Positions 1 through 64,000 of a stretch of 64,000 bases of DNA are shown piece after piece; positions within the stretch are counted from its first letter, which is position 1; every line of letters begins with the position of its first letter. Origin of the DNA: Agarophyton chilense. Taxonomy: Eukaryota; Rhodophyta; Florideophyceae; Gracilariales; Gracilariaceae. The notes below the pieces were generated by a model. It was not told where the DNA came from, ran no database searches, and saw only the letters and a list, made by a program, of their open reading frames with translations. The stretch is from positions 1 to 64,000 of the forward strand of contig JARGXX010000070.1 of the NCBI GenBank assembly GCA_030374765.1. The letters run 5' to 3'. The position numbers and the translations under genes are program-made.

Positions 1-56
1 TTAAAAATCGCCCACAGGGATATGAAGAGGCTGGAGGGCGAAGATAAAAAAAGGAA

Positions 57-1445
57 ATGCTGCTGCTGACGTCATTGAAAGAGACTCTTCGTGGTCGAAC
101 AGGACAAGTGGGTGGCGAAGAAGGGAAGGGGGGTCGGAAAAGGTATGGAATTGAAGTGGATATGCGATTTATTGGAGTAGCCTGGAGAGTTTACGAGAAC
201 ATATTGCGTTCTGCAAAGGAGGAGACGAGTGAGTTGTGCTTCGGAAGGAGGGAACCGGAGCGAAACTGGTCCAACCGGGCAGAAGAAGTGAGGGCGGGGA
301 GGAATCAAATTATTCTGATTATAAATGAAAAGAAGATGGTGCCTTTAGATCCTATGGAGCTGGCAACAGGAAGAAAGTCGTGCTGGGACCGAAGGCCTAC
401 ACTCCGTCTTTTCAGGGGGAAGTGATGAGATGTTGTTGCATGTGGTGCGGATGGAGTTGGAGAATCCGATATAGAGAAATTTTGCGGGGATGGGGATGAA
501 GAAGCAGTGTGAAGAGGAGTTGAGGAGGGATACGTGTTTGAGGAGGCGGATGAAACAGGCTCTCAGTGATGCTGTGGGGGTGCGGAAAAGGAATGCGAGG
601 GATAGGTTGTTTTTGGGTCTGGGATATACTCTACTTGCTAGAAAACCTCTTAACGAGGATGATGAAGAACTGAATGTGTTGTATGAAGAGCAGAAGATGG
701 AGGCTCGGGAGAAGTTGTTCCCGAAAGCCGCGAATGGGGAGCCCGTCATATCTGCATGGAGGATGGACAAGATGGAGAACCTATGTTTTTCAGGGTACGA
801 TGTGAACTCGACAAAGTACGAGGATGAACCTGATGAATTGTGCTTCAAGAACGGATTGAGTGTGGAGGTGTTGAGAGAGTTTATGGGGTACGATGTGGAG
901 CAACCGTGGAAGGAAGGAGAGACACAGTATGTGGATGGAATTGTGATGCATCTGGCCCGCTTGGATGCGGGGATTGCATCTGTGGTAGAGGCGTTGGATG
1001 AGGAGATGGGTAGAGGAGGGAAGCGACAGATGCTGTTTTCGGAACTGTATGCGAAGCATCTGCCTGTGGCTGTGGAGGATATCTTACGGACAGCGAGAAG
1101 GAAGGTGGAAGAGAAGTACGGAGAGGAGCTTGTGAACCATGGTGTGAAGGATGAGGACCCGACTGAAGTGCTGGGAAATGAGGAACGTGAAGGGACCGTT
1201 GCGTTTGGATGCCTTCGAACCAGCTGGTCTATCTGGGTGTTCGCTACGAGGAGTTTTTGGAGGAGATGACTACTTTTCTAGGGTATGTATTTGATTGCTA
1301 CGTCGGATGTTGTATGCCTGAAGAACGCGAGTTTACGGAGTTGTTAGCGGAGGAGAAAGAAATATGGGAGGCGAAAGAGGAAGGGGAGGAGAGAGATGGG
1401 GAGGGGGTGGAAGGCGGAGGTGAACTAGATATTTTTGATGATTGA
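57..1445 (+). pseudogene. Transposon partner gene, copy 1 (3' part, frameshifted)
   Basis: Unrecognised protein encoded tail-to-tail with the transposase; the stop codons of the two genes are about 35 bp apart. The visible part has a central segment (57-425), a large alpha-helical, charged C-terminal domain (490-1269) and a strongly acidic tail ending in an I-F-D-D motif (1,445). A TAG lies just before 490, shared with copy 2, and the frame changes around 400-430. Compared with copy 2, copy 1 has lost one T near 1,206-1,208, which shifts the last 80 codons to another frame (1,209-1,445). By analogy with the two-gene layout of CACTA elements it could be a TnpA-like accessory protein; that is inference from position only. 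Confidence 0.6.
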
Positions 1446-1479
1446 TAACTTTAATATCAGAATATGGGTTTCATTTGCT

Positions 1480-4400
1480 TCAAGTTGATTCTTTTGTAGA
1501 GAAACAAGCTCTCGCTCGTGGGTCGCTGTAGAATCTGTTGATAGAGAAGCGATGTTCATGCCAGGGGAGGGGCGGGAAGAAAGGGCGTTCTGGGTAGTTC
1601 TGGCGGACAAGATGGACGAAACTGAGGATGGCGGAGAAGGGAACGAGACCGAACCAGGGTGCGACATAGGAGCCAGAGCGTTGGAATCTGTTTCCAGCGG
1701 GGGGGATATTGTGGTCCTGTTCATCGTCTGTTGCCAAACGGAGGGTGATGTACTTCAGGGTTTCATCCATGTGATCGAGGGGAGTTGTGAGTTCGAAGAA
1801 GCGGACGAAAGCGTATTCGCGTTCGTCAGGATTTTCATCTTTTTTGGTAAAGCAAAGAAGGGCGAGGAGCTTGCAGACCCAAACAGTGGGGAAGTTGCAG
1901 TTAGGTGGTGGAGTACCGGAGACGAGAATGTGAGAGAACTTTGGAAGTTTGGAAGGACCGAAGGTGGAGGTGGCAAATATGCGCTGTGTGACGGGGACTG
2001 GTGGTTCTCTGAAGCGGATGCAGTTGAATGTTTGGTCGACGTCTTGTAAGGCGGGGGTGAACCCGCTGGGGATGTAGGCGGAGTTGACCAGGGAGAAGGT
2101 AAGAAAGGAGAGAGACAGGGAAGAGGAAGAGAGTCCGATAGCTTCGAGGCAAAGATCGTGAAAGGGTGAAATGGCGTCGCGTGAGATTTGGGGGATGAAA
2201 GAAAGGGTGAAAGAGGTGAACCTGTTTGAGAGAGAGGCATTGGAGCAGTTTTGGTTTGCACGGAGGTACTTCTTTGCAGTGATGATGTCGCGGAAGAGCA
2301 CGGTGGTACCGTCGCGGACCAAGGAAAACCGTCGAGCATGACGGAAGGAGGAGTTTGAGGAGGAGGAAATGTGATGGGGAATGGCGGTTGAGTTTCGGAA
2401 GCATTCTGCGAGCTGGATTGCGTCGACTGTTTCTCTGTGAGCGGTTGAAGATCTTCGGGATATTCGTCGATAGTGGTTTTTGAAGAGGAGGTGTGCATGT
2501 TCGTAGATGCCGGCGTCAGTGAATTGAAGACCTCCGTATAGATCAATATCAGCAATGATGTGGTCCAGAAGGTGGAACTTCAGTGTTCTGAAGTGAGAAG
2601 CTTGGAAAGGGGCGAGGACGGAGACGCAGAGAGACTTGAAGTAATTGATGAGTTCCTGGAGGTTGTAAAGTCGTTGGTCTCTTCATTCTGAGGTGGTGTT
2701 GTTGTAGAGTGCGGCGGTGAAGAGGTCTGCGTATGCTGTAAAGATGGAGGTGATGGGAGCTGTGTCAACTTCACCGCAACAACGGTCGAAGAAGGCACCT
2801 ATGAAGGGTGAGACCATGTCGACAGCGCGGTAGTCTTTTGCCTCGAGCATGCATTTGATGCCGTCCAAGGTGTAGAACCCGTTTAGGTATATACCCTTTT
2901 CGGGTGTGGAAAATTCGATGTGCAGTCCGTGTGCGGAGAAGTTGGCTTCGATATTTGCGAGGATGTTGTTTGCGTGGGTCAGGAGGGAGCTTCGGATGGA
3001 TTTAAAGGATTCCGAGGAGCCGTTGGAGGACGCGAGAGTAGTGAAGAGGCTGTTGGACTTCAAGCGTTCGATGGTTGCCAGTTTGACGAGCTTGGAGATA
3101 CCCAGATGGAAATTGTCAAGGGGTTCGAAGGAGAAGATAGAGTAAGGCCTGAGGAGTGGGGATATATTAAGAAGAGGGTATGTTTCGAAGAAGGAGTGGT
3201 ACGCGGAGAGGGAGTTTGTGCGGAGGAGAGATGCTGCTTGGTCTCTGAGAGTTCTTGCTACGCGCGGTCGGCGAAGTTGTTCGACGTCGTTGGCATCCTT
3301 GAGAAGGGCGTCGTGTACGGATCTGGTGTGACGAGTGTGGGAAATATTTCAAGGGGATACGGAAGTGAGGTGGAGGTTGAGGTCGGAGCGAGGTGATAGG
3401 TATCTGTGGCACGGCTTGGATGGGTTTGTGCCGTGTAGGATGGCGAGGATGTCTTTTGCTTCTGGGATGTCTGCAGCATAGTTTGCGATGACTAAGTGGC
3501 ACTGTCTAATGACCTGGTCTTCATCACGGAAAGGGAAACCCTTGAGGGCGACTGCAGCGAGGGGTTCGAGGATGGTTTGTAGAGATTCTTGGATGAGTTT
3601 CATTCGGGTTGTGCGGCTGAGGGCTGAAGAAAGAAGGTGGCCTTCGATGCATTCCTCGTCGGATGGAGAGGAAAACGCTTCGAACGAGGTGGGAAAGTAG
3701 CCAAGGAGGGTGTAGTTGCGGGAGATGCAATGGCGGCGGAAGGAGTCTGAAAAGTTGAGGAGGGTGATGTGAAGGGGGTAGGAGGTGATAGAGGAGCTTT
3801 TCAGGGAGGTGGAAGACTTGTCCGAGTAGAGATGGATGAAGCCGATGAAAGATTTTATGCCAGAGATGTCCGCGTTGTGCCAAATAACATCTGGGTCTTG
3901 AGAGCAGAGGTTGAGGTGTTTGAGGTCCGGATAAACACAACTGCCGAGTTTTGAAGCCATGGGATGAGTGAGTGCAGGAGAACCATCTGAAGAACACTGT
4001 CTGATAGGGTGAAAGAAGGTGTTAGCGCGAGTGGCGTAGCGAAGTGGCTAGAGAAGGGCATCGACGGGGTTTTTGAGGTAGAGAGTTGCGGTGATGTTTG
4101 AGGGATTGTGACGAACGGTTGTGAATTTGAAGCCGATGGAGCCGACAGTTTCCTCGAACAGTTTGGAATGAAGTTGAAGGCAGTGGGAGACGGAGGTAAC
4201 CTGTTGAATAAGTGTTTGGGAGTAGTTGGGGCCTTTGAGGAGGGTAATGAGTTCGTCGGCTTTGCGTTTGCCGAGCTTGGTGGCGATGAAGGAGATGTAG
4301 GAGACGATTGGATGGAGCTTCACGACTGGGCGAGGGCTGGGAGAATGGCAACGAAAAGAAGCGTTGAGAAGGTGGGCGGCGTCTGTGGAGCGTATGGCCA

Positions 4401-4662
4401 GACCGAGCTGGCTCGAATGGTAGTCGTCCTGTTCTATCAGCGGAAAGATGTTGGAAAAGCGTTGGAGATGCCAACGGAGCGGGTTTCTGCAGTCTGGACG
4501 CGTGGGCGCTTCGTGCGTGGTGGGAATTGAGTTCCATCTTTTGGGGGTGGTGGCGAGGAAGGCGTTGCAGGTGGTGCGGTAGCGACACCGGCGCTGGTGT
4601 TGGACAAGGGAGGTATGACCTTTTGTCTGGAAGGTGCACCTTGGGAAGCGAGAAGGCTGCAT
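1480..4662 (-). pseudogene. Plavaka/KDZ-like DDE transposase, copy 1
   Basis: One minus-strand frame runs about 1,060 codons, broken only by TAG at 4,048-4,050 and TGA at 3,349-3,351 and 2,683-2,685. Near the N-terminus is a zinc-finger-like motif (C9, H22, C26) with Phe6 where a first Cys is expected. Around residue 281 is a Y-S-D-K motif followed by a beta-rich stretch and L-L-G-Y-F-P. Near residue 398 is Y-A-A-D-I-P-E-A-K, then E-P-L-D-N-F-H-L-G and, further on, a helix with G-I-Y-E-H-A-H-L-L-F-K. This order matches the first Asp, A-D-Y-P-E, D-x-x-H and late Glu of Plavaka-type transposases as I know them. Copy 1 keeps the longer C-terminus to 1,480. Inactive unless the stops lie in introns; an AG after a CTAAC and Y-tract does follow the TAG. 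Confidence 0.65.
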
Positions 4663-4740
4663 GGTGTGGGGGGTGCCTGCGCGCGATCTCAGAAAGTAAA
4701 TCGGGGAGGTGAAAAAGACGTAGGACGAGGAGAGAGGGGG

Positions 4741-4752
4741 ATACTATATACA
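4741..4752 (-). promoter_or_regulatory. TATA-like box upstream of transposase, copy 1
   Basis: On the minus strand the sequence reads CTGTATATAGTAT about 80 bp upstream of the transposase ATG at 4,662. It is conserved in copy 2 (55,006-55,017). A second AT-rich run (GAGTATAAACTT on the plus strand) lies about 50 bp further upstream. Confidence 0.4.
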
Positions 4753-5377
4753 GGCTGGAAGTGAGGAAGATGCACGACGAGGACGGTGGGGAGAGTATAA
4801 ACTTATCTGGCGTACCCACCAAAGTCAAGTGATGCGCCAGAGACACCCACAAGTCGTGTGGCAAGACAGAAACGGCGCATATGTGGCTTGGAAAGTGGGT
4901 TGGAATGAAAATATTCAAAGTTGTATATTTTTGAGCGGCGGCGTGTACTTGTCTTGATTGTGAGTATTGGCCGGATGAGCTGTTGTGGGATCTTGAGATC
5001 CTGTGATATGATGTCTTCTGGACCTTGTGGACCTTCCGCGTTTTCTAGGTGCGTGAGAAGTGGTATTGCGCGTGCGTTTCACCAGTGCTGACTCTGTTTC
5101 TATTTGTGCGCGAGCGGGCGGAGCACGACCAGGGCGTTTAGTGATGGGGTGCGGTGTGGGTAGTGACGGGTTGACCAGCTTGCGATTGAGAAGTACGTCT
5201 TCTATGTTGATCTGGGGCCTTGAAACTGTTTGTGGTCATGCGCAAGCAAGCGAAGAGCGAGGGGAGCGATGGGTGATGCAGCGTGGGGTGGAGGGTAGGC
5301 GGGTGAGTGGGTTGCGATTTGGAGGTACGCGGCGCGCTACGTTGACCTGGTGTGTTTGTTCTCCTTCTTGTTGCTAA

Positions 5378-6402
5378 CATGGGAAACCTATTTCAGCGGC
5401 CCTCATGATGATGAACAGGTGAGTTTGCTACGTTTTCTGCCCTGAAATCTGGACGGAGACCTGACATATTTTTGACTGTGGCTGCGAAGCGACATAAAAT
5501 TGGAATGGGCGGGCAGGATTCGTTGAGTTAAAGGTGAGTCGGAGTGCTACTGGTGTCTCTTAGAGATTTAGGAAGGATATCTGACATGTTCTTGTTTGCT
5601 GCTGCGAAGTGACGGAGAGGAAAGAGTGTGTGGGGAGGGGAACCTCCTTGAAGGAAGTGAATCAAGCAAGCGGCTTAGGAGGTGAGTTCGTCGCTGAGGA
5701 AATTTCTTTCTGTTTTTGACGGAGATCTGACTTGTATTTTTTATTGTTACGAAAGTGCCGGCGACGTTGTATGAAGAGGGAAGGATGGAATAGCGGGTAA
5801 GTGCGAGTGCTACTTGTGTCTGGTATTGTTTTTGGAATGAGTTCTGACATGTTATTTTTTGCTGCTGCGAAGCGACAGAAAGGAGCGATTGGGTGAGGAG
5901 GGAGATATTCTAGAAGGACTGGGCCGAGCAAGTTTCTTAGGAAGTGAGTGCGTCATTGAAGTAATGTGGTTTCGATTTTTGGTGGAAGTCTGACTTATAT
6001 TTCTTTCTTGTTACGACAATGGTTGATCGGGAAATGGTGGCATCAAAGGTAAGTGCGAGCTTCCATCGTATCTTATATGCGTTAGGGAAGGAGATCTGAC
6101 ATGCCGTAGGGGAAGGAGATCTGACTTGTCGTTGTTTGCTGCTGCAAGAGAACAGGGGGGCAAGGTTGGACAAGAGATGGGATAAGTGGTCGCTATAGAG
6201 GTGAGTGGCGTGCTGATGTGGTTTGGGTTTGTGTTGTGACGGAGATCTGACTTTTGTCTATTTATTGATGCGAATGAAGAAAGTGGAGGCAAGACGAGGA
6301 GCACATTTTTGACAGAGGTAAGTTTGTTTATATGGAATTTGCTTGCATGAAGAGAGGAATTGGGCTCTAACTTTTGTGATTTTGTGATGTCTATCTACTT
6401 AG
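5378..6402 (+). repeat. Array of about eight short spliceosomal introns separated by micro-exons, copy 1
   Basis: On the plus strand, donors GTGAGT/GTAAGT occur at 5,419, 5,534, 5,682, 5,797, 5,944, 6,049, 6,201 and 6,318. Each is followed 40-65 bp later by a branch-point-like CTGAC or CTAAC (5,461, 5,581, 5,727, 5,844, 5,990, 6,096/6,121, 6,247, 6,366), a T-rich tract and AG, often in GCTGCGAAG. An upstream acceptor (CTAAC then TTTCAG at 5,391-5,396) opens the array. Introns would be about 70-100 nt and exons about 20-75 nt. Two intron types alternate, giving a higher-order repeat of about 260 bp present three times. The micro-exons contain stops in the frame I tried, so a non-coding transcript or leader is more likely than a protein. 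Copy 2 is at 55,660-56,666. Confidence 0.6.
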
Positions 6403-7011
6403 GTAGGAATTGGGGATTGATGAAGGGTGAACTGGTGTACTGCTTGGATGGTTCTCGGAGAATGGAGGGTTCTTCGCGTCGCGCGAAGCACGACGCGAAT
6501 TGAAGCGCAACGATCGGGGGACGTGATGCAAAGCGGGTCACCGCATGCGAATTGGGAAGATCTCATTTCACGTGCAACGGGGACCCGTTTCGGGTCTCAG
6601 TTGCAGGATCGCCATATTATGCACTGGCCATTAGGGTCATTAGAGGAAATTAAATTGAATGTGCAGGGCATTTGAACGGCTCATACTAGCTACGATACCT
6701 GCGCGAAATGAATGATCATGCGCTAGATAGCGTTCAGTATTCCTTTCATTGTCGATAGAATTCATGGTCTAGGATTAATGAGTATCGAAAGATATCTCCC
6801 AAGTTCTCTTCCATTCTTCCTAGTGTGCCGGTGTAAGTACAGATGATTGCTAGTTTTCCACATTCTCCCCAACATTCACTTGGGCTAGTATTTTTGCGCT
6901 AGATATTCTGGCATCAAAAATCTGCGAATCTATGAATGCTAACCATAGACATTCTAGCACACCCAAACTAGAAATCTAGAACCCAATACTAGCTTTCCGA
7001 AAACACAGACG
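6403..7011. repeat. Right subterminal region and terminal inverted repeat, copy 1
   Basis: Non-coding. The last 29 bp (6,983-7,011) are the terminal inverted repeat, ending ACACAGACG. Inward of it, CTAG-centred motifs recur (TCTAG, ACTAGC, GCTAG, CTAGTTT), like the subterminal transposase-binding repeats of CACTA-type elements. The boundary is set where gypsy B integrase coding resumes on the minus strand. Confidence 0.65.
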
Positions 7012-10000
7012 GAATACATAACCGTCGGGGGAGAGACGTGGCGGCGAGCGAGGGGCTTTGGTATCAAAGTCACGCTTGTAAACGGCCTGGGCTCGGCCCG
7101 TTGAACGCCGTGCGGCGGGAACGAGCTTCTTGAGCCTAGTTTTCCACGCTTCGCGGTAAGCAGTCGGTGACGGAAAGGTATCCAGTGTGGGCTGTGGTTC
7201 CAGCGCCACGGGCGGTGGGGTACGGGACAGTACCAGCTCGAAGGGCGATAATCCAGTTGTCATGTGACCCTGCGTATTGTACACAAAGGTGAGTGCATCA
7301 CTGAACGAGTCCCAATCTTTGGGGTGGTCTGCAAAGTATGAACGGAGTGTCGCAAGTAAATGTTCGGTTGACCGTTCGGCCTCCCCATTAGTTTGGGGGT
7401 GGTAAGTGGTCGTGAACAGGTTCTTAATGTCCAAGATGCGACACACATCCTCGAAGAAACGAGAGGCGAACTGTCTCCCGTTATCGGAGAGGAGGTTGAC
7501 CGGTGGACCGTAGACGAAGACCCAGTGTAGGACGAAGGCTTGAGCCATGCTCATAGCGGAGATCTTCCGTAACGGTACGGTCCGGATCAGCTTGGAGAAG
7601 CGATCCGTAATTACGAGTAAGAACTTGTAATTCCGCTTAGTGGTAAGGAAGGGACCGAGTATATCGATGTCCACAAACTCCAATGCAGCGCGAGCTGGAA
7701 ACAGCTTCAACTTCGTCGCATGACGGCGGAGTTTGACACGGTTCCGAGCGCAATCGGTACAAAACCGCACCGTTGCGTATCAGTCCACTGCCACGGCAGG
7801 CCAGTAGGAGTTACGGCGTAAGGTGACGTAAAGTTTCCGTCCCCCGACGTGGCCACTCAGTTTGGAGTAGGGCGACAACCGCAATTCTCTCGACTGGAGG
7901 TTATGGGGTACCACGATTTGTGGGTGCGAGCCGACGGTCCGTACAAGGTATCCGGCGTCAGTCACCTGAAAGGGGAGAGTACCTCCTCCATTGAGTTGAG
8001 CGCGGACCTTGGCGCAGAACGGGTCAGCGAATTGCTCCCGTACCATCTCCTCTAGAGTAATAGGCCCGAAGTTCCCTGGTAAAGGTTTCTCGGAATCTTC
8101 CGAGAGAAGAAATTCGCCCAATTCGGAACCAAAATATAAAGAGTGTGTGTCTCGTTCCCCGTCCTCGATGCTAGCGTCGTCGCCATTCACTGCAAAGAAC
8201 GGTATTTCATTGTCTTTGACGGGTAGTACTTCGCCAGTAGTGACCAGGCGGGAGAGAGCATCGGCTTGGGTGTTGCACGATCCTTTTCGGTACTGCACGT
8301 CAAAGTCAAATTCCGCTAGACGGAGACGCCAAAGCATCAAGGGCCCTGAAGGGTCCGAGATGGAGAGTAGCCATCGAAGTGATGCGTGGTCCGTAAAAAA
8401 GGTGAAATGATTACCGATGAGCTAGGCGCGCAACGTTTGTAATGCCCACACTACTGCAAGGAATTCCTTCTCCGAGACGGAGTAATTTTTCTCGTGGACG
8501 TTGAGCAATCGGGACCAGTACCCTACGGAGCGTCTTTCCCCATTGGGTGCAGTTTGAAAGAGTGCACAACCTACTTGGTAGTCGCTGGCGTCCGTATCTA
8601 CGGTGAAGGGCCTTCCAGGCTTGGGAAACGAGAGGATCGAGGCGGAGACGACAGAATCCTTAAGAGAGTTGAAAGATTCCGTTTGAAAGGGGGTGAAGGG
8701 GTCCAGTTTTGGTGGTTGGCCTTTCCACAAAAGCGCCTTTAACGGTGCAGCCTTGTCCGCAAAGTGCGGGATGAATCGTCGGTAGACGTTTGCGAGTCCC
8801 AGAAAGGAACGAAGCTCGGTTTGCGTCGACGGTTCTTTAGCCTCTTTGAGTGACTTAACACGAGTCTCCTCGATTGTGACACGTCCTGGACGGATAACAT
8901 GGCCGAGATACTTCACAGTGTCCGTGAAGAAGTCACATTTCTTCAACTTAAGAGTGACACTCGCATCTCGAAGCGTGGTCATGATATCCCTCACATGAGT
9001 GAGATGTTTGTCCAGATTATCTGAGAAGACGATTATGTCATCCAGGTAGACCAGACAGGTACGCCATTTGAAGCGGTCCAATAGGATGTCGATGGCTCGC
9101 TGGAAAGTAGCGGGGGCGTTGGTACGACCAAAAGGCATCCGTTTGAAACGGTAGAGACCGGAGTGACACGCGAAAGCGGTTTTATCCTGGTCTTGCTTCC
9201 TTACCGGAACTTGCCAGTATCCCCAATTGGCTTCCAGGGTTGTAAAGACGGGGGCGGTGCCCAACGAGTCAATGTACTCGTCCATTCTTGGGATTGGATA
9301 CACGTCCTTGACGGTGACGGCATTCAACCGACGGTATTCGACGCAAAACCTCCAAGAACCATCCTGCTTTGGAGCCAGTACTACTGGGGAAGCCCAAGGC
9401 GACTGAGCCGGTTCAATGATTCCTGCTCGAAGCATTTTATCCACTTGTACCTTTTCCTCCACGCGTGCGGCGGGTCCAGCACGGTATGGGTGCTGAGAGA
9501 TGGGTCGTGTGTCCGGTAGCAAATCAATCCGGTGTTCCGTAGTGGAAATCTCACCAAGGGAGCCGTCCCACATAGTGGTGAATTCCCTCAAAAGTTCTCG
9601 CAATCGATGGCGGTATGACTTTGGGACGTGGCTGAGATCCAAGTCCTCGAGCTCTTGGACTGGATCGGGGCGGTCACCACTCGTTGAAACGGGCTGCGTC
9701 CCTGATTTTAAAGGTTGAGCCCCGGGTACCGGCGATTGAACGGGTTCCGGCGATGAAACGGGTTCCGGGCTTTCCCCCTCCTTGGAGTGAACGAGTCCGA
9801 GAACGTCAGCTGCGGTCAGCTTTATCGGCACCATAGCGATGGGGTGCGGCATGACGGACCCTATCACTTGGTTCTTCACCAGATACTGGGGTACAGTCCC
9901 TAGCTTGGCGATCAGCACGTGAAACGGTTGGTTTGGCTCCACATGGACGATTCCATTCGGAATTGCGAGGCTGTGCCTGTCATACAGTGACGACAATGGT

Positions 10001-10752
10001 TGTAAGACCCGGAGTCCGTGTTGACGGGAGGTTTCTTTCACCATCATTTGGGACTCAGGCGGGACGCACAACGACGCTGCGACGCGGAGCTTATTAGATT
10101 CACGGTTACCCGGTCCAGGTTCCTGTGCTGCCGGTAGCGGGACATGCTTCTTCGTGGCACGCCTAAGCGGACGACGAACGATCGGAGTGGACGATCCATC
10201 CTCCATCTCGACACGCAGTTGGCGGGGGAAGATCGCTTCGACGAAGCGGTCGCAAAATTCGCAACCCAAGATGACTGGAGCGGCTAGTTTCCGACATACG
10301 ACGAAGTCGAGTTTCACCACGCGAGCGCCAACGCGGACTACCAGTTCTATGAACCCCACCGTATCCAACGGTTTGTTGTTCGCGTCAGCGACCTCTGGGA
10401 CGTGGTCGCGGTGGATCCTAGACTGTAAAGCAGGCGGTAACACTTCCCCCACGACAAAGTTCGGACCGGCACCGGTGTCCAAGACGGTAAGGTGTCGCAC
10501 CATAAACTGGGGTGAAAGGCCAACGTCAGCATAGACCTTTTAGTTTCTCTTGGCCATCACCAGAACTCTATCCGGGAACCGGTTATGGGAAACACGTTTC
10601 CACGGACGACGCAGAACACTAAAGTGTTCCGAGTTCACGTCATTGACGGCCTCTTTCCTTGAAAGGATTTTGACCGGGGAGCGAGGCTTGGACGCCTCGG
10701 GCGCCGTCGACCTCGACTCTGAGGGCGCCACTCCTTGAGAGGATACTCCCAC
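7012..10752 (-). pseudogene. pol: Gypsy B pol (protease-RT-RNase H-integrase), copy 1, broken
   Basis: Order on the minus strand: protease with L-D-T-G-A at about 10,480, reverse transcriptase with V-Y-L-D-D-I-I-V-F-S near 9,030, RNase H with T-D-A-S-D-Y near 8,590, an HHCC zinc-binding region, then integrase with D-I-D, S-D-N-G-R-Q-F and H-P-Q-T-N-G-E-A-E. Breaks: TAA at 10,540-10,542 (copy 2 has Tyr), TAG at 8,422-8,424 inside RNase H and TGA at 7,780-7,782 replacing a Cys of the zinc motif (both shared with copy 2), and local frame damage just after the integrase Glu near 7,360. RT motif 1 has T-L-E-A-N where T-L-D is usual. Pol is read in the -1 frame relative to gag. Inactive. Confidence 0.85.
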
Positions 10753-10754
10753 AT

Positions 10755-12822
10755 TTAGTTTTTCTGGGCCTGCTCCGCCGGAGGCGGCTGCTCAGGGCGT
10801 TGAGCGGGCAACGCCTGGGCATCAGGTCCAGAAGGTACCGCAGAAGCGGTGGGGTGACCGACCACGTCGGTGACACGGGATACCGGTGCAGGTACCACCC
10901 GAGCTCGGGGAAGCGACACGTGACGTGGAACATCCGTTCGAGCACAGATATACGATGCAATCGGAACAGCTGCTTTGTCCTCCGGGGATAGGGCCTTGTA
11001 ATTGACTACGACTTGTGCCCATTCTTGCAGAGACAACACACATTGTGGAGAAGTATGGCCTGGTTTGTAGCAGAGATGACAAATCAGGCCAGAAGCCGGT
11101 GTTGGGTGGCGAGGCTCGGCGAACTTCACCGCGGGGCAGGTATCTCTCCAACCAGGACGCGAAAAGCGGACATGACCACTCTCGTGTGGGACGCGTGGCG
11201 CACGGACGCGACCATTATCCGCATAGAGTAGCGTGTCGTCCTCAATCACGTATTGTGACTCGTCCAAGGTTGAGGGTAACTCCGTTGTCGGGATGGAATG
11301 AACGTCACTATGGGCTAGCTGCACGTTATCATAATCCCTTCGAGAGGCCTGTTCGTCGATCATCGAAGCTGACGGGGTACCCAGTTGTAACATCAACGCT
11401 TTTGCAGACCTAACCCTGGATCCAGGAGTGCGTGCGCGCAGGGCTTCACCTTCTGCGCGAGCGAACTGCACTAGTTCCAAATACGTGGCTTTAGGTCTAT
11501 CTTCTCGACGTCGAGCAACAAGAGTCCGGATCGCCGGGTCCAAACCATCGACAAACATGGTACAACGTTCTTCAGCGGGGTAAACATTGCCACAGCGGTG
11601 AAAGGCCTTGTTAAGGCGCGACGAATAATCGGTTTCCGACTCGCCTGGACGTTGGCGAGTGTCCCGCAGGGCTATTATAGCCTGCTGAATGGCGGAGTTA
11701 GTAGCATACGACCTCAGGAGGTATTGAACTGCTTCAGTCTAGCATGTGGCCCCTCCTTCGGAGGCGCGTGATGAACCTCTGACAGAGTGATACTGGTCTT
11801 CTGCAAGAACACGTAAGAAGTACGGTACGGCAATGTAGGCCTGTCCCTCGTTCATTTCAAGGATGTCAGCTTCCGCGACAAAGCGTGCCAAGAAATCCAA
11901 CACCAATATTGGGTCTTCTCCAGAAAACAACTGGTTGCGAAGTGAGAGCTGCATTCGCTTAATGCAGTCCTTCACTCTTCTCGTACCACGGGGTGTACGA
12001 TCCAAAGAGGAGTCCTCTAAACGGTAGTACCGGTATGATAAGAGCTTCTTAAGGAGCGAATTGGTCGGTTTCAGCTCCTTCAAACCTGAGTGCTTCCTTC
12101 CCTTCGTGCGGGCGCGGATCACACCATGGGTGGCTGTTGACCGCTTAGAGCGTGAGGCGTGAGGAACGCTCACGGCGAGCTACTTCCAGAGATGAATCGG
12201 AAGAGTCGGACTCTGAGGATGAGGAGTCTGAAGGTTCGAGATCCGTGTTCCTTCGCTTCTTTCGAGCCTGGCGGTTCTCTTCCTTACTTCCCTTGTGGGA
12301 TACTGCAAGCGCCTCGGCCGGATCATTCCCCAACATTAGGGTTTGTTCCAACGTTTCGAGACGATTTCGGACGCGCGAGAACTTGTCCGCGACGTCCTTG
12401 ATAAAGGCCGAGGGTCCACCAAGGGACTCTAGAATCGATTTCTCATCCGCACGGAGGACACGGAGGTCCTCAGAAAAACCCTGCGTAGCAGTGTCATTTA
12501 CCTTCTTGCGAAGGGGATCGAACTCCTCTGCAAGGATAACTTGAGCTTCCCGCATAGAGCGGAGTTACTCTTCCACAGCTGCAAAGCTGGGATGGAGAGT
12601 GACATCCCTAGCAGGGGAGAGCATCTGGGCGGCGGCAGACGCCCGTCCTGCTCCACTTGCTGGGGGTGTCGAATCACAGACAGGAGGTCTCGAGGTCCTT
12701 CCACCTGGCACGTCAGTCGATCCACCGGTATGAGACCGTGAACAGACCGGGATACGGGATGGTTGCGATGGTTCCGGTGCACTGTTTTGACTCCGCGTCC
12801 TCGGACGGTCTTTGAACGACAT
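10755..12822 (-). pseudogene. gag: Gypsy B gag, copy 1, broken
   Basis: Capsid/nucleocapsid precursor. A Ser/Pro-rich N-terminus begins at 12,822; a TAA at 12,565-12,567 shared with copy 2 separates it from the helical capsid part (12,555 onward). The C-terminus has a CCHC zinc knuckle, C-H-L-C-Y-K-P-G-H-T-S-P-Q-C. Compared with copy 2 this copy has a 7-bp duplication (GCGTGAG) near 12,150-12,165 that shifts the frame, and a TGG-to-TAG change at 11,739-11,741. It cannot give full-length Gag. Confidence 0.8.
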
Positions 12823-12987
12823 GAGATCAGAATCCGTTACACGTGAGTATCCAAACCCGATCGGCTAGTGGGGCCAAGAAACTTCCTCAAAGAGGGCAAC
12901 TGAGATCAATCTCAATTTGAGAGTCCTATTTCCGATTAATCGTGACTGACTGTGGCCGACTCAAACTTCTAAGCCAGAAGACCAGTT

Positions 12988-13779
12988 TGTAGGACAACGC
13001 TTGAAGGGGAGACACCACGAAGATGTTCGGGATCTTCCTCTCTTGACAGACACGCCTCAGGCGGAGGAGACGCGTCCGAGTGGAGCACAGAAACAGAGCC
13101 ACTCTGGAAAGGCACGACGCAGTCGGGTGTAAGACCGAGTCCAATCCGACGGGATATACCTAGAGTGTTTAGGTGAGCACGGCACAGTCCGGGGTGTGAC
13201 CAATACTACGCGGAGAGGTCTCACGGCGATTGTCGGAAAAGGAGCGAGGAAACACTCGTAAGAGGGGGACGAGCAGGGTAAGTGAGGCGGCCACTCACGA
13301 GAGCCAAAAAGGAGAACAAGAGGAAAACGGGGGCGAAAACCTATACAGGGGCGAGACTACGACAAGTGTCGGCGATTAAATATGAACCCGCGGTGGTAAT
13401 AGCACTCTGATCGACAGAGGGGTAGATGAACTAACGTGCAACGGGCGCTCACGCAGTATGCGGTGAAGACGCGCCAAAGGCGAAAGTTCAGAGCCAAGAC
13501 TCCCTCCTTGGGATCTCCCAAGAGGGTGTTTACTGGGAAGCAGTGCTTAACCAACCTCCTAAGTAGTGTTGCGCGCGGCCCCTGACAGTGGGCGCGCGCC
13601 CGAAAAATAGACACTAAATAGCGATAGCGTAGCTAAATAAATACTGAGAATTACTAAATAATACTAACCATTAGGTAGAATCCGGGCCACGTGTGGCCCG
13701 CCTCGCACTCGAGCGTCGGCATCAGTGCAGTCCACGTGTTCCACCAGTGAGCACTTCCGGTCCTAACCGGCCGTCGGCA
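12988..13779 (-). repeat. LTR of gypsy B (5' LTR), copy 1
   Basis: A 792-bp repeat matching 27,799-28,587 and 63,263 to the window end. Read on the minus strand it starts TGCCGACGG and ends CCTACA, the TG...CA form of LTRs. It differs from the 27.8-kb copy at about 14 of the first 250 positions. The gypsy A pol frame resumes directly after it at 13,780. Confidence 0.9.
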
Positions 13780-13783
13780 CGAC

Positions 13784-16003
13784 CGAGCTCTTAGGTCTTC
13801 GAGTCAGCCGAGAAGGTATCTCTGTGCATCCCGGTAAGATTGATGTTATTAAGAATTGGCCAAAGCCCATCAGTATAACCAAACTACGGAGTTTCCTGGG
13901 CCTCGTTCAATTCTTTCGAAGATTTATCCCGCGTTTTTCCTTGCGTGCCGCCCCGCTCACGGCCCTCACACAGAAGAACTCTAGTCTCAAAGACTGGAAT
14001 TCGGCTGCCAATGCGTCGTTTGTGGATCTGAAGGAAGGACTGGTATCAGCTCCTGTGCTTGTACCCCCAGACTGGTCTCGGCCGTTCCGCGTCCATATTG
14101 ATGCATCGCAGCTGGCAGTGGGCGCCACCCTCACGCAGCATGATGAGGATTCTCGAGACCGGGCCATTGCATATACCTCCAGGAAGCTGAATGCCGCTGA
14201 ACAGAACTACACAGCTAACGAACGGGAGCTTTTGGGATTGATATGCGCCCTACAACGATTTAGATGCTACCTATAGGGGTCTACTTTCGATGTTTTTACG
14301 GATAATCAGGTTGTGGCTAATCTTTTTACGAAGAAGTCTCTGAACCTCCGTGAGGCCAGGTGGTTAGATATTCTTGGCTCGTTCAACATTCGCGAGGTCA
14401 GCTTAGTCCAGGGGAAATTACATGTACTGGGTGATGCTCTATCACGAATCCCGGACCGTCCGTGTATCCAGCAGATCCAATGCCTCACACCGTCGCTTGC
14501 GGAACTCGAGGAGACCATTGGACAATATGACAGGGATCAGGTCTTTGGTCCGATCATGGCTGCTCTTGACGGGCGTTGGACCGCTGATGCCAAGGAACGC
14601 AAACGGATTGAGGTTTTGTTGCCTTCATTTTCCAAGGAAGGCTCTCGTCTTTTATACAAAGGCAAGCTTTGTGTACCGGCGCATTGTCGCCGAGAGATTA
14701 TGAGCCTGGCCCATGATTCCAAAGTAAATGGTCATTTTGCATTCGCGAAGACACTTGCACGACTTGCGGACTTTCATTGGAAGCATAAGGCCAGGCAGGT
14801 AAAGGAGTACTGCGAAGGTTGTGGAATCTGTCAACAACAGAAAGATGCTGATGTATAGATGTTGAACGACCCTACACCTCTTCCTGTGCCTACGCGTCGG
14901 TGGGGCATCGTTGCCACTGACTTCATAGTGAAGCTACCAAAGACAGAACGAGGGTTGGACTCTATCTCTACCTGGGTAGACAGGTTGTCACGGCGAGTTC
15001 GTTTCGTGGCATGTAAGGAAACCGATAAGGCGACTGATATCGCGCAGGTTTTCTTTAGGAACATTTTTCCCCACCACGGGCTACCGGACTCGCTCATTTC
15101 GGACCGGGATCCTCGGTTCGTTTCAGCATTTTGGAAAGCGTTGATGGATCTATGCGGAGTCGAAAGCCGGATGTCTAGTGCACGACATCCCCAAACCGAT
15201 GGAGCTTCTGAGGTCATGAATCGAATGATAGAGAAATATATTCGTTGCTTTTGTTCATTCGAACAAACCGATTGGGACTTGCTACTTCCAAGTGCCGAGT
15301 TTGCGTACAACTCAGCGGCTTCAGAGGATCTTGGAATGTCACCATTTGAAGTGGATCTTGGATGGAAACCGAAGGCTCCATTAGACGCTCTGTTTAGGCG
15401 TTCTACTACAGTGAAGTCCCTTGGCGATTTTCGGGATCAGATGAAGATGGTATTGGAAGACGCCGCGTATGCCCATGAATTGGCAAAAGCCCGACAGACT
15501 GCGGAATCAAGCGTACATTGCCGCGTTCCAGACTGCAAGGTCGGAGATGAGGTGTGGGTTTCTCGAAAACTCTTTCGAGACTCCTATTCGAAGGCTCAAG
15601 CGTCCGCTAAGTTGTCCGCTCGTCGCGTTGGCCCGTTCCGCATATTGGGCCTGGTCGGAAACAATGCAGTGCACCTAGACTTTCCTTCACATATTCGGAC
15701 CCACCCAATCGTGCATGTTTCCCACACCAAGCCGCACCGCGTCCAGCCGAAGGGTATGTCTCACCTTGTCGTCACACACCGCTGCCTGTATCAGACAATG
15801 AGCGCCCTCTCTTCAATGTAGGCCTTATTTTGTCTCACCGCAAACGGGGACGCGGTTATCAGTGGCTCGCTTTATTGGAAGGTTCAAACACACACGATGC
15901 ATAATGGAAGCCTACACGTGACTTTGTTGATAGTGACGGCACATTGACTAAGGCCTTCCACGAATACATTGTGCGAAACAACCTACTATCTCATTTGCAT
16001 TGA
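13784..16003 (+). pseudogene. pol: Gypsy A pol 3' part (RT end, RNase H, integrase, chromodomain-like)
   Basis: Starts within RT (L-R-V-S-R-E-G motif) and continues through RNase H (I-D-A-S-Q and N-E-R-E-L-L), the zinc motif H...H...C-x-x-C (14,710-14,840) and the integrase core with T-D-F-I, S-D-R-D-P-R-F and H-P-Q-T-D-G-A-S-E (14,920-15,215). The end (15,821-16,003) is a short chromodomain-like segment with H-R-K-R-G-R-G-Y-Q-W-L. Breaks: TAG at 14,274-14,276 and 14,856-14,858, a frameshift near 15,770, and TAA in the chromodomain. About 25 RT codons expected between the 27.8-kb and 13.8-kb halves are missing. Inactive. Confidence 0.85.
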
Positions 16004-16018
16004 CGAGGACGTCAATAT

Positions 16019-16034
16019 AGTGGGAGGATAAAGG
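16019..16034 (+). promoter_or_regulatory. Polypurine tract of gypsy A
   Basis: The purine-rich run GTGGGAGGATAAAGG lies immediately before the 3' LTR, where plus-strand DNA priming occurs in this family. Confidence 0.7.
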
Positions 16035-16405
16035 TGCAACGACTAAATTTGACTACGACGAATGGTCGTCACCGAAGACAAACAGTCGACTACGACGAAT
16101 GTTCGTTGCACCAGACAGTAACTGATCCAGTCGGGATGACGGGTGCGTAGGGAACTGAGATGGAAGCAGAGTGAAGGGTTGTAGGCCAAACAGTCGAATT
16201 GGAACCCGGAGGGATGCGAGAAGAGTGAAGGTTTGTGGGACAAAGAGTAGAATTAGAACCCGAAAGGATTCCAGGCGGCTGCTATAAAACCCACTGTAGA
16301 GACCAGATCGTTTGAAGGGATCTACGGCATCGGCCCGTCAGGGAATAGTTCCAATAAACTTGTCCGGACTGCTGTCACCATTAACTACCTAAGGTCTCTG
16401 TTGCA
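16035..16405 (+). repeat. 3' LTR of gypsy A
   Basis: 371 bp, TGCAAC...TTGCA, the same length as the 5' LTR at 25,364-25,734. I counted about 22 differences between them (near 6%), many of them G/A or C/T. A CTATAAAA box is intact here (16,281-16,288) but altered in the 5' LTR. Followed by ATATG, the target duplication. Confidence 0.95.
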
Positions 16406-17463
16406 ATATGCCTCCGCGACCGCTCTCACGAAAGCGGAGCCATACCTATCTTATGCTACAGAGCAATACTCATATTACTGAATCAAAAGAGAAGTCTTCT
16501 AGACATAAACATACTAAAGACAAGATTAGAACAGGCTCAAACGCTCCGGTTGATCTCTACGACGTGTTTCTTGCTACTCAAGAAGCAAAGAATGCAGCGA
16601 TTGGAATCCAGGCCAGCCGCCGTCGGCGACCTGATGCGGAACCTCTCTTGACTTCCGTTGATAATCTGTTAGACAAGGTTAAGAGAGATTCACATTCAGG
16701 TCTCTGTGAGATTTTGCGAGAACACCAATTTGTCGGTGTAGCCTCGGAGAGATTTGTTCTGTTGCAATATGAAACAAAATTGCTGATGGCAGATGTGCCA
16801 TCCCTACTGAGGCAACTGATATATCAGCAGACCTTGATTCGATTTGCAGATATGGAAGCATTTACTCTGAAACCCCCGGCGCCAATCATGAAGCTGTTAA
16901 CCAATTATCTGTCAACCAATCCAGAGTGCTTAATCACTCGAAGAATTAACGCAGAGTCCTGTGCCATGGTACTACTGGAAAAGGGTCCCATGTTATCAGA
17001 GTATTATTCTCTCTCCACGGAAGGAGATACCCCGCAAACCCTCCACTTAAAAACGCTGCCCCAGATCATTCCCAATGTGCTGCCTGACCTTCGCTTCTTG
17101 GGCTCTTTTTTATATCATCTTGCTGTAGACACAGACTGGAATGAAGAGGAGCGGTGTTTTCGGTATGTTTCAGAGGCCTTTGGAGAATGGTACGGCAGTC
17201 ATTGGAATCCCATGTTAAGTCTCTCAGAGCGTGAAAGTCCAGATTGGCCGTGCGGAACCGATAACGAATTTCCCCTTGATGATGAGTCCTGGAAGTCTTT
17301 GAAGGTTGAGAACGAGAGTCAAGGGCGAAATTGGGTTATTCGCCATGTACTGTTTTCAGCTATGCGCAGCAACTACCACCCTCCGAAAAAATTTCTTACT
17401 GAACGAGTCTTGAGAGAAATAACTACAACGTCACGTCTGTATAAGGTCTTTGAGCGATGCTAG
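16406..17463 (+). pseudogene. MLH1: MLH1 C-terminal half (mismatch repair), split by gypsy A
   Basis: MLH1 pairs with PMS-type partners through its C-terminal domain in eukaryotic mismatch repair. From about 16,630 the protein follows the MLH1 C-terminal domain: helical start, F-V-G-V region, Q-Y-E-T-K-L, L-I-Y-Q, E-P/K-P-P-A-P motif, Y-Y-S-L, a D-W-N-E-E-E-R-C-F segment and W-V-I-R-H-V, ending exactly in the conserved V-F-E-R-C terminus. There is no internal stop over about 350 codons. The apparent ATG at 16,408 is only the last codon of the ATATG target duplication; upstream sequence is LTR. The reading frame is in phase with the MLH1 part at 24.9-25.36 kb. Without its N-terminal ATPase it cannot work. 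Confidence 0.9.
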
Positions 17464-18241
17464 ACTTTCAAGTTAGGCCAGAAATGAAAAGCCAGCGCAG
17501 TTTATTCCATTTGTCGAAGTTCGTTTCAACAAAGGATAGTATTGAGACACGGAAGACGGAGGAAGCTTCTCCAATTAAAGCTCTACTCTGCGTTCTATCT
17601 CTTGATATTCATTAGTGGTAGTTTTGTCAAGGATCTTGTAAACGCATCACCATTAATCTTTGTACCGAAATGCACCGCTGGTTTCGTGACTCCACTTCGT
17701 ATTGCACCAGGCTAATCATCAAGTAATTAACAATTCTGAATGAGCCGAAGGGATAAAACCATTGCGAAGGCGATGGGAGTGCGATTTGAGCTCCAATCTT
17801 GTAAAGGTACGTAATTTTGTTGTTGACTTGACGCTTTTTCTCGATTGCGATCTTCAACTTTTGAAACAGCCGAAAACCAGCAGGTCTTTGAAGCTCCAGT
17901 CATCTGTGATCAGGGAACTATTCTAGTTCTGGACAAACGTAATGTCATTCCTTCTGCCTATTAGCACGAATAAAGCTCTTCGGTTCTGAATATGCAGTTG
18001 TGGCGACACAAGCTGACGTGATGATTGTCTTCATCGAATTGTTCTGATTTCTAGTTGTTTGCCAGAGAGCAATCCAGAATTCCAATTGACTGCAATCCAG
18101 TAGATTGCGTTACATCTCTCCTTAACTTGCTAAACATGGCCCTAGGCAGATTTCAAGACAACCCAGTTTTTACGTTTTTGTACATGTTAAAAGATAGTTG
18201 TGTGCAATAAGAAAGACTGGGCCCAAGCACTGAGAATCACC
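17464..18241. other. Intergenic region
   Basis: No coding frame, repeat or element border that I can support. The duplication junction must lie somewhere between here and 24.93 kb. Confidence 0.5.
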
Positions 18242-19255
18242 TCACGGCGTAAAACATTCTATTGGCATCACTGATTCATTCGGGTTTTTTGTTTTGATGA
18301 GGACGTCATCAAGATTTTTTTCTTTGGGATTATCTTCGTCCCTCAAGTTGGATTCGCCAGTTACTTGAAGTTCGTCGGCGATAAGTGCTTTTATCCTTCG
18401 GAATATAAAGTTTATTCGGTTCAAGCGATTTAGAAGGAGAAACAATACGCCAGAGACAAGGATTGCGAAAATAATTGCGACGTGAGCTTTTGCCGCTCGA
18501 GCTCCTCCAACAATTGTGAAATCCAAAACACGATGTCCCCAGTCCCTGGTCACTGTGTACCGAATTCGTGCGAAAAGGAGCCATGCAGTGATGAAAGCAA
18601 TCGCGACAAACACATAGGCAAGCTGAAACCCCATCCGCAACGAGAGAAAGAAATCCACAAAGAGAAGAAGAAAATTGACCGCGTGGACAAGTACGCGCGG
18701 CATTATCATCCCTTCCCTCTCTTGAAGCAAAAGCTAGAACGCAAGATCTGCTCCCGTAGAGAGTGATAGAAATAGTTGGTACGTGCAAACAGTGGAATTG
18801 GCCAAGAGTGGGAAGGACCATCGCCCAGACATGATTGAAGACGATTGTTCCGGGTACAAGCGATACAGCAATGAACTGATAGTCGCGAGAATCATTGTGC
18901 TAGTTACACCCAAATATATCCATGTGATGAACCATCCGTAATTGAATTGTCCACTCGGGGCGAGCAATCCGAGAGTAAATACAAAAAGGCATGTGCAACA
19001 TAATCGCCAAAGGAGAATCACGCGCGAAGACACCCAAACGGAGCCTCCTGCTTCCGACAGAGTGTGAGACTTGAAAGTAGGAAATGGATTATCCGGTGCC
19101 AACACGCGAGTTTCCAGCTGATGTTTACGTGCCGAATCTTGAGACTGAAAAGACCTGCTAGTGGATTGAAATGCACTTTTAGTGGACTCAGCGTTCGCAT
19201 CGAGGGTACTGGAGATGACCGTTGTTTTGCAGTTCTTCTCCATGACGTAGAGCAC
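18242..19255 (-). pseudogene. Multi-pass membrane protein, possibly Rolling-stone/FAR-17a-like (one in-frame TAG)
   Basis: Minus-strand frame of about 337 codons with one TAG at 18,734-18,736. The N-terminal 65 residues are hydrophilic. About six hydrophobic segments follow: two before the stop and then W-S-F-P-L-L-A, H-A-V-N-F-L-L-L-F-V-D-F-F-L, a long V/A/I-rich helix, and another before a charged tail. The H-x-V-N-x-L-L-L-x-D-x-F-L-S pattern and its spacing recall Rolling-stone/AIG1-like (FAR-17a) proteins, but this rests on motif feel only. A possible 68-nt intron (GTACCAACT...CAAG) spans the TAG, so the gene may be intact. It sits downstream of MLH1-C and is convergent with it. Confidence 0.5.
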
Positions 19256-19671
19256 TGGGAGGTATTTGGATGATTTCCATCGCGTTTATCCTAACGGTAA
19301 AGAACTAAATCAGTCTACAACCAGAACGGTCAGGAACCCGAACAAACCGAACTTTAGTACTTGGACATGAAAGCACGGAGATGACAAATATGAGAATGAG
19401 GTTGTCAGTAGAACAAGGAACAAAGTCGTGATGGGGGGAGGGCGACTATTTGTTGAACAATATTGCAAGCGAAACGAGCCAGCTAGAATCTGATGGGAAA
19501 CTCGGTCTCAGGAGCGTGTATGTATTCAGTCCATGAAAAAGATGCTGTAGCTTGTTAGAATTGCGGTTGAGCGTGCTCATGAGATGAGCAGGCTCATGAG
19601 CAGTGCGATGGGAGATGAATTGGCGTTGGAGGCCAGTGCGGGTACGATAGCCGTAGCAAGCACAGTTCTGT

Positions 19672-19713
19672 ATTCATGGCCGAATGCATGGCCGAATGCA
19701 TGGTTGAATGCAT
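19672..19713. repeat. Short tandem repeat, ATGGCCGAATGC-type
   Basis: Three to four imperfect 12-bp units (ATGGCCGAATGC, ATGGCCGAATGC, ATGGTTGAATGC) in a row. Confidence 0.8.
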
Positions 19714-20607
19714 CGGTTCGCACGGAAGCCACCTAAGCAGCTCATTTACAGGCGGCGACAGGAAGATGTGCCACACGGCCACGCTCCTGAGACCATACGG
19801 CACAAGTCCACAACTCCAACGCGTCGCCGCCCCACTCGGAGTGTGCGCACCTCAACATCCAACCAGTTGCTGGTGTGTCGGAACATGTGAAGCACGCTGT
19901 CGCTGTCAAATCTTTCCACACGCGTTCCAATCGAGATTATGTGCAACGTTCAAATCACACACCCCTTGGCGCTTGCCATGAATGCGGTTTGCACGTACGC
20001 CACCCTACGTCACGTGGAAACCTGCTTCCTTCGATTCGCTTTCAGTGCCCTGCGGATACGAGTCCTCCTGCCAAATTATGCCCGATGCTGCAAGGGAACG
20101 AGCAGTTCACAATTTCAGACTCAATCGCACTCGCGCGTTGTCGATCAGAAAAGCAGTGTCTCTCTGCATCTCATGCCGTGCTTTCGCTGACGATGGACGT
20201 GAGCTGTTGCGAGGCTTACAGCCCCGCACAATTGGAATCGTACGCAGATGCGGTATGCCAATTATCATGATCACGAGGAAAGGTCCCCTCACGTGCTCTA
20301 AAGAGGTAAGCGAGTACTGGCGGCGGCTCTTTGCCGGATAGCGGCTCCAAGGCGCGAGAGTTGCGCGCGCGAGAGAAGACTGATTGAGAGGTATTGCGTG
20401 CAGGCGGAGCGTTGAGTGGAACGGAGATGCCCTTAGCCGGCGCTGTAGCGCAAGCGATGGAAACAAAAGTCGTTAGATATGGCGGCACGGCGTCAACGAC
20501 GAAGAAGACGAGGCGGTGTATCATAATGTGGAGTGAGGTGGGAGCCGGCGAGGAGACGAAAGGCAGCTTCGCTGAAATTTTTGCTCAACAGTTGTTAGAA
20601 TCCAGCG

Positions 20608-20652
20608 CAAAGCAAGCGCGCTTCGCACTTGCGCGCTTCGCACTTGCTTTGA
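20608..20652. repeat. Hairpin with internal 15-bp tandem duplication
   Basis: Outer arms CAAAGCAAG / CTTGCTTTG enclose two copies of CGCGCTTCGCACTTG. It could form a stable stem-loop; no terminator role can be assigned. Confidence 0.6.
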
Positions 20653-20925
20653 TTGGATCCTGGAACAATGCGAAGTCAGCGCTTCCGCTTCCGTTGCAAG
20701 ATTACGCCTGTTTTCGTCAAAGCTGAATTCAACCACCGCGGATGGTTCCAACGCCGCGCCTTTGTTTTCCATCAACCTCGAGACAATCACAGTGCCAAAC
20801 CTGCGCTGAACTCACGAATCCTTTGACCATTCTCCCTCCTGGTAACCTACTCCGCTGCGGAGGGGAATGACCACTCGCTTCTCGCACCTCTACCGTAGCG
20901 CTCAAGAGCCACGTCAAGGTTCACC

Positions 20926-22098
20926 ATGTCTTATTCGTCGCGCATCCCCCCACCTCCGTCCCCGCCGGACTCAGCTCTGAGCGACGATTCCAACCCTCAA
21001 GCAGCCCCGTTTTCGGCGAACCCCCAGCCTAGCGCATCCCCAAAGCTTCCCCTAGACAACAAACTGGGAGCACTGCACCTGACGCCTTGCTCACTGGAAG
21101 AATACTTCAACGTCGATCCTTCTGTGTTTGGCTTGTATGAGTACGTGGACGGCCTTCTTGTTGCACTACCGATGGCCGATGATCATCACGATGAAATAAG
21201 CCACATGATGCAGGCCTCGGTTCATACTCGATATGTCGAAGGAAAGACATCACAAATACCCTTTCTACAGGCAGGAACTGCTATTCCACCAGAGTCTCCA
21301 TCTTCGTCGCGCTCTCCGCGTCGAAGACGTGTGAGAAGGCCGGATATTAGCACTGGTCGCTTGTTGACGCAAGCAGAAAGACTTCAACTCTCTCCCAACT
21401 CCCAAAAAGTCACTCACCCTCTCGGTAGACCTCCGGAAACTGTTGTTGAAGTTACCAGCAAGAACGAGACGACCGACACTGTGATCAAAGTACGCGAGTA
21501 TGAACGAGCCGGTGTTAACCAGTTCGTCATCGTGAATAGAGATACCACCTGTGATGACGAAAAGAAACGCGATCCACGCGTTGAAGTATACAAAATGAAT
21601 CGGGAGACAGGTAAATATTATCCCAAACGCGTATTCCGTGGAGAAGAATCTGTTGATCTTGGTCCTTGTGGCGATCACAGGCCCAAGGATCTGTTCAAAC
21701 CGGATCCGTCAAAAACGCTTGATGATCTCGCATCCTCTTTCCGTTCTAAAGACGCAGCGCTGGCTTCGAAAGACGCAGAGAAGGAAGAGCTGCGTCGTTC
21801 AAAAGACGCAGAGAAGGAAGAGCTGCGTCGTTCAAAAGACGCAGAGAAGGAAGAGCTGCGCCGTTCGAAAGACGCAGCGCTGGCTTCGAAAGACGCAGCG
21901 CTGGCTTCGAAAGACGCAGAGATAGAACAGATGCGTTTGGAATTGAAAAGTGGAACGTCCAAGCACAGAAGGCTCAGGGAAAAGGTGAAGAAAGAATACC
22001 CTAATGTGAGCTTGAGCAACTCCAGTGGAAGTTCGAGTGCAAGCCCCACAAACAGTCCAAAGAAAAAGAAGTCCAAACGTCCACAACGGAGACACTGA
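20926..22098 (+). CDS. Uma2/DUF820 PD-(D/E)XK nuclease-fold protein with C-terminal coiled coil
   Basis: 390 residues, ATG start, no internal stop. Residues 50-250 follow the Uma2 (DUF820) layout common in cyanobacteria: S-L-E-E-Y near 56, Y-E-Y-V-D-G-L-L-V near 71, then the nuclease core with R-P-D (D140), V-V-E-V-T-S (E175) and an I-K-V...Y-E-R-A-G-V helix (K188), and V-I-V-N and V-E-V-Y strands. All three core acidic/basic positions are present, so catalysis is possible. An insert rich in Ser/Arg (about 125-138) precedes the Asp. After residue 270 comes a repeat of 7-residue S-K-D-A-A-L-A and 11-residue S-K-D-A-E-K-E-E-L-R-R units forming a coiled coil, then a basic Ser-rich tail that could be a nuclear signal. 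Function unknown. An ancient bacterial origin is inferred from the family's distribution. Confidence 0.8.
   Translation: MSYSSRIPPPPSPPDSALSDDSNPQAAPFSANPQPSASPKLPLDNKLGALHLTPCSLEEYFNVDPSVFGLYEYVDGLLVALPMADDHHDEISHMMQASVHTRYVEGKTSQIPFLQAGTAIPPESPSSSRSPRRRRVRRPDISTGRLLTQAERLQLSPNSQKVTHPLGRPPETVVEVTSKNETTDTVIKVREYERAGVNQFVIVNRDTTCDDEKKRDPRVEVYKMNRETGKYYPKRVFRGEESVDLGPCGDHRPKDLFKPDPSKTLDDLASSFRSKDAALASKDAEKEELRRSKDAEKEELRRSKDAEKEELRRSKDAALASKDAALASKDAEIEQMRLELKSGTSKHRRLREKVKKEYPNVSLSNSSGSSSASPTNSPKKKKSKRPQRRH
21745..21920 (+). repeat. In-gene tandem repeat of 21- and 33-bp units
   Basis: Near-identical units encode S-K-D-A-A-L-A (7 residues) and S-K-D-A-E-K-E-E-L-R-R (11 residues), three or so of each. 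Both lengths fit coiled-coil periodicity (heptad and hendecad). Confidence 0.9.
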
Positions 22099-22700
22099 AC
22101 AAAGTTTTGGACTCCACAATCATTAGATATGCTTTGTTGTGACATTTTTGGGCCCATTTGTTTGTGTTTCATTAAGAGGTCTGATTGTATTGCTTATCTC
22201 AACGGTACCAGAAGATCAAACCCAAGAACGCACAAATTTAGAACTAGGTTCACCCGCACGGAGTAAAGACTCAATTGTCGTTCTTGTTCATTACACTATT
22301 GCAACTCTTCCAAGTAATGCTATGCTGGTTGAGCTGATTCTGTGGACTTGCTGCAGCTCACGCACCATTTGTGACTGCAATGCGTGGGCGGACCAGTTCT
22401 GAGCATTGTACCGAGGATGTAGTGAAACTTGTTGGGAAACTATGGCATTCCCTACCATGATCAAGGATTCCCTTCGATGACACCAGAGCCTATGTCGAGG
22501 CCTAAACAGACCTCCAACTTCTAGCCTAACTTACGTCGTCATCATTTTCACGTTATACTGTAGTACGAACACAATCGCCCCACATCATCACACACACTTG
22601 AGCAAGTCAATCCGGTGCACACAAACTTTGGCCTGTAGTTGTCTGTACGATTCCAACTTGCACAGCAGCTCTCTGTATGCACATGTGCAGCGCCGGATTC
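22099..22700. other. Intergenic region
   Basis: Between the stop of the Uma2 gene and the 3' end of the convergent gene that follows. Nothing recognisable. Confidence 0.5.
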
Positions 22701-23638
22701 TCACGGTGCTGATTCAGGCGGTCTCGGTCCATGCATATCATGCATACCGTTTGATCCCCGTGGGTCTATGCTTGGAAGAGAGCCTCTGATACCTTTGCTC
22801 TGTTGGAGGGGATCAAACTGCTTACCGCCCAGGATCAAGTCGTGAGATATTAACGATCCTGTAGTGTTCTTTCCCAAAATCAACTCGTCTCTAGACGTAT
22901 CGGTATGTAATCCGTTTTTAGGGATACGTGGCATGAGATCACCAACAGATGGGCCATTGGGAGCAGATGTGGCCAAGCGACTAGGCGACTTTCCCTTTGG
23001 AAATGCGGGAATTTCACTTCGGCGAGCTGCCGACGGTGGTTGGGGCTCAAGAGGCCGGCTAAGCGGTGAAGGGCCTTGCCTATGATATCCATCACTGCAC
23101 TGCAGGTTGCTCAAGGCAGTGGTAAGGTTAAATGGGTCTCGCGAACGTATTGAGCGTTCCGGAGGTTCATGACACCCATTGCGAAAAGGCGGAAACCTTC
23201 CAGGAAGGGGGCCCGTATCATCCTCGCCAATCAAGGAAGCATGAATCAAATTGTTATCCCTTCTATCCTTCGGCATCCATCCAGTGGTAAATGAAGGTGC
23301 AATAGCCGGAGGGATTGGCAAGATACCCGGTATGAATATCTATGGAAGTGGACCTACTGGAGCGTTTTTGATGGCATCACGCAACCCCTCAGAGAGACCA
23401 CTCACTTGGGCTGGAGCTAAACTTGGGGCAATCCCACATGGATGAGTTCGAGAAATGGGACAGGAAGATAAATCGGGGTCATTTAGAGCGCTACAGGCCC
23501 AGCATCGCCACCACCCAGCGCTTGACAATGCTTTGGTTTGTTCGTTACACACCTCAATACCTCTAGTTAGGCTTGCGTGCTGGTCTGGTGTTAAGTACGC
23601 CTCCCAAGGGATTGTCTCACGGGACACCAAACATCAAC
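22701..23638 (-). pseudogene. Hypothetical protein with RanBP2-like zinc finger
   Basis: One minus-strand frame with a stop at 23,340-23,342. The first part has W-R-C-W-A-C-S-A-L-N followed by a Cys about seven residues on, close to a RanBP2-type finger (W-x-C-x2-C-x3-N-x6-C-x2-C) but with Ser at the last expected Cys. The second part (to 22,701) is Pro/Ser/Arg-rich and disordered. It may be the 3' portion of a longer gene with the fragments at 23,660-24,859, either through introns or as a decayed gene. Confidence 0.4.
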
Positions 23639-23659
23639 GCTTCTCCTTTGGACCTCTGC

Positions 23660-24859
23660 TCATCGCTTACCCAGCTTCTCTATCGGAGGAATCAGGCCAT
23701 GAATCTCGCATAGTAGTCGCTGCCAATGTGTCTCGGTTCGAAAATGATGAAGCTCATGATAGGCTGCCCGACGTTTGGATGTTTGCATTTTTGAGATAGA
23801 GTCGAGTGCTTCCAGAAGGGAACGATGTAAATGACGTGGAGGAGCTGATGACGCAGAATCTTGGCTGACACACGTTGACATCTTTGTAGCCACGGAAAAG
23901 AGAATTCTGACTCAGAAATGCGTTTTACGTTATGGATCTAGCTTCGCAGTTGAGCACGAGTAATTGATGCTGAGCCGCGATGAAGCGTTGTTGCGATCAT
24001 TGAATGTACATGAGCCGCTTGGTTTTCGGGATCATGACTGGACACGTCAGCAGAGGGTGTTAAACTTGGAAGACCCATGAATGTGGGCGCTTCAGCCGAG
24101 TCGTGTGATAATTTGTCGGGTATCGGGCATGGCTGTAGAGGGTAGGCTTCGTCTAAAGCGATTGTGCTTGTAGAAGCCGAATGCAGCGTTTCAGTCGGGT
24201 TTACAAGTGATGAAGTGATGTTTGAACGCTGTGGGTGCTGCTGTTGCGTTTCGATAAACAAGGCTTCTTCGGTGTACGAGAGACGGGGATTGGGTTGAAA
24301 GTAGTGAATATGTGTCGGAGTTGCCACTTGGTTGACCTGAGGCTGTCGTGCCCAAGTCGTTTTGAAGAGGCAAAAGCTGGTTGGCGTCTGTTGCAGTAGT
24401 GTTTGTAGTATTTGGCAGAATGGGCAATGCGCCAGAGGATGTAGAAGGTGAGTGTCCGGAACCATTCCAAGTCCCAGCTACAAATAATGAGGGAACAGAA
24501 GGAGAGGTTGATAGCAATGGGGTTGAAAGGAGTTGAGATTAATGGGTGCTCGGCTGCGATTGAGTCGGAGGTTGCAGTTGCAGCTCATATGAGACACAGA
24601 AAGATTTTTGCAGGCGCATTGACTACCAGTCTTGAGTTATGTTGGCAAGGCGGGCTAATTTGTCATAGGAACGTCGCAGAGCGGGAAGAGATGAAATTGA
24701 ATGAAGCAGAGAATCAAGATAGGCTGTGGTAGCAACATTTGGATGGGTTGCGAGCGCCTGAAAGTGACCAAGATTGTTGACAGTTCGCAGTCGCTGCGTC
24801 CATGTGTCGAGGACGATAGTTCGCAGAGAGCCGTGGGCGTACGCAGTGTTACCGGGCAT
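23660..24859 (-). pseudogene. Hypothetical gene fragments upstream of the RanBP2-like finger
   Basis: Three open stretches on the minus strand: 24,859-24,623 (helical, starts inside the GC-rich dispersed repeat), 24,517-23,938 in overlapping frames (Gln/His/Ser/Thr-rich), and 23,893-23,660. No family recognised. Same-strand order suggests exons or remnants of one gene continuing to 22,701. Confidence 0.3.
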
Positions 24860-24898
24860 CGGTCCTCTTTTGAAACGACTGCGCGCGCGCGCGCGCGT
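24828..24898. repeat. GC-rich dispersed repeat at the MLH1 truncation point
   Basis: About 67 bp, roughly 88% identical by eye to the reverse complement of 38,967-39,037, ending in a (GC)n run at 24,881-24,898. MLH1 homology begins about 30 bp later. Confidence 0.7.
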
Positions 24899-24928
24899 GC
24901 AACGCGTGGCGCTGGCCCCGTTCGGGGC

Positions 24929-25363
24929 GTCTTTGCATCCGATCTAAATATGGACCAGAAAGATATTGATGTGAACGTGCACCCCACCAAGAAAGAGGTC
25001 CGTTTTCTTCACGAAATTTCTATCGTAGGGGCAGTTGTTGAAGCTTTGAGCAAAGAACTAAAGCATGCAGAATGCTCCCGGATGTTTTCAACGCAGACTC
25101 TGCCTTCTGCGAAATCCACGGGCTCTGGATTTGGTATTAAACCCATACACGGAGAAGGTAGTGTTCCTAATTCAGACTAAGACCGTGCACGTACTACGCC
25201 GCAAGATCAAAACCACGTTATGTGGGCGAAACAGAGTTCCGTTTGTAAGTCAAATCGCCGTATAGAAAGTGGAGGAACTGCTTCAAATGGGGACCCTCAA
25301 CTTATGATAGATAAAAGTGCCAATGGAGATGTATCCAGGTAACTAATTGCAAAAGATGATATG
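24929..25363 (+). pseudogene. MLH1: MLH1 middle part (end of ATPase/transducer domain and linker), 5'-truncated
   Basis: Begins inside MLH1 with the highly conserved [11 protein letters not shown] motif of the transducer domain and continues through F-L-H-E to S-R-M-F-S-T-Q-T-L, then a linker. The roughly 320 residues that should precede it are absent; upstream is a (GC)n run and an unrelated minus-strand gene. Two in-frame TAA codons follow (25,178-25,180 and 25,340-25,342). The frame runs into the ATATG target duplication at 25,359-25,363 and is in phase with the C-terminal part at 16,408. Certainly MLH1; non-functional here. Confidence 0.85.
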
Positions 25364-25734
25364 TGCAACCACTAAATTTGACTACAACGAATGGTCGTCA
25401 CCGAAGACAAACAGTCGACTACGACGAATGTTCGTTGAAACAGACAGTAACTGACACAGTCAGGATGACGGGTGCGTAGGGAACTGAGATGGAAGCAGAA
25501 TGAAGTGCTATAGGCAAAATAGTCGAATTGGAACCCGGAAGAATGCGAGAAGAGTGAAGGTTTGTGGGACAAACAGTAGAATTAGAACCCAAAAGGATGC
25601 CAGGCGGCTGCTTTAAAATCCACTGTAGAGACCAGATCGTTTGAAGGGATCTACGGCATCGGCCCGTCAGGGAATAGTTCCAGTAAACTTGTCCGGACTG
25701 CTGTCACCATTAACTACATAAGGTCTCTGTTGCA
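25364..25734 (+). repeat. 5' LTR of gypsy A
   Basis: 371 bp, TG...CA, preceded by ATATG. See the 3' LTR at 16,035-16,405 for the comparison. Confidence 0.95.
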
Positions 25735-25735
25735 C

Positions 25736-25750
25736 TGGTATCGTCGCACC
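25736..25750 (+). promoter_or_regulatory. Primer-binding site of gypsy A
   Basis: TGGTATCGTCGCACC starts one base after the LTR. TGG pairs with a tRNA CCA end. The first seven bases match the common TGGTATC start, but the rest departs from the usual initiator-Met form, so the tRNA is not identified. Confidence 0.6.
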
Positions 25751-25856
25751 AAAATGAAATTAGCAACCCCCCTGTGTTGATCAATTAAAAACCCAACAAG
25801 CCGGAGTCGTTCTGTGGAAAACGCGATTTTCTGGTATTGAACACGTGGTTATACAA

Positions 25857-26565
25857 ATTGGAGCAATATTTTAATCTGGTACAGATCGCCAACGCCAATG
25901 TGGTCCTCACAGATGCCAACCGAATTTCATTTGCAACAACCCTGTTAACAAGCACAGCGGCTATATGGTGGTATACTTTGCTGAGATCTAAGGAAGCCTC
26001 AAAGACATGGGATTAGTTCGTTGCTGTAATGAGAAAGGAATTCGTAACAGAATATCACGAACGCAGAGCCCGAGACGCTCTGAGGTCCTGCAAGCAGAAT
26101 GGTTCCGTCGCAGAGTATCTTTCCAACTTTCGGAATACTGTTCTCACTATCCCTAATATGAACACCAGCGAGAAGTGGGATAAGTTCGTCAGCGGTTTGA
26201 TGTCCAAAATTCGGATTGAAGTTCGTAAGGCCAATTGCACGGAGTTTGAAGAAGCTACCAAGATTTCCATGCGTGTCGAGGCGGCGTTCGAACGTATTAC
26301 TCTAGATCAGTCGACCAACAAGGTATCTATTGCCGATCCTGAACCAATGCAGATTGATAACACCGAATTTCGTCGCTACGAGCGCTCAAAGCAGCGTTTG
26401 TTAGGCATCCGCAACAACGCATGCTTTAAGTGCCATAAACCGGGTTGCCGACCGTGGAAGCATCGTTCCAATGATCAACGCAACGTCACTGTTTCGAATC
26501 TTGAGGCTAGTCTAAAGAATGAAAATGCAGTTGATGAAGTAGTTTCTGATAGTTCGGAAAACTAA
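25857..26565 (+). pseudogene. gag: Gypsy A gag
   Basis: Retrotransposon Gag with W-W-Y-T-L-L in the first helical region, a TAG just before 26,015, then M-R-K-E-F...Y-H-E-R-R-A-R-D-A-L and a long helical capsid part. Near the C-terminus a degenerate zinc knuckle, C-F-K-C-H-K-P-G-C, lacks the normal CCHC spacing. The true start is unclear. Confidence 0.7.
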
Positions 26566-26618
26566 AGTGTCCTTCCCAAAGTAACAAAAGCACGTCGGAA
26601 GGGCTTTTTGTCAATAAC

Positions 26619-27798
26619 GTGTCGCCGCATACAGGAAACAGTCGAGTTAGATGTATCTCTTTGATGGTCATGGAGGGTGAATTCGACAGGGTTCCGGCTC
26701 GAATACTGAAAGATGACGGCTGTTCATCGAATGTGATTTCACGGGATTTTGCGGAATCCCATCGATCTAAGTTCACCTTTCATCCGATATTGATGGACGT
26801 GTCTCACTCCAAACAAGGCTCCTGTGAGATTGCCACAGAAATGGTTCTCAATGGTACAGTCACAGTCGGCAATTATTCTTACGCTGGCAATTGGATAATC
26901 GCCGATGCAAGGTATGAAGTTCTGCTTGGTATGCCTTGGCATGTCGACCAAAATCTTGAGACAGATTATAATCAGCGAGTGGTGGTGGTTGGGGGCCATA
27001 GACTGTCGGGAGAAACCACAGCAAGACAGGGATTCTGTGCAGTACAGACTATGGGCGTCAAACAGTTCCGTCGACATCTGCGCCGCCCGAAGAAGGGAAT
27101 AGAAATTTTTAGGGTGGTGCAGGTTTCATCCTCTGAGCTATTGGGTCGACAGCCAGATTCAAAGGCGAAGCTGCTTGATGAGGAGGATGAGGACTTACGG
27201 AAAATTCTAGAAGACCATGAGGCCGTATTCCAGTCTGAGCTTCCTTCCGGATTACCCCCTGTGCGGTCTGTTGATCATGCTATTGAGACTGATCCAGTGT
27301 CACGCCCTCCTCATCGCCCGCTATATCAGTTGTCTCCGGCCGAGTTAGTACCTGCTCGAGAATACGTGGACAAACTCCTGTTGTCTGGTAAGATCCGTCC
27401 GAGTAAGTCGCCGTATGGCGCACCTCTTTTCTTTGTTTGTGAGCCTGGCCGGGAGTTGAGAGGTGTGGTGGATTACAGAGCTTTAAATCGGATCACGAAG
27501 CGCAATAACGCACCTATCCATCCCGCGATTGGGGCAGTCACAGTTCTTTTCTAAACTGGATTTGAAGACTGGGTTTCACCAAATTCGACTACGACCATCA
27601 GAAATTGAGAAGACGGCATTTAACACGAAGTATGGTCAGTTCGAGTATTTGGTGATGCCAATGGGATTATGCAATGCACCTGCTACTTTTCAGACCCTGA
27701 TGAATGGAGTTTTTTCCGACTTCATAGACCGAGTCGTAGTTGTATATGTCGATGACATTTTGATTTACAGTCGAATACGCGAGGAACACCTTAAGCAT
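26619..27798 (+). pseudogene. pol: Gypsy A pol 5' part (protease, RT N-terminal half)
   Basis: The protease region has D-D-G-C-S-S-N where D-S/T-G is expected, and the downstream L-L-G-M-P-W flap/helix motif. RT follows with V-V-D-Y-R-A-L-N, a one-base frameshift near 27,525, then F-S-K-L-D-L-K-T-G-F-H-Q-I, M-P-M-G-L-C-N-A-P-A-T-F-Q and V-Y-V-D-D-I-L-I-Y-S at about 27,750. The coding is cut at 27,798 by the LTR of B. Dead. Confidence 0.85.
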
Positions 27799-28587
27799 TG
27801 TAGGACAACGCTTGGAGCGGAGACATCACGAAGATGTTCGGGATCTTCCTCTCTTGAGAGACACGCTTCAGGCGGAGGAGACGCGTCCCAACGGAGCACA
27901 AAAACAGAGCCACTCTGGAAAGGCACGACGGAGTCGGGTGTAAGACCGAGTCCAATCCGGCGGGATATACCTAGAGTGTTTAGGTGAGCACGGCACAGTC
28001 CGGGGTGTGACCAATCCTACGCGGAGCGGTATCACGGCGATTGTCGGAAAAGGAGCGAGGAAACACTCGTATGAGGGGGACGAGCGGGGTGAGTGAGGCG
28101 GCCACTCACGAGAGCCAAAAAAAAGAACAAGAGGAAAACGGGGGCGAAACCCTATACAGGGGCGAGACTACGACAAGTGTCGGCGATTAAATATGAACCC
28201 GCGGTGGTGGTAGCCATCTGGTCGACAGAGGGGTGGATGACCTAACGTGCAACGGGTGCTCACGCAGTATGCAGTGAAGACGGGCCAAAGGCGAAAAGTT
28301 CAAAGCCAAGACTCCCTCCTTGGGATCTCCCAATAGGGTGTTTACTCGGGAGCAGTGCTCAACCTACTAAGTAGTGTGGCGCGCGGCCCCTGACAGTGGG
28401 CGCGCGCCCGAAAAATAGACACTAAATAGCGATAGCGTAGCTAAATAAATACTGAAAATTACTAAATAATACTAACCATTAGGTAGAATCCGGGCCACGT
28501 GTGGCCCGCCTCGCACTCGAGCGTCGGCATCCGTGCAGTCCACGTGTTCCACCAGTGTGCACTTCCGGTCCTAACCGGCCGTCGGCA
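27799..28587 (-). repeat. LTR of gypsy B (3' LTR)
   Basis: 789 bp, matching the 5' LTR copies at 12,988 and 63,263 in the same orientation. No polypurine tract is visible next to it at 28,588-28,610 when read on the minus strand, which is unusual for a 3' LTR. Confidence 0.9.
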
Positions 28588-28925
28588 CGCAATAGCGGTA
28601 TAGCTTGTCATAGACCAAGCTAGTCCTCAAGCGAGCGAAATCTCTAATTCTTGGGAAGAAACCCCCTTGAAGGGCATTGTCCTTCATATCCCCCTCCTTA
28701 GGTGACGAACACGCCGTCGACAAGGCGGGGAGGTAACGTTCCAACCGGCATAAAAGCGAGCCGCGTAACGCGTCCAGCGACCACTCGACTGTCGAAGGCA
28801 GAGCTGCACAACCGAACGACAAACGCACCAACGCGGTAACCTCTCCTCGAACTTCGAGCGTTCTTCCGCATCGTGCGCCAACTTCCAGCGAACACCTTCC
28901 GATACCTCGGCGACCAATATTCCCT

Positions 28926-30590
28926 ATGAACGGTGGTAACAATCCCCGCGGGGGTTACTTCTCCGGTTTCCATTCGGCTCCCCCTCCGCGGGGGAGTGCC
29001 TCGCCAACCGCGGCGAGCCCATCCCGGGGTCCCGTTGAAGCTTCAAGCCACATCACTCCTGCGGAGGACGCTTGGCCCACTTACGAGGAACTCGTCCGGT
29101 TAAACCTGCGTCAACATGCGGCGATTCTCCGGAGAGCTCCGTGGTTCCATCCGACAGTGGTCTTCGACGAAGAACTCGTGGCGGCGTATGCTGATATCAA
29201 TGCGCGTCTCCCGGGCGAGCTTCCGGCTTTGATCACCACTTCGTGGGACTGGCGACGCCGTGGGGCGGTTCCCGTTCACGCGATTCTGCGGCGAAGGCGC
29301 GAGTCAGCGGAAGAGGTGCATTGCATATTCGTCCGCATCGGCTACTCACGGATCAACCGGGCGAACTTCCAATACCCCATCCCCGACGAATTCGGCTTCG
29401 ACCTAGGGATGTGCCGGACTCAGGGTGAGATCGGCTATTGTGACCGCCTTGCGGCGTTGGAAACTTACGCATGGCGCGGTCAACCGCGAGCGCGTCAAGA
29501 AGCGATCTGCTAGGCCCGTCCGATCATTCGTGCCGAGTTCCGTCACCTTCGTCGTGAGTCCCGATATCGGTGGTTACAGAACTTCATCCGCGAGGAGCGT
29601 CGGGGCAGATCCCACTTTGGGTTCCTTGTCCCTCATCAGAACACGGAGATACACCGGATTAGTCCCTTCTATCAGTTCGGGCGATACGTTCCCCTGCCTG
29701 GGTGGTGGTCCTCCGTCGAGGTGTGCCGGGGATGCTACGTGGAGTTGCCTCCAGTCGTCTCTTATCTGGGCTCGTACCTCATCGAGCATCCGCACTCCGG
29801 CTTATGGTCCGCGGTCCTAACCAAATGGGCAGTCCGCGCCGCGGCGTACATCTTGTGGGAAGCCTACGACCAGTATCGACTGTGGTATCTTCCTCCGCGT
29901 TTGCGTGGTTACATCCGGCACCTGGACCTTCAACTCCCTCTTGGAGGTGTCAATAACGCTGATGAAGCTCAGGAGCTCATCGACATCATTGGGCGTGTCG
30001 ACTGGGTTGTCGTGCCTGTCCGGCAGAGCGGCCGTGTTCATGAAGCCGGTGGGGATGATCGGTCTCCGGGGCGTCGCACGCCGTTGGCGGGAGATTTCAT
30101 CTTCTTTAACCCATGGGAGCAGCAAGAGATCTCCGAGGCGGAGGCGCCGGCACTCCGGATGGCTCCGCGAGGCATACCATACGGGCACCCCGTGGGGTTT
30201 GTCATCCCGGATGACTTCTACTACGCCTATGGCGGTGATGATCTCCCGGAGGAGGAGGGCGAATACCGTGGCGACGAGGTCATGGAAGACGTGAGAGACC
30301 CCGATGGTGCCGATACTACGGCGCAGCCGGCGCAGGGAGCGACTCACGCAGGTGCAGTGGTCGATCCAGTGGCGGCGGCGTTGCCGGACGAACCGGAAGT
30401 TATCGAGGTTCCCATACGCCCAGAGGCGGCCGTGATCTCTCAATTTCTTCGGGGTGTTAGACTTAACGCGCAAGCGGCGAGCGGCGACATTGGTATGATG
30501 AGAGACGCCCTCGTGGCACGCCTGACCAGCGGGAGTAACTCCGCTAGCGATTCGGTTGGCGCGCACGGCAATCCGGGTTCTTCCAACTAA
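28926..30590 (+). pseudogene. Antisense accessory gene of gypsy B (one in-frame TAG)
   Basis: Frame of 554 codons from ATG 28,926, opposite to gag-pol, broken only by TAG at 29,511-29,513; the frame continues unchanged afterwards. The N-terminus is Gly/Pro/Ser-rich. The centre is rich in Trp, Tyr and Arg (R-W-L-Q-N-F-I, G-R-Y-V-P-L-P-G-W-W, W-E-A-Y-D-Q-Y-R-L-W-Y), and the C-terminal third is acidic. No transmembrane segment or signal peptide is evident, so it does not look like env. It converges with pol (212 bp apart). No family recognised; codon-like composition and length argue for a real gene. Confidence 0.6.
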
Positions 30591-30802
30591 TCTCTTGTGA
30601 TCTTGGTTAGTATATCCCGCTGTGCGGTAGTGTGTGCAGCAACTTCGAAAATAGTAAACTGCTTCCGTCTATGACGTATTTGTTTTCTTCCTTCTCTTCC
30701 ACTTCTTCTGAGCGTCCTTCTCCAGGTCTTCCGTGCATCTTCTCCTTCTTCCAAGGGTCCTTACCCAGATCTTCGGTTCTTTTATCCCCATCGGGTGTCT
30801 TC

Positions 30803-32088
30803 TTATCCCACTTGGGCTCGGTCTATGGTAGCCGGCAAAGCCGTAACAGTACGACGATGATACCGTACCACCTTTGACCGAGGTAGGTGCTCTATCGGTT
30901 CGTGTGAATCCCATTCGGGGCCGTACCCGTACCAACGGACCAAGTATTGGATATACCCCTCTGGGTGGTAGGGGTGCTCCAAAATGCGTCCGACCACGAA
31001 CTCTTGTCGGTACACTTCCCGGCCATCCCGTATGACGGTGTCGCTATTTCCGGGTGGTTCCAGTCCTGAGCCAGGGGGTACCGAAGTGATCACGCGTTGG
31101 GCGGCTTCGCTCCGGTCGGACCGTTTAGCGCGCAAGGCAGACTTCGGCTGAGTAGAATGTCGACCCGACTTCGGCGGTTTATCTTCCCCAAGTGCCTGGT
31201 TTGCTTCGGCGTTTCCCACTCCGGTTGGAGGGCCCACACCGGCGGGTAACCCGGGTGGTCGTTCCGCTAATCGGCGTGGTGAAGCTCGCTTCGACGGTGA
31301 GATTCGCTGGGGCGGTGGCGCATTGTCGCACCTCTCTGTCCCACGGCGATGTTCCGTGTAGTCACGTGAGGGTTTCAATGGCTGGCTGCCCGGCGTCGGC
31401 GCCGTGGATATATCCGCCTCCCTGTGCGGGGTACTTGGCGGTGCGTCGTCCACTCGTACTGTATCAGGCTGCGGTGCGTCGAGCGCATTTGCATTCCGTG
31501 TTGCACGTGTGGTGACACCTCGTCGAGTGTTGGTGGCGTTATCCGCAGCTGCGTTCTGAGGCTTGGATAGCGGCTGAATCGAGTCGTGCAGGACGTCGGT
31601 ATGAGGCACCCCTGATGGGCGAAGAATGACACGCGACGGTGCGGCTTTTCTAGCGACGGTATCGACCGGATTACGACGGCTGTCGGGCGCCTCCCCCTCT
31701 TTAGACGATGCACCGGAGTTGGTGTCCGTCGGGTGGACTGGGGAGGAGCGACGGATGCGCGACACGATTCCTTGCGGGTTGGGCGCCGTGGGTAGCGGAA
31801 GGTCAGACAAACCCCGAGATGGGTGTGGTAACGCGTAGGGACGCGGGTGGACCTGGGGTAACGGGGTGGATGAATCCGTTTCAACGGGAGCAGTCCCACC
31901 AGTAGGTTGGGATGTTAACGGCTGAGGAGCCGATACCACGCGATCGCGGGAGATGCGTTCGTGAATACCAGCGAGTTCAACAACGACAGTGTCGGAAGCC
32001 ACCGAAATAACCCGAAAGGGGCCGTCGGCAACGGGTGACAGCTTGTGGCGTTTCTCCTTCTCTGGGTTCCAATACTCCTTGCCGATGA
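30803..32088 (-). pseudogene. pol: Gypsy B integrase C-terminus and chromodomain
   Basis: The minus-strand frame begins at the transposon border with G-K-E-Y-W-N-P-E, then K-L-S-P-V-A-D-G-P-F-R-V, the SH3-like integrase tail. A long Pro/Ser/Thr-rich linker follows. The last 60 residues are a chromodomain: F-V-V-G-R-I-L-E-H, Y-L-V-R-W-Y-G-Y-G, W-D-S-H-E-P, ending at 30,803. Chromodomains steer chromovirus integration toward heterochromatin. No internal stop in this part. Confidence 0.85.
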
Positions 32089-32117
32089 CGTCTGTGTTCT
32101 CGGAAAGCTAGTATTGG
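32089..32117. repeat. Left terminal inverted repeat of the 25-kb transposon
   Basis: 28 of 29 positions match the reverse complement of 57,247-57,275. Further inward, GCTAGTTT-type motifs recur (near 32,120, 32,219, 32,288, 32,321). Confidence 0.85.
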
Positions 32118-33216
32118 CAGCTAGTTTAGTATGCCGGAAGATATCCGGCGAAAAATCTGCGAAAAATGACGGATCGCGGATGCAGAGGTAATTTCTATAA
32201 ATTTTTTAGAGTGCCAGCTAGTTTTGGCTTTCGATTCTATATCAAAATCCTGCACATTATGAATGGGAATCGAATACACAAGCCCCTGCTAGTTTACCAC
32301 CTATGTTTGAATGCCAAACGCTAGATGTGAATGACAAAAGCCTGGCTAAAACACCCTCACACCAATCCATATCACAATGATATCTCCCAGAACCACCATC
32401 CACAATACGACCTGGTCTCGCCCACCTTCCCCTTGCACCCCTCATCCTCCTCTCCACTCCCCGCGATCCCCGCTAAAAACCCTCCTTCCTCCTTCTCCTC
32501 CTCCCCATCGATCCCCCTACTCCCAGCTCCAAAAACCGTTCCACCTACCTTTCGTTAGTGTCATGCATGGATACAGTTCGGCTCCGCATTTGCTCAAAAA
32601 TGCCGTCATACAATCATGAGAGGATGGGTGCCGTCGTTCGCAGGTTGGAATGGTGAGCCTCATTTCGAGAATTGCCGTCGGAGGTAGATCACAAATGACG
32701 AGGATACTTTACTCTGGACGACGGAAAGAAACATGTAGAGTAAGTAGACCAGGTTACAGAGCGGTTTATGCCTGAGGAGAAACTATATTAAAAGAAAGCT
32801 TGGCTTCGAAAGCAGACCAGCTCTACGCGGGAGGAGATCAAAGGGAAAATAATCTTTACGCAGGGCGTGTTGGGTGGTGAAGGGACTACCAACGCAACCT
32901 AGCTATGATCCCTACGCACAGCATGGGCGAAAGTTATAGCGCACCATCGGGTCGGATTGGTAAGAAAGAGTTCTAAAATACTCTCCTCTACTCGAAAGCT
33001 CGGTGGAAGGCTGATATGACTCGGCGGGGCCAATTGTAATAAGCGAGCAAGAATACGGATCAAAGTGATGTTTTTGGTGAAAGACAAGTTCCTCGATCAC
33101 TGACGTCTCGATAGGACGCTCCTTTCTCTGTTTCCACTTATCTCAGCAGAAGATGTGCGGGCGGTATGGGCCGTGGAAAAGTCACTGTTTAACCTTCCTA
33201 GATGAAGCAACCTTCT
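32118..33216. other. Left subterminal and non-coding region of the transposon
   Basis: AT-rich subterminal part with CTAG-type motifs to about 32,330, then a Pro/Ser-coding-like C-rich stretch (32,331-32,619) without recognisable homology, then nothing identifiable. Confidence 0.4.
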
Positions 33217-33760
33217 TCAAAAGTCCGCGAGCCAAGCTCCTCTTCTGGAGATTCTCTCTTGATTCGCTCTCATGATGCCACGGGCAGCAGTCGAAGCACT
33301 TGCGCGCACGTCTTCGAGCATTGTCGTATGATTCCTCGCCCTCAGTCTGGCTTCTTTGCGAGCTTCCTCTGCGATGCGCTGTTCTCGTTTAACCGCCTCG
33401 GCAATGCCCCGCAAATGGGCTTCTCTCTCCTTCGATATTTCCTTCTGAAGCCCGTCGGCTCGCTTCATAACGTCGTCAAGCTTGGCGGTCATTAACCGAC
33501 TCGTCTCAAGCTTCGCATTTAGTCGCGCAATCTCACTCTCCTGAGCTCTCTCGATAACCTTTGATGTACGCAGTTTTTCTTCCAAATATTTCCGGGACCG
33601 CTCCAGATTTTCCATATGTTCGGAAAAGTTCTTAAGTTCTTGATTCATGATAGATAGCTCCTCCTCTCTCAATCGCAAATTTTTCTCAGAGTGCTTGATC
33701 AGTCTTTCCATCTCCTCGAGAACTTTTGTTTCGTCCTGGGCGTTCTTTTCTTCTCTGAGG
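33217..33760 (-). pseudogene. Coiled-coil protein fragment
   Basis: Minus-strand frame of 165 codons from 33,711, almost entirely charged alpha-helix with heptad spacing (E-E-M-E-R-L, L-R-E-E-E-L, L-N-A-K-L-E). Coding resemblance extends upstream in the same frame to about 33,760 and then, in a shifted frame, to about 33,850, so the fragment is truncated or frameshifted at its 5' end, or has an intron there. Family not identifiable from a coiled coil. Confidence 0.45.
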
Positions 33761-34009
33761 CAAGTACATGAACCTCTTTCAGCAACAGTTCCATTTCGTA
33801 CCGAAGGCTACCGCATTCTGCGTTTGAGTAATTTTGTTTGAGCGTGACTGAGCTGCTTCCTTGTGATATCCAGTTGATTTACAAGGTTTCAAACGGACGT
33901 TGAGGATTGCCTCTCAGGGCGCATGAGATCCAACGTGATCTGTAAGGACAGCAGATTACTGTGAGTTTGGAGAACGAGCGTTTGGGTCGTGTCAGACCTT
34001 GAATCGCTC

Positions 34010-34591
34010 ACAGACATTCCGCTTCAGATTGGTGTCGCACATGCGTGGGTTGCTGGGTGGCTTTGTAATGGTATCGTTCACCGTCTCATCTGCCGGTTCA
34101 GAGTCACCATCATCATCATCAGTCGCGCTAAGCCACGAAGTACCTCCTGCTGGGATAGGGGCCGTGTTTATCCTTCATTGTGCGTGGGGCACCTCTGCTT
34201 GATGCATGCGATTCAGAGATATCTCTTCTACGTTTGTGTGGTTTGCTGCGTAGTCAAACTCATCTCCAGTATGGCCCTTTTGAATCCTTTCCTGGTAGTC
34301 CATCACGACAAAATCCGGTAGCAGGCTCATTCTACTTTCGGCATCGCTGCCTATGTAGCTAGCGTTTGTGTCTACGCTCTGTTGACTGAGCCGTGAGAGG
34401 ACCCCGAGTTTTGCAGAAGCCGAGAGGAATGGCTGGCCGTGGATCTCTGCCTCGCTGCTGCTTCCCAAGGAATGGCCTTCCGTACCTTCTATGGCATTAA
34501 TATCATGCCAGGCATCTATGACCCCATTCACGCATTTGACAATATCAGTCCACTTCATGCGAACAGTCCCAATCTGAAACGCAAGACTCAA
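34010..34591 (-). pseudogene. Hypothetical gene fragment
   Basis: Minus-strand frame of 138 codons (34,591-34,175), then TGA and a further open acidic stretch in the same frame to about 34,010. A TTGCGTTTCAG acceptor-like site precedes the W-T-D-I-V-K segment. Possibly exons of the same gene as the coiled coil at 33.2 kb. No family recognised. Confidence 0.3.
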
Positions 34592-34602
34592 TAGGAGACT
34601 AG

Positions 34603-34719
34603 GATGCTGAGCTTCGCCTGTACGACATTTACGTCAAGCTGAAAGAAGGTGAGAGTGTGGAGGACCAGTTCCAGCGAACTCTCAAAGAGCTTTACACGAA
34701 GCCCCCGAAACCGACATAG
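34603..34719 (+). pseudogene. Short C-terminal exon-like fragment
   Basis: 38 codons preceded by an AG and ended by TAG, with a coding-like helical sequence (D-A-E-L-R-L-Y-D-I-Y-V-K-L-K-E-G). Unidentified; could be a captured last exon. Confidence 0.25.
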
Positions 34720-35110
34720 TCGGAATGCTGCTTGTCATCTTCATCGAGTTGGTCGACATCACCACCCTCGATAAATTCATCGTCGTAGTCTTACTCGTCA
34801 GCGACAGCGCGCGTGCGGGCGTGCGGCTGTGCCGCCGGCGACGAAGGCTGGTCGTCTTCGTCCTCGCTGTCAGACGGAGCGGCGGAGCTGTGCTAGCACG
34901 TCCGCAGAGCCTCACGGATGTTACTGGTAGCCGCCCAGGAGATTCGGACGAATTCGCACACCGCTTTGCATTCGGTTCTGCGTTCCCATGGCGGTGGCGG
35001 CTAATGGAGAGTGTGCGCTTGCGCTTCGGCGGCTTTTTGGTTGGCACAGCGCGACGCCGCGGCCGTACGAAGCATGAAATCTCACCAAAAGAGAACCTGT
35101 ACATATCTTC
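34715..35110 (-). pseudogene. Basic-then-acidic nuclear-type C-terminal tail fragment
   Basis: On the minus strand a Lys/Arg-rich stretch (K-K-P-P-K-R-K-R) is followed, after a frame change and one stop, by a Ser/Asp/Glu-rich tail ending G-F-G-G-F-V. This resembles tails of nuclear proteins, but no family can be named. Confidence 0.25.
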
Positions 35111-35312
35111 CCTTGCCCTGTACGGAGATTCAAGTTGGAGAGGATATCGGGTTCTTGCGGCTCTTGCGAGTCAATGAAGCCGGATTGGTGCAAAGCGCCT
35201 TCAGATACAACTGATATTGTTCCGTTATCACTCGTTCTGCTTCGGATAAGCCTTTTCTATTTCCGTTCTCACAGGGTGTTGAATCCACTACCGAATTAGA
35301 AATGAAAGCGAC

Positions 35313-38300
35313 TCATTCGAATGGAAAGACAGTATGGGTTCCAAATGAACATTCCTGGTATACAGAGTACACATCTCGTAGGAATACGTTAACATCTTCT
35401 TGGATATTCTCCGGCGCTATCGCAACATATTCTACATTCTTCCGTTCGCTGTATGGTTCAAACCTACCAAAAGTCTCCACCCACTCCTTCTTGTAGCCCA
35501 CACACACTTTCGGAGGCTTGAGAGGAAATACGGCAGCAGATTTTCCCATGTAGTCGTTGATAGAACGCGGACCCAGTAAGACGGGTAAGTTGTCTTTAGG
35601 TTCCCGGATAAGCTCGGGGTGAGGAGATTCCCCTGATCTAGTTTGCGAAAGCTTGGGTCCGCAAGCAAGAGACCCAAAACACGTCTTACACCAATGAATT
35701 GTTTCCAACGCTGGCGGCAACCCAAGAAGCACCCGTCGCATTGTAGCCGAAGAAACCTCATTCGTTTCAAAATCCACAGAAACTCTTTCCTTCTGGGGGA
35801 AATCCATAGGATCATTCAAACTTCCCCGGAACAGAGACAGTTCATTCATTGAAAAGAGCTGCAATTCAAGTAAAGAAATAAGATAGTGAATTTCACCTTC
35901 TCTCTTGGAGAAAGGCCTTCCATTTGAAGATATTCCCCAGTGTGAATTACGATACGCTGATAAAACATAGCACGCGCTGGCACAATCAACGGCAATGGAG
36001 TATACCAACTTCAAGGCATCCATCTCAGAAGTACGATCCCCAGCTGTAGCTTCTTGGTCCCGCTTTTCACTGGCGCCCTCAGCGATGAGCTCATGCAAGA
36101 AACGCAACGTTGTGGGCGAGTATGCCTTCTGCTCGGGGGTTTGGGCCTTCCGTTCTTCGTCTTCATCTGATTCTAATAGATCCCGTTCCCATTCTTTGCG
36201 AAGCAGAGATGGGTCCTTCACTTCGCCCTGAAGCAGAAGCCTGGAGAACCTCTCAAGTTTCCTCCGAGGAATGTAAGATGATTGGCAGTTTTCCATATGA
36301 TCTTTCTGTCTGTTGCACGCTGACCAGTTCCCAAGAAACCTTTCACATCATCATCCTTATACTTTATAGAGACAAAACTTCCATTGCGAATCATATAGTT
36401 TCGAAAATCTTCTTATCTTGCTGACGCCCTGAGAAGTGGACAATCGCACACGACGGCGTTCTGTAAAATCCTCTTTAAAGAACGCAGTGAGCTTTTCACT
36501 TACATATGAACTCTGCGGCCTGCGGTCTGTGAGTGGGGATTTAAAGTTCTTCAATGCTGCACGAACGATATCTGTTGGTGATAGATTGATTTATTTTTCA
36601 TCCGACTCAGACTGAACATTGCCTTCACTCTGACGCTCAATAGACGATTCTTGGAGTGCTCTAAGTCCACGTCCATATTCGCGGTTTGTACGCCTTGTTT
36701 TCCATCAGGGTGCATGGAACCTGGATTCGTGGTCTGCTCTTCAGATCTTTGCCCGTTTTCAAAAATTGGTTGAATGGAATTCTTGTCGGTCCCAACATTA
36801 TTCTCGTCTTGCTGCAAGCGTTCATAGATTCCGTCAGGGAAGAACTCTGCAACTTCATCCAACGTACTAAAGTCAGTCATGCCCATTCCTATGTGCATTC
36901 CTTGCCCACCATGAAGGAAATCATGTGCATTGGATTCATCTCCATCCAAGGAGAAAGAATCAAGTCCACTGTAAGAGTTGATGGCAAACGTTGGCTCGCT
37001 TTTCATGTTCGCTAAAGGAATTGCCTCGTTCTTCGTCTCTGCTATATTATTCAAACCAGTATTTCCAGTCCCATTTTGTTGCGTTCCAGCAAGACCTTGT
37101 GAAACAGTTATTCTGCCTTTTACGGATTTATGCACGCCCGAATCAGCAAGGTCCGGAACCGGGAGTTCTAGGGAGCACCCCTCTTCGACGAGTGGATGGC
37201 GCGTGGCGAGAGCAGGGTCTTGTTTTTTGTCTTTCTGAAGGGATCGAATGGCAGCGTTAAGAGAATCCGCAGTTGAGGCGTCGTCTTTGAATAGCACTGA
37301 AGCTTGCTGAGAAGAGGGTTCCATGGGAGAAGGGGTGCGGTTGGTGTTGGTGTAGTATTCTACTATGTCGGGGAATCCGATAGGTTGGTTTTTCGCGAAG
37401 TCGCGGTGGGAACTCATAAGTGAGTGATATCATCAGCATTGTGATATGAAACGGCATCCCGCATAGGATGCCTAGAGGCAGAATGTCTTAGTGGAACACG
37501 TGGCGTCATGGGTCGAGTGGCTTGCAACGGTGCATGTAGTGGCCATCCACGTGGCTGTTTTTACTACCCTTTGTAGATGTAAGTACATTAGGGACCATAC
37601 CCGTACAGTAGTTTGGCTAAGTGGCTGACCACTGGGTATTATTTATATATTTATTTGGGCACTCACCTTGGCACACAGTATATAGTGTACCAGAGGTGAG
37701 CGCCGACTCCAAGTAAAGGAGACAACATGGGCATCATGACTATTCTGTTCCTTGCTTAGGATTCCTTAACCGGAGATCCGGACGAGTTATAATAGATAGT
37801 CAGCCCCCAACCACTTCACGAGCCGTCTCGTACCTACGTCCCATCAACGGTTTACAGTCGCACTTTTCACCCTCGTTGGCGAGTAATGTCCTTACACCCC
37901 ACTTCCAGCTCGCTGTTTTTGTAGCTCTACCACCCCTTTTCCTTCGCCGCAAGCGACCCATCGGCAGTCCGAACGCTGTCGCAGGTGTCTGCTCTCTCCG
38001 TTAGAGCGGATACTACAGTTGGCAGGAGGGCTACTCGGAGAGGGGGACCTTGGACGTTTTCTTGACGTCCACAACCTCGAGCTCTTGATACGTTTCTTGG
38101 GGTCCGGCACAGCTCTAGATACAGCTGCGGAAGTGGCTGAATCTGCAGGCAACAGCGTCTCGTCGGTGAGAATCACTGCTCGTGGATAAGGGACGACTAA
38201 TCCGTTTTCGAACTTGACAAACACAACCGACGAATCCAGCTCCACAGGCGAGGATGGGCTACGAGGATACATGCTGGCTTCGAGCCATCTGTCAAGGACG

Positions 38301-38559
38301 GACTCCGTTAGAGTATCGCCAGCCGTGGTACGTCGAGATAACCGAGCTGGGCTGCCAAGAGGTGCAGATGTGACGTGTAAGGAGTGATTAGGGTCTCGCA
38401 ACAAGTCTTGGTCTGTGATTCTGCAAGCGGTTGAGTTCTTTACGATGACTCGGATGATTACGCGAGGATTCGGTGGTGAGGAGAGAGATACCGAGAAGAA
38501 ATATGCAAGGGCTACGGACGGATGTACAACCTGATGGGCAACACGGAGCGCTCCCTTGA
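35313..38559 (-). pseudogene. MED13: MED13-like Mediator kinase-module gene, fragmented
   Basis: MED13 links the CDK8 kinase module to Mediator. Four collinear minus-strand pieces are seen. 38,559-37,892 begins at a TTGCAG acceptor and has an N-terminal-domain pattern (A-L-A-Y-F-F-S-V, then V-V-F-V-K-F-E-N-G-L-V-V-P-Y-P-R-A-V). 37,417-36,551 is an acidic, Ser-rich middle with D-F-S-T-L-D-E-V-A-E-F-F. 36,554-36,357 is a short piece. 36,296-35,313 ends in a stretch typical of the MED13 MID region: V-G-Y, E-P-Y, V-E-Y-V-A-I-A-P-E-N, V-F-L-R-D-V and C-S-F-G-T-H. The PIWI-like C-terminus is missing. It sits inside the 25-kb transposon and is probably captured host sequence. The best evidence is the last piece. 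Confidence 0.6.
37418..37891. other. AT-rich stretch between two MED13-like pieces
   Basis: About 470 bp without coding signal; contains a 7-bp-arm hairpin (GGCATCC...GGATGCC, near 37,454-37,473) and a TATA-like run (37,642-37,657). Could be an intron or a small inserted element. Confidence 0.3.
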
Positions 38560-39540
38560 CTGCAAGAGAGAGAGAATGGTGTGTTTGCCACTTTCTCGAA
38601 GCTGCTCAAGAGGTTGAGGCAATTGGACATCCGGAAGCGAGATGTTGGGATCTGGGGGCGTGAGGTGGAACTGGCGCAAAAGGCAGCGAGCCAAGTGGCG
38701 AGTGTTGTTTCGGCGATGACGAGAGAGGTTGGCGTCCGCATTGGAAGAAGGGAGGAAAAACTCGCGTTCTGAGAGAAGGTGCGGGGCGAAACGGCTGAAG
38801 AGTCGACACAGCGAAATTCACTGGCGCGTGGCTTGCTCGAACGAAAGACCAGTGTCCATCAAGTTGATGGCGAAAAGCCAGGCAGATATGGCGTTTGCGA
38901 TTTGGGTGCGCCATATGTGGCACACTTGCAGCGCGCACGTCGCTTCTGGGCCATGTACGTCCAAAATGGGGCGCGCGCGCAGTTGTTTCAAAAAGGAACC
39001 GATTTCCCGGTATCACTGCATACGCGCACGGCTCTTTGTGTAGGTCCAAAACACCCGGCAATCGCGATGCTTAAACCACCACCACAACCACCACAAACCC
39101 CATCCCTCCCCTTCCCTAAACCCTCCTCCTCCCTCTCTCTCAACCCTAGTCATCCTTAAGCTACAGCTCGCCGCGCACCAAACGTTCACCGCGCTGCTCG
39201 CGCCCCTGCATGCAGCCGCACCCCGCCATTTCCATCCCCGCAGCCCCGCATTCCCGTCCTCCCTTCTCCCTCAGCGCTTTCACCGAGGGTGCATCCAACG
39301 CTGCACGTTACGCACCCTCCTTCTGAAAGCCAACCCTCCAACTCGCCATCTTGTTGGGATCCGCGCACCGACTGCTTCCAAACTTTATTTTACTTTGCCT
39401 CAACCGTCATCACCGTGATCCAAATTCTCTCACGCGCCCTCCTCAGGGCAACACCCTTTCCCCGATCTCTTGCTGAATCCACTGGAAACGTCAACTCAGC
39501 TTTCACAAACCACGTTTGTACCACCTTCACCAAAACATCA
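38560..39540. other. Region upstream of the MED13-like gene
   Basis: Overlapping open frames on both strands without recognisable motifs; one minus frame near 38,694-38,580 could be a preceding MED13 exon. Holds the GC-rich dispersed repeat at 38,967-39,037. Confidence 0.3.
38967..39037. repeat. GC-rich dispersed repeat, second copy
   Basis: Inverted relative to 24,828-24,898, about 88% identical by eye, beginning in a (GC)n run. Confidence 0.7.
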
Positions 39541-39544
39541 TCTT

Positions 39545-40293
39545 CCGCCGCAACCCCGTTCGCAACTAACCGCCACACCAACTTCCCCTTCACCACCGCC
39601 GCAACCCTGTTCTCAAGTAACCCCCGCACTAACTCTCCCTCCACCACCTCCGCAATCCTGTCCCAACCTAACCCCCGCACTAATTCTCCCTCCACCACCG
39701 CTGCAAACCTGTCCGCATCTAACCCCCGCACCGACTTCCCCTCCACCACCACCACAACCCTGTCCCCGACTAACCCCCGCACCAACTGCCCTTTCACCAC
39801 CGCTGCAACTCTGTCCCCACCTAACCCCCGCACTAATTCTCTCTCCACCACCGCCGCAAACCTGTCCGCAACTAACCCCCGCACCGACTTCCCCTCCACC
39901 ACCACCACAACCCTGTCCCCAACTAACCCCCGCACCAACTGCCCTTTCACCACCGCTGCAACTCTTTCCACACCTAACCCCCGCACTAATTCTCCCTCCA
40001 CCACCGCCGCAACCCCGTTCGCAACTCACCCCCATACCGACTCTCCCTCCACAACTGCCGCAACCCCGTCCTCAACTAACCCCCGCACTAATTCTCCCTC
40101 CACCACCGCCGCAACCCTGTCCCCAGCTCACCCCCGCACCAACTTCCCCTCCACCACCACCGCAACCCCGTTCGCAACTCACCCCCGCACCAACTCTCCC
40201 CACACCACCGCCGCAACCCCGTCCGCAACTAATCCCCGCACCAACTTCCCCTCCACCACTGCCGCAACCCTGTCTCCAACTAACCCCGCACCC
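39545..40293 (+). repeat. 51-bp minisatellite, about 14-15 units
   Basis: The string CCCCCGCAC recurs at 39,621, 39,672, 39,723 and 39,774, exactly 51 bp apart, and onward to about 40,290. Because 51 is a multiple of three, several frames stay open through the array. One gives 17-residue N-P-R-T-N-S-P-S-T-T-A-A-T-L-type units, another Pro-rich units, and the minus strand Gly/Val/Cys-rich units. The plus-strand frame from 39,289 to 40,341 (350 codons) looks like a secreted Ser/Thr/Pro-rich repeat protein but has no clear signal peptide, so whether any frame is translated is unknown. Confidence 0.85.
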
Positions 40294-40450
40294 GGCTTGT
40301 CGAAGAATCACCAATCAGAAAGTTCTCACAGACAGTGCTAGACGAAACGAGACCTCGACCCACAGCAATTCCGGATAGAAAAGGAAGGGAAAAAGGAAAG
40401 CAGAAAAGAAACGGACGAAGAATGCAACCATTCCGTTCAATTGACAAGAG

Positions 40451-40755
40451 TCACGGAAGACGTGTCTCTTCATACTCAAATGCCGAACCTTCATTCTTTT
40501 CAGAAGATTTCCCGAATGTCACCATGTTCTTATCCTTAAAAAAGGCAGAAATGCAATATACGCGCCGAAGAGGTATGTATGGCAAACGCAATGCAAGAAA
40601 CAAACAAGAATGAGATGCAGGTGTGTTCTTTCTCGTGAACCAGCCGAGATTGACATTAATGCCTTCAAAAAATGGCATGTGTTCGATTGTACTGACGGCA
40701 TCCTCTTCCGACCTTCGATCTTCAAATGATCCGAACTGTACTATGGCTGGCTCAA
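40451..40755 (-). pseudogene. 3' part of the gene interrupted by copia
   Basis: Minus-strand open stretch flanking the CTCAA target duplication, continuing the sequence present before insertion at 45,257. Ends in a charged segment at 40,451. No family recognised. Confidence 0.35.
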
Positions 40756-40853
40756 TGACAGACCGTACACGTTGCCTCCAGACCAAGGAATAGATAGTCC
40801 ACCAGACGCCGACGTCGACCCAAGTAAAGTGAGACATCTTGTGCACTCCGTCA
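40756..40853 (+). repeat. 5' LTR of copia element
   Basis: 98 bp, TGACAG...CCGTCA; very short for an LTR. Confidence 0.95.
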
Positions 40854-41023
40854 GGTTATGGGCCCTCACTCACAAATCGATCCCACATCCGCACGATCCC
40901 GCCGACTCCGCCGCCGCCAAGAGCAAGCACCATTCGTCGACATAACAGCGGACCTCTTAAGACTCGTCTACCAAGAACAAAAGTATACCTTACAAGCAGA
41001 TAACACCACACACCATCACACCA

Positions 41024-41586
41024 TGGCGAACGACTCCAAATCCGAAATCCCACAACTCGAAAAAGCAAACTACGGACCTAGGCTCGTAGCGCTACGGGCC
41101 TACGCACGACGCAACGAGTGCCTAGATCATCTCACAAGCAACTTACCCAAACCACAGGCAGCTGCTGAACTCAAATCATTCAACAACAAGGAAGACCTGC
41201 TCGTCGGAAAAATACTATCCACCACTCCCACAGATATCCTAAACCTACTGAAAACACCAAAAAGCGATCCATCACCACACGATCTCCTGCAGTACATAAC
41301 GAACCATCTAAACAAGGCAAACCAAGACAACCACAAATACTTCAAACAAGAAGCGGAAGACACCATCTTCGAACCTGGGATGGACATTACGGAGTATCTC
41401 GAGAAGCATCTAGATATCAGAGCTCGTATGGTAGCCGCCAGATACCCGGGAATATCAGACCAAAGCCTCACAGTCTCTTTCATGATCGAGGGACTAAAAC
41501 AAAATCCAGACACCGCACAGATTGGCATCACCTTCTTCTCAACAAAACCCAGCACCCCACAAGAATTTGCCAGCCAATTCAAATGA
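41024..41586 (+). CDS. gag: Copia gag
   Basis: 187 codons from ATG 41,024 (an in-frame ATG at 40,858 would add 55 residues and lies only 5 bp after the LTR). A helical capsid-like domain, with W absent and Y-L-E-K-H-L-D-I-R-A-R-M and S-F-M-I-E-G-L motifs typical of UBN2-type copia Gag. No zinc knuckle seen. The stop TGA overlaps the next ATG as ATGA at 41,583-41,586, so pol would start by termination-reinitiation or -1 frameshift. Confidence 0.75.
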
Positions 41587-44500
41587 TACACAAATATGTA
41601 CACACAGCATCCCGCACTTTCGGACTCTCTGCCCACGACCTTACCGGGGACCACACACGTACTCCTAGCCAACGCCAACGGACTCATACCACCCCGCGGT
41701 ACCGAGAGCGCCACGCGAACCCGTGCCAGCACCACATCGCCCTCGGCGTGCGCTCCCCACGCCATACAGACACTAAATGCCGAGACCCCAACCACCCGCG
41801 TCACAGAAACGAACGCGCACAAGCCCGCGGCCGACGCCCACAACCGCGCGCTCGGGCCCTATATGTCGTAAACAACGACAACGAAAACCCCCCGCAAGAA
41901 TTGCAATATGCCTCAGAGGACTCTGACAGCCACGGCAAGCTAAGTTTGGATTCCGGAGCACACCCAACACATGTCCAAAGCCCTTCCGCATTACTACATC
42001 CCACACGCCAAACACTGCAAACGAAAACAGCAACTAACCAGTCCGTGCCCTGTACGCACGCCGGCCAGACCGCGATCCTCACCAGCAAGGGTAAAAACCT
42101 CACACTACCCGCCGTGTGCACACCCCGAGTCCCCGACACCCTTCTGTCTGTCCACGACATCGCAGTGCGGTCAGGCGCAGTAACCTTCGACCCCATTAGA
42201 GCCTCCATCATTCAACTAAAGAAAGACAGGCTCCCAAAAGTTATTGGCATCGCCCCATGGAACCCTAAACACAACGCCTATATCCTCTCGCGATCACGAA
42301 AAACAGCAGTAGCCCGCACAAGCCGCACAATTCCAATCTCGAAACGCTCTGCTCCCCCCAAAAAGCAAACGCATCTGCACACGAATCCAACCGTCAACGA
42401 CCAACCCCACCCACGAACAAAACTTTCCACCAAGAACATCCACAGCCACCACGGCCCATCCTCCTACCGATCAGCGAGTCGTGAACCACTAATCCACAAA
42501 CACTCCCCACCACCAGACCCGACCCACCGACCATCGCCATCCCAACTTATATACCACGACTGGCACCTTCGGTTAAACCACGCGCCGATGCGCGCCATAC
42601 AAGTCATGGCAAACAGGAAAATACTCCCTAACATGCCTGGAAACCTCCGCAACCACCCGCCGCCCCTAACCTGCACATCCTGCGCATACGGCAAACAAAC
42701 ACCACGCCCACATCACCTCACCTCACACCACCATGCCCTTGGCTACTACTTCAGCTCGGACACATGCGGCCCGATCAACCCTCCCTCTCGCCACGAAACC
42801 GACATTTCCTCAGCTTCATAGACAGCCACAGTAGATACCTCATCCTCTACTTCCTCAAATCACGCTCTGAAGTCTTTCCCTGCATCCGGGAACTCCTGAC
42901 CATACTCCACACCAGCGGCCCTCGTACTCCTGCAATTTACCGCACCGACAATGCCAAGGAATTCCTATCAAAAAAGGCATCTCAACTGTACCGCACATAC
43001 GGAATAGAACATCGCACACCGACCCCACATCAACCCCAAGAAAACTCCATCGCGGAACGGATCAACCAGACACTCATGCGCTCTGCCCGCGCGAACATAC
43101 ATCACTCCCAACTCCCCGACAACTACTGGGAGGAAGCCGTACGAGACGCAGCCTTCAAGTATAATATCATGTACCACCGCTCCATAGATGACTCCCCTGC
43201 AACCCTTTGGAACAACCGCCAGCCCAACCCCAGCCGCATCTTTTCCTTCGGCCAACTAGGCCATACACCCATACACAAAGCACAAAAACACAAACTCGAG
43301 CCCCGCGCCGACCCCGCTCGATATATGTATAGCATCTCCGACACAATGATAGTAGTACAGAACCTCCGCACAAATCAAACACAAAAACTGAGAGCCGTCG
43401 ACTTCATACCATACCACCCAGAATCCGATCCCACCGTCTCAAACCCCACAGTACGCAGGGCCCTCACAAAGAACCCCAACCCGCCAACCATAAGCCCTTT
43501 TACACGCGACCCAACTTCCAGAAAAGATGCTGGACGATTCCCCGACGCAGAGGCATGGTCTGCAGCACACAACACCGAACTCCGAAAATTGGACGACAAC
43601 GGCACGATCAAATGGATACATAACTCCGATCTACCCACTACAGCCAAACCCATACCACTCAAAATGACATACCGGTACAAATGGTCTGAGCACGGCCAAG
43701 TCCTAGAACACAAGGCCAGATGCACAGTGCGCGGCGACCGCATGCTCCCGGGCATTCACTACGACCCTTCCAATGTCGCCACCCACATGGCCGAGAAGAA
43801 ATCTATTCGAGCCATCTTTGCGATAGCTGCACAAAACAAATGGCATATCGAACACTTCGACATATCGTCGGCATACCTCCATGAAAACTACGACACCTCC
43901 TTCGCGGTATACGTCCGACAGCCCCCGCTATTCGATGGTACCTTCGCTCATCCAGGTAAATATGGACGCCTCATCGGTAACCTCTATGGCACACCACCAG
44001 CTGCTTTCATCTACGCCAATGCCCTTCGAAACTACCTCAAGATCCACGGCTACGACACCACCTCAGCTGACCAAAACGTCATCTTCCACGAAAACCACCG
44101 GGGCAAACTCATATGCGCACTTATTATGGACGACTTCCTAGTCACGTCGACCGACACACAGCTCATCACCAACCTTTACACCAAACTGTCCAAGAAGTAC
44201 AAAATTAAGCGCCTGGGCCACCCCACCAAATACCTCAACTGGATCGTCCATCGAACGGACAACGGAAACATACAAATATCACAACCACACGTTATACAGG
44301 ACATCCTTCAGACCAACAACATGAGCGCATGCAACACGAAACCAACCCCACTGCCAAACCAAAAAATGCTGCTCACAACACAAAACCGGCCACTCTCCTC
44401 AAAGGATACAACCGAATACCGCCACACCTTAGGATCACTGCGCTATCTCGCCGATTCAACGCGGCCAGACATTACCTTTGCAACCAACTGCCTCGCCTGT

Positions 44501-45157
44501 GCCATGCAAAATCCCACTAGGAGCGACCAGCAGAAATTAAAAAGGCTCCTGCGGTATCTAGCTGGTAACCGCAACCTCGGCATCCTATACACCAGCAACC
44601 AACCCACAAAAGACCCACTCTGCTCTTTCTCTGACGCAGACTACTCCTACGCAACCAACCGTCGCTCCTACAGCGGCTCTGTACACCTACTGTACGGATC
44701 CCCCATCTGCTGGTCTTCCAAGAAACAATCTATCACCGCACTGAGCACGTGCGAAGCTGAGTATATCGCCGCTTCTTCTACGGTCCAAGTCACCAACTGG
44801 CTTCGTCGCCTACTCCAGGACATCAGAATCGACCCAATAACACCATCTCCGCTTTTCATAGACAACTCCAGCACCCTCCAAATCATCGACAACACGGCGC
44901 CAACAAAACGACGCAAACTTATCGATATCCGACATCATCACATCGCCAACAACAGACAGCGAGGAGTTGTCACCCCAACCCACGCCGAAAGCTCCCGAAA
45001 CTCGGCCGACCCATTCACAAAGCCGCTAAACCGCGTGGCACACCACAACCATCTGAAGCGACTGCACATGACCACGTCCGCCCCTCCATCAGCGCAGCAG
45101 CACCGGGGACTGACAGACCGTACAAGACCTCATGCTGCTGCGCCCAGCCAACACTGA
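41583..45157 (+). pseudogene. pol: Copia pol (protease, integrase, RT, RNase H) with one frameshift
   Basis: Protease D-S-G-A near 41,955; GAG-pre-integrase zinc motif (H...N-H...C-x2-C) near 42,560-42,690; integrase D in S-S-D-T-C-G-P-I near 42,760, then T-D-N-A-K-E-F and E-N-S-I-A-E-R; RT with A-L-I-M-D-D-F-L-V (M-D-D instead of Y-V-D-D) near 44,130; RNase H with S-D-A-D-Y, C-E-A-E-Y-I-A and D-N-S-S. One base appears lost in an A-run near 42,794-42,798 (ACGAAACC), shifting the frame inside the integrase; otherwise open to 45,157. The stop codon TGA is formed by the first three bases of the 3' LTR. Confidence 0.9.
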
Positions 45158-45252
45158 CAGACCGTACACGTTGCCTCCAGACCAACGAATAGATAGTCCA
45201 CCAGACGCCGACGTCGACCCAAGTAAAGTGAGACATCTTGTGCACTCCGTCA
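45155..45252 (+). repeat. 3' LTR of copia element
   Basis: 98 bp, one difference from the 5' LTR (G versus C in GACCAASGAA). A 16-bp copy of its start (TGACAGACCGTACA) also occurs about 45 bp upstream at 45,110. Confidence 0.95.
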
Positions 45253-46265
45253 CTCAATTCACCGATTCGGAATGACCGTCAGTATTGCTCAACATACGTG
45301 ATGGATTGTTTCGCTTTGCCGTATCATTTACAATTCTACGGTATTTTTCCGACATCAGCCGCTTTGATTTCTTCGGTTACCAACATTAGTTGACGTCCCC
45401 TTTCCCCGTCGCCCTTTAACTCAACGATTTTCTTCTTTTCGTGTTCAGGAAGCTCCGATGCAGTGTATATGTGAAAACTTCGCCGAACTTCATAGAGGTT
45501 GGTAACCGTGTGAACGTGATATACACCTTGCAGATGGTGAGCGTCAGAAGTGCCTCGTCTGCTTCCAGCCGGTGTAAGAAATACCCGTGGTCTTTGGTTT
45601 TGTCCCGTAGATCTTCTTTTTGAGGTGGCATTTCTAGCAGATTCACTATCGCGTTGATCTCTCTTCTCCTGGTATCGACGTCGTGCGTTGCGGTTATCCC
45701 TTCCTCTCTGTCTGGCACGGTATTTGCGGACCTTCTCCGCATTTTTTCGACGCTTATCAATGAAAAGCTGAGTGTCGGTGCAGTATACCTTGTGCGGAGT
45801 CCTTGGGAGAATTAAGCGAGCACGGTCATATTCAGAGCTTTCGGCACGAGGATTCCCTGCAACGCACAAGTAGTGCACATGCTTATTGAAAACTCTCCTC
45901 TCCGGAGAGTCTTAAGTTTCAACATATACCAATGCCTTCACATCAGATGGAATTAGTTCTCCAACGACTCTAATTGAGTTCTGATCATCAATTTTGTCTC
46001 GTCTTTGCTTCCCCTCAGTGGCACTGCACACATCTCTCGCTCCGCCATTTGCCCCGCCTGGATTTTTACATACACTGCAAACGACGCACCCTTCTAAGGA
46101 CTTGTCTGAACCGTATTTTTCCAGTATCGGTGTCACCGGTGATGTGCCACAAATGATATGAATTGGTTCCTTGCATATGAGACAATAATGATCAGAGCCG
46201 ATCACTCCGTCCTTTACCCGACATTTTTTTCGTTCATTTTCAATGCAAAAAAATTGCTTCGCCAT
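45253..46265 (-). pseudogene. Zinc-binding, basic-region gene interrupted by the copia element (5' part)
   Basis: Minus-strand pieces 46,265-45,912 and 45,878-45,336. The first has a Cys/His cluster: C-R-V-K-D-G-V-I-G-S-D-H-Y-C-L-I-C, P-I-H-I-I-C and later C-V-V-C-S-V-C, a treble-clef or PHD-like knuckle of the sort found in transposon-encoded proteins. The second has a long Lys/Arg-rich stretch (K-R-R-K-N-A-E-K-V-R-K-Y). The reading continues beyond the copia insertion at 40,750-40,451. Function unknown. Confidence 0.4.
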
Positions 46266-46387
46266 GTCTGGAAAATCTCAGAACTGCTAGGGAATTTCAA
46301 CAGAGTTCAACAATGTGCGGGTGGAGAACTCGCCACTATGGTCGTGGAATATGAAAAGCTACCGGTCGGGTGTCTACAACTTGAGAC

Positions 46388-46490
46388 TGCTTCCACGTAA
46401 CCTCATTCAACCAATGGATTTACTTCTTTCACGTAACCTCATTCATCCAATGAATTTCCTTCTTTCACGTAACCCTGCGGCATATATAAG
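46388..46490 (+). promoter_or_regulatory. Promoter with tandem CACGTAAC/CCAAT units and TATA box
   Basis: Two 36-bp tandem units, each with CACGTAAC and a CCAAT box, and a third partial CACGTAAC, followed by TATATAAG at 46,483-46,490. This is a textbook RNA polymerase II core promoter layout pointing toward the DCP1 sequence. Confidence 0.65.
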
Positions 46491-46962
46491 CCAAACATCT
46501 CTGGCAGAATACATTGGTCGTATTTTACAATATCGCGTAACCGCGCAGCCGAATTGTCATCCTCTTTTCCGATGGACTAACGCAGTGCGCAACTGATTCC
46601 GTCCAGCTCCTCTAACAGTCACGATCGCTGCCCTGGCTCCCTCCACTCCTGCGTATCTTCGCCATGTGCGCGGTGGCGTTGCATATTGCGGTCCCTGGTC
46701 AACTTTCAATGGTCACCCTCATCCCTTCGCTTCCCTCCCGCCTTCCCCATGTCGCGAGCAAGCCCTTGTGAACAGACAACTTTCGAGCTGGGAACCCCTT
46801 GCCAAACCGACTCACAGCTGCACCTTCCGAAACAATGCGACCATCTGTACCATCCACCCCCCCCCTCCCCTCGCCGTCTCCCACTTTTCTCCCGTACAGC
46901 TCTCAGGCGTTTCTCCGTGCGATTCATCTCGCGCCCCGAACGGTCTCGTGCTTTCCGTGAGC

Positions 46963-47622
46963 ATGACGGCTTGTATTTATTTCGACCCTGCACGTCGTGA
47001 TTCTATCGCCGCTAAAATGAACTAGTCCGTGCTGCAAAGGGCCGACCCAGCTGTCATAAAGGTAATCAAACTTGCCCCGCACCTCTGTCTCTATAAGCTC
47101 GACGACAACCAAGCGTGGCGTCGACTCGATATCGAAGGCTCTTTCTTTGTCGTCGAGCTTCATGTAAACCATCCGAACAAATCCGCCCGCGCTCGCCACC
47201 GCATTTTCATCATAAATCGCAAGAGTCTTGAAAACTATTCCGAGGACGTCTTCATTGGAAACAAGGAGATCGAGCTTTAAGACCAGATGATCATTAACAC
47301 AAACTCCAAACAGAAAACAATCGGAATCTGGTTTTATCAAAAACCAGAGGCTTCTTCCGTGTTTCAACTTCTCCAGGCTCTTGCAAAAGGGAGAAATCTC
47401 TCTGCGACTCAGTCACCGCCCGTCGAAATACCCTCCTCCTCCCAATCGTCCGAAACGTCTGCCTCACAACCCACCCAATCTGCCCGCCTTCTCGATACCT
47501 CCCCACGCACTCAACGTACACAGAAGCGCACCCCACGTAACGCCAATATCAAGAACGCAAAGACCCGTCCTCAAATTCCCAACCCGCGTCCTCAGAAAAT
47601 GCCAATCGTTGCAACCCACTAA
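46963..47622 (+). pseudogene. DCP1: DCP1 (mRNA decapping subunit), with two in-frame stops
   Basis: DCP1 is the EVH1-fold activator of the DCP2 decapping enzyme. The sequence has the hallmark order V-L-Q-R-A-D-P near the start, L-C-L-Y-K-L, D-I-E-G-S-F-F-V-V, I-I-N-R-K-S-L-E-N, and I-G-I-W-F-Y followed by a helix, then a Ser/Pro-rich tail to 47,622. The frame is kept across TAG at 47,023-47,025 (right after M-N) and TAA at 47,278-47,280. No introns are visible. It follows its own promoter inside the 25-kb transposon, so this looks like a captured and since broken host gene. Confidence 0.85.
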
Positions 47623-48371
47623 AAACCCCACACCGAGTGAGGCGTCCAGTGTGCAAGATAATTCACCAGAGCGCTTCTTTACCGGATTGAAGCGTATTTA
47701 CGGCGTAGCCGGTGCCACTCTGCCGCCAGATGTGAACACTTCTTCCGTGATGCAAAGTTTCCCAGTAACTATCCAACGTTGGATCGAAGAAACTACCCAC
47801 CACTGAACGATTCGAATGATGAAGAATGGAAGACTGCATTTACTTTGCAAACAAACTCGAGAATAAGCCCGATTCACAATTTCACAAGCCGAACCTGAAG
47901 TCGCAATGGTCGACGCTCGAGTGACCGCGGTATGCGAAACAGAAATCCTGAGGGCTCTGAATTCGCTTTTTCCAATTGTTCGAAGGTAAATCCATCGCCT
48001 CCACTGGTTTTCGGCCTCGATAGTCCGGAAACTCATCCCACCCTGTGCGCTCTTGAGAGCGAATAGAGTATAGTAGATGCGGTCAAAGAGTACGGGAGGC
48101 AAAGCATTAGCCGTAAAAACGGGTTGCAAATGCAATGGGCTTCCACAGAGAGGTTGTTCCGAAAGAGAGCCGATCTTCATAGGTCATTGAGCGCTGTGAA
48201 GTGGCTTGGTACAGAGGAGAAAACAACTCCTATTACCTTCCCGGATGAAATTCCACAACGGCGCGAACGCGGTCGAATTGCTTCAACTCGACGAAATGAC
48301 GGAATTGAAACACCGAATGTGAGTCAGAACATATCAATCGTTGAGATGCACATGTTGCTGTCATTGATAAA
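47623..48371. other. Unassigned region after DCP1
   Basis: Overlapping open frames on both strands; a plus-strand frame to 47,806 (E-R-F-F-T-G-L-K-R-I-Y-G) could be more of the DCP1 tail. Nothing firm. Confidence 0.3.
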
Positions 48372-48640
48372 GTGAGTAGGCAGGCACTTTATGACTCAAA
48401 CCTATGTGGAACAGATATAGACGCCGTCGCAGCTACTATGGGACCCACATTAGAGATTTGTCTCTGCGTTGGGTATCGAGCAGCTCGCCAAATAGCGCAG
48501 CAGCAAAAAAAAGATTTTTTCGCAGTCAATCATCTTGAGGCAGATGTTCTTGTTGCACGGCCCGAGTCGCACACGCCTTCTCTATTTCTTACGCTGCTTG
48601 TACCAGGTGTGCAGAGTATAATTGCAGACCTTAGTCCTCG
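48372..48640 (+). pseudogene. TsaD/OSGEPL1-family fragment
   Basis: TsaD/Qri7/OSGEPL1 proteins make the N6-threonylcarbamoyl-adenosine of tRNA. About 80 codons match the family: D-I-D-A-V-A-A-T-M-G-P, L-E-I-C-L-C-V-G, F-A-V-N-H-L-E-A, then L-L-V-P-G where L-V-S-G-G is usual. The second metal-ligand His of the H-x3-H motif is replaced (H-L-E-A-D). N- and C-terminal parts are absent. The frame runs on without a stop into the transposon partner gene, giving a chimeric open frame of 545 codons (48,372-50,009). Confidence 0.7.
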
Positions 48641-48890
48641 ACGTGAACACATCCAGATCACGAACCCGAAAAAAACGATTCGTTTGCACGTGAAGAGGAC
48701 TTCAAGCAGCGTTCATTCCTTTTGTCTGCACGCGTTTCTGTTCGCCATCGTCGGAGAGAGGTTAATCAAGCCCGCGATCCCTATCGTACGGCTACGTAAG
48801 CCAACGAGTGTTCATTTACGTTGTCAGCGGGCCCTGCTTTTCGTGACGGTCTACGAGAGATTCCGAGGCCCTTATCTAAAGGTTCACGTG

Positions 48891-51709
48891 ATGCGGCGCA
48901 AAAACGCAGAGAACAGGAGGATCATTCGGAGTTCTCGGAAACCCAAGCCGCCTGTTACGGCTTCTAGCAGAAAGGACGCGATGCCTGCAACGCGCAGCGG
49001 AGCAACGCGGGCGAATAAGGTAGGAATCCCACCATGGAAGCCGAAACCTGACCAGCAGGTGACTCGGTTGGTGACCACGCCGAGCGGCGAAAAGAAAGTC
49101 GTGGTGAAGGCATTTGTAAGGGGTGCGGTTGATGCGACGGGGAGGCTTACGGGAGATTTTGGGAGAGAGTTGCATGGTCACAAACTGGTCGGGAAGGCGA
49201 AGGAGAAACCCGTGGTGGTATGGAAGGTGTTGATTCAGGATGAGAAAAAAATGGATTGCCCTTATCCGTTCAAAACTACAGATACCGTACCGAACCGTCT
49301 GGGTGATATGGAGCGCAACTCTTTCTATTGCTGGGAAGTGAACATGATGAAAATTTATGGTGGCGAAGCGGCGACTCTTCCACAGACACCGTCCTCCACT
49401 CCGTCTGCACCTTCAGCCAAGAAGTCCTCTGCTAAGACGGTGAAGGAAAAGGAGCAAGAAAGAAGTTCGTCGTCTGCGAGGGAAGGTACGGTGAGCGAGG
49501 TGGTGAGGAGGATCGAAAGAAATTTGGGAGGTCCGATGACTCGTAATCGGGCCGTTCACGACATTCCAACCTTAGCTAGTGACGAAGAGAATGGGACCGA
49601 GAGAGAAGCGAAGAGGCGACGGTGTAGTGGTTCCCATGGTGTTAACTTCCATGAAAAAGGAGAAGGCAATGAAGCAGAAGGGCATGGTTTAGAAATAAAT
49701 GAGATACGCGGAGGCACTGCTGGTTCAAAGAAACACGTTTTTGACGAATCAAAGAACGAAATTGTTCCAGGTGGGAGTGCGGGACGGAGTAAAGGCCAAG
49801 TTCGTTTTCCAAGGTCCATACCAAGCGGGAGCAGGGAGAAACGTGTAGGGACGGAGCCTAAGGGAGAAGGAGTCGTGGTTGGAAGGAAGGGGGTGCAATT
49901 TCGCAGAGTCCCAGAATGCAGATCAGTACAACGGTCTTCTTATCGACAAAACCCGGGTCATGCAGTGAGGAGTGTCGAACAAGGGCACGCTGAGGGGTCA
50001 AACGACTGAGTGGGCGCGGGGAGACCTCCGAGAAACCAGAGTGTGAGGGAGTTGAGGAAGGGAGGGGAGGTTGAAAAAGGAGATGGACTTTGGGTTGTGG
50101 ATGAGGAGGATGAGGATGCAATTCCCCCGTGGAAGGAAGGCGAACAAAAGGGGATGAAGTATGCAGAAACGAAGATTATGGGGCGGAATCAGCTGTTGGC
50201 CAAGTTTGGAGACATGAAGGGGGAGCTTCAAAGGGCAAGGGATGACAACGCAAGTTTGCAACTAAGCTTAAAAATCGCCCACAGGGATATGAAGAGGCTG
50301 GAGGGCGAAGATAAGAAAAAGGAAATGCTGCTGACGTCATCGCAAGAGACTCTTCGTGGTCGAACAGGACAAGTGGGTGGCGAAGAAGGGAAGGGGGGTC
50401 GGAAACGGTATGGAATTGAAGTGGATATGCGATTTATTGGAGTAGCCTGGAGAGTTTACGAGAACATATTGCGTTATGCAAAGGAGGAGACGAGTGAGTT
50501 GTGCTTCGGAAGGAGGGAACCGGAGCGAAACTGGTCGAACAGGGCAGAAGAAGTGAGGGCGGGGAGGAATCAGATTATTTTGATTATAAATGAAAAGAAG
50601 ATGGTGCCTTTAGATCCTATGGAGCTGGCAACAGGAAGAAAGTCGTGGGGACCGAAGGCCTACACTCCGTCTTTTCAGGGGGAAGTGATGAGATGTTGTT
50701 GCATGTGGTGCGGATGGAGTTGGAGAATCTGATATAGAGAAAATTTGCGGGGATGGGGATGAAGAAGCAGTGTGAAGAGGAGTTGAGGAGGGATACGTGT
50801 TTGAGGAGGCGGATGAAACAGGCTCTCAGTGATGCTGTGGGGGTGCGGAAAAGGAATGCGAGGGATAGGTTGTTTTTGGGTCTGGGATATACTCTACTTG
50901 CTAGAAAACCTCTTAACGAGGATGATGAAGAACTGAATGTGTTGTATGAAGAGCAGAAGATGGAGGCTCGGGGGAAGTTGTTCCCGAAAGCCGCGAATGG
51001 GGAGCCCGTCATATCTGCATGGAGGTTGGACAAGATGGAGAACCTATGTTTTTCAGGGTACGATGTGAACTCGACAAAGTATGGGGATGAACCTGATGAC
51101 TTGTGCTTCAAGAACGGATTGAGTGTGGAGGTGTTGAGAGAGTTTATGGGGTGCGATGTGGAGCAACCGTGGGAGGAAGGAGAGACACAGTATGTGGATG
51201 GAAGTGTGATGCATCTGGACCGCTTGGATGCGGGGATTGCATCTGTGGTAGAGGCGTTGGATGAGGTGATGGGTAGAGGAGGGAAGCGACAGATGCTGTT
51301 TTCGAAACTGTATGCGAAGCATCTGCCTGTGGCTGTGGAGGATATCTTACGGACAGCGAGAAGGAAGGTAGAAGAGAAGTACGGAGAGGAGCTTGTGAAC
51401 CATGGTGTGAAGGATGAGGACCCGACTGAAGTGCTGGGAAATGAGGAACGTGAAGGGACCGTTGCGTTTTGGATGCCTTCGAACCAACTGGTCTATCTGG
51501 GTGTTCGCTACGAGGTGTTTTTGGAGGAGATGACTACTTTTCTCGGGTATGTATTTGATTGCTGCGTCGGACGTTGTATGCCTGAAGAACGCGAGTTTAT
51601 GGAGTTGTTAGCGGAGGAGAAAGAAATGTGGGAGGCGAAAGAGGAAGGGGAGGAGAGAGATGGGGAGGGGGTGGAATGCGGAGGTGAACTAGATATTTTT
51701 GATGATTGA
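48891..51709 (+). pseudogene. Transposon partner gene (TnpA-like position), copy 2
   Basis: Starts at ATG 48,891 or 48,981. Segment 1 (to 50,009) is basic, with a W-x-P-K-P-D-Q-Q...K-K-V-V-V-K-A-F-V region and a Ser/Thr-rich linker. After TGA at 50,007-50,009 the same frame continues as a coiled-coil region and an R-R-Y/R-Y-G-I-E-V-D-M-R-F-I-G-V-A-W helical domain (to about 50,680). Following a frame change and a shared TAG, a helical C-terminal domain begins at 50,753 and runs intact to an acidic tail at 51,709. No family recognised. Convergent with the transposase, 35 bp between stops. Copy 1 is at 57-1,445. Confidence 0.6.
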
Positions 51710-51743
51710 TAACTTTACTACCAGAAGATGGGTTTCATTTGCT

Positions 51744-54700
51744 TCAAGTTGATTCTTTTGTAGAGAAACAAGCTCTCGCTCGTGGGTCGCTGTAGAATCT
51801 GTTGATAGAGAAGCGATGTCCATGCCAGGGGAGGGGCGGGAAGAAAGGGCGTGCTGGGTAGTTCTGGCGGACAAGATGGACGGAACTGAGGATGGCGGAG
51901 AAGGGAACGAGACCGAACCAGGGTGCGACATAGGAGCCAGAGCGTTGGAATCTGTTTCCAGCGGGGGGGATAGTGTGGTCCTGTTCATCGTCTGTTGCCT
52001 AACGGAGGGTGATGCACTTCAGGGTTTCATCCATGTGATCGAGGGGAGTTGTGAGTTCGAAGAAGCGGACGAAAGCGTATTCGCGTTCGTCAGGATTTTC
52101 ATCTTTTTTGGTAAAGCAAAGAAGGGCGAGAAGCTTGCAGACCCAAACAGTGGGGAAGTTGCAGTTAGGTGGTGGAGTACCGGAGACGAGAATGTGAGAG
52201 AACTTTAGAAGTTTGGAAGGACCGAAGGTGGAGGTGGCAAATGTGCGCTGTGTGACGGGGACTGGTGGTTCTCTGAAGCGGATGCAGTTGAATGTTTGGT
52301 CGACGTCTTGTAAGGCGGGGGTGAACCCGCTGGGGATGTAGGCGGAGTTGACCAGGGAGAAGGTAAGAAAGGAGAGAGACAGGGAAGAGGAAGAGAGTTC
52401 GATAGCTTCGAGGCACAGATCGGGAAAGGGTGAAATAGCGTCGCGTGAGATTTGGGGGATGAAAGAAAGGGTGAAAGAGGTGAACATGATTGAGAGAGAG
52501 GCATTGGAGCAGTTTTGGATTGCACGGAGGTACTTCTTTGCAGTGATGATGTCGCGGAAGAGCACGGTGGTACCGTCGCGGACCATGGAAAACAGTCGAG
52601 CATGACGGAAGGAGGAGTTTGAGGAGGAGGAAATGTGGTGGGGAATGGCGGTTGAGTTTCGGAAGCATTCTGCGAGCTGGATTGCGTCGACTGTTTCTCT
52701 GTGAGCGGTTGAAGATCTTCGGGATGTTCGTCGATAGTGGGTTTTGAAGAGGAGGTGTGCATGTTCGTAGATGCCGGCGTCAGTGAATTGAAGACCTCCG
52801 TATAGATCAATATCAGCAATGATGTGGTCCAGAAGGTGGAACTTCAGTGTTCCGAAGTGAGAAGCTTGGAAAGAGGCGAGGACGGAGACGCAGAGAGACT
52901 TGAAGTAATTGATGAGTTCCTGGAGGTTGTAAAGTCGTTGGTCTCTTCATTCTGAGGTGGTGTTGTTGTAGAGTGCGGCGGTGAAGAGGTCTGCGTATGC
53001 TGTAAAGATGGAGGTGATGGGAGCTGTGTCAACTTCACCGCAACAACGGTCGAAGAAGGCACCTATGAAGGGTGAGACCATGTCGACAGCGCGGTAGTCT
53101 TTTGCCTCGAGCATGCATTTGATGCCGTCCAAGGTGTAGAACCCGTTTAGGTATGTACCCTTTTCGGGTGTGGAAAATTCGATGTGCAGTCCGTGTGCGG
53201 AGAAGTTGGCTTCGATATTTGCGAGGATGTTGTTTGCGTGGGTCAGGAGGGAGCTTCGGATGGATTTAAAGGATTCCAAGGAGCCGTTGGAGGACGCGAG
53301 AGTAGTGAAGAGGCTGTTGGACTTCAAGCGTTCGATGGTTGCCAGTTTGACGAGCTTGGAGATACCCAGATGGAAATTGTCAAGGGGTTCGAAGGAGAAG
53401 ATAGAGTAAGGGCTGAAGAGTGGGGATATATTAAGAAGAGGGTATGTTTCGAAGAAGGAGTGGTACGCGGAGAGGGAGTTTGTGCGGAGGAGAGATGCTG
53501 CTTGGTCTCTGAGAGTTCTTGCTACGCGCGGTCGGCGAATTTGTTCGGCGTCGTTGGCATCCTTGAGAAGGGCGTTGTGTACGGATCTGGTGTGACGGGT
53601 GTGGGAAATATTTCAAGGGGATACGGAAGTGAGGTAGATGTTGAGGTCGGAGCGAGGTGATAGGTATCTGTGGCACGGCTTGGATGGGTTTGTGCCGTGT
53701 AGGATGGCGAGGATGTCTTTTGCTTCTGGGATGTCTGCAGCATAGTTTGCGATGACTGGGTGGCACTGTCTAATGACCTGGTCTTCATCACGGAAAGGGA
53801 AACCCTTGAGGGCGACTGCAGCGAGGGGTTCGAGGATGGTTTGTAGAGATTCTTGGATGAGTTTCATTCGGGTTGTGCGGCTGAGGGCTGAAGAAAGAAG
53901 GTGGCCTTCGATGCATTCCTCGTCGGATGGAGAGGAAAACGCTTCGAACGAGGTGGGAAAGTAGCCAAGGAGGGTGTAGTTGCGGGAGATGCAATGGCGG
54001 CGGAAGGAGTCTGAAAAGTTGAGGAGGGTGATGTGAAGGGGGTAGGAGGTGATAGAGGAGCTTTTCAGGGAGGTGGAAGACTTGTCCGAGTAGAGATGGA
54101 TGAAGCCGATGAAAGATTTTATGCCAGAGATGTCCGCGTTGTGCCAAATAACATCTGGGTCTTGAGAGCAGAGGTTGAGGTGTTTGAGGTCCGGATAAAC
54201 ACAACTGCCGAGTTTTGAAGCCATGGGATGAGTGAGTGCAGGAGAACCATCTGAAGAACACTGTCTGATAGGGTGAAAGAAGGTGTTAGCGCGAGTGGCG
54301 TAGCGAAGTGGCTAGAGAAGGGCATCGACGGGGTTTTTGAGGTAGAGAGTTGCGGTGATGTTTGAGAGATTGTGACGAACGGTTGTGAATTTGAAGCCGA
54401 TGGAGCCGACAGTTTCCTCGAATAGTTTGGAATGAAGTTGAAGGCAGTGGGAGACGGAGGTAACCTGTTGAATAAGTGTTTGGGAGTAGTTGGGGTCCTT
54501 GAGGAGGGTAATGAGTTCGTCGGCTTTGCGTTTGCCGAGCTTGGTGGCGATGAAGGAGATGTAGGAGACGATGGGATGGAGCTTCACGACTTCGCGAGGG
54601 CTGGGAGAAGGGCAGCGAAGAGAAGCCTTGAGAAGGTGGGCGGCGTCTGCGGAGCGTATGGCTAGAGCGAGCTGGCTCGAATGGTAGTCGTCCTCTTTTA

Positions 54701-54926
54701 CCAGCGGAAAGGCGTTGGAAAGGCGTTGGAGATGCCAACGGAGCGGATTTCTGCGGTCTGGACGCGTGGGCGCTTCGTGCGTGGTGGGAATTGAGTTCCA
54801 TCTTTTGGGGGTGGTGGCGAAAAAGGCGTTGCAGGTGGTGCGGTAGCGACACCGGCGCTGGTGTTGGACAAGGGAGGTATGACCTTTTGTCTGGAAGGTG
54901 CACCTTGGGAAGCGAGAAGGCTGCAT
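51744..54926 (-). pseudogene. Plavaka/KDZ-like DDE transposase, copy 2
   Basis: Same protein as at 1,480-4,662. It shares TAG at 54,312-54,314 and TGA at 53,613-53,615 and 52,947-52,949, and has an additional TAG at 51,999-52,001 where copy 1 reads Leu. All segments stay in one frame, so the breaks are single nonsense changes or lie in introns whose length keeps the frame. Motif order and assignment are as for copy 1. Confidence 0.65.
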
Positions 54927-55005
54927 GGTGTGGGGGGTGCCTGCGCGCGATCTCGGAAAGTAAATCGGGGAGGTGAAAAAGACGTAGAACGAGGAGAGAG
55001 GGGGA

Positions 55006-55017
55006 TACTATATACAG
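55006..55017 (-). promoter_or_regulatory. TATA-like box upstream of transposase, copy 2
   Basis: Identical to the copy 1 motif at 4,741-4,752; about 80 bp before the start codon. Confidence 0.4.
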
Positions 55018-55640
55018 GCTGGAAGTGAGAAAGATGCACGACGAGGACGGTGGGGAGAGTATAAACTTATCTGGCGTACTCACCAAAGTCAAGTGATGCG
55101 CCAGAGACACCCACAAGTCGTGTGGCAAGACAGAAACGGCGCATATGTGTATTGGAAAGTGGGTTGGAATGAAAATATTCAAAGTTGTATTTTTTGAGTG
55201 GCGGCGTGTACTTGTCTTGATTGTGAGTATTGGCCGGATGTGCTGTTGTGGGATCTTGAGATCCTGTGATATGATGTCTTCTGGACCTTGTGGACCTTCG
55301 GCGTTTTCTAGGTGCGTGAGAAGCGGTATTGCGCGTGCGTTTCACAAGTGCTGACTCTGTTTCTATTTTTGCGCGAGCGGGCGGAGCACGACCGGGGCGT
55401 TTAGTGATGGGGTGCGGTGTGGGTAGTGACGGGTTGACCAGATTGCGATTGAGATGTACGTCGTCTATGTTGATCTGGGGCCTTCAAACTGTTTGTGGTC
55501 ATGCGCACGCGGGCGAAGAGCGAGGGGAGCGATGGGTGATGCAGCGTGGGGTGGAGGGTAGGCGGGTGAGTGGGTTGCGATTTGGAGGTACGCGGCGCGC
55601 TACGTTGACCTGGTGTGTTTGTTCTCCTTCTTGTTGCTAA
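55018..55640. other. Region between transposase and intron array
   Basis: G-rich on the plus strand; frames open on both strands (55,329-55,640 plus; 55,643-55,401 minus) but unlike any family. Could be the first exon of the intron-array transcript. Confidence 0.3.
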
Positions 55641-56666
55641 CATGGGAAACCTATTTCAGAGGCCCTCATGATGATGAACAGGTGAGTTTGCTACGTTTTC
55701 TGCCATGAAATCTGGACGGAGACCTGACATATTTTTGACTGTGGCTGCGAAGCGACATAAAATTGGAATGGGCGGGCAGGATTCGTTGAGTTAAAGGTGA
55801 GGCGGAGTGCTACTGGTGTCTCTTAGAGATTTAGGAAGGATATCTGACATGTTCTTGTTTGCTGCTGCGAAGTGACGGAGAGGAAAGAGTGTGTGGGGAG
55901 GGGAACCTCCTTGAAGGAAGTGAATCAAGCAAGCGGCTTAGGAGGTGAGTTCGTCGCTGAGGAAATTTCTTTCTGTTTTTGACGGAGATCTGACTTGTAT
56001 TTTTTTATTGTTACGAAAGTGCCGGCGACGTTGTATGAATAGGGAATGATGGAAGTGCGGGTAAGTGCGAGTGCTACTTGTGTCTGGTATTGTTTTTAGA
56101 ATGAGTTCTGACATGTTATTTTTTGCTTCTGCGAAGCGACAGAAAGGAGCGATTGGGTGAGGAGGGAGATATTCTAGAAGGACTGGGCCAAGCAAGTTTC
56201 TTAGGAGGTGAGTGGGTCATTGAAGTAATGTGGTTTCGATTATTGGTGGAAGTCTGACTTATATTTCTTTCTTGTTACGACAATGGTTGATCGGGAAATG
56301 GTGGCATCAAAGGTAAGTGCGAGCTTCCATCGTATCTTATATGCGTTAGGGAAGGAGATCTGACATGCCGTTGGGGAAGGAGATCTGACTTGCCGTTGTT
56401 TGCTGCTGCAAGAGAACAGGGGGGCAAGGTTGGACAAGAGATAGGATAAGTGGTCGCTATAGAGGTGAGTGGCGTGCTGGTGTGGTTTGGGTTTGTGTTG
56501 TGACGGAGATCTGACTTTTGTCTATTTATTGATGCGAATGAAGAAAGTGGAGGCAAGACGAGGAGCACATTTTTGACAGAGGTAAGTTTGTTTATATGGA
56601 ATTTGCTTGCATGAAGAGAGGAATTGGGCTCTAACTTGTGTGATTTTGTGATGTCTATCTACTTAG
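55641..56666 (+). repeat. Array of short introns and micro-exons, copy 2
   Basis: Same layout as 5,378-6,402, with donors from 55,682 and the last acceptor TACTTAG at 56,660-56,666. All splice-like sites except the altered acceptor after the fifth branch point are kept in both copies. Confidence 0.6.
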
Positions 56667-57275
56667 ATAGGAATTGGGGATTGATGAAGGGTGAACTGGT
56701 GTACTGCTTGGACGGTTCTCGGAGAATGGAGGGTTCTTCGCGTCGCGCTTCGCGCGACGCGAATTGAAGCGCAACGATCGGGGGACGTGATGCAAAGCGG
56801 GTCACCGCATGCGAATCGGGAAGATCTCATTTCACGTGCAACGGGGACCCGTTTCGGGTTTCAGTTGCAGGATCGCCGTATTATGCACTGGCTATTAGGG
56901 TCATTAGAGGAAATTAAATTGAATGTGCAGGTCATTTGAACGGCTCATACTCGCTATTATACCTTCGAGAAATGAATGATCATGCGCTAGATAGCGTTCA
57001 GTATTCCTTTCATTGTCGACAGAATTCATGGTCTAGGATTAATGAGTATCGAAAGATATCTCCCAAGTTCTCTTCCATTCTTCCTAGTGTGCCGGTGTAA
57101 GTACAGATGATTGCTAGTTTTCCACATTCTCCCCAAAATTCACTTGGGCTAGTATTTTTGCGCTAGATATTCTGGCATCAAAAATCTGCGAATCTATGAA
57201 TGCTAACCATAGACATTCTAGCACACCCAAACTAGAAATCTAGAACCCAATACTAGCTTTCCGAAAACACAGACG
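56667..57275. repeat. Right subterminal region and terminal inverted repeat, copy 2
   Basis: Non-coding, with recurrent CTAG-type motifs; inverted repeat at 57,247-57,275. Confidence 0.65.
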
Positions 57276-60200
57276 GAATACATAACCGTCGGGGGCGAGA
57301 CGTGGCGGCAAGCGAGGGGCTTTGGTATCAAAGTCACGCTTGTAAGCGGCCTGGGCTCGGCCCGTTGCACGCCGTGCGGCGGGAACGAGCTTCTTGGGCC
57401 TAGTTTTCCACGCTTCGCGGTAAGCAGTCGGTGACGGAAAGGTATCCAGTGTGGGCTGTGGTTCCAGCGCCACGGGTGGTGGGGTACGGGACAGTACCAG
57501 CTCGAAGGGTGATAATCCAGTTGTCATGTGCACCTGCGTATTGTACACAAAGGTGAGTGCATCAGTGAACAAGTCCCACTCTTTGGGGTGGGCTGCAAAG
57601 TATGAACGAAGTGTGGCAAGTAATGTCCGGTTGAACCGTTCGGCCTCCCCATTAGTTTGGGGGTGGTAAGTGGTCGTGAACAGGTTCTTAATGTCCAAGA
57701 TGCGACACACATCCTCGAAGAAACGAGAGACGAACTGTCTCCCGTTATCGGAGAGGAGGTTGACCGGTGGACCGTAGACAATGACCCAGTGTAGGACGAA
57801 TGCTTGAGCCACGCTCATGGCGGAGATCTTCCGTAACGGTACGGTCCGGATCAGCTTGGAGAAGCGATCCGTAATTACGAGTAAGAACTTGTAATTCCGC
57901 TTAGTGGTAAGGAAGGGACCGAGTATATCGATGTCCACAAACTCCAATGGAGCGCGAGCTGGAAACAGCTTCAACTTCGTCGCATGACGGCGGAGTTTGA
58001 CACGGTTCCCAGCGCAATCGGTACGAAACCGCACCGTTGCGTATCAGTCCACTGCCATGGCAGGCCAGTCGAAGTTACGGCGTAGGGTGACGTAAAGTTT
58101 CCGTCCCCCAACGTGGCCACTCAGTTTGGAGTAGGGCGACAACCGCAATTCTCTCGACTGGAGGTTATGTGGTACCATGATTTGTGGGTGCGAGCTGACG
58201 GTCCGTACAAGGTATCCGGCGTCATTCACCTGAAAGGGGAGAGTACCTCCTCCATTGAGTTGAGCGCGGACCTTGGTGCAGAACGGGTCAGCGAATTGCT
58301 CCCGTGCCATCTCCTCTAGATTAATAGGCCCGAAGTTCCCTGGTAAGGGTTTCTTGGAATCTTCCGAGAGAAGAAATTCGCCTAATTCGGAACCGGAATA
58401 TAAAGAGTGTGTGTCTCGTTCCCCGTCCTCGATGCTAGCGTCGTCGCCATTCACTGCAAAGCACAGTATTTCATTGTCTTTGACGGGTAGTACTTCGCCA
58501 GTAGTAACCAGGCTGGAGAGAGCATCGGCTTGGGTGTTGCACGATCCTTTTCGGTACTGCACGTCAAAGTCAAATTCCGCTAGACGGAGACGCCAACGCA
58601 TCAAGCGCCCTGAAGGGTCCGAGATGGAGAGTAGCCATCTAAGTGATGCGTGGTCCGTAAAAAAGGTGAAATGATTACCGATGAGCTAGGCGCGCAACGT
58701 TTGTAATGCCCACACTACTGCAAGGAATTCCTTCTCCGAGACGGAGTAATTTTTCTCGTGGACGTTGAGCGATCGGGACCAGTACCCTACGGGGCGTCTT
58801 TCCCCATTGGGTGCAGTTTGAAACAGTGCACAACCTACTTGGTAGTCGCTGGCGTCCGTATCTACGGTGAAGGGCCTTCCAGGCTTGGGCAACGAGAGGA
58901 TCGAGGCGGAGACGACAGAATCCTTAAGAGAGTTGAAAGATTCCGTTTGAAAGGGGGTCAAGGGGTCCTGTTTTGGTGGTTGGCCTTTCGGCAAAGGCGC
59001 GTTTAACGGTGCAGCCTTGTCCGCAAAGTGCGGGATGAATCGTCGGTAGACGTTTGCGAGTCCCAGAAAGGAACGAAGCTCGGTTTTCGTCGACGGTTCT
59101 TTAGCCTCTGTGAGTGACTTAACACGAGTCTCCTCGATTGTAACACATCCTGGACGAAAAACATGGCAAAGATACTTCACAGTGTCCGTGAAGAAGTCAC
59201 ATTTCTTCAACTTTAGAGTGACACCCGCATCTCGAAGCGTGGTCATGATATCCCTCACATGAGTGAGATGTTTGTTCAGATTATCTGAGAAGACGATTAT
59301 GTCATCCAGGTAGACCAGACAGGTACGCCATTTGAAGCGGGCCAACAGGATGTCGATGGCTCGCTGGGAAGTAGCGGGGGCGTTGGTACGACCAAAAGGC
59401 ATCCGTTTGAAACGGTAGAGACCGGAGTGACACGCGAAAGCGGTTTTATCCTGGTCTTGCTTCCTTACCGGAACTTGCCAGTATCCCCAATTGGCTTCCA
59501 GGGTTGTAAAGACGGGGGCGGTGCCCAACGAGTCAATGTACTCGTCCATTCTTGGGATTGGATACACGTCCTTGACTGTGACGGCATTCAACCGACGGTA
59601 GTCGACGCAAAACCTCCAGGAACCATTCTGCTTTGGAGCCAGTACTACTGGAGAAGCCCACGGCGACTGAGCCGGTTCAATGATTCCTGCTCGAAGCATT
59701 TTATCCACTTGTGCCTTTTCCTCCGCGCGTGCGGCGGGTCCGGCACGGTATGGGTGCTGAGAGATGGGTCGGGTGTCCGGTAGCAAATCATTCCGCTGTT
59801 CCGTAGTGGCAATCTCACCAAGGGAGCCGTCCCACATAGTGGTGAATTCCCTTAAAAGTTCTCGCAATCGATGGCGGTATGACTCCGGAACGTGGCTGAG
59901 ATCCAAGTCCTCCAGCTCTTGGACTGGATCGGGGCGGTCACCACTCGTTGAAACGGGCTGCGTCCCTGATGTTACAGGTTTAGCCCCGGGTACCGGCGAT
60001 TGAACGGGTTCCGGCGATGAAACGGGTTCCGGCGATGAAACGGGTTCCGGGCTTTCCTCCTCCTTGGAGTGAACGAGTCCGAGAACGTCAGCTGCGGTCA
60101 GCTTTACCGGCACCATAGCGATGGGGTGCGGCATGACGGACTCTATCACTTGGTTCTTCACCAGATACTGGGGTACAGTCCCTAGCTTGGCGATCAGCAC

Positions 60201-61039
60201 GTGAAACGGTTGGTTTGGCTCCACATGGACGATTCCATCCGGAATTGCGATGCTGTGCCTGTCATGCAGTGACGACAATGGTTGTAAGACCCGGAGTCCG
60301 TGTTGACGGGAGGTTACTTTCACCATCATTTGGGACTCAGGCGGGACGCACAACGACGCTGCGACGCGGAGCTTATTAGATTCACGGTTACCCGGTCCAG
60401 GTTTCTGTGCTGCCGGTAGCGGGACATGCTTCTTCGTGGCACGCCTAAGCGGACGACGATCGATCGGAGTGGACGATCCATCCTCCATCTCGACACGCAG
60501 TTGGCCGGGGAAGATCGCTTCGACGAAGCGGTCGCAAAATTCGCAACCCAAGATGACTGGAGCGGCTAGTTTCCGACATACGACGAAGTCGAGTTTCACC
60601 ACGCGAGCGCCAACGCGGACTACCAGTTCTATGAACCCCACCGTATCCAACGGTTTGTTGTTCGCGTCAGCGACCTCCGGGACGTGGTCGCGGTGGATCC
60701 TAGACTGTAAAGCAGGCGGTAACACTTCCCCCACGACAAAGTTCGGACCGGCACAGGTGTCCAAGACGGTAAGGTGTCGCACCATAAACTGGGGTGAAAG
60801 GCCAACGTCAGCATAGACCTTGTAGTTTCTCTTGACCATCACCAGAACTCTATCCGGGAACCGGTTATGGGAAACACGTTTCCACAGAAGACGCAGAACA
60901 CTAAAACCTTCCGAGTTCACGTCATTGACGGCCTCTTTCCTTGAAAGGATTTTGACCGGGGAGCGAGGCTTGGACGCCTCGGGCGCCGTCGACCTCGACT
61001 CTGAGCGCGCCCCTCCTTGAGAGGAGACTCCCTCATTTA
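57276..61039 (-). pseudogene. pol: Gypsy B pol, copy 2
   Basis: A long open frame (61,039-58,686) covers the linker, protease (L-D-T-C-A; the catalytic D-T-G is altered here but intact in copy 1), RT (V-Y-L-D-D-I-I-V-F-S) and the start of RNase H. TAG at 58,686-58,688 and TGA at 58,044-58,046 are shared with copy 1; between and after them RNase H, the zinc region and integrase (S-D-N-G-R-Q-F, H-P-Q-T-N-G-E-A-E-R-F-N) are open. It ends at the 25-kb transposon. RT motif 1 has Glu instead of Asp (T-L-E-A-N-W-G-Y-W-Q). Expressed by -1 frameshift from gag. Confidence 0.9.
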
Positions 61040-63097
61040 GTTTTTCTGGGCCTGCTCCGCCGGAGGCTGCTGCTCAGGACGTTGAGCAGGCCACGCCTGG
61101 GCATCAGGTCCTGAAGGTACCGCAGAAGCGGTGGGGTGACCGACCACGTCGGTGACACGGGATTCCGGTGTAGGTACCACCCGAGTTCGGGGAAGCGACA
61201 CATGAGGTGGAACATCCGTTCGAGCACAGATATACGATGCAATCGGAACAGCTGCTTTGTCCTCCGGGGATAGGGCCTCGTAATTGACTACGACTTGTGC
61301 CCATTCTTGGAGAGACAACACACATTGTGGAGAAGTATGGCCTGGTTTGTTGCAGAGATGACAAATCAGGCCAGAAGCCGATGTTGGGTGGCGAGGCTCG
61401 GCGAACTTCACCGCGGGGCAGGTATCTCTCCAACCAGGACGCGAAAAGAGGACATGACCACTCTCGTGTGGGACGCATGGCGCACGGACGCGACCATTAT
61501 CCGCATAGAGTAGCGTGTCGTCCTCAATCACGTATTGTGACTCGTCCAAGGTTGAGGGTGACTCCGTTGTCGGGATGGAATCAACGTCGCTATGGGCTAG
61601 CTGCACGTTATCATAATCCCTTCGAGAGGCCTGTTCGTCGATCATCGAAGCTGACGGGGTACTCGGTTGTAACGTCAACGCTTTTGCAGACCTAACCCTG
61701 GATCCAGGAGTGCGCGCGCGCAGGGCTTCACCTTCTGCGCGAGCGAACTGCACTAGTTCCAAATACGTGGCTTTAGGTCTATCTTCTTGAGGTCGAGCAA
61801 CAAGAGTCCGGATCGCCTGGTCCAAACCATCGACAAACATGGTACAACGCTCTTCAGCGGGGTAAACATTGCCACAGCGGTGAACGGCCTTCTTAAGGCG
61901 CGACGAATAATCGGTTTCCGACTCGCCTGGACGTTGGCGAGTGTCCCGCAGGGCTATTATAGCCTGCTGAATGGCGGAGTTAGTAGCATACGACCTCAGG
62001 AGGTATTTAACTGCTTCAGTCCAGCATGTGGCCCCTCCTTCGGAGGCGCGTGATGAACCTCTGACAGAGTGATACTGGTCTTCTGCAAGAACACGTAAGA
62101 AGTACGGTACGGCAATGTAGGCCTGTCCCTCGTTCATTTCAAGGATGTCAGCTTCCGCGACAAAGCGTGCCAAGAAATCCAACACCAATATTGGGTCTTC
62201 TCCAGAAAACAACTGGTTGCGAAGTGAGAGCTGCATTCGCTTAATGCAGTCCTTAACTCTTCCCGTACCACGGGGTGTACGATCCAAAGAGGAGTCCTCT
62301 AAACGGTAGTACCGGTATGATAAGATCTTCTTGAAGAGCGAATTGGTCGGTTTCACCTCCTTTAAACCTGTGTGCTTCCTTCCCTTCGTGCGGGCGCGGA
62401 TCACACCATGGGTGGCTGTTGACCGCTTAGAGCGTGAGGAACGCTCACGGCGAGCTACTTCCATCGATGAATCGGAAGAGTCGGACTCCGAGGATGAGGA
62501 GTCTGAAGGTTCGAGATCCGTGTTCCTTCGCTTCTTTCGAGCCTGGCGGTTCTCTTCCTTTCTTCCCTTGTGGGATACTGCAAGCGGCTCGGCCGGATCA
62601 TTCCCCAACATTAGGGTTTGTTCCAACGTCTCGAGACGATTTCGGACGCGCGAGAACTTGTCTGCGACGTCCTTGACAAAGGGCGAGGGTCCACCAAGGG
62701 ACTCTAAAATCGATTTCTCATCCGCACGGAGGACACGGAGGTCCTCAGAAAAATCCGGCGTAGCAGTGTCATTTACCTTCTTGCGAAGGGAATCGAACTC
62801 CTTTGCAAGGATAACTTGAGCTTTCCGCATAGAGCGGAGTTACTCTTCCACAGCTGCAAAGCTGGGATGGAGAGTGACATCCCTAGCAGAGGAGAGCATC
62901 TGGGCGGCGGCAGACGCCCGTCCTGCTCTACTTGCGGGGGGTGTCGAATGAAAGACAGGAGGTCTCGAGGTCCTTCCACCTGGCACGTCAGTCGATCCAC
63001 CGGTATGAGACCGTGAACAGACCGGGATACGGGATGGTTGCGATGGTTCCGGTGCACTGTTTTGACTCCGCGTCCTCGGACGGTCTTTGAACGACAT
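61037..63097 (-). pseudogene. gag: Gypsy B gag, copy 2
   Basis: The frame starts at 63,097 with a Ser/Pro/Arg-rich N-terminus, is interrupted once by TAA at 62,840-62,842, then stays open for 597 codons (62,830-61,037). Helical capsid region; Ser/Asp-rich linker before K-R-S-T; CCHC knuckle C-H-L-C-N-K-P-G-H-T-S-P-Q-C near 61,360. If translation begins at 62,830 this copy could give a complete Gag. Confidence 0.85.
61040..61046 (-). promoter_or_regulatory. Likely -1 ribosomal frameshift site between gag and pol of B
   Basis: The last gag codons read CAG AAA AAC TAA; the slippery string G AAA AAC is followed at once by the gag stop. The -1 frame is open from here through protease and RT. Copy 1 has the same string at the end of its gag. 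Confidence 0.55.
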
Positions 63098-63262
63098 GAG
63101 ATCAGAATCCGTTACACGTGATTGTCCAAACCCGATCGGCTAGTGGGGCCAAGAAACTTCCTCAAAGAGGGCAACTGAGATCAATCTCAATTTGTGAGTC
63201 CTCTTTCCGATTAATCGTGACTGAGTGTGGCCGACTCAAACTTCTAAGCCGGGAAATCAGTT

Positions 63263-64000
63263 TGTAGGACAACACTTGGAGCGGAGACACCACGAAGATG
63301 TTCGGGATCTTCCTCTCTTGAGAGACACGCCTCAGGCGGAGGAGACGCGTCCGAGCAGAGCACAGAAACAGAGCCACTCTGGAAAGGCACGACGCAGTCG
63401 GGCGTAAGACCGAAGCGAATCCGGCAGGATATACCTAGAGTGTTTAGGTGAGAACGGCACAGTCCGGGGTGTGACAAATCCTAGACGGAGCGGTATCACG
63501 GCGATTGTCGGAAAAGGAGCGAGGAAACACTCGTATGGGGGGACGAGCGAGGTGAGTGAGGCGGCCACTCACGACAGCCAAAAAGGAGAACAAAATAAAG
63601 ACGGGGGCGAAAACCTATACAGGGGCGAGACTACGACAAGTGTTGGCGATTAAATATGAACCCACGGTGGTGGTAGCACTCTGATCGACAGAGGGGTGGA
63701 TGAACTAACGTGCAACGGGCGCTCACGCAGTATGCGGTGAAGACGCGCCGAAGGCGAAAAGTTCAGAGCCAAGAATCCCTCCTTGGAATCTCCCAAGAGG
63801 GTGTTTACTGCGAAGCAGTGCTCAACCTCCTAAGTAGTGTTGCGCGCGGCCCCTGACAGTGGGCGCGCGCCCGAGAAATAGACACTAAATAGCGAGAGCG
63901 TAGCTAAATAAATACTGAAAATTACTAAATAATACTAACCATTAGGTAGAATCCGGGCCACGTGTGGCACGCCTCGCACTCGAGCGTCGGCATCCGTGCA
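63263..64000 (-). repeat. 5' LTR of gypsy B, copy 2 (cut by window end)
   Basis: First 738 bp of the LTR seen at 12,988-13,779; the flank that would show whether gypsy A follows is outside the window. Confidence 0.9.

Follow-up and report, generated by a model that had tools for sequence, protein, structure and literature searches.

The element described here is very probably a large cut-and-paste transposon of the Plavaka lineage with two genes of its own; this copy is broken, carries fragments of host genes and sits in what looks like a red alga. It was found in a stretch of DNA of 64,000 nucleotides (the window), and its parts are listed in Table 1.

Table 1. Coordinates, in the window, of the element, its component parts and the second, partial copy.
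Feature	Position	Strand	Remarks
Second, partial copy (right part of element)	1-7011		same gypsy site; duplicated block matching on to 13729
Target-site duplication GA, left	32087-32088		
Plavaka-type element	32089-57275		25,187 bp; inside gypsy integrase
Left terminal inverted repeat	32089-32117	+	29 bp; imperfect extension to 32127
Coiled-coil gene fragment	33150-34700	-	common to many copies
MED13 fragment	35126-38573	-	parent on C95, 91-93%; frameshifts, stops; insert at about 37350-38018
51-bp tandem repeat array	39443-40405		
Nested copia retrotransposon	40756-45252	+	LTRs of about 100 bp, 98% identical
TsaD fragment	48343-48601	+	259 bp; parent on C92, 90%; frame open
ORF2	48891-51709	+	start approximate; three frames (broken) here
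Plavaka transposase gene, broken	51744-54926	-	Pfam domain 53409-54116, one stop inside
Subterminal repeats, right end	55711-56538	+	
Right terminal inverted repeat	57247-57275	-	29 bp
Target-site duplication GA, right	57276-57277		

The inverted arms extend over 39 bp (32089-32127 and 57237-57275, 87%). As the original prediction had it, the outermost 29 bp form inverted ends flanked on both sides by GA; the two are identical at 28 of 29 positions and have the termini CGTCTGT..ACAGACG. Within the element, the core TCTGACWT of the subterminal repeats is confined to a zone 765-1432 bp from the right end, where it occurs seven times. An Rfam search gave no match. The gypsy insertion site was compared across 12 fetched loci, from which L121 and L122 (opposite orientation) were left out. 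The site is filled at L111, L113, L114 and L116, and the copies on C41 (L112) and C60 (L115) were scored as filled from the end motif lying directly against the gypsy match. At the other four loci (L117-L120) the site is empty, with a single GA and an uninterrupted integrase, which agrees with the earlier claim that the integrase frame is restored when the element is removed.

The window element had been described as a 25-kb giant. That length was measured, but 4.5 kb of the 25,187 bp is the nested copia, which is bounded on both sides by a 5-bp duplication (CTCAA). The sister copy on C41, 20,461 bp long, lacks the copia and has CTCAA once. The 25-kb length of the window element is therefore inflated by the copia insertion.

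Other copies are found throughout the genome. The search with the 29-bp ends that had been suggested as a check returned, with up to three mismatches, 177 matches (91 forward and 86 reverse) in the 79.8-Mb genome; the reversed motif gave none in the same search, so the ends are not a chance occurrence. For closer analysis, 24 inward-facing end pairs, 3.5 to 25.6 kb apart, were picked by eye from 100 listed places of the 177, a set that left out three further candidate pairs (C7, C97 and C120). An exact 2-bp duplication (CA, AA, TA, TT, AT, TC, TG or GA) is present at 16 of the 24. Since two pairs of copies have common flanks (the copies on C40 and C126, for example), these reduce to 14 of 22 distinct sites, a result with a chance probability of about 3e-12 at 1/16 per site. 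The eight pairs with no exact duplication are those on C3, C4, C10, C16, C80, C98 and C113, the last with an altered terminal base, and one on C68.

The transposase-like pseudogene of the original prediction is real, although the coordinates given for it (1480-4662) belong to the partial upstream copy; the gene within the element is the one in Table 1. Its PF18759 (Plavaka) domain scores 69.9 bits against a cut-off of 26.3, and relatives score 81.2 (L016) and 78.1 bits (L108). Long open frames of the transposase are present elsewhere in the genome, and PF18759 is the sole Pfam family in two transposases at E values up to 0.01. Between the second D and the last E, C(2)C and H(3-4)H motifs are invariant in nine aligned sequences; motifs of this kind mark the CMCT clade according to a passage of PMC12730594. 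Residues D292, D406 and E728 are the putative catalytic triad. A predicted model of an intact relative's transposase resembles RAG1 and Transib, which suggests a RAG1-like DDE enzyme. RAG1 was not among the four weak matches of a sequence profile against PDB chains, and the one named fungal relative found is 29% identical over 12% of the query. The PF18759 match supports a Plavaka-type DNA transposon, a lineage of the CACTA/Mirage/Chapaev/Transib clade.

The KDZ half of the earlier Plavaka/KDZ-like label found no support. The KDZ profile (PF18758) had no match in the genome or in the control genomes, and the duplication is 2 bp, as opposed to the 8 bp stated for Zisupton in the part of PMC12730594 consulted; KDZ membership was set aside as unsupported.

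A second gene, designated ORF2, is convergent with the transposase gene, and the uncharacterised convergent gene of the original prediction is thus confirmed. Its last 318 residues, used as a query, yielded at least 126 matches. Among the 123 Plavaka matches listed, ORF2 lies convergent and downstream at 2,362-3,307 bp in 76 and in no other arrangement within 6 kb in any; 47 have no ORF2 match nearby among the matches listed. The predicted model of ORF2 had a pLDDT of 38 and was not used.

Several host gene sequences had also been predicted. Two of these, MED13 and TsaD, have parents elsewhere in the genome, and both are fragments, not genes. The MED13 fragment corresponds to 2.95 kb of its parent in antisense, minus about 145 bp and plus a 668-bp insert; the parent has an open frame of 1,723 aa. 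In the eight copies measured for TsaD, four of which represent one insertion, 8.64-8.74 kb separate this piece from the right end. A coiled-coil stretch, a putative gene fragment, was measured in nine copies, of which at least two represent one insertion; it lies 1,057-1,074 bp from the left end in these. Two sister elements have other pieces: the element on C80 has an enoyl-ACP-reductase-like fragment (119.6 bits), with no Plavaka match among those listed, and the one on C21 a PaO-like fragment (39.1 bits). A listed cargo piece is enclosed by 14 of the 24 end pairs, 12 of which have the exact duplication; this count used the full match lists for MED13, TsaD and the coiled-coil stretch and part of the Plavaka and ORF2 lists. 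Capture via an RNA intermediate, with loss of introns, was considered and rejected. About 210 bp of the coiled-coil region that other copies possess is absent here, and because GT-AG borders are lacking this is not evidence of intron loss.

The genome also contains light-harvesting and phycobilisome-linker loci, in line with the prediction of an algal host. The light-harvesting family is represented by eight loci; in several of these a single open frame covers the whole domain, and for the one locus tested the best matches were Lhcr-type chains, from organisms we take to be red algae and cryptophytes. Matches to phycobilisome linkers occur on C39 and six other contigs. On C39 there are two occurrences, 185,684 bp apart, of an 892-aa frame that contains three of these domains, a pattern that a doubly read plastid genome would give. 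From these loci, the host looks most like a red alga.

Comparison with known systems brings out both shared and distinct features. In the part of PMC12730594 consulted, fungal PlavakaA and PlavakaB likewise combine a PF18759 transposase, terminal inverted repeats and short duplications, 2 bp in A and 2-3 bp in B; the 2 bp seen here falls within this range. The termini TGT..ACA (A) and CATCA..TGATG (B) describe the two fungal lineages and the ends here differ, so that the red-algal element would be a further Plavaka lineage. It also differs from the fungal elements in its host, its large size, the convergent ORF2 and the host-gene fragments; no TET/JBP cargo was found in a search run without a positive control. 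RAG-like transposons (PMC7204232) also combine a transposase of RAG1 type and a second gene convergent with it, but the duplication here is 2 bp and no relationship of ORF2 to RAG2 was detected.

The RAG1/Transib duplication is 5 bp, a further difference from the window element. Plant Pack-CACTA and Pack-TYPE elements (passages of PMC8903248 and PMC13317346) likewise have terminal inverted repeats and disseminate the pieces of host coding genes that they carry; the parents of these lie elsewhere, as those of MED13 and TsaD do here. They are non-autonomous by definition, whereas here genes for transposase and ORF2 share the chassis with the fragments. Plavaka is known chiefly from fungi, but the view that the element lies outside the usual hosts and is probably undescribed holds only in part. 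EnSpm-Plavaka has been reported in the green alga Auxenochlorella (PMC12636532), in a passage that gives no size or cargo, and in Amoebidium giant repeats of up to 50 kb have a Plavaka transposase beside long gene clusters, many of whose genes encode tyrosine recombinases (PMC11244446, in the part consulted, where host housekeeping-gene fragments are unmentioned). The key precedent is the Chondrus EnSpm considered below. No description of a red-algal Plavaka with its anatomy, or of host-gene capture by Plavaka, was found in the openly accessible papers searched. The unreported termini, the orphan partner gene and the Pack-type cargo would be new features of an otherwise known Plavaka kind.

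Two alternatives concern the nature of the repeated unit. Window positions 1-13729 repeat 50268-64000 at 97%, and there are at least six occurrences of the window's gypsy insertion (two on C70 and one each on C41, C69, C60 and C36), so the window sits in a duplicated block. These occurrences at one gypsy site, together with the common flanks on C40 and C126, could suggest that the repeated units in general are segmental duplications and not products of transposition. Distinct flanks at 22 sites, an exact 2-bp duplication at 14 of these, and the existence of empty sites make this very improbable indeed; segmental duplication accounts only for the additional copies of the window's own gypsy insertion. 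A more serious contender, though still the less probable reading, would make this a large EnSpm/CACTA element like those of Chondrus crispus, with Plavaka merely a Pfam label for it. En/Spm families of 16-20 kb with 4-5 ORFs are in print for that red alga (Kojima, Bao and Jurka 2013, cited in a sentence of PMC6431247), comparable as CMC-type DNA transposons of similar length; by 2015 the Chondrus families in Repbase numbered 1,181, and Plavaka is placed next to EnSpm in a passage of PMC12730594. Against this reading stand PF18759 as the sole Pfam family in the two transposases, and CGTCTGT ends with 2 bp where strict (fungal) EnSpm usage has CAC..GTG with 3 bp. The comparison with the Chondrus families is one of published description, and the sentence in PMC6431247 is silent on Plavaka and on the nature of the ORFs.

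If the Plavaka assignment is taken as preferred, the roles of its contents can also be read in more than one way. No homologue of ORF2 was found among 7,991 candidates scored from a protein database, and a Pfam scan assigned it no domain of its own. With the 47 of 123 listed Plavaka matches that have no nearby ORF2 match, this would suit an old captured host gene or regulator; such an origin is unlikely in view of the near-constant convergent spacing in two subfamilies about 45% identical in ORF2, and of the long open frames: several copies of the second subfamily have frames of 900-960 aa. For the captured pieces, the almost constant positions of the MED13 and TsaD fragments in several copies, and a TsaD frame that stays open in three of the four fragments examined, might point to functional cargo, e.g., antisense RNA regulating the parent genes. 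We consider this quite improbable. The fragments are taken as passengers because pN/pS against the parents is 0.56-1.29 and stops or frameshifts disrupt all seven MED13 comparisons and one of four for TsaD, evidence that bears on translated roles and not on untranslated antisense.

In the preferred reading of a Plavaka-lineage transposon, the RAG1-like DDE transposase would recognise both the 29-bp ends and the subterminal repeats of the right end, cut the element out and reintegrate it through a staggered cut of 2 bp, with ORF2 acting as its partner in transposition. Host-gene fragments were probably acquired as DNA, when excision or repair went wrong in the manner proposed for Pack-CACTA, and would then have spread as passengers with the chassis. 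A bolder extension, which we offer tentatively and think less likely to be right than wrong, is that red-algal Plavaka is an independent two-component RAG1-type transposon in which ORF2 replaces RAG2 and whose chassis has repeatedly captured and amplified host exons.

A Plavaka family from a probable red alga is thus described in full, from its ends, 2-bp duplications and empty sites to its two genes and its relatives with long open frames. The predicted structure supports the proposal that groups Plavaka with RAG1 and Transib. Pieces of host genes have been captured and spread by a Plavaka element, and since an orphan gene accompanies a RAG1-like transposase across the genome, how such enzymes come by partner subunits becomes a testable question.

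The 29-bp end of the broken Plavaka transposon recurs in the searched genome (G000, 79.8 Mb) in several settings. At two loci, C70:87492-100420 and C86:1402723-1415657 (C, contig), a left end is accompanied by a Plavaka frame on the same strand, ~12.2 kb inward and open for 1,148 and 1,043 aa, respectively. These frames run opposite to the usual orientation, perhaps reflecting a single nested insertion common to both loci through duplication.

The insert interrupting the captured MED13 fragment is possibly a small non-autonomous element. Upstream of the transposon, MLH1 occupies 16034-25734 in two pieces of permuted order, the DNA_mis_repair part lying downstream of the C-terminal part. A 372-bp direct repeat (94%) is found close to each part, and the split, permuted gene with its nearby repeat looks as if it came from a rearranged tandem duplication. 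The Uma2-type ORF contains in-frame SKDAEKEELRR-like repeats.

Features in the window
Feature	Position	Strand	Evidence
MLH1 C-terminal part	16408-17460		Mlh1_C, 195.8 bits
Uma2-type nuclease domain ORF	20926-22095	+	PF05685, 51.6 bits
MLH1 DNA_mis_repair part	24701-25177		41.7 bits
668-bp insert in MED13 fragment	37350-38018		ends TGTAGTAT..ATACTACA

Five elements of near-equal length (10,990-10,997 bp; C68, C71, C79, C80 and C105) share an identical end type and part of the coiled-coil cargo stretch, and probably form a non-autonomous subfamily. The one fetched, on C80, had no Plavaka match among the matches listed; retrotransposon-like and enoyl-ACP-reductase-like pieces lie inside it. On C126, two left ends in like orientation (35319 and 46319) are 11,000 bp apart, about the length of one such element, and may be head-to-tail neighbours. 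For plant Pack-TYPE elements, it has been suggested that gene capture can arise from elements placed side by side in this way (PMC8903248).
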